36,954 nucleotides of DNA, from contig JAMPBN010000010.1 in NCBI GenBank assembly GCA_023666665.1, positions 1 through 36,954 of the forward strand. Direction: 5' to 3'. This DNA is from Prevotella sp. (GTDB lineage Bacteria; Bacteroidota; Bacteroidia; Bacteroidales; Muribaculaceae). The notes beneath the pieces were generated by a model, which was given only the letters and a program-made list of their open reading frames with translations, ran no database searches and had not been told where the DNA came from. Below, piece after piece: positions 1 to 36,954 of this stretch (position 1 is the first letter of the stretch; each line of letters opens with the position of its first letter). The translations under genes and the position numbers were made by a program.

Positions 1-17
1 AGTCTTCTCACCCCGAC
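1..17. repeat. attL core (17-bp direct repeat, tRNA 3' end-like)
   Basis: AGTCTTCTCACCCCGAC occurs here and as the last 17 bases of the window. It fits the end of a T-loop, the T-stem strand and the acceptor strand of a tRNA, followed by a T-rich run that could be the tRNA terminator. Tyrosine integrases commonly use tRNA 3' ends as attB. The integrase gene starts 133 bases inside this copy, as expected for an attL site. The rest of the tRNA would lie outside the window, so its identity is unknown. The repeat could instead be the overlap of a circular contig. Confidence 0.7.
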
Positions 18-28
18 TTTTCTTCGGC

Positions 29-61
29 AAATAGGTCTGATGCAGCGCATTAGGCCTATTT
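29..61. repeat. Perfect 7-bp inverted repeat near attL
   Basis: AAATAGG (29-35) pairs with CCTATTT (55-61) around a 19-base loop. It lies just inside the att repeat and could bind integrase or excisionase, or be part of a terminator protecting the integrase from tRNA transcription. The function is inferred from position only. Confidence 0.5.
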
Positions 62-81
62 CTCAATTTTAGGCGGGACAA

Positions 82-100
82 TTGCGCGACAGCAGCGCAA
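82..100. repeat. Perfect 6-bp inverted repeat upstream of integrase
   Basis: TTGCGC (82-87) and GCGCAA (95-100) flank a 7-base loop. This is the second of three consecutive inverted repeats between att and the integrase gene. Confidence 0.45.
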
Positions 101-121
101 AAGTTCCATAGTATTAACCCG

Positions 122-143
122 ACATTTTCCGGCAGGAAAATGT
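122..143 (+). promoter_or_regulatory. 9-bp hairpin in the integrase leader
   Basis: ACATTTTCC (122-130), loop GGCA, then GGAAAATGT (135-143) form a perfect stem ending 7 bases before the integrase ATG at 151. In mRNA it would hold the only purine-rich stretch near the start codon, so it may limit integrase translation. As DNA it could be an operator or an integrase arm site. No T-run follows on the plus strand, so it does not look like a terminator. Confidence 0.55.
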
Positions 144-150
144 TAAAAAA

Positions 151-1359
151 ATGTGTCCAAGAAAAACTTTCACGCCTAAATATGCAGGCGGATTGACACA
201 AAGATTCACCCACAACCCGATTGACGCAGCACGTTCTTTCACTATCCCGATTTTTCGCAGAACTTTGAATTGCGATTACGTGGAGTTCTACGCTTTCGAC
301 CCCGACCAAGGCAGGCTCAGACGAAAGCGAATTAAAATCAACCGCATAGAGGGTTCATCAAATCGAAGAACCTACGCCCGGGGATTAATAAAACGGTTGA
401 CCGAGCAATTAAACAATGGTTGGAATCCGTGGATTGCCAAAGACGTTTCCAATTTAGTGACGTTTGAAGAGGCTATGCAGCGCTATGAATCCCACCTTGA
501 GAAAATGATTGCCAGCGGTTACTTCCGCAAGGAGACTTATAGCGGCTACAAATCGTATGTCAAGATTATGCGGCAGTACATAATGCACCGCCGACCGCTA
601 TATTATTGTTATCAGTTTGACAGGAAGTTTTGCGTTGACTTTCTCGATTACGTATTCGTGGACCGCAACAATGGCGCTCAGACCCGCAACAATTATCTTA
701 ATTTTCTGAGGGTATTCAGCGGGTTCCTGGTTGAAAAAGATTATCTGAAGACCAGGCCCACCGACGGCATCAACCCGATAAGCCGCAGGCTTTATCAAAA
801 AGAGCGCGAATGTATCCCGACAACTGTGGTAAGCAAAATCGCCGACTATTGCAAGGATAACGACCCGCATTTTTTGTTGGCGTGCTATCTGCTGTATTAT
901 TGTTTTATCCGACCCGTGGAGATGACCCGGCTGAAAGTACGCAATTTCAATATCAAGGAAAGCACCGTGACGATTCCGGCAGAGTGCAGCAAGAATAAAA
1001 TGACGCAAACGGTGACCCTGCCGAAGAAAGTGCTGCAGTATGCAATCGAGCTGGGCATATTCTCCGCACCTATGGATGATTATATATTTTCCTGCAAGCT
1101 CAAGCCTGGAATGGAGACTATTGACCCCAAGATTTTCCGCGACCATTGGGAGAAGGCTCGGAAGACCCTGAAGCTGAAGAAGGAGTGGAAGTTCTACAGC
1201 CTCAAGGACACCGGAATCACCGAGATGCTCGACAATAACACCACGTCAATCGCCGTACGCGATCAGGCCCGTCATTCATCGCTCGCCATTACAGAGATAT
1301 ATACCCGCCACAGAACCGGAGCCAACAAAGACCTCCTTGATATTGACGGCGCACTTTAG
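151..1359 (+). CDS. int: Tyrosine recombinase / phage integrase
   Basis: A 402-residue site-specific recombinase that should integrate and excise this element at the flanking 17-bp repeats. The N-terminal half (about residues 1-210) holds the arm-binding and SAM-like core-binding regions, and the catalytic domain follows. Visible catalytic residues are R254 in IRPVEMTRLK, a lysine near 281-283, H375 in RHSSLAITEIY and the nucleophile Y384. The box II H-x-x-R motif is replaced: residues 349-354 read YSLKDT, with Y and K where H and R usually stand. That is a variant of the YSFKHTG-type box common in Bacteroidota integrases. ATG 151 follows an A-rich stretch without a Shine-Dalgarno. The gene is convergent with the tail gene and overlaps its 3' end by 4 bases, so there is no terminator between them. 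It is next to att, on the strand opposite the late genes. Confidence 0.93.
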   Translation: MCPRKTFTPKYAGGLTQRFTHNPIDAARSFTIPIFRRTLNCDYVEFYAFDPDQGRLRRKRIKINRIEGSSNRRTYARGLIKRLTEQLNNGWNPWIAKDVSNLVTFEEAMQRYESHLEKMIASGYFRKETYSGYKSYVKIMRQYIMHRRPLYYCYQFDRKFCVDFLDYVFVDRNNGAQTRNNYLNFLRVFSGFLVEKDYLKTRPTDGINPISRRLYQKERECIPTTVVSKIADYCKDNDPHFLLACYLLYYCFIRPVEMTRLKVRNFNIKESTVTIPAECSKNKMTQTVTLPKKVLQYAIELGIFSAPMDDYIFSCKLKPGMETIDPKIFRDHWEKARKTLKLKKEWKFYSLKDTGITEMLDNNTTSIAVRDQARHSSLAITEIYTRHRTGANKDLLDIDGAL

Positions 1360-3326
1360 TCTACCAGCGGATAGAACTCCCCGGTTAGTAACTGCGACAT
1401 TCCGGCCTCTGTGAATGTCGCGGTTATTTTTGCGCAGAGGTATCGTTTGCCGCGAATATTAAAGATTGCCCTGGGGCTGGGAATAGCGTCGCTCAGGAAC
1501 TTGAACGTTGCTTTGGTATGCGGGTCTACTTTTCGCAAGCCGGTGCGTTCCAAGTAAGCATTTGAGTTCAAACGGAGAGAAAAAACATCCGAGGCCTCGC
1601 CATAGCTCAAATCCTCGCGGATGTAGTATTCTGAAATCTGCGGCGCGGGAAGGTAACAAGGTGGCCAGTCCTCAACGTTCGCATTGTCGGTTTTATCCTC
1701 GCGAGCCTCGGAACTCCAGCCGCTGAACCAGGCTATAAAAATCTTATCGTAATATTCGGGTAGTTCAATTTTGTTTTCAAGTTTTGTAAGCGCCTGCTGC
1801 GGCCACGGTTGACTTTTGCCCTGCTCGAAGTCGGCCACGGTAAGGCCGCGCACCAGTTTTTCAGTTTCTTCTTCGTAGCTCTTTGGCTTGAGGTGCAAAA
1901 TGGCTCGCTGGTTAAAGTCCTTAACCTCGCCCACTTTCCAATATCTCTCAACCCGGGCGGGAACAATGGAGAGTTCCTCTTCGTCTTCAGCATCGTCTTC
2001 ATTGAGTACCCTGGCACCGAAAATATTCACCGGAACCAAGTCAAGTTTCAGATTGACTTTATCTCCGGAGGTGGTCCGTTCATACTCCCACAGCATAAAA
2101 TATTGTTCTTCTTTCTCGGCATAGAGCAGCGCATCAACCGGCAGGCCGCGTTGCTGCTCATAAGGGAGGTCTTCAGGGAGTATGTCTTTGATACGATGAT
2201 ACTGCCCCACTGCTTTCACCAATGCGCTTAGCGAGGGATAGGTTATAACCGGCCGATGGTTGCCTTTGTCGGTATCGGTGGAATTGTTGAAAATCTGAGC
2301 GTAGAAGTCCACAAAGTCCGGACAGCAGAGGCGTGGCCACTCATAGCCGTCGTTGCTTTTATATTTTATTGCCTTGGCTCCGAGGTACTCGCAATCGGCT
2401 TCGTCGATTGAAACGGATACGGAGTGTTCCTGCAGAACCTTATCGAGCGAGATTTTGCCGGCCGCCTCAAGAGCGTAGCGCCAGTAATTAAACTTGACGG
2501 TGCGAGCCCGGTAGTCAACAACGAAATCGCCGCCAAGGAGCAGTTCCACCTGATGAAAGAACTCTTGAACGGTCCAGTGCGGCAGCGCTCGGGCAAAGTT
2601 CTTTATCCCATATGAGGCGGGCAACGTGTTGCAAATAACGAGATATTTTACCGCGTCATATCTCTCCAGCTGGGTGAAGTCATAGCTGAAGCCGATAGAC
2701 TTGCATATTTGGCGAAGGATATGCAGCAAATACGGTTGATAGGTCAGCTCGGTAAACGTATTGGTATCGGGGAGGGGCCACATCCACCCCCATTCGTTTT
2801 TATCGTTAAAGCCCCACATGGCGCAGTTGCCTTGATGCACATCCACATTGCTGCCATTTATCAAATAGTAAGGCAAACAGGCATAGGCCGGAATCCCCTC
2901 AACTTGGAACGGCATACGCCGCCAGGCAGCTTCCGGGGTCTTCACCGTGATACTTGAGGGATTTGCCTGGCCAAGGTCGAGCTCGTTGATATACAACTTA
3001 TCGAGCATCGTGTCATAATTTGACTCAGAGCGCCCCTCGAGGAACTGCACCTTGACTTCCTCGTTAGAGATTTCGGTTATGGCAAACGAGCCGTATTTCG
3101 TAAGATTGCGGTCAACGATTGAGCCGTTAAGCAGCAGCTTGCCGGGCTGAACATCCTGGCGGTTAATATTACCGAAAATTTCAAGGTTTTGAGCGCATCC
3201 GCGCAGAGGCAGCGTTATGGCCAGAGAGTAGCCCTCGGAACCGGAGAAGAGCGGATTTTCGGCAACGTATTCAAACGACGTGCCCTGCTTGATGGCGGCG
3301 GGTTTATTATTGATGAAGATTTGCAT
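1356..3326 (-). CDS. Tail protein downstream of the tape measure (distal tail/baseplate candidate)
   Basis: A 656-residue protein beginning MQIFINNKPAAIKQG. It is the last gene of the tape-measure operon, the place where siphovirus genomes encode distal-tail or tail-associated proteins. Proteins with this start sit beside tape measure genes in many Bacteroidales prophages, but I see no enzymatic motif. I chose ATG 3326 because its A is shared with the tape measure stop (TGATG), which suggests translational coupling. A GTG one codon upstream (3329) is also open. It contains an acidic stretch near residues 450-456 (EDDAEDEEE). The tail role is inferred from position. Confidence 0.7.
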   Translation of the reverse strand: MQIFINNKPAAIKQGTSFEYVAENPLFSGSEGYSLAITLPLRGCAQNLEIFGNINRQDVQPGKLLLNGSIVDRNLTKYGSFAITEISNEEVKVQFLEGRSESNYDTMLDKLYINELDLGQANPSSITVKTPEAAWRRMPFQVEGIPAYACLPYYLINGSNVDVHQGNCAMWGFNDKNEWGWMWPLPDTNTFTELTYQPYLLHILRQICKSIGFSYDFTQLERYDAVKYLVICNTLPASYGIKNFARALPHWTVQEFFHQVELLLGGDFVVDYRARTVKFNYWRYALEAAGKISLDKVLQEHSVSVSIDEADCEYLGAKAIKYKSNDGYEWPRLCCPDFVDFYAQIFNNSTDTDKGNHRPVITYPSLSALVKAVGQYHRIKDILPEDLPYEQQRGLPVDALLYAEKEEQYFMLWEYERTTSGDKVNLKLDLVPVNIFGARVLNEDDAEDEEELSIVPARVERYWKVGEVKDFNQRAILHLKPKSYEEETEKLVRGLTVADFEQGKSQPWPQQALTKLENKIELPEYYDKIFIAWFSGWSSEAREDKTDNANVEDWPPCYLPAPQISEYYIREDLSYGEASDVFSLRLNSNAYLERTGLRKVDPHTKATFKFLSDAIPSPRAIFNIRGKRYLCAKITATFTEAGMSQLLTGEFYPLVD

Positions 3327-6300
3327 CACTTATATTTTTTCAAGTTTTTGTTGCGGATCATTTTGTTGTATTCGTCTTGAGACTGTTTTGAACCATAGTC
3401 ACCGGTCACGGTATTGACCGTAACAAACGGTTCGTTCAGTCTGTCGGCCAGGCGCTTCATCGTGGCGGCGTATTCGGAGTTTTGCTCAACAACAACAGTC
3501 GGGGCGGGAGTTGCAACCACCGTGGGGGCGGCTGCGGGCTGAGTGGCAAGCACCATCGGAGCGGTAACGCTGCGGCTCACGTCTTCCATACGGATTGAGC
3601 CGATGGTGTTGTTGCGCTGCGCTTGGTCAAGCGCCTCGAGCAGCGGGCGGATGCGCGGGTTGTTGACCAACTTTTGGCTGGCCACCCATTCGCCGCGGTG
3701 CACGGTGCCGGCAGGCTCATACTTCCCGCCTGCCGGAGTGAAGCCGCCCTCAGCATATCCTTGCGTATCGGCCACCTCTTTCTGCTTCTTGATTATTGCG
3801 AGTTGTGCAACGCCCTGGGCCGTGGCCAGTGCGGCGGCAAGCGCGCCAAGTATTTGCGATGCCGGGTATGGCATACTTTGTGCCGACCCATATGCGGCAA
3901 TGGCGTTCATCGCAGTGGTGGCTATTGCCTGGGCCACCTGCAGGGCAAACGATTTTTCGGCAGCGTCCTTGCGTATGGCTGCGGTCTCGGCATCGCGCTC
4001 CTCTTCGAGGCGTTTCACTTCTTCGTCATTTTCCTCGGCAGCCTTAATCAGCGCATCATATTTCTTTTCGGTCTTGGCCACTTCAAGGTCGGCGCATGCC
4101 TGTTGATACTGCATATAGGTTTCAAGCCCGGCATTCATCATCGCGAAGACTCCGCCGGCAAGGTCGGCAAGCTTCGTGGCCCAGTTGCCGCCATCTTCGC
4201 CGGTTTTATCAAAGAAGGCTTTCCAAGCGTCGGAGATGTCGAGCAGCATATTGGTGTACTCGTTGCCCACGGCGCGAGCTTTGGCACGCCCCTCCTTGGC
4301 GTAGTCGCTTTCGAGCTTGGCTTTGCGGCGCTCGTATTCTTCTTTGGCAATCAGCCCTTGCTCATAGAGCGATTTCTGCTGCTCAAGGTCTTTTTCGAGT
4401 TGGTTTTTGCGTGTGGCCTGCGAGCCGGACGAGGGCTTGAGCGAGTCGGGGGTATATTGGTCGGCATACTTCTTTTTCAGGTCTGCGAGGGTTTGCTGAT
4501 ATTCTTCTTCGCTCAATAATCCCGCTTTATGAGCCTGCTCGGCCAGGTCAGACTCCATTTTGTAACGCTCACCCGCCTCGAGGTATTCATATTGCTTGCG
4601 CCACTCGGCAACCTTTTGAGCGTATTGTTCTTGGCGCCGCAGTTGCTCCGCGCTCTCGGCTTCTTCAATCTGTATCTGATATTCGTGCCATTCTTTCGAT
4701 CCATCGGCATAGGCTGCCTGCATCTCTTTAAGAGAATTTAAGCGAATGGTAAAGAGACGCTGTTGCAAGGCTTCCTCATTATTGTATAATTTCGAGTCTG
4801 GAGAATAATAATCAAGTTGAGCATCAGCTTCAGCTTTCTTTTGATCAGTCTTGGCATCGCTGACCTTCCTTGCGGCCTTAGACTGCTCCCATTTGGCGGT
4901 GGCCTCGGCTTCTTTCTTCAACAGTTCTTGATAGTCTTCATCCTCTTCGAGGTTAAACTGCTTGTATGTGGCCTTGCGGTCTTCAAAATATTGAACTTCG
5001 AGGCGTCGCTTTTCTTTAAGGAACTCGCTCCAGGTTTTTTTGCCTTGGGTAAGTTCAGCGGTATTTATAACAGAACCGGCTTCCCATTCGGCTTTATCAT
5101 CATTAAGGGCGGCCTTAAACTCTTGCTTTTCTTTTAAGGCTGCACGTTTTTCGGCCGCTTCGCGCTGCTTGCGTTCCTTTTCGGTTTCCTGAGGCGTAAA
5201 TGTAGGGGTCTTGGTAGTTGTCGTAACGATTTTATCAAGAGTCGAGCCAGCAACTTCGGCAAGTTCCTCCTGTGCGGCGGTTACCTTATCTACACGAGCC
5301 TGTGCTGCTTCAATTCTCGCATTGTTGCGCTTTATCATCCCCTGAAGCAGTAACATTTTCTCAGAGTTTTCGGATAGCAGTCCTCCGCGTGACATTTTTA
5401 TCTCATTTCCTCTTCCCGACGACAACAGTTCAGTCTCTTGCTTTTGAATTTTGCGGCGTTTTTCCAGTTCGCGTTGGTTCTGTTCGTTAGCTTTTTTCAA
5501 TCTTTGGATATAGGCCTCGTCGTCAATCTTTTCAGAGCCGAGTTCCTGAATCTTATCCATAGCAGCTCTTGCATCTGCTGCCTTAATTATCGAAAGGCGC
5601 AAGTCGTCGTATTTATCACGGGCATCCCCAACCATAATCGCCTCGGTAGAGAGATTGCTGAAATAGCTCGGATAGAGTTGTTGGAGTTGTTTGGTCGCAG
5701 AAATTCGGTCTTCTTTGGAACGAGTTTCATCCGTTGCGGCTTTGTAAAGAGCGTCGAGCGCGGTAAGTTCTTTTTGCGAATACTCGGCCGATTTTTTAGA
5801 ATAGTCGCGCATATCCGCTTCGTGGCGTTTCTGTTCCTCCCGTAGGCGACGTTGCTCGGCGGCGGCTTCCTTGACTTTGCGGTTATGGTCAATGAGGGCT
5901 GTCACCACCATCGCGATAGCCGAGGCTACGGCGATGAATATGTTGGCTTTCATCGTAGCGTTGAATCCTGCCATCGCAGCTTTTGCCTTCGTGGTTTGGC
6001 CGGTGAGGACAAAGAATGCGGCCTTTAGCAGGTTGACGGTTCCCGTGTATGTTGCTTTGGCTGCGGTGGCAGCCTTGGTTAGCACCAGCAGCGCATTCTT
6101 TTTGATGATTGCAGCATTTAGGGCAATCGTAAAAGCGGCAACGGAGGCCGTGGCGGCCACGATTGTGGTGCGGTAGTCCTTGACGAACGCAACGGTGCGT
6201 TTTACGAGTTCAATCGCCGAGATTGATGAGGATATAGCCCATTTGGCCACGGGTTCAAGTTCTTCGCCAAGGGTCACGCAGAGTTCGTGGAGCGACTTTT

Positions 6301-7660
6301 CGGCTTTTTCAAGTCCGGCCTGCACGGTGTTGTTTTGTACGTCAAATTCCTTTGTTACAGAAGTGGCCTCGGCAAAGGCTTTGCTGGCAGCTTCTTGTTG
6401 AGCCTTAACTTCGTCGATATGTCCGGCGAGTGTTGACAGCGCCGAGATAGCGCGGGAACCGGTTTCGCCCATATCTTTGAACATCGGAGAAAGTTTATCC
6501 ATTCCCCCGACCGAATTGAGCTGCTCAAGCAGCTGAATCATCGCGGCGTTCATATCGGTTTTTACCAACTCGGTAAATTTTGAAACTTCCAGCCCGGCAA
6601 CTTGCGCATACTTCGCCGGATCGGTCATCACGCGCACCATCACTTGCTGCAAGGCTGTCGAAGCGGCTTCAACTTTCTGATTATTGGAATCGAGTACCGC
6701 GCCGAAGCCCATAATTTGCTGCACGGTCAGACCCGCTTGCGCTCCCACCCCGCCTACTCGCGAAGCAAATTCCGCGAGATAGGGCGCAGAGGCCGAGCAG
6801 TTTTGCGAAAGTTCATTAATTACGGAACCTACGGCAAGGAGAGATTTCTCAGTGCCGAGACGTTTTTCGTCGCCGAATATTCCGGTAAGTTTCGAGAGGG
6901 TCAGCGTTGCGCCGTCGCCGAGGTCATCGAGGGCCACGTTTATCTGATCGGCAGCGCGGACAAATCCAAGTACATCTTCCTGCGAGCTTTTACCAAGGCG
7001 ACCTGCTTCCTGAGCGAGCTTATTGAGTTCCTCTCGAGAGGTGCGGGTGTCCATCTTTTTGAACTCTTCATTGAGCGCCTCCACCTCTTCTGAGGTCATG
7101 CCGGTAAACTTGCGAACGTTGGCCATCTCCTGCTCCATCGCAGCATAGTCGTCAACGAACTTGCGTGAAGTCGTAGCTATTCCGGATACTACAGAAAACG
7201 CTGCCGAAGCACTCTTGCCGATAGCTTCGAACCATCTGCTGACTTTTTCTTCCAGCGATTCATCGGGCTGCATCTCTTCGTTTAAAGATTGAAGTTCGGC
7301 TCTTACTTGTTTAATCTTTTCAACTTGTTTATCCCAGGCTTCGGAGCCGCGCTCAATGCCTTTGAGCTGCTTTTCGAGTTCCCGCAGGGTCTTTTTAAGT
7401 TCTTTGGGGGCGGCTTCATTCAGGTGTTGCAAGGTGTGTTCCACTACTTTACTCGTGCCCTGAAGTTCGCGCATATTGCGCTCTGTTTGGCGCAACTCAC
7501 GGCTTAACTTTTGGAGTGTGATAGTATCGCCCGCTTTCGCGGCCTTATCCATACCATCTCTTAACTTTTGAGCTTCCCTTTCGAGTTCAACGAGCATTTT
7601 CTTTGCCCGCTCACCATTGACCGTAACAACGACTTGCGCTGTCGTGCTGTAATTTGCCAT
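3326..7660 (-). CDS. Phage tail tape measure protein (TP901 type)
   Basis: At 1444 residues this is the longest protein in the window, as expected for the tape measure that sets tail length and helps DNA entry. The N-terminal 150 residues are strongly coiled-coil (VELEREAQKLRDGMDKAAK and similar). They are followed by a PhageMin_Tail/TP901-like core (roughly 165-470, including FVDDYAAMEQEMANVRKFTG). Hydrophobic segments lie near 505-600, a long charged coiled coil (DUF-like repeats of E, K, Q) runs from 620 to 1200, and an Ala-rich helix sits near 1240-1310. At about 1.5 angstroms per residue the length implies a tail near 200 nm. No sheath gene was seen, so a siphovirus is likely. It is transcribed from its own late-type promoter at 7680-7714 and is separated from the other late genes by the accessory region. 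Confidence 0.93.
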   Translation of the reverse strand: MANYSTTAQVVVTVNGERAKKMLVELEREAQKLRDGMDKAAKAGDTITLQKLSRELRQTERNMRELQGTSKVVEHTLQHLNEAAPKELKKTLRELEKQLKGIERGSEAWDKQVEKIKQVRAELQSLNEEMQPDESLEEKVSRWFEAIGKSASAAFSVVSGIATTSRKFVDDYAAMEQEMANVRKFTGMTSEEVEALNEEFKKMDTRTSREELNKLAQEAGRLGKSSQEDVLGFVRAADQINVALDDLGDGATLTLSKLTGIFGDEKRLGTEKSLLAVGSVINELSQNCSASAPYLAEFASRVGGVGAQAGLTVQQIMGFGAVLDSNNQKVEAASTALQQVMVRVMTDPAKYAQVAGLEVSKFTELVKTDMNAAMIQLLEQLNSVGGMDKLSPMFKDMGETGSRAISALSTLAGHIDEVKAQQEAASKAFAEATSVTKEFDVQNNTVQAGLEKAEKSLHELCVTLGEELEPVAKWAISSSISAIELVKRTVAFVKDYRTTIVAATASVAAFTIALNAAIIKKNALLVLTKAATAAKATYTGTVNLLKAAFFVLTGQTTKAKAAMAGFNATMKANIFIAVASAIAMVVTALIDHNRKVKEAAAEQRRLREEQKRHEADMRDYSKKSAEYSQKELTALDALYKAATDETRSKEDRISATKQLQQLYPSYFSNLSTEAIMVGDARDKYDDLRLSIIKAADARAAMDKIQELGSEKIDDEAYIQRLKKANEQNQRELEKRRKIQKQETELLSSGRGNEIKMSRGGLLSENSEKMLLLQGMIKRNNARIEAAQARVDKVTAAQEELAEVAGSTLDKIVTTTTKTPTFTPQETEKERKQREAAEKRAALKEKQEFKAALNDDKAEWEAGSVINTAELTQGKKTWSEFLKEKRRLEVQYFEDRKATYKQFNLEEDEDYQELLKKEAEATAKWEQSKAARKVSDAKTDQKKAEADAQLDYYSPDSKLYNNEEALQQRLFTIRLNSLKEMQAAYADGSKEWHEYQIQIEEAESAEQLRRQEQYAQKVAEWRKQYEYLEAGERYKMESDLAEQAHKAGLLSEEEYQQTLADLKKKYADQYTPDSLKPSSGSQATRKNQLEKDLEQQKSLYEQGLIAKEEYERRKAKLESDYAKEGRAKARAVGNEYTNMLLDISDAWKAFFDKTGEDGGNWATKLADLAGGVFAMMNAGLETYMQYQQACADLEVAKTEKKYDALIKAAEENDEEVKRLEEERDAETAAIRKDAAEKSFALQVAQAIATTAMNAIAAYGSAQSMPYPASQILGALAAALATAQGVAQLAIIKKQKEVADTQGYAEGGFTPAGGKYEPAGTVHRGEWVASQKLVNNPRIRPLLEALDQAQRNNTIGSIRMEDVSRSVTAPMVLATQPAAAPTVVATPAPTVVVEQNSEYAATMKRLADRLNEPFVTVNTVTGDYGSKQSQDEYNKMIRNKNLKKYK

Positions 7661-7679
7661 ATTTGTCTGAATTTTTCAG

Positions 7680-7714
7680 CAAATATGGCAACAATACCTT
7701 ATCGAATAAAAGAC
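7680..7714 (-). promoter_or_regulatory. Late-class promoter of the tape measure operon
   Basis: On the minus strand GTCTTTTA (7707-7714) is followed by exactly 19 bases and CATATTTG (7680-7687), one mismatch from TAnnTTTG. The box and spacing are the same as upstream of four other units in the window. Confidence 0.65.
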
Positions 7715-7723
7715 ATAAAACGC

Positions 7724-8275
7724 CTACTCAAATAGAATTTTTACAGTAAGTGCCACTCGCTTACCAACGTGAACATTTCCCACTTGCACACTTGCTATAT
7801 CATTAAAGCGAGGTGCAACTTTTTTAGCGTTTTTTTCATGTAATTGCCCGATTGCGAATCCGTCAATAGAGCAAATTTTTATGTAGTCTTTTTTCTTATT
7901 TCTATTATAGAAAATCTCAGTATCTACTTTATCAAAATCAATAATTTTGTCAAACGGATTGTAATCGCTTCCTTTATCAGGGAGTTCGTACCAATGTGCT
8001 GCTTCAGCAACGAGAGAATCTCCGGGCTTGAGTGAAGAAATCAATTTGCGGTTTTGCTCCCGGGTTGTGTTATACAAAAACACCCTCGCTACCATAGGTT
8101 CTTTGTTTAATGTCATATTTCCCTCTTCATTTTGTTTTGTTTCGTTGTGTTTATCGCGAATCGATGTTACTATGGTGTAAATTACGACAACGATAAAGAA
8201 CAAAACCGCTAATGCCGCCATAATGACAATGGCCCATATGCAGAGGTAGAAGAATACGCTAAAGAAAGTAAACAT
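7724..8275 (-). CDS. Membrane-anchored HIRAN-like domain protein
   Basis: With ATG 8275 this is a 183-residue protein. The frame stays open upstream to 8359, but that would place the start above the promoter. Residues 3-37 form one long hydrophobic segment (inner-membrane anchor). The rest is soluble and looks like a HIRAN domain: GDSLVAEA near 84, NPFDK near 106, and GFAIGQLHEKNAKKVAPRF near 140. HIRAN domains bind DNA ends or single-stranded DNA. The link is by motif shape only. It has its own promoter at 8306-8337 and sits alone between the tape measure gene and the DUF5053 cassettes, so it is probably an accessory gene. Its role is unknown. Confidence 0.6.
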   Translation of the reverse strand: MFTFFSVFFYLCIWAIVIMAALAVLFFIVVVIYTIVTSIRDKHNETKQNEEGNMTLNKEPMVARVFLYNTTREQNRKLISSLKPGDSLVAEAAHWYELPDKGSDYNPFDKIIDFDKVDTEIFYNRNKKKDYIKICSIDGFAIGQLHEKNAKKVAPRFNDIASVQVGNVHVGKRVALTVKILFE

Positions 8276-8305
8276 AACTGTTGATGGTGTAAATTGTTTA
8301 TGCCG

Positions 8306-8337
8306 CAAAGGTACAAAAAAGTTCGGATATTTACCAA
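8306..8337 (-). promoter_or_regulatory. Bacteroidota promoter for the HIRAN-like gene
   Basis: Minus-strand TACCTTTG (8306-8313) with TTGG (8334-8337) 20 bases upstream. It starts transcription about 25 bases before ATG 8275. Confidence 0.6.
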
Positions 8338-8359
8338 CCCTTAAAAATCGGATTTTCAA

Positions 8360-8550
8360 GCTAAAAGGGGGTGAATTTTCAGCTCCATTTTTAGGCGGTC
8401 TTTACGTTTGTAGGGGATTGGTTTCATTAAATGACTGACCGTTAAGCCGCTGCGACCGCGGGGAAACGGCTTGCCGTAGTCAGAAAAACGACCCCCCCGC
8501 TGCCTGAGCCTCGACTCGTTTTTTCGCCCTCGACCCCAAGCGCTATATGC
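8360..8550. other. Non-coding stretch between accessory units
   Basis: No convincing gene. A minus-strand reading frame across it has an arginine/glycine-rich low-complexity product starting inside a terminator, so I discount it. It holds a run of seven C (near 8490) and a weak AAGCCG/CGGCTT inverted repeat. I see nothing else. Confidence 0.5.
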
Positions 8551-8588
8551 AAAAGCGCCCCCGCCGGAGAGGCGGAGGCGCGGGCGCT
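8551..8588 (-). terminator. Intrinsic terminator after DUF5053 cassette 1
   Basis: On the minus strand AGCGCCC pairs with GGGCGCT, with an inner GC-rich stem, and TTTTGC follows. A near copy (9949-9985) ends the second cassette, so terminator and cassette were duplicated together. Confidence 0.75.
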
Positions 8589-8635
8589 GACCCAAAGAGA
8601 AAAGAACTTGTAATTGATAACCTAAGGGTCAACCT

Positions 8636-8860
8636 TTATAAGGTATCAGCCACGGCGTTGATTTTATCAGCCAAGTCATGCAGAGCGCTTTTTAACGTTG
8701 CAGTTTGCTCTTCGGTAAGTTCGCATGGCTTAGAATTTCCGTCATACCCATTTAACCGTTGGTACAGCCAGGATGATGAATATCCAAAATAATCTTTTGA
8801 TATTTTGCCAAATTTTACATAGAACACTAAATCACCTATTTTTTGAAGTATATTGCTCAT
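8636..8860 (-). CDS. DUF5053-like small protein, copy 1
   Basis: A 74-residue protein. Its core KDYFGYSSSWLYQRLNGYD, followed by an acidic helix LTEEQTATLKSALHDLADK, matches the DUF5053-like family common in Bacteroidota mobile elements. KDYFG-S-SWLYQ resembles a helix-turn-helix recognition segment, so a DNA-binding or modulator role is possible but unproven. It is second in a two-gene cassette: a 45-residue ORF (8910-9047), a GC-rich hairpin (8880-8900), then this gene. Two paralogues lie at 10028-10258 and 12119-12442. The cassette has its own promoter (9080-9111) and terminator (8551-8588). Confidence 0.8.
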   Translation of the reverse strand: MSNILQKIGDLVFYVKFGKISKDYFGYSSSWLYQRLNGYDGNSKPCELTEEQTATLKSALHDLADKINAVADTL

Positions 8861-8879
8861 CTCGTTACGGGTAGGTTAA

Positions 8880-8900
8880 CCCTCCCCGATGAGGGGAGGG
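8880..8900 (-). promoter_or_regulatory. Intercistronic hairpin of cassette 1
   Basis: CCCTCCCC (8880-8887), loop GATGA, GGGGAGGG (8893-8900). It lies between the small ORF stop and the DUF5053 start. No T-run follows on the minus strand, so it looks like an attenuator, processing site or translation-control hairpin rather than a full terminator. The other two cassettes have a hairpin of different sequence in the same place. Confidence 0.6.
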
Positions 8901-8909
8901 GTTGGTTAA

Positions 8910-9047
8910 TTATTCGTTGTTTTTGAGTTCTTCCACCAGGGTGTCTATGAATAACTCGATTTGAATTGAGGGGTTGTGGCGGGAGCGGCGGTAGTTTCTT
9001 AGAGCTTCGATTAACTCCCATTCTGTTTCTGTCAGTTCTTTTTTCAT
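8910..9047 (-). CDS. 45-residue cassette protein, copy 1
   Basis: A short ORF beginning MKKELTETEWELIEALRNYR. It is charged, predicted helical and acidic at the C-terminus. It is clearly paralogous to the 43-residue ORF at 10306-10437: both have LIE-LRN-RR--HNPS near the middle and end in ELK plus acidic residues. That conservation between two diverged copies is the main evidence that it is coding. It is the first gene after the promoter at 9080-9111 and precedes DUF5053 copy 1. The function is not recognised. A small partner or modulator of the DUF5053 protein is a guess from the constant pairing. Confidence 0.7.
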   Translation of the reverse strand: MKKELTETEWELIEALRNYRRSRHNPSIQIELFIDTLVEELKNNE

Positions 9048-9079
9048 TGTTTGTTATTATTAGGTTATCAATTACACTG

Positions 9080-9111
9080 CAAAGTTAGTAACATTTTTCT
9101 TATTATCCAAA
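9080..9111 (-). promoter_or_regulatory. Promoter of DUF5053 cassette 1
   Basis: Minus-strand TAACTTTG (9080-9087) and TTTG (9108-9111) spaced by 20 bases, inside a TTTGGATAAT context. The same TTTGGATA start recurs at the cassette 2 and second hicA promoters. Confidence 0.75.
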
Positions 9112-9136
9112 TTTTTCAGCAATTATTTTAACAATC

Positions 9137-9892
9137 TTATCCGAGCGATTGCACAATGGCAATTTCTCGCTCGCTCAACGCGACATGCTCAGCGGCGGCA
9201 CGCTCAGCGGCGGCACGCTCAGCGGCGGCTTTTTTACTGAGCAAAAAGCCGCCGCCATATATTCCGCCCTCTGCATTATCAAGGCTTCTAACGAAAGTGC
9301 AATCCTCAGGCTGAATGTCGAAGCTTAGGCCACGGACACATATGCGCCCTAATAAAGCCGAAGAGATTACCTCATTGGGGTAAATAATTCCGCGTTTAGA
9401 TTTAGATACTTTAATCTGAGCAGCATTAACGCGCTCATAGAGGTCTCCGGCCACCATAATCTTCGGGCGACCATTGAGCAAGTTTGTCCGAAATGAGGTT
9501 CTTACCGCGGCACCATTCTCATAGGTAATATCGCAATGGCTCACGATGAATGTTTCGGCGGGGTTAGTGGACGCGAAGAGTGTCAACGATGGGGCGAAGA
9601 GGAAATACTTGATACCTCTCGCCTGATAAAAGCGACAAATCTTAGAGAGAATGGAAAAGGGGGGATTATCCAACACGATGCACCCTTCGGGGTAATCATA
9701 ATGCTCATAATCGCCGCCCGGATAGAACGGACGGACGATGGTCTTCCCCTCCAATGGGCAAATCACATCGTCAACCCACGCCTTCACAGCATCATACACG
9801 GTCGGAGGCGTATAGCAATCATCGGTAGTTTTCTTGGGCTTGAATTTCTCAACGAAGCCATCGTAGTCCTTTAGTTTTTCGTTTCGGGTCAT
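9137..9892 (-). CDS. Adenine-specific DNA methyltransferase, EcoRI-methylase-like
   Basis: With ATG 9892 this is 251 residues. The upstream extension of the frame would run through the terminator of cassette 2. Near the start is KTTDDCYTPPTVYDAV (residues 21-36), and the catalytic motif IV DNPPF is at 75-79, typical of N6-adenine methylases. The overall pattern matches phage proteins annotated as EcoRI-family adenine methyltransferases. It probably methylates phage DNA against host restriction. No restriction enzyme gene is adjacent. Residues near the C-terminus are an Ala-Glu-Arg repeat encoded by a 15-bp tandem repeat. It is driven by a promoter of the late class (9914-9948), unlike its neighbours, so it may be made during lytic growth. 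Confidence 0.82.
   Translation of the reverse strand: MTRNEKLKDYDGFVEKFKPKKTTDDCYTPPTVYDAVKAWVDDVICPLEGKTIVRPFYPGGDYEHYDYPEGCIVLDNPPFSILSKICRFYQARGIKYFLFAPSLTLFASTNPAETFIVSHCDITYENGAAVRTSFRTNLLNGRPKIMVAGDLYERVNAAQIKVSKSKRGIIYPNEVISSALLGRICVRGLSFDIQPEDCTFVRSLDNAEGGIYGGGFLLSKKAAAERAAAERAAAEHVALSEREIAIVQSLG
9187..9230. repeat. 15-bp tandem repeat inside the methyltransferase gene
   Basis: The unit GCTCAGCGGCGGCAC is present three times (the last lacks one base). It encodes an in-frame AERAA repeat near the C-terminus. Because the unit is a multiple of three, copy-number change would alter length without a frameshift. Confidence 0.85.
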
Positions 9893-9913
9893 AGCTACAT
9901 ATCGTTTTTTTTG

Positions 9914-9948
9914 CAAAGCTACAAATACCGATTTGCGTACTAAAAGAC
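9914..9948 (-). promoter_or_regulatory. Late-class promoter of the methyltransferase
   Basis: Minus strand GTCTTTTA (9941-9948), 19 bases, TAGCTTTG (9914-9921). The upstream box overlaps the T-tail of the cassette 2 terminator. Confidence 0.7.
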
Positions 9949-9985
9949 AAAAGCGCCCCCACCGTAGAGGCGGAGGCGCGGGCGC
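9949..9985 (-). terminator. Intrinsic terminator after DUF5053 cassette 2
   Basis: Minus-strand GCGCCC and GGGCGC with inner paired CCGCC segments, followed by TTTTGTCTTTT. A near duplicate of 8551-8588. Confidence 0.72.
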
Positions 9986-10027
9986 GGTTTCGCGGCAAAG
10001 TGTAGAAATCAACCAACAAAAACCGCA

Positions 10028-10258
10028 TTACAGTTGTTCGGCTGCTTCAGTTATACGCCGGGCAATATCAAGAAGTGACTCCTTTAATTGCGTTCGCTCT
10101 TCATCGTTGAAGTCAAAGGGGCGGCCGTTGCCGTTGACATCAGTTCCGGACATCTTTTGATAGAGCCAAGCGCGTGAACGCCCGAAGTAATCTTTTGAGA
10201 GGTTTGACCAGTTGACTATCGGCAATATTGGTGCAAGCTTAGATTTCATTGTTTCCAT
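10028..10258 (-). CDS. DUF5053-like small protein, copy 2
   Basis: A 76-residue paralogue of 8636-8860. The shared core is SKDYFG-S--WLYQ, followed by a helix rich in E and L (LKESLLDIARRITEAAEQL). The first half differs from copy 1, while the WLYQ segment and the C-terminal helix are kept, which suggests a conserved fold with a varying N-terminus. ATG 10258 (METMKSK) is used; ATG 10249 is also possible. The preceding genes are the 43-residue ORF at 10306-10437 and a hairpin at 10278-10298. Confidence 0.8.
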   Translation of the reverse strand: METMKSKLAPILPIVNWSNLSKDYFGRSRAWLYQKMSGTDVNGNGRPFDFNDEERTQLKESLLDIARRITEAAEQL

Positions 10259-10277
10259 AATTCTTTATAGTGGATTA

Positions 10278-10298
10278 ACCCCACCCGGTGGGTGGGGT
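10278..10298 (-). promoter_or_regulatory. Intercistronic hairpin of cassette 2
   Basis: ACCCCACCC (10278-10286), loop GGT, GGGTGGGGT (10290-10298): a perfect 9-bp stem between the small ORF and DUF5053 copy 2. The sequence differs from cassette 1 but the position and strength match. Confidence 0.65.
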
Positions 10299-10305
10299 GG
10301 TTTGG

Positions 10306-10437
10306 TTAATCTGTTTCTTTAAGTTCTGCGAAGAGTTGGTCAAGGTATTGTTCGACTTCCCAAGAGGGATTGTGTTGTGCACGCCTGAAGTTTCTGAGTC
10401 CTTCAATCAGGTCTTGTTCTTTTGTTGTTAGTTTCAT
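10306..10437 (-). CDS. 43-residue cassette protein, copy 2
   Basis: Begins MKLTTKEQDLIEGLRNFRRA and keeps the LIE-LRN-RR--HNPS pattern of the ORF at 8910-9047, with an ELKETD end. It is charged and probably helical, with no signal peptide. It is preceded by a strong promoter (10471-10502), so its 5' leader is short (about 25-30 bases). The function is unknown. Confidence 0.7.
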   Translation of the reverse strand: MKLTTKEQDLIEGLRNFRRAQHNPSWEVEQYLDQLFAELKETD

Positions 10438-10470
10438 AAGCAGTTAATTAGTTAGTTGATTCCTACACTG

Positions 10471-10502
10471 CAAAGGTACTAATCTTTTGTATAATATCCA
10501 AA
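10471..10502 (-). promoter_or_regulatory. Promoter of DUF5053 cassette 2
   Basis: Minus-strand TACCTTTG (10471-10478), 20-base spacer, TTTG (10499-10502) in a TTTGGATATTAT context shared with cassette 1. Confidence 0.75.
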
Positions 10503-10533
10503 TTTTTCAGCATCTTTTTTCATTTTTTTTTGC

Positions 10534-10568
10534 AAAAAGCCCGCCGGGGCTTCGCAGCAGCGGCGGGC
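10534..10568 (-). terminator. Intrinsic terminator of duplicated operon, copy 1
   Basis: Minus-strand GCCCGCCG (from 10568) and CGGCGGGC (to 10539) form an 8-bp GC stem followed by TTTTTGC. Confidence 0.8.
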
Positions 10569-10614
10569 GGTGTTACATATGTAAACCTGTATGATAAAAA
10601 AATGTGTCTTCGGG

Positions 10615-10821
10615 TTAGTCGGCGGGAAGTTCCGCAAGGCAGCGGTCAATGGCCTCGCGTAGCAGCTTCAAGTCGTCGGGGTGGGTCAGCACTATCGTGC
10701 CGAGGTGGGCGTTAGGGGTGTCGGCCTTGATGACCGGGAGATGCTCAAGGTTGCCGGTGACTTCATTAAGCTGTTCTTCTACTCTTACGGTGATTTCGGG
10801 GGTGGGCATAGTTCTTTTCAT
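10615..10821 (-). CDS. Conserved 68-residue protein of the duplicated operon, copy 1
   Basis: A small soluble protein with core MPTPEITVRVEEQLNEVTGN and HPDDLKLLREAIDRCLAEL near the end. The second copy (29113-29319) has the same length and nearly the same sequence, which supports ATG 10821. A longer form could start at ATG 10884, which overlaps the stop of the membrane gene as ATGA and would add 21 residues. The second copy lacks that arrangement. The family is not recognised. It probably acts with the upstream two-TM protein, since the pair was duplicated together. Confidence 0.65.
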   Translation of the reverse strand: MKRTMPTPEITVRVEEQLNEVTGNLEHLPVIKADTPNAHLGTIVLTHPDDLKLLREAIDRCLAELPAD

Positions 10822-10880
10822 TGCAGTAAAGTTTTTAAGGGGTTGATTATTTGATTGATTTGTGTTGTCGGGCTGGGTGT

Positions 10881-11159
10881 TCATTTGCGGCCTCCTTTCT
10901 CCCGGACCAGGAAAGCCACGGCGGGAACCCACGAGGCAATCAGGGCGAGCGCCCACCATGGCGTGGGATGCAGCTCGTTCATCACGATGCTGCCAAGCAT
11001 CAGAGTGCCGCTCAGAAGCACCAGCAGCATACTGACTGCGAAGTGAGCCATATCGCTGCGGCTATTTTCGGGGGTTGATAACTTGGCTCCGGGGCGGAGT
11101 CCGTTGAGAATTACAACTTGGTCGCGGCGTCGCGTGGCCGCGCAGGTGGTTGCTTTCAT
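10881..11159 (-). CDS. Small two-helix membrane protein of the duplicated operon, copy 1
   Basis: With ATG 11159 the protein has 92 residues. An N-terminal basic, cytoplasmic-like part (ATRRRDQVVILNGLRPGAKL) precedes two hydrophobic segments, FAVSMLLVLLSGTLMLGSIV near 41-60 and WWALALIASWVPAVAFLV near 68-85. The paralogue at 29380-29643 matches over this region but not upstream, which shows that the frame open up to 11309 is not coding. The start codon directly follows an 8-base segment able to pair with the leader (11160-11364). No known family. Holin-like size is possible, but it lies far from the lysis genes. Confidence 0.65.
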   Translation of the reverse strand: MKATTCAATRRRDQVVILNGLRPGAKLSTPENSRSDMAHFAVSMLLVLLSGTLMLGSIVMNELHPTPWWALALIASWVPAVAFLVREKGGRK

Positions 11160-11364
11160 TGTAGTGCTTGTTATGAAAGTTAAACAATATGCGGAGAGAA
11201 AACAAAAACGGCTCCGCTTTCCCGTTGCACTACACTCTGAGCGAGCAGTGGGCGCATTAACGCTCCACACGGGGGTCGGAACCGTAATAATTTTGACGGC
11301 TATGGGCAAAAAAAATGCCCGCGTATGTTTGCGAGCTTCACGCCCGCTCAGTTATGTAGTGCAC
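11160..11364 (-). ncRNA. Structured leader with three mutually complementary segments, copy 1
   Basis: On the minus strand segment A (11345-11363) starts about at the transcription start. Segment B (11226-11243) pairs with A over 9 + 6 bases, closing a 138-base structure. A terminator-like stem AACGG...CCGTT plus TTTTT (11204-11226) follows B. Segment C (11160-11167, GCACTACA) touches the start codon of the membrane gene and can pair with B instead of A. This layout suits either a short RNA with a closing stem that ends at the T-run, or a switch where A-B pairing frees the start codon and B-C pairing hides it. The second copy keeps the layout with different sequences. The function is inferred. 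Confidence 0.55.
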
Positions 11365-11366
11365 CG

Positions 11367-11398
11367 CAAAGGTCGCAACAATTCCGCAAACCTGCAAG
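11367..11398 (-). promoter_or_regulatory. Promoter of the leader RNA, copy 1
   Basis: Minus-strand GACCTTTG (11367-11374; TA replaced by GA) with CTTG (11395-11398) 20 bases upstream. The whole region is identical in copy 2 (29884-29915). Confidence 0.5.
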
Positions 11399-11425
11399 CG
11401 CCGCCGCGTTAAAAAACCTTAACAA

Positions 11426-11458
11426 ACGAAAAGAGAGGCTTATCCTACGCGCCTCTCT
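11426..11458 (-). terminator. Intrinsic terminator of the 43-residue gene
   Basis: Minus-strand AGAGAGGC (11451-11458), 11-base loop, GCCTCTCT (11432-11439), then TTTTCGTTTG. Confidence 0.8.
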
Positions 11459-11472
11459 TCGGCTTTCCCTAC

Positions 11473-11604
11473 TCAGAGTTTAGCCTTTACCCAAAAGCGG
11501 AATGCTTTTGCAGTCTTCGGTAAAATGGTTTTGCCATTACGTCTGACAGATTTAGCAAACACTTCTTTATAGAGTATGCCATCGATGATTTTGTATTTCT
11601 GCAT
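11473..11604 (-). CDS. 43-residue basic protein behind an attenuator-like leader
   Basis: A short ORF beginning MQKYKIIDGILYKEVFAKS and rich in lysine and aromatic residues (KAFRFWVKAKL at the end). It is preceded by AGAAAGGAGGTGT (11611-11623 on the minus strand), a 13-base match to the 16S rRNA 3' tail, with 9 bases between GGAGG and ATG. It ends at a clear terminator. The strong ribosome site and terminator support coding despite the size. The family is not recognised. Its leader carries three hairpins and a possible 22-codon leader peptide, so it is probably tightly regulated. Confidence 0.7.
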   Translation of the reverse strand: MQKYKIIDGILYKEVFAKSVRRNGKTILPKTAKAFRFWVKAKL

Positions 11605-11610
11605 TTATTT

Positions 11611-11623
11611 ACACCTCCTTTCT
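11611..11623 (-). promoter_or_regulatory. Extended Shine-Dalgarno (13 bases) of the 43-residue gene
   Basis: AGAAAGGAGGTGT on the minus strand complements the ACACCTCCTTTCT end of Bacteroidota 16S rRNA over 13 bases. This is unusual in a phylum where most genes lack such a site. Confidence 0.7.
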
Positions 11624-11765
11624 TCGGCAGGTTGCCGATTACTGTCTCGCTCTCCTAAGCGAGACAAAAAACCCGGAGGTAGGAACTCCGGGATAATTCC
11701 TTACACGATAGGAGTCGTTAAGGAGGATTGAGGTTTGCGGAGGTGGTAAATGCAAAAACTCAAAA
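11624..11765 (-). promoter_or_regulatory. Attenuator-like leader with three hairpins and a 22-codon ORF
   Basis: Downstream of the promoter at 11775-11806 the minus transcript can encode a 22-residue peptide (ATG 11765, stop 11697-11699; no obvious Shine-Dalgarno). Its stop is 5 bases before hairpin CCCGGAG/CTCCGGG (11672-11692), which is followed by TTTTTTG: a good intrinsic terminator. Next come GTCTCGCT/AGCGAGAC (11644-11665) and TCGGCA/TGCCGA (11624-11638), then the strong ribosome site. Peptide, terminator and hairpins before a gene resemble transcription attenuation. There is no codon bias pointing to a particular amino acid. Confidence 0.5.
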
Positions 11766-11774
11766 TCATCGCTG

Positions 11775-11806
11775 CAAAGGTACGCCCAATAACTCCACAC
11801 GACAAC
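11775..11806 (-). promoter_or_regulatory. Promoter of the 43-residue gene
   Basis: Minus-strand TACCTTTG (11775-11782), 20 bases, GTTG (11803-11806). Confidence 0.6.
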
Positions 11807-11863
11807 TTTTATGCGTTAAAAATTGTAAAATTACAGCAATAAAGTTATTTTTATTCGGAAAAA

Positions 11864-11895
11864 TTTGGTTATTAATGATATTATTACTATCTTTG
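11864..11895 (+). promoter_or_regulatory. Plus-strand promoter of DUF5053 cassette 3
   Basis: TTTG (11864-11867), 20 bases, TATCTTTG (11888-11895): a full match to the Bacteroidota consensus, pointing right. It is divergent from the promoter at 11775-11806. Confidence 0.8.
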
Positions 11896-11918
11896 TAGTG
11901 TAAATAATATCAAACCAC

Positions 11919-11944
11919 AGAAAGGAGGTGTAAAAATGAAATGA
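11919..11944 (+). promoter_or_regulatory. 13-base Shine-Dalgarno and two-codon leader ORF
   Basis: AGAAAGGAGGTGT (11919-11931) complements the 16S tail over 13 bases and is best spaced (7 bases from GGAGG) for ATG 11936. That ATG opens a two-codon ORF, ATG AAA TGA. Its stop overlaps the ATG at 11941 of the next ORF as ATGA, so the main ORF could be translated by re-initiation after a minimal leader. Confidence 0.6.
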
Positions 11945-12072
11945 GACAAAAAAGAAGGTTGGTAATGATGATTTTCTCTTTACTTGACACAATCGAAAAC
12001 CAACAAAACCAACCGACTATCACAAGAATCAGAGGACTGATTTATGAACTCCTCGAAGAAATCGAAAAGTAA
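11941..12072 (+). CDS. 43-residue cassette protein, copy 3
   Basis: A short ORF beginning MRQKRRLVMMIFSLLDTIEN and ending in an acidic helix (LIYELLEEIEK). It has the length and place of the small ORFs at 8910-9047 and 10306-10437: first gene of the cassette, followed by a GC hairpin and a DUF5053-like gene. The sequence similarity is weak (a QPT/NPS segment then L-x-E-L-x-E-E), so homology is uncertain. Starts at 11941, 11965 or 11968 are possible. The function is unknown. Confidence 0.5.
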   Translation: MRQKRRLVMMIFSLLDTIENQQNQPTITRIRGLIYELLEEIEK

Positions 12073-12080
12073 CACCAAAG

Positions 12081-12102
12081 CCCCCGGAAACAGGACCGGG
12101 GG
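12081..12102 (+). promoter_or_regulatory. Intercistronic hairpin of cassette 3
   Basis: CCCCCGG (12081-12087), 8-base loop, CCGGGGG (12096-12102), between the small ORF and DUF5053 copy 3. The position matches the hairpins of cassettes 1 and 2. Confidence 0.6.
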
Positions 12103-12118
12103 CAAATTTACAAATATT

Positions 12119-12442
12119 ATGGAAAATAAAAAAATCACCTTTGAGCAGCTTAATGACCCGGCGTTTCGTCGCGCTCAGTTAATCAGCGAAAAATCCGGTG
12201 CAACATGGATTGCATTCCTGGAACTTAACGGCCTCATAAATAAAACTCAACTCGCTGACCAATATTTTCAGCGAACCCAAGCATGGCTATCACAAAAGTT
12301 GAATGGCTGCGAGGTCTGCAAGAAAAAGGCAGCGTTTACCGAGGCGGAGTATCATCAGCTGGCCGAAGCGTTCCGCGACATTGCGCGGCGGCTCAGCGCC
12401 CATGCCGATGAGATTGACGCTGCCGCCCTCGAATCCGAATAA
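12119..12442 (+). CDS. DUF5053-like protein, copy 3 (N-terminally extended)
   Basis: With ATG 12119 (MENKKITFEQLNDPAFRRAQ) the protein has 107 residues, about 30 more than the other copies. The frame is open to ATG 12044, but that start would overlap the small ORF and read through the hairpin. The family core is seen as KTQLADQYFQRTQAWLSQKLNG followed by TEAEYHQLAEAFRDIARRLS. KDYFG-S-SWLYQ in the paralogues aligns with ADQYFQRTQAWLSQ. It is on the plus strand, opposite to the other two. A terminator follows at 12463-12501. Confidence 0.72.
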   Translation: MENKKITFEQLNDPAFRRAQLISEKSGATWIAFLELNGLINKTQLADQYFQRTQAWLSQKLNGCEVCKKKAAFTEAEYHQLAEAFRDIARRLSAHADEIDAAALESE

Positions 12443-12462
12443 CCGGAACACCCGAAACTGTA

Positions 12463-12501
12463 AAAATAAGCACGGATCGCCAAGACTTCCGGGCTTATTT
12501 T
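12463..12501. terminator. Bidirectional terminator, copy 1 of a repeated element
   Basis: AAAATAAGCACGGA (12463-12476), an 11-base loop with GCCAAGACT, and TCCGGGCTTATTTT (12488-12501), one mismatch in 14. It has A and T runs on both sides, so it can act on either strand. The same element, loop included, is at 13410-13448. Confidence 0.8.
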
Positions 12502-12596
12502 GCAGGGGGGGGAAAAGCAACCCCGCCGCTGATGGGCGAGGCTGCGATGCACATTTATATTAGAAGCAGACCCGTCGCGGGTCGATTTCTCAGGGG

Positions 12597-12992
12597 TTAG
12601 AAGCTGGCAGCAGCGAGTTCGGTCGCAATGCTATGGATGGCTTTTTCAAGTTTCAGATATTGTCCTTCTCCGGCATTCACAACTCCGGAGGTGTACTTAC
12701 GCATAAGCGAGGGGTTAATTCCTGCACGTTCAGCGATACGCGAAACATTCAAAAAGTCGAAATATTCAAAAAAAGATTTCATATCATAGTGATAAACGAA
12801 CTCCGGTTCGGGAGTTTGTTTACCTTGTTCTTTTAGCATCTGACGAATTTCATCGAACGCTTCAAGCATATCAGCCTTGGCCTCACGTGGGTTCATGCCA
12901 TAGCCGGTAAGGGTGAAGTCCGGAAGTTCGTCAACCATGTAGCAAGAACATCCGCCATCTTTCGCCATTTCAAAAACGATATTTACTTTCAT
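12597..12992 (-). CDS. hicB: HicB-like antitoxin, copy 1
   Basis: A 131-residue protein. The N-terminal part (residues 1-55) resembles the HicB partial RNase-H fold (VFEMAKDGG then DELPDFTLTGYGMNPREAKADM). The C-terminal part is a helix-turn-helix (NVSRIAERAGINPSLMRKYTSG, about 82-103). HicB neutralises HicA and autoregulates. It lies downstream of hicA, separated by 136 bases that carry two hairpins, so it may not simply be co-transcribed. A paralogue is at 30003-30401, sharing the FEY--FNVS and GIN-SLMR patterns. Confidence 0.82.
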   Translation of the reverse strand: MKVNIVFEMAKDGGCSCYMVDELPDFTLTGYGMNPREAKADMLEAFDEIRQMLKEQGKQTPEPEFVYHYDMKSFFEYFDFLNVSRIAERAGINPSLMRKYTSGVVNAGEGQYLKLEKAIHSIATELAAASF

Positions 12993-13019
12993 ATTATTAA
13001 AGTTTGATGATTGTCAGAT

Positions 13020-13103
13020 AAAAAAGGGAGTTTTGAGGCTCCCCTTTATTGGTAATGTCAATCGCTTACAAAGAAGAAAATAGGGGGAGGGGTTGCTCCC
13101 CCT
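13020..13103 (-). promoter_or_regulatory. Two hairpins between hicA and hicB (copy 1)
   Basis: AGGGGGAG/CTCCCCCT (13082-13089 and 13096-13103) with ATTTTC after it on the minus strand, then an AAAGGGGAG/CTCCCTTT stem (about 13026-13048) followed by TTTTTTAT. Both look like terminators or attenuators placed after the toxin and before the antitoxin. I see no strong TAnnTTTG promoter between them and hicB. Confidence 0.55.
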
Positions 13104-13128
13104 CTTTAATCGGAATCAAGCACCCGGA

Positions 13129-13314
13129 TTATTTTAATCCGGCAGCTTTGCGGACGCTGCGAGCCGTTGGCATCGGAACTTCTTTTGAGCCGTGATGGCC
13201 CAAAGGAATAAGTTTACCGGTAATGGGTGAGAACCAAAGGAGATGATTTCCACCCTTGCGGGCAACGTAGCATCCGGCGGCCTTAAGTTCGGCCTCTAAT
13301 TCGGAATACTTCAT
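13129..13314 (-). CDS. hicA: HicA-like toxin, copy 1
   Basis: With ATG 13314 this is a 61-residue HicA mRNA interferase (dsRBD-like fold). MKYSELEAELKAAGCYVARK starts the first helix and strand. GGNHLLWFSP holds the conserved histidine (residue 23). HHGSKEVPMPTARSVRKAAGL is the usual HicA end. The frame extends upstream to 13371, but that start is above the promoter (13349-13356). It is followed by hicB. Confidence 0.85.
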   Translation of the reverse strand: MKYSELEAELKAAGCYVARKGGNHLLWFSPITGKLIPLGHHGSKEVPMPTARSVRKAAGLK

Positions 13315-13348
13315 AATGTAAATGTGCGATTGTTTATTATCAACACTG

Positions 13349-13380
13349 CAAAGGTAGCATTTTTGCTCCATATTTGCAAA
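13349..13380 (-). promoter_or_regulatory. Promoter of hicA copy 1
   Basis: Minus-strand TACCTTTG (13349-13356), 20 bases, TTTG (13377-13380). Confidence 0.75.
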
Positions 13381-13409
13381 TTATTACGCAAAAAAATTGC
13401 GAAGATGTA

Positions 13410-13448
13410 AAAATAAGCACGGATAGCCAAGACTTCCGTGCTTATTTT
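13410..13448. terminator. Bidirectional terminator, copy 2 of the repeated element
   Basis: AAAATAAGCACGGA (13410-13423) and TCCGTGCTTATTTT (13435-13448) pair over 14 bases without mismatch. The loop contains GCCAAGACT as in copy 1. The stop codon of the spanin gene lies inside the right arm. It ends the late lysis operon. Confidence 0.88.
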
Positions 13449-13819
13449 GTCATTTTGCGGTAGTAGAGCAGCGTGGTGAATGCCAGGGCGAGGAGCGCCC
13501 AGCCGCCGAGGGAGAGCTTGACGCGCTGCCAGGGGGTGAGCTTGGCGGGGACTTCGCGGTTAACCACCTGCGTGATGGTGTCGGTCTGCATCACCGTGTC
13601 GCGCACCACGCTGACGCGCCAGCGGTCGCGCCATCGCAGCTCCCGAATGGTGTCACCTGCCCTATCGATGATGACCGAGTCGCGCACCAGCAGGGTGTCG
13701 GAACTGTGCAACGTGTGATAAAAATCGTGTGAGTTCTCCACCGGAACGTATTCTATCGTCCGGCAAGATGATAGAAAGATAATAGATAAGAGATAAAAGA
13801 GAATAGATGCCTGTTTCAT
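13442..13819 (-). CDS. Rz/spanin-like lipoprotein
   Basis: With ATG 13819 (overlapping the lysozyme stop as ATGA) the protein has 125 residues. A lipoprotein signal (KQASILFYLLSIIFLSSC) has a lipobox LSSC and Cys at residue 19. The middle is polar and strand-rich. A hydrophobic segment (WALLALAFTTLLYY) near the C-terminus ends in KMTK. A lipid anchor plus a TM segment directly after lysozyme and holin suggests a unimolecular spanin joining the inner and outer membranes at lysis. An alternative start is ATG 13828. The role is inferred from topology and position. Confidence 0.65.
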   Translation of the reverse strand: MKQASILFYLLSIIFLSSCRTIEYVPVENSHDFYHTLHSSDTLLVRDSVIIDRAGDTIRELRWRDRWRVSVVRDTVMQTDTITQVVNREVPAKLTPWQRVKLSLGGWALLALAFTTLLYYRKMTK

Positions 13820-14259
13820 TGCTGCCATATTTTTGCCTCCTCGCTGCGACGGCGCACCAGGCCGGGAAGTCTTACGCCTTTGGCATAGACCCAGCGGGTG
13901 AACTCTGCCGGAATGGTGGGGTCGCTCGGGTTAGCTTTAACTTTGCGCCATAGGGTAGAGCTCTCGAGAGCGCCGATTCCGAGGTTGAAGGCAAAGCTCA
14001 CCAGGGCGTCAAATTGCCCCTGCGTTAGGGTTACCCCCTCGGCCATAGCATTGACCTGCTCGCCTGCATGGGCGACATCGGTCTCAAAAAACGCTTCGGC
14101 TTGAGCGCGGGTAATAGAGTGAGTTCGGGAGAAATCGTTGTCCGTATGACCGTAGCCAACGGTCCACACCCCGCCGGCACAACGATAAGGCGAGAGGCGC
14201 AAGCCCTCGTGAGACTTAATGAAATTCTTGATTGCTTCAGAAGGTTGGAGGGTCGCCAT
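13816..14259 (-). CDS. Phage lysozyme (GH24 endolysin)
   Basis: With ATG 14259 (MATLQPSEAI) the endolysin has 147 residues and cleaves peptidoglycan. The family motif is clear: HEGLRLSPYRCAGGVWTVGYGHT. The catalytic Glu is residue 18. The second position of the usual E-x8-D-x5-T triad is Cys27, and Thr33 completes it. E-(D/C)-T variants are known among GH24 endolysins. There is no signal peptide, so export needs the upstream holin. The 5' end overlaps the holin gene by 23 bases. Confidence 0.9.
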   Translation of the reverse strand: MATLQPSEAIKNFIKSHEGLRLSPYRCAGGVWTVGYGHTDNDFSRTHSITRAQAEAFFETDVAHAGEQVNAMAEGVTLTQGQFDALVSFAFNLGIGALESSTLWRKVKANPSDPTIPAEFTRWVYAKGVRLPGLVRRRSEEAKIWQQ

Positions 14260-14488
14260 TGTCTTTGTCGGATTGGGTATGTTTGGATTTATAATGGGCA
14301 TCGATGCCAAGCAGCGCCCCGGCAAAAGTCAGAGTCTCACCATAGGCCACAAGCACCGAAGAGTGAATCTCGCCGGTGGGAGGAACGTAGAACGCCGCAA
14401 TAAGCAGCGCCACACCCGCCAGGGTTAGCGCCACGCCCAACGCCACCTGCACCCTCGGCCACCGTTGCTTATTCTTATTCTGTTTCAT
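14237..14488 (-). CDS. Holin-like two-TM protein
   Basis: 83 residues. A basic start (KQNKNKQRW), TM1 about 14-34 (VALGVALTLAGVALLIAAF), a short loop with PPTGEIH, TM2 about 44-62, and a polar charged tail. Size, topology and position directly upstream of the lysozyme fit a class II holin. No family motif was recognised. Confidence 0.65.
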   Translation of the reverse strand: MKQNKNKQRWPRVQVALGVALTLAGVALLIAAFYVPPTGEIHSSVLVAYGETLTFAGALLGIDAHYKSKHTQSDKDNGDPPTF

Positions 14489-14508
14489 AGTCTATCAAAA
14501 ATTATGGG

Positions 14509-16629
14509 TTATGAATTTCCTTCGAGGGCGGCAACGCGGGCCGCCAGCTCCTGATGCTCTGCATATGTGCAGAGGCGTTCTTCCTGGCCGGGGCGGGTTA
14601 CTTGCCATGTGCCGTCGTCTAATGCCCGCAGACATACCCAACGAAGTTTCGGTAGCATTTGATAGTTGGTGAATGATAGCTCCATGAGGTTGTAAAACCC
14701 ACCGCCGTTGCACGTTACCTGCACGTAGCCTTGGGTAGCCTCGTTGTAAATCATGCAGCCGTATTGGGCGCAATAGGCGAGGTCGTCGGCGGTAAGGGGG
14801 GAGGTCTGGCCGTAGCCGGTGAGAGCCTTGCGGATGTCGTCTTGCGTTGATTCCTTTGTCAGGGCAAAAACATTATTGTTGGCACAGAACCCCTTGTTGG
14901 TCGCTCCATTCCATTTTGAAGTATAAACACCCGAATTATATACGCGGGTTAGGTGGTCATTATTAAAGTCGTGGGTCGAAAGACCCTTGCCGTTGACCTT
15001 ATCCACCTTGGTGGCAACCGATGCCGCCGTAGCGATGCCGTCAACCGAGCAGATAACCTTGCCCGAAGGACCGAACTTCAGCTGCAACGTCCGGTTGCCG
15101 TTAGAATCCGAAGTGCCGAACCGCAAGAAGTTTGCCGACCAAGCACCCACCGAGGGCGAATTGTTGTTGGTATTGGTGATGTTGCGCCACCATAACTCGT
15201 TGCCCTGGAGCTTCACCTGCCAGCAGCTGTTGCGCCAGTATGGCGAGGAATAAATAAATCCCGCGCCGTTGGCCGAGTCGTTGAACGGTTCGGAATAAGT
15301 AACAATCCTGGGACCCTCGGAGCGCACAAACTCCTGCGTCGCGCAATAAGCCGCAGCATCGTCAGCGCTCATTGTCCCCAAATCGGTAACAATAGTGGTG
15401 CCTCCTCCTGCCGCAGCAATCTGCTCCGCAAGTTCAGCAGCCGTTGGCAGCGCGTCGAGCTTCGCCTTGTCGCCATACGCCATTAAGCCGCTGACCGAAG
15501 TTGTGGCCGCCGGTATGGGATTGGTATAATACACGCCGCCACCGCCCGCAGGATTGTAAATACCGCGACGGAAGACCAAGGTGTTCCCGCTGGTTACTAT
15601 GCCCGTGTAAGCGGAAGTCAGCACCGCAATCTGCGAGCCCTTGTCATTGACAGAGTGAATATAATTCTGCTCTGTGCCGTTTGCAGCGCTCTGTGCCGTG
15701 GGGATGTTGGCCACCTTGAGCTTGTCCTCGTCGGTGTAGTCATTAGTCGTCAGAACCCCAAGCGGCGATAAAGTTCCGCTTGAATCTGTGCTGAATACTG
15801 TTGGGCGAACTATCTTGGGCTTTAGTTTTATGCCTTCATGAAAACAACCTGCATAGAAAATTCTATTTTGCTGCAGAACATACTCATCACCTTGGGAGAT
15901 AACACGAGGGTCGTTGATTTCCGGAGGATCATCCTGCAAGGAAATCGGGAATGTGAACCATAGACGGCCTTCCGCCCAATAATAACGAGCCTCTGCGTTT
16001 CGCCAATCGGAGGACACGAACAGGTATATCCCGGTTTTAGCGGGTTCGACATGTCTCCCGGGTGTTATGTCCCAATAAGCGTCGTCGAAGGTCAGCCAAT
16101 CTACGGTTGAGGCGGCAAGTTCTTCTGCGCTGGGGAGCTTGGCGAGCTTCATTTTTTCGTCCGGCGTGAACGTCATAATCCGATCCCAACTGTTGGGAGT
16201 GGTCCACTTAGCCCTTGTGGCTCCCAGTTCGGAGTTTAAGCGATATAGCGCCCATGATTCCGGACCGTTGTAGTTATCTTGACGGAAAGTGATATACGTG
16301 CCACCCCGCAGCGAGCCGGCACCAACCAGAGCGGGTAACATTGACAACGCCTGTGTCAGAGTGGATATTGTCGGTGCGTTGGTCAATGCATTAACATTGA
16401 TAATCGTTCCAAGGCCGTATCTAAGGTCTTCAATAACGCCGGTGGCAATCGCAAGACTACTCGACAACGCAGCTTGTTCTTCCGCTTGCTGCTGAGTGGT
16501 GGCCTCGAGGTCTTCACTTGCCGACACCACCTTATCGAGCAACGTGCCCAAACTGTTGGGAGTAATGGCACCCTTGGTATTGAGCGTCTTAAACGAGGCA
16601 ATTTCTTTTATTACGTCTGATGATTTCAT
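14509..16629 (-). CDS. Tail fibre / receptor-binding protein
   Basis: 706 residues. After a helical N-terminus (KTLNTKGAITPNSLGTLLDK) it has at least three copies of a short fibre repeat ending in a D-K-x-K-L-x-x-(L/I)-P-(S/T)-A motif: DEKMKLAKLPSAEELAA, DEDKLKVANIPTAQSAA and GDKAKLDALPTAAELAE. A beta-rich C-terminal part (about 410-690) has many Tyr, Trp and Asn, and a short coiled coil ends the protein. Such DKxKLD-LP repeats are frequent in tail fibres of Bacteroidota phages. It opens the tail fibre-lysis operon and has its own late-class promoter (16654-16688). The receptor is unknown. Confidence 0.8.
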   Translation of the reverse strand: MKSSDVIKEIASFKTLNTKGAITPNSLGTLLDKVVSASEDLEATTQQQAEEQAALSSSLAIATGVIEDLRYGLGTIINVNALTNAPTISTLTQALSMLPALVGAGSLRGGTYITFRQDNYNGPESWALYRLNSELGATRAKWTTPNSWDRIMTFTPDEKMKLAKLPSAEELAASTVDWLTFDDAYWDITPGRHVEPAKTGIYLFVSSDWRNAEARYYWAEGRLWFTFPISLQDDPPEINDPRVISQGDEYVLQQNRIFYAGCFHEGIKLKPKIVRPTVFSTDSSGTLSPLGVLTTNDYTDEDKLKVANIPTAQSAANGTEQNYIHSVNDKGSQIAVLTSAYTGIVTSGNTLVFRRGIYNPAGGGGVYYTNPIPAATTSVSGLMAYGDKAKLDALPTAAELAEQIAAAGGGTTIVTDLGTMSADDAAAYCATQEFVRSEGPRIVTYSEPFNDSANGAGFIYSSPYWRNSCWQVKLQGNELWWRNITNTNNNSPSVGAWSANFLRFGTSDSNGNRTLQLKFGPSGKVICSVDGIATAASVATKVDKVNGKGLSTHDFNNDHLTRVYNSGVYTSKWNGATNKGFCANNNVFALTKESTQDDIRKALTGYGQTSPLTADDLAYCAQYGCMIYNEATQGYVQVTCNGGGFYNLMELSFTNYQMLPKLRWVCLRALDDGTWQVTRPGQEERLCTYAEHQELAARVAALEGNS

Positions 16630-16653
16630 ATGCTGTTATGTTTGTTTTGATTG

Positions 16654-16688
16654 CAAAATTAATGGCAAAATACTGCGGGTTAAAAGAC
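16654..16688 (-). promoter_or_regulatory. Late-class promoter of the tail fibre-lysis operon
   Basis: Minus strand GTCTTTTA (16681-16688), 19 bases, TAATTTTG (16654-16661). The upstream box contains the stop codon of the 134-residue gene. Confidence 0.7.
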
Positions 16689-17084
16689 AGAGGCAATCGC
16701 CGTGGCGGCCTCCTTGCCGAGGTTGTCGGCAAAGAACTCCCGCAGGTTCATCACCGAGGCGTAATACTTGCGCGAAAACCAGCGGCGGCGTTTGCGTTTG
16801 TTGTCATAGCCGAGGTCGCCGGGGTTGCCCCGCCAGGTGTTAGACCCGACACCCTGGTCAACGTAGAGGCCGTAGAGGTTGAAGCTCTGCCTCAGGGTGA
16901 CATCGGTAAATTTGCCGTCGGCAGTCATCCCGACCGCTGCCACGGAATTATACAGCGCACCGGTATCAACCACGCCGAGCATCGCAATCTTTTCGCGCCA
17001 TATCTTCACCATAGTGTCATTAAACGCCTTGACATATCGCCCGCGCTCGAGCAGGGCGACATCGGTGTCAGTCAGTCCACTCAT
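16680..17084 (-). CDS. Head-tail joining / tail completion protein (gp10-like candidate)
   Basis: A 134-residue basic protein. MVKIWREKIAMLGVVDTGALYNSV resembles the VDTGRLRNS pattern of HK97 gp10-type neck/tail completion proteins. YGLYVDQGVGSNTWRG and the KRKRRRWFSRKYYASV stretch follow. It lies after the portal and two other connector genes and before the tail fibre. It overlaps the next upstream gene by 17 bases. The function is inferred from motif shape and order. Confidence 0.6.
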   Translation of the reverse strand: MSGLTDTDVALLERGRYVKAFNDTMVKIWREKIAMLGVVDTGALYNSVAAVGMTADGKFTDVTLRQSFNLYGLYVDQGVGSNTWRGNPGDLGYDNKRKRRRWFSRKYYASVMNLREFFADNLGKEAATAIASVF

Positions 17085-17568
17085 CGGGGTTGCATCTTAG
17101 GTCGGTAAAGACATCGACGGCGATTTGAAAGTACGCACAGGCGCAGCCGCTGAAGAAATAACGGTCAATCTCGTTGAACGAGATTCGCGGGTCAATATAG
17201 AGGCAATTCTGCTCGAGTTTGGTCTTCTCGAGCAGCAGTCGAGAGGCAAACTGTCGGAAGAGCTCGCGCATGGTTTCCATACATTCCGTGCGGGCTTCCA
17301 TATCTTCGGCAGCGTGGCGCATAGCCAGAAACACGGTCTTAACGCGGCGGGTACGCGGGGTGTTGTTCAACTCCGTATAGCCGTCGGCAACGTCGCTGAC
17401 GCAGACAAATGCTGCGGTATTCTGCATCGAGGACAGCGCTTCTTCAAACCCCTCGAGTCCGCTGACCCGACAGAAACGAAAACCCTCGGTCTGTGCCAGC
17501 TTGTTTCGCTCGGTCAGAAACTCAAAGAATGCGCTCGCATCCCATTGACCTTTATTGTAATAGCTCAT
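17068..17568 (-). CDS. Putative tail terminator / head-tail connector protein
   Basis: A 166-residue protein. ATG 17568 overlaps the preceding stop (ATGA). It is a compact alpha/beta protein without signal or TM. A VKTVFLAMRHAAEDMEAR helix and FSGCACAYFQIAVDVFTDL near the end resemble tail-terminator-type proteins (gp17-like). Its place in the connector cluster supports this, but I recognise no strict motif. Confidence 0.5.
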   Translation of the reverse strand: MSYYNKGQWDASAFFEFLTERNKLAQTEGFRFCRVSGLEGFEEALSSMQNTAAFVCVSDVADGYTELNNTPRTRRVKTVFLAMRHAAEDMEARTECMETMRELFRQFASRLLLEKTKLEQNCLYIDPRISFNEIDRYFFSGCACAYFQIAVDVFTDLRCNPDEWTD

Positions 17569-18296
17569 CGTGTTTTAAGTTTTGCGTTAAGTTCTTTATA
17601 TTCCCTGGCTTGGGCGTTGAGCTCGGTCAGAGCCCGCCAGCAATCAAGCGCCAAGATTTCTCCCTCCTTGGTAACGTCGCCCTTGGTCAGCGCGCGGATT
17701 TGGGCGTTCATAGCTTCCTCAACGTTTGGGGCAGAGCTGCCGAGCATATTGGAATCACTCTCGGCAGGCTGAAAGAAGTCGGCATAGCGGCGTGAGAAGA
17801 ACCCCTTGAGCGCTGCCACCCAGTAAAACACTGCAATGCGCTGCCACGGCTCGGCCTCGCCGGTGAATCCGGGATAAAGCACCGCTGCCAGTTGGCCGAG
17901 CAGCGCGTCGGACTTCGTAGCCAGGTAGCCCTGGTAGAGATTGTCGGCAATCATATAAGTCTCGAAGCTCACGCCCTTGAAGTCGGCGGCGACGGCATTG
18001 CACTTGCGCATAACCGAGGGTCGCACCGGCATATGCGGCAATTCTCGAAGCCAGTCGAGAGCCGACAGATGTTCGGCAAGAGTGAGCGGCGAAAGTTCAA
18101 AGAAATCATCTCCCAGCTCAAAGATGTAGTTTCCCTGAGACTTGCCCAACAGCGTCATCCCCGACCAATGGATGAAGCAGCGCGAAGCAATCATTGCGAA
18201 GGGCATCTCTGTGGTAAAGAGCTGAAAAACATACTTGAGTTCATAGTCAGTCAACTCATTCCACCCGCAGGGCATTTTAAGATCTATCTTTGTCAT
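17565..18296 (-). CDS. Conserved structural-operon protein, unknown function
   Basis: A 243-residue mostly helical protein starting MTKIDLKMPCGWNELTDYEL, with an aromatic-rich middle (EPWQRIAVFYWVAALKGFF) and a lysine-rich end. It is translationally coupled to the downstream gene and 2 bases from the upstream gene. It may be a connector or assembly protein; nothing more specific can be said. Confidence 0.6.
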   Translation of the reverse strand: MTKIDLKMPCGWNELTDYELKYVFQLFTTEMPFAMIASRCFIHWSGMTLLGKSQGNYIFELGDDFFELSPLTLAEHLSALDWLRELPHMPVRPSVMRKCNAVAADFKGVSFETYMIADNLYQGYLATKSDALLGQLAAVLYPGFTGEAEPWQRIAVFYWVAALKGFFSRRYADFFQPAESDSNMLGSSAPNVEEAMNAQIRALTKGDVTKEGEILALDCWRALTELNAQAREYKELNAKLKTR

Positions 18297-18298
18297 AG

Positions 18299-19138
18299 TT
18301 AAAAGAAATATCCGGCTGCGGTTTTTTGATTTTTAAACACCGGCGGATTAAAGAACTCAGCCACCGTTGAAGAATGCCATTCAGGGAAATCATCAGGGCG
18401 TTGGCGGATAAATTCAACCAGTTCCGCCAAACGGTGCTGATCAAAGCCGTCGCTCTCAAGAGCCTTTATGATTTGCGCCCTGAGGCGACGCACCAGCTCG
18501 CCGCGCTCCCGGCTGAGCTTTCCGATGAGGTTTTCGGCGCGGAGGGCATCCATCAGCTCGCGAGAGAGCCACAACGCCGCAAGAAACGCTTCGAGGTCGA
18601 TAATTTGTGTTCTTACCTTAATGTAGCGGTCCCACTTCGATTCATCTGAAGTCGGCAAGGACTTCAAAGCATTGAAGTTCGGGAACAGGGTTGCACCAAA
18701 AAACTCGGCTTGGCGAGTAGAGTTCCACCCCTCAAACTCGGGGAGCAGACGCAGCAGCATATCAATAGCTTCATCACGCAGCTCGGCCATCGAGGCCATC
18801 AGTCGGTCAACTCGCGCTTTTGAAGCAGCCACGAGGTTTTGCGTTCCAACGGTGGCAAGGCCGTTGGCCGTAAATACCACGTCGAGGCTCGGGAGCGCCT
18901 GTTTCATTGCGTCGGCTACTGCCAAACGCGCTGCAGTCAGCCACCGAATATTACCTGAGCCAAGGGCGCAGATGTCATCGAATATCTTGGAACCCGTAAA
19001 TTCGACCTGTATCCACTGCTCGGCAGCGTCGATAAACGGCACGAGTTTTTCAAACAGTGAGGTTTCTCCCTTGACCGTTATAAGCTGGTTGGGGATGAGC
19101 GCCCGAAGCGCGTCGTTATTCGTTATTAGTTTCGGCAT
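18299..19138 (-). CDS. DUF6712-like head-tail protein
   Basis: A 279-residue protein. FEKLVPFIDAAEQWIQVEFTG followed by a helical array (WLTAARLAVADAMKQALPSLD) resembles the DUF6712-type head-completion proteins of Bacteroidota phages. It starts inside the end of the portal gene (23-base overlap), as connector genes often do. The C-terminal 60 residues (HRLAELVEFIRQRPDDFPEW) are helical. Confidence 0.55.
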   Translation of the reverse strand: MPKLITNNDALRALIPNQLITVKGETSLFEKLVPFIDAAEQWIQVEFTGSKIFDDICALGSGNIRWLTAARLAVADAMKQALPSLDVVFTANGLATVGTQNLVAASKARVDRLMASMAELRDEAIDMLLRLLPEFEGWNSTRQAEFFGATLFPNFNALKSLPTSDESKWDRYIKVRTQIIDLEAFLAALWLSRELMDALRAENLIGKLSRERGELVRRLRAQIIKALESDGFDQHRLAELVEFIRQRPDDFPEWHSSTVAEFFNPPVFKNQKTAAGYFF

Positions 19139-20438
19139 AAGTGGTTACTTGTTTAGCGTCTTTGTGTTCGTCGAGAGTGGTGAGCTGCATAAATGGGCAG
19201 TCGGGATACACGCCTTTCCAGTCATTGAAGCGGATAATGATGCGGTGCACCGTAAAGAGCAAGTCGTGATAGGGCTTCTGCAGAGCCTGGGCTATGGTGT
19301 AGAGTTCGCGCTTATCCGAGCCGGAGTTATTACTCTGAGCCTTTCCGGGCACAGAACCGACCAGGTTGGAATGAACGCGCATAGTGAAGCAAATCATATT
19401 GATGGCTTCCCGGATGTCGGTTTCCCAGTCCCCACCCTCCTTGCCGGTGTCGACTTTGTGAATCTGCACGTCGTGCTGCTCGGCACCGTCGGGCGTAACG
19501 TAGAACGAGGAGAACCACGCCTTTCCGGAATTTTCCGCGCCGGTCAGGAAGTCAAGAATCTGCTGTTTTTCCTTAACGATACGTTCCTGCTGCTTGCGGC
19601 GGTCGGTGATACCCTCGGCGCGAAATATCGACTCCCAATATTTTGCCGCCACCTCTATGTGGTACTTTATTGGGGCAGAGTTCTTGAGCTTGGCTTCTTT
19701 GGCCACTCCGATAAGCTGCTTGATGTTGTACCACTTGCCCTTGAAGAGCGAGGCGTAATAAGGAATCGGGTAATAGGTGGAGTCAACCGTTGGGATGCGG
19801 CTGACTATGGCAAACTTGCGGCAGCGCGATTTCTTTGCGAGCCGGGTCTGCAGGTCAGCCCACGGCGCTGAGGGGTCGAGCAGGTCAATTACCTCAATTT
19901 CTTTGCGATTATGGCTATATCTGCGCCAGTTGGCGTAGAGAATGGACTTGATGCGGCCGGCAGAATCGGCGGGAGTGAAACGGCAATAACAGGCTTCCTT
20001 GCGGACCAGACGCACAATTTTATCGCCCGCGTCGTTGAGAATGATAACGCTGACGGCAAACCCGAAGTGCTTGAAGTCCTGGCAAACTCCGAGGAAATAG
20101 CTCGCCACATCGTTGTTTAGCAGAAATTCGTCGACAGCACTGCGCACTGCAGGGGCAGCAGCATCGCAATTATATTGCAGCCCTGAGCCGAAGCAGACCT
20201 CGGCGTTAAACATTTGGCAGGTAGAGAGGGTTTCGTCTTTCTCAATCAGATCAAGAATATTGAACGGCATCATGTTGTCACCACCCCAGGGTATATAGCT
20301 GAGGTCAGAATCAATCACCACCGGGCAGATGTCAACGTCTTCTTTAAACACCGAGGCGGAGTTGACCGAAAACAGCGCTCGCGCATCTACGCCGGGAATG
20401 TTCTCAACAGAATTATAATTTAATGTAACGTCGTGCAT
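19116..20438 (-). CDS. Portal protein
   Basis: 440 residues. An N-terminal domain has YIPWGGDNMMPFNILDLIEKD (residues 48-68), then a mixed alpha/beta core with the clip/stem-like helices near 280-300 (ITDRRKQQERIVKEKQQILDF) and VGSVPGKAQSNNSGSDKREL near 365-385. This pattern is typical of Bacteroidota phage portal proteins, the dodecameric ring through which DNA is packed. It lies downstream of the terminase and before the connector genes. Confidence 0.75.
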   Translation of the reverse strand: MHDVTLNYNSVENIPGVDARALFSVNSASVFKEDVDICPVVIDSDLSYIPWGGDNMMPFNILDLIEKDETLSTCQMFNAEVCFGSGLQYNCDAAAPAVRSAVDEFLLNNDVASYFLGVCQDFKHFGFAVSVIILNDAGDKIVRLVRKEACYCRFTPADSAGRIKSILYANWRRYSHNRKEIEVIDLLDPSAPWADLQTRLAKKSRCRKFAIVSRIPTVDSTYYPIPYYASLFKGKWYNIKQLIGVAKEAKLKNSAPIKYHIEVAAKYWESIFRAEGITDRRKQQERIVKEKQQILDFLTGAENSGKAWFSSFYVTPDGAEQHDVQIHKVDTGKEGGDWETDIREAINMICFTMRVHSNLVGSVPGKAQSNNSGSDKRELYTIAQALQKPYHDLLFTVHRIIIRFNDWKGVYPDCPFMQLTTLDEHKDAKQVTTYAETNNE

Positions 20439-20462
20439 ATTAGTTGTAATATTATGATAACT

Positions 20463-20696
20463 TTAAAGGAATACTTCACAGTCATTGACGCTGAAAATGC
20501 AGCAATCGCGCACCCTGCGGATAGCTCCGGAGGTGAGCAGCTTGACTTCGCGCCAGCCTCCGCGAAACGAGAACGTCAGCGATATGCAGTTGCGGTAATC
20601 GAGAATCGAGCCGTCGGACTTCCACAACTTGATGTCAACAGGGTCGCCGGAGTTGAGAATGGTGCGGGCGGTAGATATATGGATTGAGCGAGCCAT
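20463..20696 (-). CDS. Small structural-operon protein, unknown function
   Basis: A 77-residue strand-rich protein (SIHISTARTILNSGDPVDIK then SLTFSFRGGWREVKLLTSGA). ATG 20696 shares its A with the stop of the preceding gene (TAATG). It lies between the 360-residue protein and the portal. Not recognised. Confidence 0.6.
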   Translation of the reverse strand: MARSIHISTARTILNSGDPVDIKLWKSDGSILDYRNCISLTFSFRGGWREVKLLTSGAIRRVRDCCIFSVNDCEVFL

Positions 20697-21778
20697 TATG
20701 CAAAACAGTCGTTAAAATGGTCAGAGAAAATTCCTCTGCGGGTGGATTGCAGACGGAGGTGGGGAACGTTTTCGGCGTAACGCCAAGTGAACTTCACGGT
20801 GTTTGGCGCGTCATCGCCATCGCTCACCTCGCAAGTGGCCTCTGTAATCAGCATCGGCTGCGGGGAACCGTTCACATAGTGAAATGCGGAGTGAGACGAA
20901 ATGAGTTGGTCCACCCAATCAGATTCATCGGATGTAAGCGGGCCAAGGGTGGCCACGTACTGCTTCATCACAGAGCGGTCAAAGAAGTATGAATGAGTGG
21001 CCAGCGCCGCCAAGGTTCGCGACACCTCGGTTTTGGTCGTAGTCAGAGTTGGCAAAAGCGCGTCTTCAAATAGATTGAAGCAGTTGTAAAAAGCAAACTT
21101 TTCCAACGAGTCGAGCGAGCGGTCAACGTAAATAGAATACTCGCGTTCGCCCAGGCTTAAATTCACAGCGAGAATTTCAACGGCAGTTTGCGGAATTTCC
21201 TGCGCCTCGGCAATATCTTCGGTCAACCCAGGAATTGAAACGTGAGTTTCACGAATGCTGTTATATCCTACAATGCTCGGAGTTCTTGACGATTGAGGCG
21301 GCGCGAATACATTCACGGAATTGTCGCGATTGTCAAGCCAATATATTTCATGCTTGGCCTTAAGCGTTTTCGCGCCTGCCGCCAGAAAATATGACAGCGA
21401 AAACTCGGCATCTGGCGAAACCCTGCGGTTAACCTGCGAGGTCAAGAAATTACTTGAGAGCCACTCGTCGAAACTTTCGGTGTCAACCTGCCGCTCGCAA
21501 TACAACACGCTGAGCGTTCGCGAAGCGCTTCCAATGGTGGCGGTATATTCGGAATATGCGAGGTTGCGATTTCGCATATGTTGTTCAATCAAGACGTTGA
21601 CATCATAAATCTCAACCTGTCCGTTAACCGGGTAGTAACTTTCTTGAAGAAGAACGTTCCCCTCGGAATCGGCCAGAGAAAAGTCAACGCTGCTCTCCCC
21701 GCTGACGTTTGCGGTGAGAACGGTGAGGAATGATGAGGGGATAACCCCGGATGGAATATTCTGAAAGTCGGTACTCAT
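20696..21778 (-). CDS. Structural protein, unknown (possible tail-associated beta protein)
   Basis: A 360-residue beta-rich protein. Its N-terminal 100 residues look like an Ig-like or beta-sandwich domain (NVSGESSVDFSLADSEGNVL, YSEYTATIGSASRTLSVLYC). Many Ser/Thr and few Lys suggest a virion surface or tail part. It is the first gene after a late-class promoter (21783-21817) and heads the portal-connector operon. No family is recognised with confidence. Confidence 0.6.
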   Translation of the reverse strand: MSTDFQNIPSGVIPSSFLTVLTANVSGESSVDFSLADSEGNVLLQESYYPVNGQVEIYDVNVLIEQHMRNRNLAYSEYTATIGSASRTLSVLYCERQVDTESFDEWLSSNFLTSQVNRRVSPDAEFSLSYFLAAGAKTLKAKHEIYWLDNRDNSVNVFAPPQSSRTPSIVGYNSIRETHVSIPGLTEDIAEAQEIPQTAVEILAVNLSLGEREYSIYVDRSLDSLEKFAFYNCFNLFEDALLPTLTTTKTEVSRTLAALATHSYFFDRSVMKQYVATLGPLTSDESDWVDQLISSHSAFHYVNGSPQPMLITEATCEVSDGDDAPNTVKFTWRYAENVPHLRLQSTRRGIFSDHFNDCFA

Positions 21779-21782
21779 ATTG

Positions 21783-21817
21783 CAAAATTAATTATATTAT
21801 CGCCCGCAATAAAAGAC
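21783..21817 (-). promoter_or_regulatory. Late-class promoter of the portal operon
   Basis: Minus strand GTCTTTTA (21810-21817), 19 bases, TAATTTTG (21783-21790). It lies between the large terminase stop and the 360-residue gene. Confidence 0.72.
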
Positions 21818-21826
21818 GAAAACGCA

Positions 21827-23452
21827 TTACACCACGCCGGAGGTGATGATTGAAAACGAATCGCGGTAAGGGAATTTTTCGCAACCGATATAGAGGGTGT
21901 CGAACGCATCGGTGCCGTCGGTGCGATGCTCCAGCAGCGCCTCTTCTGACTCAGCGAGCTTTTCGCCCGACTTATCCTTGCGGAAGCCGTTGCGGCCGCG
22001 ACTTACCCCCGCCGACTGAATGGCGAGAATCAGGTCTTCATTATTCGAGCGGTTGAAGAACGGCATCAGGCGCTGCTTGCCCGCAAAACCTTGGTTGATG
22101 AGCAGATATTTTTCATCGTGGCGCATCGGGTTGCCGATATAGACAGACTCCACCCGCCAGCCGCGTTTCTCAAACTCATGGACTATCACCCAGTGGAAAT
22201 CCTGGTCATTGACGGCGTAGTTGGAGCCAAGAGCCGTTGCGTCATAGTAAAATACCACCGTCTTGTTGCGATGGGCAGCATAGTAGCGGCAGAAATCATC
22301 GACCAAAGCGGGAATTTTGCGGTCAAACTTAACGTAGAAAGACTTCACAACATTAAGCCGCCGCTCTCTGGGCTGCCCGCAAACTATCCAGTTGATGTTG
22401 GCGTTGTAGTCCATCCCGATGCAGAGAGGCGCATCAGGGTTCACATCGGCATCGGCGCGGGCATCAAGCTGACCTGAATCGAAGTCGTAACCGAGACTGT
22501 CGAGGTACGCATTATCGTTCGCATCATATTTGTGGGCTTCTTTCATCGAGGAATAAAAGCCATCTTTGGCAATGCCTATGCGCTGGCAGAGAATGGAAGT
22601 CTGAAACGTGAGCGGCGTGAGGTCACGCTTCATCTGCTTGATATAATTTTCGCCGAGCAGCTGGAGATTTTCGATTGAGGAATATTCGCGATAGTAGACG
22701 GCCACAGAGCGCATCTTGTTGAGATTGCGGTCAAGGCGGCGCAGATAGCCCTTGAGATAGTCGGGAACCGGCTCACCCTTGGTGCTGATTTCGCGGATGC
22801 GCTGCTTGGTGCGCCAAATCTCATAGACCGTTCCCTCGATTGTGCGAATCAGCTCCTTATCCATCTTTTCGCGATAATGGAGGAACCAGGATCCTTTTTG
22901 GGTCTGCGGCATATCACTCAATATCATAACCGAGTGATTGAACGAATGCTTGCCAAACCACGACTTGATACCACCATTGGCGGGGAGAACTTCCTCCTTG
23001 AGCTTTCGGTAATCAATAAACTTGGCCTCATCAATGAGCAACCACGAAAGCGTCAGCGAGTTTGCGCTGCCGGGGCGGTCTTGCGAGATAATTACGGCGA
23101 TGCTGCCGTTATAGAACGAAACCACGTGTTCATATTCAAGCGGCGGCGTTATCGGTTTGGCAAAGGCCTTGGGCGGCTTTTTGCCAACCACGTAATGAAT
23201 ACCCTCGATGAAACCCCAGCGCTTCCACGCCGCCAACAGTCCCGGAATCGTGTTGGTCAATCCGTGTTTGAAAGTAGGGACCACGATACCGCCCGTAGAA
23301 CCGGGCATACGCTGCATATTGCGCAGCATAAACGGCGCGGCTATGGAGTCAGTCTTGCCGGTGCGTCGCCCCGCAACGATTACGGTGGTGTTGGCTCCAA
23401 TCAGCTGAGTTAGGCGCTGCGGCTTGTTAAAGTAGACTTTCTGCGGGGCCAT
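21827..23452 (-). CDS. terL: Terminase large subunit
   Basis: With ATG 23452 (MAPQKVYF) it has 541 residues. Walker A is GRRTGKT (28-34), and Walker B is LTLSWLLIDEAKF with D141-E142. The RNase-H-like nuclease domain is visible at CIGMDYNANINWIVCG and VVFYYDATALGSNY. It drives DNA packaging and cuts the concatemer. A longer frame starts at 23497, but it would overlap the small subunit gene by 71 bases; the chosen start overlaps by 26. Confidence 0.93.
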   Translation of the reverse strand: MAPQKVYFNKPQRLTQLIGANTTVIVAGRRTGKTDSIAAPFMLRNMQRMPGSTGGIVVPTFKHGLTNTIPGLLAAWKRWGFIEGIHYVVGKKPPKAFAKPITPPLEYEHVVSFYNGSIAVIISQDRPGSANSLTLSWLLIDEAKFIDYRKLKEEVLPANGGIKSWFGKHSFNHSVMILSDMPQTQKGSWFLHYREKMDKELIRTIEGTVYEIWRTKQRIREISTKGEPVPDYLKGYLRRLDRNLNKMRSVAVYYREYSSIENLQLLGENYIKQMKRDLTPLTFQTSILCQRIGIAKDGFYSSMKEAHKYDANDNAYLDSLGYDFDSGQLDARADADVNPDAPLCIGMDYNANINWIVCGQPRERRLNVVKSFYVKFDRKIPALVDDFCRYYAAHRNKTVVFYYDATALGSNYAVNDQDFHWVIVHEFEKRGWRVESVYIGNPMRHDEKYLLINQGFAGKQRLMPFFNRSNNEDLILAIQSAGVSRGRNGFRKDKSGEKLAESEEALLEHRTDGTDAFDTLYIGCEKFPYRDSFSIITSGVV

Positions 23453-24068
23453 CGGCTTTTGGAGTTTCAGGCGTTGGGAACAATGAGTCAAATTCAAGGT
23501 CTACATCCTCAAATTCAACATCGTCTATGTCAATCGTTTCGGCGCGATACTTCTTAATCATCGCGTCGATCTTTTCCTGGATGTTCGGAATCGGTTCGAT
23601 GCCGATGGCTCGAGGGTCATCAGTTGGAACAAACGGCTGTTTAACAATCAACTCGTAAGGGACGTGCTGCTCTTCCCTCTCGCCGGCCTTGTTGGTGTTG
23701 ACGTAAGTGGCGGCGACTCGCTCCATGGTGCGGGTGTCGCCCTTTTCCTTGGCCTTGCGATACGTGGCCATCAGCATTTCGTTGGCACGCCACAGGTGGA
23801 AGTCGCGTGAGGCAGTAACCATCATCGGCAGCAGCGTCTTTACAATTTTAAGGTCATCGTAAGCCGTGGTGCGGTGAATGCCCCGGGCCTGGCAGAGTTT
23901 CATTATCAGCTCGCTGTCTGACACACTCGGGTCGGCAAGATACCAATTATAGAGCTCACGGACGCGAATAACCTTATCCGCAACCGCTTCGGGATAGCGG
24001 TCGCGGAGGGTTACGGCATCGGTGAAGAGCTCCGAGCGGCAAACATCCATGGAATTGGGCATACTCAT
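23427..24068 (-). CDS. terS: Terminase small subunit-like protein
   Basis: 213 residues. VRELYNWYLADPSVSDSELI, then LCQARGIHRTTAYDDLKIVKTL, form a helix-turn-helix region (about 35-80), as in the DNA-recognition subunit of terminase. A helical oligomerisation part follows, with an acidic C-terminus (IDIDDVEFEDVDLEFDS) that may contact the large subunit. It lies directly before the large subunit and overlaps it. Confidence 0.75.
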   Translation of the reverse strand: MSMPNSMDVCRSELFTDAVTLRDRYPEAVADKVIRVRELYNWYLADPSVSDSELIMKLCQARGIHRTTAYDDLKIVKTLLPMMVTASRDFHLWRANEMLMATYRKAKEKGDTRTMERVAATYVNTNKAGEREEQHVPYELIVKQPFVPTDDPRAIGIEPIPNIQEKIDAMIKKYRAETIDIDDVEFEDVDLEFDSLFPTPETPKADGPAESLL

Positions 24069-24071
24069 CGG

Positions 24072-24629
24072 TTATTTCTTTTTGGTTTTCTTGGCAGCGG
24101 GAGGAGTGTAGTTGTCGTACTTTTCCCAGTTGGCGCGCATCTTTTTGTCGAGGGCAATCAGCTCTTTCAGGAATGGATAGCGCTCGGAGTCGGGGCAGGT
24201 GGCATCCGTGAGCGAGAGTTTTCGCAATTGCAGGTGCAGCTCCCTCATGCGCTGGAGTATGGGGAGGTTTTCCTGATAGAGCGCTTGAATTTCGGCGGGC
24301 AAGGAGTCGTGGTCGGCACGTTTGCCGGTGGCTCTCGGTTCGCCATCGGCGGCGGGCGCTTCGAGTTTGCGTTCGACGGCAATGGTGTTCACCTGCTCAG
24401 CCATATCTTCGACCCGGGCGTGGGTCAACGCCTGAACGCGGAAGTTGTAATATTTTTGCAGCTGGTATTCTATGAAGTCCTTGCGGGCATTAAGGTTGCG
24501 GATGGTGTTTTGATATACCACGCGATTGCCCGAAAGCTTCAGCATATACAGAGCGCCGACTGTATAGTCGCGCTCGGCGGCCGGAGTGTCGAGCCACTGC
24601 TTGATTTTCTCAGTGAAATTATGATCCAT
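24072..24629 (-). CDS. Conserved late protein, unknown function
   Basis: A 185-residue helical protein: YTVGALYMLKLSGNRVVYQN, then a long charged helix region, ending in a lysine-rich tail (PPAAKKTKKK). It lies 3 bases upstream of the small terminase gene, so it may help packaging or bind DNA through the basic tail. Not recognised. Confidence 0.6.
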   Translation of the reverse strand: MDHNFTEKIKQWLDTPAAERDYTVGALYMLKLSGNRVVYQNTIRNLNARKDFIEYQLQKYYNFRVQALTHARVEDMAEQVNTIAVERKLEAPAADGEPRATGKRADHDSLPAEIQALYQENLPILQRMRELHLQLRKLSLTDATCPDSERYPFLKELIALDKKMRANWEKYDNYTPPAAKKTKKK

Positions 24630-24724
24630 ATTTTTCTGAAATTAAAAGAGGCAAGGGTTAGAGCCGAGGCTCCTCGCCTTGCCTCTGAGGGTGGGAGGTG
24701 TTGAAAAGCTGACAGAAGTAGTCG

Positions 24725-25315
24725 TTATTCAGCGGGTTCTCCGGCGCAGTTAATCTCGCCGTATTCGGTGTCGAGAGTACCGAGATAGAACGGAGAGGGA
24801 ACCTCGTCGGTGGCTTCGACGCTGATGGTGGTCGAGGTGGTACCGGTGGCGCCCTGACCAAGATCCTGGGCTACGGTGGCCTTGCTCATCCATTTGTCGC
24901 AGCCCACAACGCGGAAGTTGCCCTTCATGTCTTCAACAATGAACACCGAGTCGGTGTTGTTGATATAGGCGGCTGCGGCAGTGGCTTCTTTGCCCACTCC
25001 GGGATGAACGGCGGTCAGCTTGTTGAGCTGGGTCTGCGAGGGGAGTTCACCCTGAGCGTCAGAAGTGAGCTGCGATTTGTCGGGGAGTATGTCAATGTAC
25101 TTCCACTTTTGGTCGGCCTTGAGCTCAAAGTTGCCGACGAGGGCAGCCGAGGTTACGCGGCCGTGAGCGTCGCGGGGAAGCGTGGGCCACTTGACAATCT
25201 CGTATTTGGAGATATAGTAAAGACGGCGCTTGATGCCGGGGAATTCCGGGGTGCCCTGGCACCAGCCGAGAGACTGCTGCAGGGCGGAACAGGTATTGGT
25301 GTTGGTAGTTGCCAT
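24725..25315 (-). CDS. Probable major tail tube protein
   Basis: A 196-residue mostly beta protein (KRRLYYISKYEIVKWPTLPR, FELKADQKWKYIDILPDKSQ, SVFIVEDMKGNFRVVGCD) with several Cys near the ends. It directly follows the major capsid gene. Small size and a beta-sandwich-like pattern fit a tail tube subunit. A head decoration protein is the main alternative. Confidence 0.5.
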   Translation of the reverse strand: MATTNTNTCSALQQSLGWCQGTPEFPGIKRRLYYISKYEIVKWPTLPRDAHGRVTSAALVGNFELKADQKWKYIDILPDKSQLTSDAQGELPSQTQLNKLTAVHPGVGKEATAAAAYINNTDSVFIVEDMKGNFRVVGCDKWMSKATVAQDLGQGATGTTSTTISVEATDEVPSPFYLGTLDTEYGEINCAGEPAE

Positions 25316-25344
25316 TTTGAGAGTTAGGAGTTAGCAGTTAGTAA

Positions 25345-26340
25345 TTATTCGGCGGCGGCGGGCCATTCAAAGCCTGCGTCGGTGATGTCGAGTACCATCA
25401 GGCGCGATTTGTCAATGCTCTCGAACTGAACGCCGAAGAACATTGTGGCCACGTATGAGAGGATGAACGGCTTGTACTCCTTGACGGCTACGGATTCAAC
25501 GTCGCCCATCTGGTCGTAGCCAACGAGCATATTGCTCTTGGGTGAGATGTGGATGAAGTTGGAGCCTGCCTTATTGGTCAGAGGCACGAAGTGGAGGCGA
25601 CCATTGGAGCCTTCGAGGGTGTTCTTGTTGTACTCCGTGTTGTAGGGCAAAGCGCCGTGGAGCATCTGATAACCCTCGTTGTACATGTCAACGAGTTCCT
25701 GACTGCAATAGATATTGCAGTCTTCGGCGCGCAGATTGGGATCCATGGCAAACATGGCTTTTTTCAGCACGTCAACAACGTTGGCGGGAGTGATAGCCTT
25801 GGTAACCTTGACGTAGTTGCCCTTGTCTGCGGCGATTTCGCCGTTGGCGATTTCCTGCTCTGTGATGGTGTCGAAGCCGTCAAAGAGGTCTTTAGTGGTC
25901 TTGCCTGAGGCATTACGTTTGCCGTTCCATACGGCCTTGTTGAGGTTGCCGGAAAGTCCTTTGGCAATGAGCGCGAGAACGTGTTTTGCCGTAGGGGTCT
26001 GAATTTGGCTGTCACCCTTGGCGGCAGCAGCGCTGTGGCCCAGGAGGGTTGAAATGGCCGTGTTGGGTTCGAAGTCGGCAACCACGGAGCCGAATTGAGT
26101 GCGGAGTTCGCGGAACGCCACCTTGAGGTCGGCATTGGTGACGTTGGTGGGGTCGTAGGGTGCAAACTGTGCATCGGCGGAGGCCTGGCCTACGCGCTCG
26201 GCATACCGTATGCCGGGGCGGCCGGTCATAAACTGAAGGGTCTCGTTGATACCGAGAATGGGGAGGTAGAGCAGCTCGGGGCGGTATTTGATGGCCGCCT
26301 GCTGGTAATCCTCGGGGGTGAATTGAAATTTACCTGCCAT
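25345..26340 (-). CDS. Major capsid protein
   Basis: 331 residues. Features consistent with an HK97-type capsid protein: an N-terminal arm (KFQFTPEDYQQAAIKYRPEL), a helical spine near 125-200, ADQ/AMDPN-type loop with CNIYCSQELVDMYNEGYQ, and a C-terminal A-domain strand set (YKPFILSYVATMFFGVQFES). It sits between the prohead protease and the tail tube candidate. No cleavage site was located. Confidence 0.8.
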   Translation of the reverse strand: MAGKFQFTPEDYQQAAIKYRPELLYLPILGINETLQFMTGRPGIRYAERVGQASADAQFAPYDPTNVTNADLKVAFRELRTQFGSVVADFEPNTAISTLLGHSAAAAKGDSQIQTPTAKHVLALIAKGLSGNLNKAVWNGKRNASGKTTKDLFDGFDTITEQEIANGEIAADKGNYVKVTKAITPANVVDVLKKAMFAMDPNLRAEDCNIYCSQELVDMYNEGYQMLHGALPYNTEYNKNTLEGSNGRLHFVPLTNKAGSNFIHISPKSNMLVGYDQMGDVESVAVKEYKPFILSYVATMFFGVQFESIDKSRLMVLDITDAGFEWPAAAE

Positions 26341-26381
26341 GATGAGGTTGAAAGGTTAAGGGTTAAGGGTTGGGGTTAAGG

Positions 26382-27341
26382 TTATACCTCGGCAAAGAGC
26401 GAGGCGGCGTTGTTTACTTTTTCGCAGAATGAATCGAAAATCGTGGGTTCGTTGGCGGGCTTGGAGTCTTCAATTACCTGGGCTGAGGGAGCGGCAGGAG
26501 CCTGCGCGAGCTTTGCTTCGAGCTCGGCAATCTTGGCTTCAAGCTCGGTCACTTTGGTCTGAGCGGCCTGGGCGGCAGCAGCCTGTTCGCTGACCTGCGC
26601 GGAGAGAGCATCATACTCTTCGGCGCTGTAAGTTTTAGGAGTGGGCATAGAGTTTACGTTTTGTGGTTTGAATATTGAGGAAATCAGGTTGAAAATCTTT
26701 TCGAGGATGCTGCCGTGAGCGGCATCGGCAATCGGAACGTTAGGGAGAGGCATACCGGCTGAGAGCATTGCGGAAGCCACGGCATCGGTCAGAACCGCCT
26801 TGGGTTCCTCGGCAAAGTCGGTGACTTCATCCACCAGCCCCCACTCAAGAGCTTCTTTAGCCGAGAGCCAGCCGCCGCGACTCATCAGCGCGAGCAAGTC
26901 TTCGGCCTTGCGGTTACAGCGCTTGGCGTAAAGCCGCGCAATGTTTTGGTCAAGCTTGTCAAGGTCTTCCTTGGTCTTGCTTGCATCGGCAATCATTGCG
27001 TCAAAATCATCGGCGTTCATGCTGGCCCACCGGAAGAAGTCGACCGAGCATTTATGCGCCAGATACATTGCACCGGCATCCATGCTGATATGCTTGGCTC
27101 CAAGAGAGGCAATGGTGGCAGCCGAGGCGTTGAGGCCTACGAAGTGAACGGCAACGTCGCCGTGCTGCTTGAACGCTGCGGAGATGCTCATACCGGTGGC
27201 CAGCAAGCCGCCGAGAGAGTCAATGAGTACGTCAACGTGGGCATCGGGGTTTTCGGCGAGTACAGCATCGACCGTCGAGCGGTCAAAGTCTTCGCCGCCA
27301 ACGTAGCCCTTGAGGTGTATGTGATATGCGGTTTTTGCCAT
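26382..27341 (-). CDS. ClpP-type prohead protease fused to a scaffold-like tail
   Basis: With ATG 27341 (MAKTAYHIHLKG) it has 319 residues. The ClpP/S49-like domain has IDSLGG (41-45), the likely nucleophile Ser73 in VGLNASAATIAS and His96 in AMYLAHKC. The C-terminal 90 residues after NVNSMPTPKTYSAEEYD are a coiled coil rich in Ala, Glu and Gln, as in scaffold proteins. An internal ATG (26648) could start an 88-residue scaffold from the same frame, as in lambda C/Nu3. ATG 27365 is upstream in frame but lies inside the promoter. The gene heads the capsid-terminase operon. Confidence 0.88.
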   Translation of the reverse strand: MAKTAYHIHLKGYVGGEDFDRSTVDAVLAENPDAHVDVLIDSLGGLLATGMSISAAFKQHGDVAVHFVGLNASAATIASLGAKHISMDAGAMYLAHKCSVDFFRWASMNADDFDAMIADASKTKEDLDKLDQNIARLYAKRCNRKAEDLLALMSRGGWLSAKEALEWGLVDEVTDFAEEPKAVLTDAVASAMLSAGMPLPNVPIADAAHGSILEKIFNLISSIFKPQNVNSMPTPKTYSAEEYDALSAQVSEQAAAAQAAQTKVTELEAKIAELEAKLAQAPAAPSAQVIEDSKPANEPTIFDSFCEKVNNAASLFAEV

Positions 27342-27344
27342 AAC

Positions 27345-27373
27345 GGGTAACTTAATTTTATGCAAAGTTACCC
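27345..27373. promoter_or_regulatory. Inverted repeat over the capsid operon promoter (operator candidate)
   Basis: GGGTAACTT (27345-27353) and AAGTTACCC (27365-27373) are perfect 9-bp arms around an 11-base centre. The right arm covers the -7 box and the left arm reaches to 4 bases from ATG 27341. Since the right arm is upstream of the expected start of transcription, it is more likely a protein-binding site than an RNA hairpin. Confidence 0.6.
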
Positions 27374-27397
27374 GCTTTATCCAACCCTATAAAAGAC
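27363..27397 (-). promoter_or_regulatory. Late-class promoter of the capsid-terminase operon
   Basis: Minus strand GTCTTTTA (27390-27397), 19 bases, TAACTTTG (27363-27370). Confidence 0.75.
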
Positions 27398-27398
27398 G

Positions 27399-27427
27399 AA
27401 AAGCCGCCGACCTTCGCAGGCAGGCGG
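27399..27427 (-). terminator. Terminator after the 143-residue gene
   Basis: Minus-strand CCGCC (27423-27427), a loop with CTTCGC, GGCGG (27404-27408), then CTTTTCGTCTTTT. Its T-rich tail merges with the next promoter. Confidence 0.55.
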
Positions 27428-27454
27428 GATAGGGGAGCATGATTTATCACATTA

Positions 27455-27886
27455 TCACATTGGAATCTTACAAGGTATCATTGAGCGCAGCGCCGTGTGC
27501 GTCACCTCGTAGCTCCACCCGGAGCGGTCTGATGCCGGAGAATTGCGGAGAGTCTCCCGGCTCACTTTCGGGCGCGGAGCTTCACGGCAACCAATCAGCC
27601 AGGCGCACCCCTCGCTGTCTACCACCACAAAGCCCGGCCTCTCTGCAAGGCGTAGCTCTGTGCCGGTCAGGAAGCGGAGCGTGGCGGTGTCTTGTGTCGA
27701 AGCGCCGTTGCGTTCGTGGCGGCAGGAGCATTCAGCGCCGTCGGCAATGGGTATTTCTCCAAGAAATAGATTTATCTCCACGTTCATGCGGCAAATGGCA
27801 CGCAGGTCCACCCGCTCCGGAAGCAGGTCGCAGTTTATATGGTAGATTTTGCTCACGCCGGGTAAAACTTGGGTTACTGCACTCAT
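27455..27886 (-). CDS. Conserved phage protein, unknown function
   Basis: A 143-residue protein beginning MSAVTQVLPGVSKIYHINCD, strand-rich (ATLRFLTGTELRLAERPGFV, then GCAWLIGCREAPRPKVSR), with six Cys. It lies between the 164-residue gene and the capsid operon promoter, so it ends the first late unit. It may be a small structural or head protein. Not recognised. Confidence 0.6.
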   Translation of the reverse strand: MSAVTQVLPGVSKIYHINCDLLPERVDLRAICRMNVEINLFLGEIPIADGAECSCRHERNGASTQDTATLRFLTGTELRLAERPGFVVVDSEGCAWLIGCREAPRPKVSRETLRNSPASDRSGWSYEVTHTALRSMIPCKIPM

Positions 27887-27960
27887 AATTTCTTCAGTTT
27901 TTCGTTATTCAGAGAGTTGAGAAAATTCGGAGAATTCAGCCTTAATCAGAATTTTAGGGG

Positions 27961-28446
27961 TTAATGTTGGGATGATTTTTGAGAACTTTTTTGGTGGCCG
28001 CGCTGAAGCTTCAGGTAGTAGGCACGCTTACGGTCATAGCGCTTCTTGATTGCGTCCCAATTTGTGCCGGTGGCCTCGATGCCGTGGGACTCCATAAAGG
28101 CGTAAATATTTTCCTTTATTTGGCGGGTCTGCTTTGTGAAGGTGTTGATTTCCGTCCAAAGGTCTACGTCGAAGCTCTCGCGCAGCGTCGACTTCAGGAA
28201 CTCGGCGGCTCGGGGCGGGAGGTAAAAATTATCGCGAGTGTCTTTGCTGCGGAAGTTGGGCAGCTCAATGGCCACCCTACCCTCACCGTCGAGGTCGGGA
28301 ACGTAGTCGACCGGGGGCGTAGTCAGATAGCGCTCCAAAATGTTATATTCTATTGACCCGCGCATCGGACGGACGGGAGTCTGCCCGCCCATCCGATGCA
28401 CAAACCATTGTTTCAAATAGTTTTCCAAGTCAACATAGATAACCAT
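27961..28446 (-). CDS. Conserved phage protein, unknown function
   Basis: With ATG 28446 it has 161 residues; ATG 28455 adds three. It begins MVIYVDLENYLKQWFVHRMG, has an N-terminal mixed region with IELPNFRSKDTRDNFYLPP, and a helical C-terminal half with WTEINTFTKQTRQIKENIYA and a basic helix KKRYDRKRAYYLKLQRG. It could bind nucleic acid. It is the first gene reading left from the parS locus, 50 bases after the promoter at 28498-28505. Confidence 0.6.
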   Translation of the reverse strand: MVIYVDLENYLKQWFVHRMGGQTPVRPMRGSIEYNILERYLTTPPVDYVPDLDGEGRVAIELPNFRSKDTRDNFYLPPRAAEFLKSTLRESFDVDLWTEINTFTKQTRQIKENIYAFMESHGIEATGTNWDAIKKRYDRKRAYYLKLQRGHQKSSQKSSQH

Positions 28447-28497
28447 ATCAATCAATCTTTACCTTCTCGTTAAAAAAAACTAAGAGATTAACTACTG

Positions 28498-28505
28498 CAA
28501 AGTTA
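28498..28505 (-). promoter_or_regulatory. Promoter -7 box for the 161-residue gene
   Basis: Minus-strand TAACTTTG. No GTCTTTTA box lies 19 bases upstream and the -33 region is weak, so this unit may need an activator or differ in timing. Confidence 0.5.
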
Positions 28506-28847
28506 CGAAAACTTCGGCTATTTATGAAGCTATTCGGTTAATATTTGATTTCGATTAGTTATTTGTTAATTATAGCGTAGGGATAGGTCGCATTTTTACA
28601 GTGCTTTTGTGCGTTGTTTGTTAAATATATTGCCATTCAATGATTTACAGATTACAAAAACAGCATTTTGAATCAGCAAAATCGTGCGGCGGCTTTTTAA
28701 ATTTGAACATTTGTGCAGATGTGCGGTAATCGTGCCAAAATCGTGCGTTTTTAAATCGCTGATTTTTAGCGCCATTGCCCTTATTTAGTACAATTGTACT
28801 CTATTTCCCTTTTTATTACACATAAAAATATAAAAATATATAAGAAT
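28506..28847. other. AT-rich intergenic region with direct repeats (candidate origin or centromere)
   Basis: About 340 bases without a gene. It holds ATCGTGC three times (near 28681, 28724 and 28738), twice within AAAATCGTGCG, and ends with a run of A and T (28812-28847) next to a palindrome and parS. The composition differs from the neighbouring genes. It could include a replication origin or a partition region. No DnaA box TTATNCACA was seen. Confidence 0.4.
28787..28800. promoter_or_regulatory. 14-bp perfect palindrome
   Basis: AGTACAATTGTACT is a perfect palindrome 47 bases left of parS. It is operator-like; the binding protein is unknown. Confidence 0.5.
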
Positions 28848-28863
28848 TGTTTCACGTGAAACA
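28848..28863. promoter_or_regulatory. Perfect parS site
   Basis: TGTTTCACGTGAAACA matches the bacterial chromosomal parS consensus TGTTNCACGTGAAACA in all 16 positions. ParB binds this site. No parA or parB gene is in the window, so host ParB would be the likely partner. It lies in an AT-rich non-coding locus between late genes and the second copy of the duplicated operon. Confidence 0.85.
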
Positions 28864-28885
28864 TAAATATCTAAATAACAATACA

Positions 28886-28907
28886 TTACCCCAATATATA
28901 GGGGTAA
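28886..28907. repeat. Small hairpin next to parS
   Basis: TTACCCC (28886-28892), loop AATATATA, GGGGTAA (28901-28907), followed by AAAAC. It could be a weak terminator on the plus strand or a protein-binding palindrome. The rest of 28908-29029 shows no gene. Confidence 0.45.
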
Positions 28908-29030
28908 AAACAGCGTCCGGGGTTCCCCGCACCCCTCCCCTCCTTACTTCAGGATTGTGCAGCCGTCCGAACGTACCTCCGCACTCTCTAACGCCAAAGG
29001 GGGATGCAAGGGGCCGACAATCCGGGTCAC

Positions 29031-29065
29031 AAAAAGCCCGCCGGGGCTTCGCAGCAGCGGCGGGC
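29031..29065 (-). terminator. Intrinsic terminator of duplicated operon, copy 2
   Basis: The same 8-bp GCCCGCCG stem and TTTTTG tail as at 10534-10568. Confidence 0.8.
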
Positions 29066-29112
29066 GGTGTTACATATGTATAACCTGTATGATAAAAAAA
29101 TGTGTCTTCGGG

Positions 29113-29319
29113 TTAGTCGGCGGGAAGTTCCGCAAGGCAGCGGTCAATGGCCTCGCGTAGCAGCTTCAAGTCGTCGGGGTGGGTCAGCACTATCGTGCCG
29201 AGGTGGGCGTTAGGGGTGTCGGCCTTGATGACCGGGAGATGCTCAAGGTTGCCGGTGACTTCATTAAGCTGTTCTTCTACTCTTACGGTGATTTCGGGGG
29301 TGGGCATGTTGCGTTCCAT
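29113..29319 (-). CDS. Conserved 68-residue protein of the duplicated operon, copy 2
   Basis: Differs from copy 1 only in the first residues (MERNMPTPEI here, MKRTMPTPEI there). Identity over the rest points to a recent duplication or gene conversion. No known domain. It lies 60 bases after the membrane gene and is separated from it by the tandem repeat, so translational coupling is absent here. Confidence 0.65.
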   Translation of the reverse strand: MERNMPTPEITVRVEEQLNEVTGNLEHLPVIKADTPNAHLGTIVLTHPDDLKLLREAIDRCLAELPAD

Positions 29320-29350
29320 AATTGTTTAAATGTTTAAGAGTTTATGGGTT

Positions 29351-29390
29351 TAGTGTTGTTTAGTGTTGTTTAGTGTTGTTTAGTGTTGTT
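29351..29390. repeat. 10-bp tandem repeat, four units
   Basis: TAGTGTTGTT is repeated exactly four times. The stop codon and last residues of the membrane protein lie in it. The unit is not a multiple of three. Confidence 0.95.
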
Positions 29391-29643
29391 TCAAAAATAG
29401 CGCCATCGGCAGCCAACTCGCCAGCATCCCGAGCGCCCACCATGGCGTGGGATGCAGCTCGTTCATCACGATGCTGCCGAGCATCAACGTGCCGCTCAGA
29501 AGCACCAGCAGCATACTGACTACGAAGTGAGCCATATCGCTGCGGCTCTTTTCGGGGGTTGATAACTTGGCTCCTGGGCGGAGTCCGGTGAGAATTACGA
29601 CTTGGTTGCGGCGTCGCGTGGCCGCGTTGAGTGTTGCGCTCAT
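29380..29643 (-). CDS. Small two-helix membrane protein of the duplicated operon, copy 2
   Basis: With ATG 29643 (MSATLNAATRRRNQ) it has 87 residues; ATG 29649 adds two. The two TM segments and the ELHPTPWWAL loop match copy 1. The C-terminus differs (FLKQH here, LVREKGGRK there), because the stop lies in the tandem repeat. The frame is open to 29898, but that part has no similarity to copy 1 and is leader. Confidence 0.65.
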   Translation of the reverse strand: MSATLNAATRRRNQVVILTGLRPGAKLSTPEKSRSDMAHFVVSMLLVLLSGTLMLGSIVMNELHPTPWWALGMLASWLPMALFLKQH

Positions 29644-29645
29644 AC

Positions 29646-29880
29646 GCATCGGATTGTTAAGCAGATGACTTCGTGCATCATTACGCGGCGAGGCAAAGAA
29701 AAACGGGCTGCCGTTCCGTTGCTTAACAATCCGATGCAGTCTCTCGCGAGCGCAATGAATTACGGAAGGCAACCCGCAATGGGTGCTGGGATATGTCAGG
29801 GCAAAAAATAAACCCGAAGATATGTTCCGGGCATTGACCGCGCCCGAGCGAGATGGAAAACTCCACCAGATTGTTAAGCA
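29646..29880 (-). ncRNA. Structured leader with three mutually complementary segments, copy 2
   Basis: Segment A (29869-29880) pairs with B (29720-29731) over 12 bases. B (29720-29737) pairs with C (29646-29663) over 18 perfect bases, next to the start codon. As in copy 1, B is followed by an AACGG...CCGTT stem and TTTTT. A, B and C have sequences unrelated to those of copy 1, yet the pairing, order and terminator are kept. Confidence 0.6.
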
Positions 29881-29883
29881 CCG

Positions 29884-29915
29884 CAAAGGTCGCAACAATT
29901 CCGCAAACCTGCAAG
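29884..29915 (-). promoter_or_regulatory. Promoter of the leader RNA, copy 2
   Basis: GACCTTTG (29884-29891) and CTTG (29912-29915), identical to copy 1. Confidence 0.5.
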
Positions 29916-29945
29916 CGCCGCAGCGTTAAAAAACCTTAACGGCAG

Positions 29946-29972
29946 AAAAAAGCCCCCGCCGAGGCGAGGGCG
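29946..29972 (-). terminator. Terminator of hicB copy 2
   Basis: A minus-strand GC stem (GCCC-CGCC with GGCG-GGGC, one bulge) followed by TTTTTTCTG. Confidence 0.7.
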
Positions 29973-30002
29973 CAGCCGCTTGGGTAATGAAATGGTTGCT
30001 AA

Positions 30003-30401
30003 TCAAACAAGACTTAAAGCGGCAAGTTCTACACCGAGTTTGTGGATTCCTGACTCAATCTTTTCGAGTTGTTTGTCGGATATTGGCGTATCGCCTTTAC
30101 GATATTGGCGCATAAGGCTATCGTTGATGCCAAGATAACGACCGAGAGCGCTGACGTTAAAAATTGAGTAATATTCAAATAGAGAAGATATGTCGAAGCG
30201 GAACTCCACTTCTTCAGTCAGACATTCGGGCATTTTATCGCCAATCTCAACATATGATTCTTTAACCTCTTCGATAGTGTTGAAGAAGTCTTCTTTGGCC
30301 TCCTTTACAGTGTTGCCGGTGCCGATGAGTTGAACCTTATCGCCGGAGGTATTATACGCGATATAAGTGCCGTCTGCCTGTTTTTCAATGCTTACTTTCA
30401 T
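30003..30401 (-). CDS. hicB: HicB-like antitoxin, copy 2
   Basis: 132 residues. The N-terminal MKVSIEKQADGTYIAYNTSG resembles the HicB fold start, and the C-terminal half is a helix-turn-helix (NVSALGRYLGINDSLMRQYRKG). It is paralogous to 12597-12992 but clearly diverged, so the two systems may not cross-neutralise. hicA copy 2 ends 26 bases upstream, a normal operon spacing. Confidence 0.8.
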   Translation of the reverse strand: MKVSIEKQADGTYIAYNTSGDKVQLIGTGNTVKEAKEDFFNTIEEVKESYVEIGDKMPECLTEEVEFRFDISSLFEYYSIFNVSALGRYLGINDSLMRQYRKGDTPISDKQLEKIESGIHKLGVELAALSLV

Positions 30402-30427
30402 AGTTTATTGAGATTTTATGTGTTTTA

Positions 30428-30607
30428 TTAAAATCCTAATTGTTTCTTCAAGTTTTTCATTAGCCCTGTACGTATTTCCTGCGAGCCGTGGCGCTCTACA
30501 ATCAAACGCTCTCCATTGTCGTTCATATAGATGTCGTGCTTTTTGCCGTGGGCGTAGAGTTTGTAACCTTTTTCGGTCGCGATTTTAATGAGTTCTTTCC
30601 ATTTCAT
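30428..30607 (-). CDS. hicA: HicA-like toxin, copy 2
   Basis: A 59-residue HicA-like protein. MKWKELIKIATEKGYKLYAH, GKKHDIYMNDNGERLIVERH and a GLMKNLKKQLGF end show the usual helix-strand-strand-strand-helix order with the catalytic histidine in KKHDIY (residue 24). It shares little sequence with copy 1 beyond the fold. A promoter is at 30638-30669. Confidence 0.82.
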   Translation of the reverse strand: MKWKELIKIATEKGYKLYAHGKKHDIYMNDNGERLIVERHGSQEIRTGLMKNLKKQLGF

Positions 30608-30637
30608 TTTTCAAGTCATTTGTTTTGATTAGCGATG

Positions 30638-30669
30638 CAAAGTTATAACGGTTTCGCAATATATCCAAA
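30638..30669 (-). promoter_or_regulatory. Promoter of hicA copy 2
   Basis: Minus-strand TAACTTTG (30638-30645), 20 bases, TTTG (30666-30669) within TTTGGATATA. Confidence 0.75.
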
Positions 30670-30708
30670 TTTTTGAGCAAGAAAATAACGAAAACGCAAT
30701 ATTGTTTT

Positions 30709-31118
30709 TCAGAACAGTGCCGGCTGCGGGTTCAGGCGCTCGGCGCGTATGGCCTCGAGGCGGCGCTGCGCCCCGGTGAAATGGCGATAGAGGGCGTCGT
30801 AACACTCCCGCTGATAGTCGGCCACGCGCTCACGCGCCGACTCGGCCACGAGGTTTGCATCGATAGTAAAGAGCCAACCGTAGACGTGTTCGAGGGGCAA
30901 GCAGAGCATATCGCGATCCTTACCATCGGCGGCAACTACCTTTAAGGTAAAGGCAGCTGAACTCAGAATATAGTGGCGCTCTATGCGCTGACGCTGCGCT
31001 TCGGGGTCAACGCCGATAGCGGTACAGATAGGTTTGACAGGGACGAAAATGCTGCCGTTTTCAGGGTTTCGGCGAAGATTTCAACGCCGTTAATCGTGGT
31101 GATTAGTTGTTTGGATAT
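30709..31118 (-). pseudogene. Broken phage antirepressor (P22_AR_N-like), copy 1
   Basis: A minus-strand gene resembling the N-terminal domain of phage antirepressors. KQLITTINGVEIFAET is in one frame; SIFVPVKPICTAIGVDPEAQ and the rest through CLPLEHVYGWLFTIDANLV to RLNPQPALF are in another. The frame changes by one base near 31055-31066. The first codon expected from copy 2 reads ATA, not ATG. So both the start and the frame are damaged. Programmed frameshifting cannot be ruled out, but the missing start argues for decay. Confidence 0.7.
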
Positions 31119-31164
31119 GGTGAGAAAATATTTTGAAAAAAGTTGAAAATTTCTTTGAAAAAGT

Positions 31165-31195
31165 TTTGCTAATTCAAAATATTTTCGCGCCTTTG
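31165..31195 (+). promoter_or_regulatory. Possible plus-strand promoter before the 22-residue ORF
   Basis: TTTG (31165-31168), 19 bases, CGCCTTTG (31188-31195). The TA of the -7 box is missing but CCTTTGCAGTG matches the rest of the usual box. Confidence 0.4.
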
Positions 31196-31256
31196 CAGTG
31201 TAATCAAAGAGTTGATTGTAAGGTTAATTCTCTTGACCCTAACTAAGAGAAAAAAC

Positions 31257-31378
31257 CAAAAACCGAAGTACTTATGAAACTGACCGCGAAATTAGTTTTA
31301 AAAGTTTGGAAGTTCACCATAAGCCTTGAATGGAAATGGTAACAACCAAGGAGGGGAAACCCTCCGCTTCGGTTTTTG
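31257..31378. repeat. 12-bp inverted repeat enclosing a tiny ORF and a GNRA hairpin
   Basis: CAAAAACCGAAG (31257-31268) and CTTCGGTTTTTG (31367-31378) are perfect arms 98 bases apart. Inside the right arm is GGAGGG-GAAA-CCCTCC (31350-31365), a 6-bp stem with a GNRA tetraloop. T-rich runs follow on both strands, so it may terminate in either direction or fold into one compact RNA. Confidence 0.7.
31274..31342 (+). CDS. 22-residue basic amphipathic peptide ORF (uncertain)
   Basis: Starts MKLTAKLVLKVWKF and ends in LEWKW. It is short, hydrophobic and lysine/tryptophan-rich, like small membrane-active peptides. It lies inside the inverted repeat, after a plus promoter and opposite a minus promoter at 31392-31422. 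No Shine-Dalgarno is seen. It may be non-coding. Confidence 0.35.
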   Translation: MKLTAKLVLKVWKFTISLEWKW

Positions 31379-31391
31379 ATTTTTACACCGA

Positions 31392-31422
31392 CAAAGTTAC
31401 AAAATTATTATGATTATGCAAA
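31392..31422 (-). promoter_or_regulatory. Minus-strand promoter facing the tiny ORF
   Basis: Minus-strand TAACTTTG (31392-31399), 19 bases, TTTG (31419-31422). It would transcribe the inverted repeat and the broken antirepressor copy 1, antisense to the 22-residue ORF. Confidence 0.5.
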
Positions 31423-31610
31423 ACGAAGAAGAAAAGAAGTCCGGCCGTGGTGGCCGAAGAGAGGGAGCCGGTCGCCCGGCAACGAAGAACAACACCCGCA
31501 CCATAGCGCTGCGCATCCCCCAGGACGTTGCCGACATACTTGACCGCCAGCCCAACCGCTCCGCCTTTATCATCGAAGCCATCCGGGCTTACGCTGCCGC
31601 ATCAAAATAG
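31410..31610 (+). CDS. Ribbon-helix-helix DNA-binding protein
   Basis: 66 residues. A basic, glycine-rich N-terminus (KKSGRGGRREGAGRPATK) is followed by RTIALRIPQDVADILDRQPN and RSAFIIEAIRAYAA: the strand and two helices of an Arc/CopG-type ribbon-helix-helix. It is likely a small repressor. It is on the plus strand and converges with the second antirepressor gene, overlapping its 3' end. ATG 31410 or 31416. Confidence 0.75.
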   Translation: MIMQNEEEKKSGRGGRREGAGRPATKNNTRTIALRIPQDVADILDRQPNRSAFIIEAIRAYAAASK

Positions 31611-31939
31611 CGACGGTTGCGGGTTGAGGCGCTCGGCTCGAAGGTGGGTGAGCCGGGCTTCGGCTTCCTTGCGGGCGGCCTTGGCATTCTTCTCGGCATC
31701 GTTGGCCTCGGCAATTTGCTTGAGCAGAGCAACCCGCGCTCCTTGCCATCGGCGGCAACTATCCCCTTGAGGGGGACGGTTGATTGTGCAAACGTCGTGT
31801 CATTTTGCAACTTTTCGAGCTGCGAGGTATAATTCACGCCTATCGCTTCACAAATAGGCTTCACCGGGACGAAAGTCTCACCCTCGATCGTTATGGCAAT
31901 AATCTCAATGCCGTTGATAATAGTAATTTTGTTTGACAC
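31602..31939 (-). pseudogene. Broken phage antirepressor (P22_AR_N-like), copy 2
   Basis: Starts normally (MSNKITIINGIEIIAITIEG, then ETFVPVKPICEAIGVNY and VAADGKER), but the next part expected from copy 1 (CLPLEHVYGWLF onward) is missing. From about 31740 the family C-terminus continues in a different frame (LLKQIAEANDAEKNAKAARK to LRAERLNPQPSLF, stop 31602). In the original frame translation would run to 31589 with an arginine/proline-rich end. It is an internal deletion plus frameshift. Confidence 0.7.
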
Positions 31940-31950
31940 AGATTTGAAAA

Positions 31951-32301
31951 TTAAAATAGTGTTGCTTGGGAAAGTTGATGTTCAGCTTCAATGAGGGCGC
32001 GACGGGTATCGGGGAGGAATGCGGACTCGTATAGCCGCATAAAGCCGACAGCATAAAGCCGCGCCTCGCGCTCGGAGCGGAACACGCGCCCATCCGGAGC
32101 GACCGACTTGTACGACTTGCGCCCATTGGCCCAGGTCACTTCATAGCCGTAAGCATACATTCCTAGCCGCATCTGAGCGGTGAAAATGGTAATGGTTTCG
32201 CCGGGGTCGGCCGTGATGTAGTAAACGCTCTGCGCCTCCAGCGGCGGGCAGTCATCGAGATAACTAACCGCGAGATATTCGTAAGGATTTCTGTCGCTCA
32301 T
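31951..32301 (-). CDS. Early-operon protein, unknown function
   Basis: With ATG 32301 (MSDRNPYEYLAVSYLDDCPP) it has 116 residues; ATG 32340 adds 13. The middle is strand-rich (ETITIFTAQMRLGMYAYGYE, then RKSYKSVAPDGRVFRSERE) and the end is helical. It overlaps the upstream gene by 38 bases and lies 11 bases before antirepressor copy 2. Not recognised. Confidence 0.55.
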   Translation of the reverse strand: MSDRNPYEYLAVSYLDDCPPLEAQSVYYITADPGETITIFTAQMRLGMYAYGYEVTWANGRKSYKSVAPDGRVFRSEREARLYAVGFMRLYESAFLPDTRRALIEAEHQLSQATLF

Positions 32302-32572
32302 ATTCTGCCTTGATTTTAGAATAGGTTTTATTGAAAACAATAGAAACTTGCAGAAGCAGCTCTGCCCTCTTGCGGGCTTTGCGAACCATACCTGGGTCGC
32401 GATTCACGACCCAGGAGATTTCAACGTCGGTGTTGCCGTCGGCTTTCAGCAGCAAGATTACAAACATACGCGCTTCCACGGCACGATATTCCCGGTTCGC
32501 AGAAACGATGGTGTTAACACTTATGCGCCTGATGCAACTCACTGCTGCCAGGGCTTCGTTAGCGTAAATCAT
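32264..32572 (-). CDS. DnaA domain IV-like helix-turn-helix protein
   Basis: 102 residues. After an N-terminal helix, EARMFVILLLKADGNTDVEI and SWVVNRDPGMVRKARKRAEL lie where DnaA domain IV has its basic loop and recognition helix (as in IG-x-x-GGRDHSTV). A helical end (FNKTYSKIKAEYERQ) matches the last DnaA helix. The GRDHSTV signature itself is altered to NRDPGMV. It lies directly downstream of the primase-helicase, so an origin-binding role is plausible but unproven. Confidence 0.45.
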   Translation of the reverse strand: MIYANEALAAVSCIRRISVNTIVSANREYRAVEARMFVILLLKADGNTDVEISWVVNRDPGMVRKARKRAELLLQVSIVFNKTYSKIKAEYERQKSLRISRG

Positions 32573-32587
32573 AATGTGATAAATGAG

Positions 32588-35500
32588 TTAAAATGGTTTG
32601 AGTTCTTTCTCTTTTTCGGGTGAATAAACGGTGAAGTACTCAATGCCTCCGGCTTTGTCATCGCTGCCTTCGAAAGTTTCTTCGGGGTGTTCGGGCTTCC
32701 ATTCGCGATAACACATCTTGGCATCGTTTTGCTTGTTGATGTTGAAGTCGTAGCCCTTGAATTTGCAGTAAGCAATGATTTTCTTCTTGAAGTTGGAGCG
32801 GGTAACGTCGTGGCCGCCGGTGCCGCCGGCAAACTCTATGAAGAGATTAAACAGGTCGCGGCGCTTCAGACGCTGGTTGAGATTGTCGCCGGTCGGGTCA
32901 AAATATTCTTCAGCCCACTGGTAGAGAGTTTCAGACATGAACTGTCGCAGGGTGCGCAGCTCGATATTGCGCATAGGCGGCGGAACTGCCCCCTGGCCGG
33001 GTTTTGACCAGCCGCATTCAAACGAGCGGAGGTAATACATTGCACACTCAGCCATCAGGTTGTCAAAGAGGTTCCACTGTTCTTCATCCCAATCATCAAA
33101 AAACATATGGCCGAAGTCATCATATGGCGTATGGTCAGGGTTGTACCAGGTGGAGAACTCCATATAGGAGATGCGTCGACGCGAGGCGTTTTGGTCCGCC
33201 TTATTTATGGCGTGGTTAGTGGTGATGAGGATTTTCGGGGAATCCTCGAGCGGGATGTTATAGCGGTCCTTGCCCTTGGGGTTGACGGTCATGGGTCCGG
33301 TTATCATCGGGAAGAAGCTCTCGAAGTCGAAATTAGGTTTAACGTCATCAACAAAAACGTTGCGCGTTGCTTTTGTAACGCCCGAGAGCATAAACTTATC
33401 ATCCTTGGAGATTCCTTTGCCATCAACGAAATACTGGCAAAGAACACGGCCAATAGCATCGCCGATAAGCGACTTGCCAACGCCGCCGTGGCTCTGGCCG
33501 ACTTCGCTCATCTGATGGTCTTGAATAATTACGGCCTTGCGCTCGGTGGCATATTTGTAGTCGCAAAGCAGAAAGCCGATTGTGGTAAGCTTATTGACCG
33601 TGTGCTGATTCCACTCCAGGGCCTCTTCATCAGTTACCTCGCGGGGTGCGTCGTGAGGGAAGCAGTTGTTTGACGTGTTGATGAGGAACCGCAGGAAGTC
33701 GCATTTTTCAGCAGCTTCGGTGTATTCGATGTAGAACTGCCCATTGACGCATTTAATCTCTTTAATCAGAGGAACGCGCTTAAATTTGCGGGCAATGATG
33801 CGGCGGCGCCACACCTGATTCATCGGCTGCTCGGGAGTAATCTTTTGTGAAGTAATCTCAACCTGGCCGTTGTTGTAGTACATGCGCTGCACCCCCGGCT
33901 GAAAATTATTCGGAATATCGGCAATTATCGGCAGACGCTCCAGCTGCTTATCCGCCAAAACAGTGGAAAGTTTATCGTAAAAGTAATCTATCACCAGAGA
34001 ATTGCGGCAGTTAGCATTGATGTAATCAAGCACAAAGTCGCGAACCACATAGTCGGCAATGCGGTCAATAATGCCGTCGTCAATACGGATGTAACAAAAC
34101 CCGGAGGCCGTGTCTTCATCGTTTTGGAGTCGATAAAAACCATTGGCCGCCAAAAAGCGAAACGCCTCAGTACTGTTGAACTTAACGCGGTCTTCGCCCT
34201 TGGAAGTTTGGGTAATGGAATAGATGTCAGTATCGGAGGAATAGCGGCTTTGCGGCACGATTTTACCGTCTTCTACCTTATAGCGGATATTGCCCACTTT
34301 GAAAACCTCTACATCTTTGAGTCTATCCTTATGCAGCTCAAAAAATGCCTGAACGTCGTTGAGCGTCCAAAAGTCGCGAATCTTGGTGTCCGACTCTTCG
34401 GTGATTTTATGAATGTTGAGCCACTTGCCGCGTCCATCGTGTGAGTTCATCGTGGCCTTGATGTCGGTCATCAGTTCGTCTTCATGGTCGAGCAGCGCAC
34501 CGCAGAGCAGATCATCGACACCTTTATCGCCATGTTCGTTTTCGTTGACGTGACCCCACCACACGTTGACCGACAGACCGATATTGTTGAACGTGCGCAT
34601 ATACTGGCGATACTTGATGACGGCGCGGGAGAATGAATTCGGGCGTTTGTCGGCGCGGTCGCCTATGGTGATGTTTCGGTGCAGGTCGTTCCAGTCAGAG
34701 TCCATTATCAGCACAATATTGTCAATCTTGCAGACCTTGGCAATATCCTGAATATCCTGGAGCAGCCCTTCTTGCTGGGAACCGAAGTTGTTAATGCCCT
34801 GGATGCCGATTGATAGCATTCCGTGCTTGCAGGCTTTCTCGGCTTTCTTTTCGCCCTCCTGAAGAAAGAGGGTGTCAATATGTTGCCGGTTGCGATACAT
34901 GCGGCGAATTTTCTCCGGAATGTAGACGCGGCAGCTCGCTCCGGCCGGTGTTTGGTATTTCATTTCCTTGCCGTCGCTCGACTTATGCAGCGCGGGGTTT
35001 GACCAACGGATGCGCACGTACTCCCTCGGGCGTTTTTGCCCCTTGCCGGTGTACATCATCGGCCGCCCCTGCAGGTCGTAGTAATATATCAGCATTTCAT
35101 CCCCGGAATCGGAGGGAATGAAATCGCCGTCAATCCTCCCGGGGCGAAACGGTGAGCGCAAAGTTTCTTGCGACCCCTCAAGAGTTGTGGCCATCACGTC
35201 TTCAATGGTCAGCCCGCTCGCCTCGAGCTGCTGACCGCAGAAAGATGCGCGGGTTGACTGGCGCACAGCCTTAATCGCTGATTTTCGTTCCTGTTCCTCG
35301 GGGATGAGAACCACCCCACCCTGCCGGGCGGTCTCTTCAAGGGCTCGAATCCAGTCAGTCTTGAGGTCAATGTTTGAGTAATGGGCACACGCAGCCACGG
35401 CATCGGGCAAAGAGAATTTGCATGCGTGGCAATACGCAAAGTTCTTCCCCGACTTATGAACGACAGAAAACTGCTTTGCTCCGCAAGCCGGACACTCAAG

Positions 35501-35596
35501 CGTTTGAGGCCCCTTGTTTCTCTGACAACCGGGAATAAATTGCCTAATGTCGGCATCCTTGACCGACTGAATGGCTAAATTACTGTATTTACTCAT
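32588..35596 (-). CDS. Primase-helicase (zinc finger, TOPRIM-like, SF3 helicase)
   Basis: A 1002-residue replication protein. An N-terminal zinc ribbon has C35-P-A-C38 and C56-H-A-C59. A TOPRIM-like region holds FLQEGEKKAEKACKHGMLS (244-262) and IVLIMDSDWND (294-304). The C-terminal SF3/P4-type helicase has Walker A HGGVGKS (703-709), Walker B VFVDDV (747-752) and a motif C asparagine in ILITTNHAI (N794). This is the P4-alpha-like layout of a phage that primes and unwinds its own DNA. It is the largest early gene, directly downstream of the LuxR-type regulator. Confidence 0.9.
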   Translation of the reverse strand: MSKYSNLAIQSVKDADIRQFIPGCQRNKGPQTLECPACGAKQFSVVHKSGKNFAYCHACKFSLPDAVAACAHYSNIDLKTDWIRALEETARQGGVVLIPEEQERKSAIKAVRQSTRASFCGQQLEASGLTIEDVMATTLEGSQETLRSPFRPGRIDGDFIPSDSGDEMLIYYYDLQGRPMMYTGKGQKRPREYVRIRWSNPALHKSSDGKEMKYQTPAGASCRVYIPEKIRRMYRNRQHIDTLFLQEGEKKAEKACKHGMLSIGIQGINNFGSQQEGLLQDIQDIAKVCKIDNIVLIMDSDWNDLHRNITIGDRADKRPNSFSRAVIKYRQYMRTFNNIGLSVNVWWGHVNENEHGDKGVDDLLCGALLDHEDELMTDIKATMNSHDGRGKWLNIHKITEESDTKIRDFWTLNDVQAFFELHKDRLKDVEVFKVGNIRYKVEDGKIVPQSRYSSDTDIYSITQTSKGEDRVKFNSTEAFRFLAANGFYRLQNDEDTASGFCYIRIDDGIIDRIADYVVRDFVLDYINANCRNSLVIDYFYDKLSTVLADKQLERLPIIADIPNNFQPGVQRMYYNNGQVEITSQKITPEQPMNQVWRRRIIARKFKRVPLIKEIKCVNGQFYIEYTEAAEKCDFLRFLINTSNNCFPHDAPREVTDEEALEWNQHTVNKLTTIGFLLCDYKYATERKAVIIQDHQMSEVGQSHGGVGKSLIGDAIGRVLCQYFVDGKGISKDDKFMLSGVTKATRNVFVDDVKPNFDFESFFPMITGPMTVNPKGKDRYNIPLEDSPKILITTNHAINKADQNASRRRISYMEFSTWYNPDHTPYDDFGHMFFDDWDEEQWNLFDNLMAECAMYYLRSFECGWSKPGQGAVPPPMRNIELRTLRQFMSETLYQWAEEYFDPTGDNLNQRLKRRDLFNLFIEFAGGTGGHDVTRSNFKKKIIAYCKFKGYDFNINKQNDAKMCYREWKPEHPEETFEGSDDKAGGIEYFTVYSPEKEKELKPF

Positions 35597-36174
35597 TTGA
35601 AAAGATTGTTTTGAGCCGCATACTTGGCAAACTCTCCTCGAGAGTGAGTCCCAGTGCGGGCATAAGCGTGACGAATATGATTACGAACGGTATGGGGAGA
35701 AAGAAACACGCATGAAGCGATTTCGTCGATTGAAGCACCCTGATACCACAGCCTCATAACCGGAAGCTCGGATGCGGAAAGCTTATGGTCAAACTCCGGG
35801 CGGCAGACTATCCGGTCAAACAAACATTCTCCGCGCAGAGGGCATGAAACATACTCGAAATGGCACCGTCCATCAGCATCAATATCATAAATGTCGTCTA
35901 ACTGAGCGAAGTTGCATTTAATAAAACGGCTTACTATGCGAAAACGATAATACCACTTGTTGCGTGCGCAGGATTCGTAATGCTTACACAGTGCATCATA
36001 TGCCTTAGGATAAAAAGTTGAAATCAACTCTATCATTGAGTTTACCAATTCAGTATGTTTTTCGGCAAGTTGTATATGCTCACCATTTTTGTTGAACCAT
36101 ACTTCACCCTCGAAAGCAAAAAATTCAATATCGGTTAATGACCCATTTAGGTCATTTTTATCAATTTTCAACAT
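35593..36174 (-). CDS. LuxR/GerE-type regulator with a four-cysteine motif
   Basis: With ATG 36174 it has 193 residues; the frame is open to 36267. The C-terminus (about 130-193) is a GerE helix-turn-helix: LSASELPVMRLWYQGASIDE, then IASCVFLSPHTVRNHIRHAY. Before it are C104, C111, C117 and C124 (spacing C-x6-C-x5-C-x6-C), a possible metal or redox site. The N-terminal half is helical, with no receiver domain. It overlaps the primase gene by 4 bases. As the only LuxR-type factor in the window it is a candidate activator of the late promoters, which is inference. Confidence 0.75.
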   Translation of the reverse strand: MLKIDKNDLNGSLTDIEFFAFEGEVWFNKNGEHIQLAEKHTELVNSMIELISTFYPKAYDALCKHYESCARNKWYYRFRIVSRFIKCNFAQLDDIYDIDADGRCHFEYVSCPLRGECLFDRIVCRPEFDHKLSASELPVMRLWYQGASIDEIASCVFLSPHTVRNHIRHAYARTGTHSRGEFAKYAAQNNLFK

Positions 36175-36370
36175 GTTTAAATATATTTTTTCCAATTGCT
36201 TCACTAATTTTGTCGCGCCAAGCGATATTAATGCGAGTTCGGCCACATCTCCAAAAATAGAGAACATTCACCGAAACTTGACATACTTCTCTAATGTCTC
36301 GCGCTTTAGCTGCCCTAACCGGAGCTGGAAGAGAGCGCAGATAATGATCAAGTGCTTCGTTTGCTGTCAT
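36161..36370 (-). CDS. Small phage regulator (Cro-like HTH)
   Basis: A 69-residue basic protein beginning MTANEALDHYLRSLP. RDIREVCQVSVNVLYFWRCG looks like the helix-turn-helix of YdaS/Cro-type proteins, and ISEAIGKNIFKHVEN follows. It is the first gene of the minus-strand early operon and is divergent from the XRE repressor, the usual place of Cro. Confidence 0.65.
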   Translation of the reverse strand: MTANEALDHYLRSLPAPVRAAKARDIREVCQVSVNVLYFWRCGRTRINIAWRDKISEAIGKNIFKHVEN

Positions 36371-36499
36371 AATTTCTTGTATAATTTAAATAAATATTGT
36401 AATTTTACACCCGCAAAGTAACGAATAAAAAAATCATTAATTCAACGATTCTTTAATTTCAATAAATTATTTAATAATATTTAACATTTAGAAAAAGTG
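36371..36499. promoter_or_regulatory. Divergent control region (lysis-lysogeny switch)
   Basis: About 130 AT-rich bases between the Cro-like gene and the repressor. A minus promoter is present: TTACTTTG (36414-36421, one mismatch) with GTTG (36443-36446) 21 bases upstream. I found no clear -7 box for the repressor and no perfect operator palindrome. Confidence 0.55.
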
Positions 36500-36874
36500 A
36501 TGAAAAACTTAGGAGAGCTGATTAAAAAGCACATTGAAACCAACAGGTTAATTAAGAAAGAAGTGGCCAAAGAGGTGGGTATAACCCCGGCATACCTTTC
36601 AGCATTGTTTAATCAAGATTCAATGGATTGCAAACTGTTTGAAAAAATATGCACCGCCATCGGAATGAACCCTATCAGTGCATTCAGCGACGAAGAATAC
36701 CAGCAAACCGCCAATAATGACGGCAAAGGCCACACCCCTGTTTATCAAATCGGAGCCTCAGAATCGGAAGTACAGGCCCTGCACGACCTCATTGCGGAAA
36801 AGGAACGTCTCATCCAATTCCTGATGAAAGTCGCAAATACCGAGATTGGGACAGAACCGGGACAAGCACAATAA
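36500..36874 (+). CDS. XRE-family repressor (CI-like candidate)
   Basis: With ATG 36500 it has 124 residues; GTG 36497 precedes it. The N-terminal helix-turn-helix is LIKKEVAKEVGITPAYLSAL, with a following helix CKLFEKICTAIGMNPI. The C-terminal part has a leucine-rich coiled coil (VQALHDLIAEKERLIQFLMK) for dimerisation. There is no peptidase domain, so induction would not be by LexA-like cleavage. It is the rightmost gene and divergent from the early operon. It likely maintains lysogeny. Confidence 0.8.
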   Translation: MKNLGELIKKHIETNRLIKKEVAKEVGITPAYLSALFNQDSMDCKLFEKICTAIGMNPISAFSDEEYQQTANNDGKGHTPVYQIGASESEVQALHDLIAEKERLIQFLMKVANTEIGTEPGQAQ

Positions 36875-36937
36875 AAAATCACCATCAAACCTACCCCCTG
36901 CCTCCGTCCGGTTAATACCCCACCTCCCGCGCCCATT

Positions 36938-36954
36938 AGTCTTCTCACCCCGAC
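36938..36954. repeat. attR core (17-bp direct repeat)
   Basis: Identical to bases 1-17. The 63 bases between the repressor stop and this site hold no gene. Confidence 0.7.

Follow-up and report, generated by a model that had tools for sequence, protein, structure and literature searches.

Bacteroidales abound in the guts of animals and are rich in prophages. In phage Mu, the late promoters and the mom promoter are activated by the C protein, a single activator that serves several late units together with a DNA-modification gene and is encoded just before the late block. The middle promoters of T4 combine a MotA box with the action of AsiA, an arrangement termed sigma appropriation (PMC6755090). 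The Bacteroides primary-sigma promoter consists of a -7 TAnnTTTG and a -33 TTTG (PMC7366714). No late-gene switch for Bacteroidales phages was found among open PubMed Central papers, subscription journals and preprints lying outside that scope.

The promoters analyzed here lie in the window, a stretch of 36,954 nucleotides from a Prevotella sp. contig. They resemble the Bacteroides primary-sigma promoter in the -7 element and the overall spacing, but carry GTCTTTY where the -33 TTTG stands and are found mainly before phage late genes. In sequence layout they are also like the MotA/AsiA promoters, since the host core is kept and a phage box replaces the upstream host element at a fixed distance; here, however, the genes are late structural ones, the phages are temperate Bacteroidales phages and the box is different. 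For the candidate activator, p27961, no family match was found in Pfam, PHROG or NCBIfam. By analogy with Mu C, one activator encoded before the late block may serve both the late units and a DNA-modification gene, whereas the box and the host differ and p27961 has no Pfam match to any activator family.

Late boxes and the genes behind them

The boxes, their -7 elements and the genes concerned are the following.

27390..27397, minus: late box GTCTTTTA before the protease/capsid unit
27363..27370, minus: -7 element TAACTTTG of the protease/capsid unit
21810..21817, minus: late box before the p20696-portal unit
21783..21790, minus: -7 element TAATTTTG of the p20696-portal unit
16681..16688, minus: late box before the fibre-lysis unit
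16654..16661, minus: -7 element TAATTTTG of the fibre-lysis unit
9941..9948, minus: late box before the methylase-like gene
9914..9921, minus: -7 element TAGCTTTG of the methylase-like gene
7707..7714, minus: late box before the tape measure gene
7680..7687, minus: -7 element CATATTTG of the tape measure gene, one mismatch to TAnnTTTG
26382..27341, minus: head maturation protease, with whose gene the capsid unit begins
25345..26340, minus: 331-aa gene of the capsid unit, behind the protease in relatives too; probable capsid role
21827..23497, minus: terminase large subunit
20696..21778, minus: p20696, first gene of the portal unit
19116..20438, minus: portal-like protein (weak PHROG match), behind p20696
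14509..16629, minus: fibre-like protein, first gene of the fibre-lysis unit, so annotated from its place
13816..14325, minus: endolysin
9137..9892, minus: methylase-like protein, phrog_21498 (a PHROG without assigned function), NPPF motif read by eye
3326..7660, minus: tail tape measure protein (TMP)

The sequence-only reading had described GTCTTTTA at five positions, followed each time by TAnnTTTG after a gap of 19 nt, and these boxes were confirmed in place and spacing. TAAAAGAC occurs at exactly these five places in the window and nowhere else (shuffle mean 1.16; 1 of 100 shuffles reached five). The full arrangement of box, 19-nt gap and TAnnTTTG was present in four exact copies and one with a single mismatch in the -7 element (CATATTTG at 7680), all on the minus strand, against a mean of 0.01 and a largest count of 1 in the shuffles. 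In a census free of motif bias, hexamers of all kinds were counted at each fixed offset from the TAnnTTTG sites of the window. Three shared first place with four copies each: GTCTTT at offset 21, AATTTG at offset 20, where the ordinary -33 lies, and an overlapping one, CTTTTA.

Each box stands directly before a gene, namely those for the TMP, the fibre, p20696 (followed by the portal), the protease (followed by the capsid) and the methylase. The TMP gene starts 19 nt and the fibre gene 24 nt after the respective -7 elements; the ATGs of the methylase (9892) and the protease (27341) both follow at 21 nt, and that of p20696 (21778) at 4 nt. The placing of the methylase in the late regulon held for this window, but not beyond it: the box was found before none of the same-family methylase genes of five other genomes, one of which begins at a contig edge, and the methylase was dropped as a general member of the regulon, the box being seen before it in this window only.

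Distribution of the box in Bacteroidales phages

A search of related phages had been proposed in the sequence-only reading, and it placed the box before late genes, with equal spacing and before equal gene classes, across Bacteroidales phages. With the protease as bait, 79 virus loci were collected by similarity to it, without use of the motif. The box was present at the exact offset in 72 of their 79 protease promoters (62/69 distinct ones). When a TTCG core was allowed, a pattern that fixes part of the box, 78/79 virus loci and 78/80 genome loci carried it, the two sets having 16 upstream sequences in common. Among the distinct sites in 160 loci, 165 lay at the expected spacing, six and three at ±1 and one at -2; none was found at other spacings within 12-29, and none on the opposite strand at the expected spacing.

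Protease phage contigs of at least 28 kb all carried the box (37/37), with 176 copies summed against 1 in the control. In genomes of the host's family, 133 exact motifs (summed over rows) were detected in 59 of 198, the reversed control giving 10. An open reading frame lay behind 55 of 59 distinct sites cut out of genomes, and 37 of these matched a protein of the window: 36 late-unit proteins and p27961 once. The hosts of the box phages belong to many families, all Bacteroidales. A protease search for annotated phages (tblastn, E up to 1e-20) returned one unannotated fragment only.

The A at position 8, part of the box as first described, fell outside the general motif. In 80 dereplicated promoters the eighth base was C in 38, A in 28, T in nine and G in five, and GTCTTTTA was rejected as an eight-letter box; any base may stand at this place, and the core is reduced to GTCTTT. 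Taken together, there is strong support for a class of late promoters that is common across Bacteroidales phages and served by a trans-acting factor of its own, which upholds that part of the earlier interpretation; its proposed reader, a LuxR-type protein, was contradicted, and membership of the methylase beyond this window was not supported.

Candidate readers of the box

The genes considered as readers are listed below, with the -7 element before p27961.

35593..36267, minus: LuxR/GerE-type regulator (phrog_10300), not associated with the box
28498..28505, minus: probable p27961 promoter, -7 element TAACTTTG, without late box
27961..28446, minus: p27961, unannotated, 161 aa, with a basic helical C-terminus; the reading frame extends to 28455 if TTG is the start
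27455..27886, minus: p27455, unannotated, the other conserved gene in the cassette; possible co-factor or structural protein

In favour of binding of the box by the LuxR/GerE-type protein, the two share a contig in this phage, as they do on six further prophage contigs and on 7 of the 64 virus contigs searched. Excerpts of 4-21 kb around LuxR seldom extended as far as the late genes, so whole contigs were searched, covering 64 of 80 (the other 16 are contigs of 4-12 kb). The seven with the box were exactly the seven with p27961, and the other 57 (2.9 Mb, summed) had neither. LuxR was absent from all 37 box-bearing protease contigs, while positive controls were detected in 3/3. LuxR was therefore rejected as the reader, being absent from the box-bearing protease contigs and accompanied by the box only in p27961 carriers; that it binds the box is scarcely credible.

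Those 57 contigs also bear on the possibility that the phages exploit a factor of the host, or an alternative sigma factor, which would be produced in infection or stress and read the box. The -7 being the host's own element and the phages stemming from many Bacteroidales host families would suit such a factor; the boxless LuxR contigs and the 139/198 genomes of the host's family without any exact copy make it very unlikely.

The box is closely associated with the p27961-bearing phage type. p27961 was present in 36/37 box-bearing protease contigs, and over 7.5 kb of sequence preceding the capsid unit contained only two near-universal genes, p27961 and p27455, each in 58/59 non-redundant loci. 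A box-like match preceded p27961 itself in 13/109 loci, seven others having been left out as too near a contig end. An IMG/VR pattern scan listed matches on single-copy contigs, most of which were taken for chance; among the 120 loci listed, two (L097 and L104) encoded p27961 relatives, and no LuxR or p27455 match was obtained. These relatives share 18% (L097) and 24% (L104) identity with the window protein, and in L104, L097 and the kin of L104, GTC-N-TT was followed at 19 nt by an octamer ending in TTG in 20/20 cases.

The model of p27961 (pLDDT 90) ends in a basic three-helix bundle (helices 81-107, 113-123 and 130-160) with a net charge of +8, the protein having a pI of 9.0. No convincing family match was found in Pfam, PHROGs or NCBIfam; the best hits among PDB sequences (E 0.05) were unrelated proteins, fold comparison gave no significant match, 13 p27961 members gave no Pfam match to the Mor/C family at E up to 1, and tblastn for the nearest annotated phages (E up to 1e-3) gave none. 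The reader of the box is most likely p27961, a conserved phage protein for which neither name nor family was found. The association carries a caveat: the gene of this putative activator adjoins its supposed targets.

As universal as p27961, part of the same cassette and found together with it in 133/160 loci, p27455 might itself read the box, or do so jointly as a sigma-remodelling partner of a DNA-binding p27961, in the manner of MotA/AsiA. This is rather unlikely, as p27455 is neutral (pI 6.8) where p27961 is basic, and as the distant group keeps the box while another protein fills the p27455 slot (hhalign probability 0.6 percent against p27455). PHROG searches with p27455 and p20696 gave no useful family. 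Separately, p27455 and its slot replacement share a short run of similar residues, and remote kinship is possible.

It is also unlikely that p27961 is a small terminase or another structural passenger of the late module, the real activator being another factor. A small terminase gene usually lies where the gene for the large subunit begins; here p23427 overlaps that start, and six genes lie between p27961 and the large-subunit gene.

Proposed promoter mechanism and the -33 position

We favour p27961 as the reader within an activator-dependent late promoter of which the boxes are the upstream half, an explanation given a probability of about 0.6 as a whole. The ordinary -7 (TAnnTTTG) would be read by the host's RNA polymerase carrying the primary sigma factor, while the -33 TTTG that it would need is replaced, at the exact distance, by GTCTTT(T/C)N. 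With that element replaced, the promoter is proposed to have little activity unless the polymerase is retained by a phage protein bound to the box, possibly through sigma region 4. This protein would most likely be p27961, which is expressed from a promoter of its own immediately before the capsid unit. If so, the box together with a single small gene that lacks annotation would predict late operons, and hence prophage activity, from sequence, and would offer a phage-controlled expression system for Bacteroidales hosts and a test case for redirecting the Bacteroidota sigma factor. At slightly less than even odds, p27961 founds a new family of phage activators that seize the contact made at -33 by the primary sigma factor of Bacteroidota, with one late code (GTC-Y-TT-Y, 19-nt gap, TAnnTTTG) in temperate phages of Bacteroidales, a very large group, some of which extend it to a late RNA, small and structured, encoded on the opposite strand.

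TTTG at a gap of 17-22 was absent from all four exact late promoters of the window, and none of 72 box promoters had a G where that of the -33 element would lie (gap 20). TTTG at gap 19 occurred in 5/72 (GTCTTTTG). The idea of GTCTTTTG as the mark of hybrid p27961 promoters in a two-tier system was unsupported (2/8 versus 6/104, Fisher p 0.10). Early and accessory promoters had been said to carry TTTG at -33; of the 15 remaining TAnnTTTG sites on the minus strand of the window, this applies to five, and the element is missing at, for example, 28498, 8306 and 11775. The five sites are as follows.

30638, 13349, 10471 and 9080, minus: -33 TTTG, gap 20
31392, minus: -33 TTTG, gap 19

The G/C-rich then T-rich stretch reported upstream of four of the boxes corresponds, at 9941, to an intrinsic-terminator-like hairpin (9979-9953) with a T tail running into the box; at 27390 there is only a weak terminator-like match, and relatives show only a weak T preference 4-6 nt upstream of the box (about 0.4 bits).

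Distribution of the late box

The window is an entire contig (36,954 bases; host genome 2.16 Mb) encoding an integrase, LuxR-type regulator, primase-like protein, head protease, terminase, portal (weak match), endolysin and tape measure, a gene set that indicates a temperate tailed phage. The main genes discussed are:

9137..9892: methylase-like gene
20696..21778: p20696, heading the portal unit
26382..27341: protease heading the capsid unit
27455..27886, minus strand: p27455, unannotated neighbour of p27961 in the same cassette
27961..28446, minus strand: p27961, unannotated 161-aa protein
35593..36267: LuxR-type protein

The late box (GTCTTT core) was confirmed at all five positions proposed by the sequence-only reading and nowhere else in the window. 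Four copies of the box followed by 19 nt and TAnnTTTG were exact and one carried a single mismatch, all on the minus strand (0.01 in shuffles). When no motif was preset, the commonest hexamers at a fixed offset from TAnnTTTG were GTCTTT, the overlapping CTTTTA and AATTTG, each counted four times; these represent two promoter classes, the ordinary one with a -33 element and the one with the box.

Loci were then chosen by protease similarity alone, and the box was read as the eight bases at a fixed offset from the -7 closest to the protease start codon. Among the best 80 of 310 IMG/VR loci, 79 had a start codon, and their octamers were GTCTTTTC (42), GTCTTTTA (13), GTCTTTTT (7), GTCTTTTG (5), GTCTTTCC (3) and GTATTTTC (2), with another octamer in three and no -7 in four. 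Accepting TTCG in place of TTTG made 78 of the 79 positive, the sole miss having only 78 nt upstream. The enrichment sought in related Bacteroidales phages was found, the box with the TTTG core preceding the protease in 62 of 69 distinct IMG/VR upstream sequences after near-copies were collapsed. The best 80 of 263 Bacteroidales genome loci gave 68 exact matches, 10 with the TTCG core and two with neither, of which one extends just 15 nt upstream; 16 distinct upstream sequences were common to both sets. The named records belong to Muribaculaceae, Prevotellaceae, Bacteroidaceae, Paludibacteraceae, Porphyromonadaceae and other Bacteroidales. The observation stands and reaches far wider than first claimed; we put the probability of a late-promoter class at roughly 95%.

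The exact motif was present in 59 of 198 host-family genomes (133 copies summed vs 10 for the reversed control). Around the fetched matches 59 distinct sites were cut out, 55 of them followed by an ORF of at least 50 aa. A window protein was matched by 37 of these ORFs: protease (12), p20696 (7), tape measure (5), portal (4), p24072 (4), fibre (3), p17068 (1) and p27961 (1). The other 18 matched no window protein; some sit on very short ORFs and could be chance sites. Gene order varies among relatives, and in some the box precedes the portal or p24072, places without a box in the window; gain or loss of the box has therefore gone unit by unit. The p20696-type gene starts 4–5 nt past the -7 in the window (21778–21790), in 5/7 host-family loci and in 5/7 sites from the 160 protease loci, so its mRNA may be leaderless.

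Spacing and promoter architecture

The 160 protease loci were pooled (2.43 Mb) and scanned for GTCTTT to TAnnTTTG distances of 12–29 nt. On the late strand, 239 copies lay at 21 nt, 6 at 20, 7 at 22 and 1 at 19 (165, 6, 3 and 1, respectively, with each site counted once), and none at 12–18 or 23–29 nt. On the opposite strand no copy lay at 21 nt, and no other spacing had more than 6. The scrambled words TTTCTG, TTCTTG and CTGTTT gave 0, 1 and 0 at 21 nt on the late strand; owing to repeats, two of the three reach 13 and 14 at a different spacing. All 164 distinct 35-mers were on the late strand, and for 154 of them an ORF begins no more than about 125 nt away.

Host promoters carry TTTG at -33 and TAnnTTTG at -7, according to PMC7366714. 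Aligned on the -7, GTCTTTTN places TTTT or TTTC at the gap-20 position of TTTG. The box promoters keep the core -7 unchanged, and the G of the -33 TTTG is missing in 72/72 box promoters of the IMG/VR protease set; five of these, all GTCTTTTG, have TTTG one base closer to the -7. In T4 middle promoters, as PMC6755090 describes them, the -35 element gives way to a phage box and sigma is redirected by proteins of the phage; the layout, with rigid box spacing and an intact core element, is alike. From the rigid spacing, the unchanged core and this likeness, we read the box promoters as putatively activator-dependent, and a dedicated phage activator very probably serves the box. No description of the box or late promoter was found in open papers, the literature covered by the search.

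Candidates for the proposed activator

The LuxR-type protein, first proposed to read the box, has relatives in many phages. From 80 virus loci retrieved with it, the whole contigs of 64 (10–115 kb) were searched, and boxes were present in seven (6/45 and 1/19; controls 0). Conversely, all 37 protease contigs of at least 28 kb carried boxes (176 copies summed, 169 on the contig's main strand; control 1), and a LuxR profile matched 0/37 of them, with 3/3 positive controls matching in a repeat. With 57 of 64 LuxR contigs lacking the box and no LuxR match in the box-bearing protease contigs, this assignment was abandoned. Four cysteines ahead of the GerE domain (C118, C142, C148 and C155) are invariant in 24 LuxR-type sequences, suggesting a metal site, and a primase-like gene often comes next after the regulator.

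Ahead of the capsid unit, only p27961 and p27455 are near-universal (each in 58/59 non-redundant loci). Next among the plus-strand families is one present in 39/59, and a primase-like family is present in 27; two minus-strand families (43 and 33 of 59) we regard as shadow ORFs belonging to these same genes. p27961 was present in 36/37 box-bearing protease contigs, the 37th ending 1.6 kb from the protease. Of the 64 LuxR contigs, the seven with boxes have p27961 and no others do. p27961 was also found in 113/115 protease loci with more than 2.5 kb upstream; the exceptions are L488, where 10 kb were covered, and L419, a short locus.

A distant set with a diverged module comprises 19 contigs with p27961 relatives of phage locus L104, plus L097 (24% and 18% identity to the window p27961 for L104 and L097); L394, L395 and L097 lie on contigs also picked up by the motif scan. 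All 20 loci (15 distinct) have GTC-N-TT, 19 nt and a TTG-ending octamer ahead of a protease-like gene. The boxes are GTCCTT (14), GTCTTT (3) and GTCATT (3, near-identical loci), and TAnnTTTG fits only 5/20 octamers. In 16 loci hhalign gave no link between p27455 and the protein in its slot. Since GTC-N-TT and p27961 are kept while the neighbour differs, p27961 is mildly favoured, and overall it is somewhat more probable than not that p27961 is the activator. In much of this group (L395–L399, L402–L406 and L412) a palindrome, GGTAATTACC, possibly an operator, lies in the late-promoter spacer ahead of the p24072-like gene or its preceding small gene.

Methylase, opposite-strand boxes and repeats

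The proposed inclusion of the methylase in the late regulon held for the window, where its box is real. Five more of the 198 genomes have this methylase family, and none has a box close to the gene (0/5; in one the gene begins at the end of a contig); the inclusion is local to the window.

In seven of the 37 protease contigs (L500–L506), one GTCTTTTG box each lies on the strand opposite the late genes, with no convincing phage ORF behind it and no Rfam match in the six loci searched. Some 100 nt behind each of these boxes can form several hairpins, and the stretch ends in a T-run in L500, L503, L504 and L505. Three of five stretches folded better than all shuffles (z -3.0, -4.2 and -5.5) and two did not (z -0.3 and -0.7). 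A small late RNA is possible.

Several repeats were noted in the window. Two near-identical terminator-like hairpins lie at 9953–9979 and 8555–8581, the former leading directly into the box at 9941–9948. A longer repeat around AATTTGGATA at -33 is common to promoters of accessory genes (9073–9129, 10464–10520 and 30631–30687). A block of about 0.9 kb is present in two copies (10533–11435 and 29030–29952; 90–100% identity over its parts), and an exact 17-base direct repeat at the contig ends (1–17 and 36938–36954) may reflect a circular form or an attachment core.
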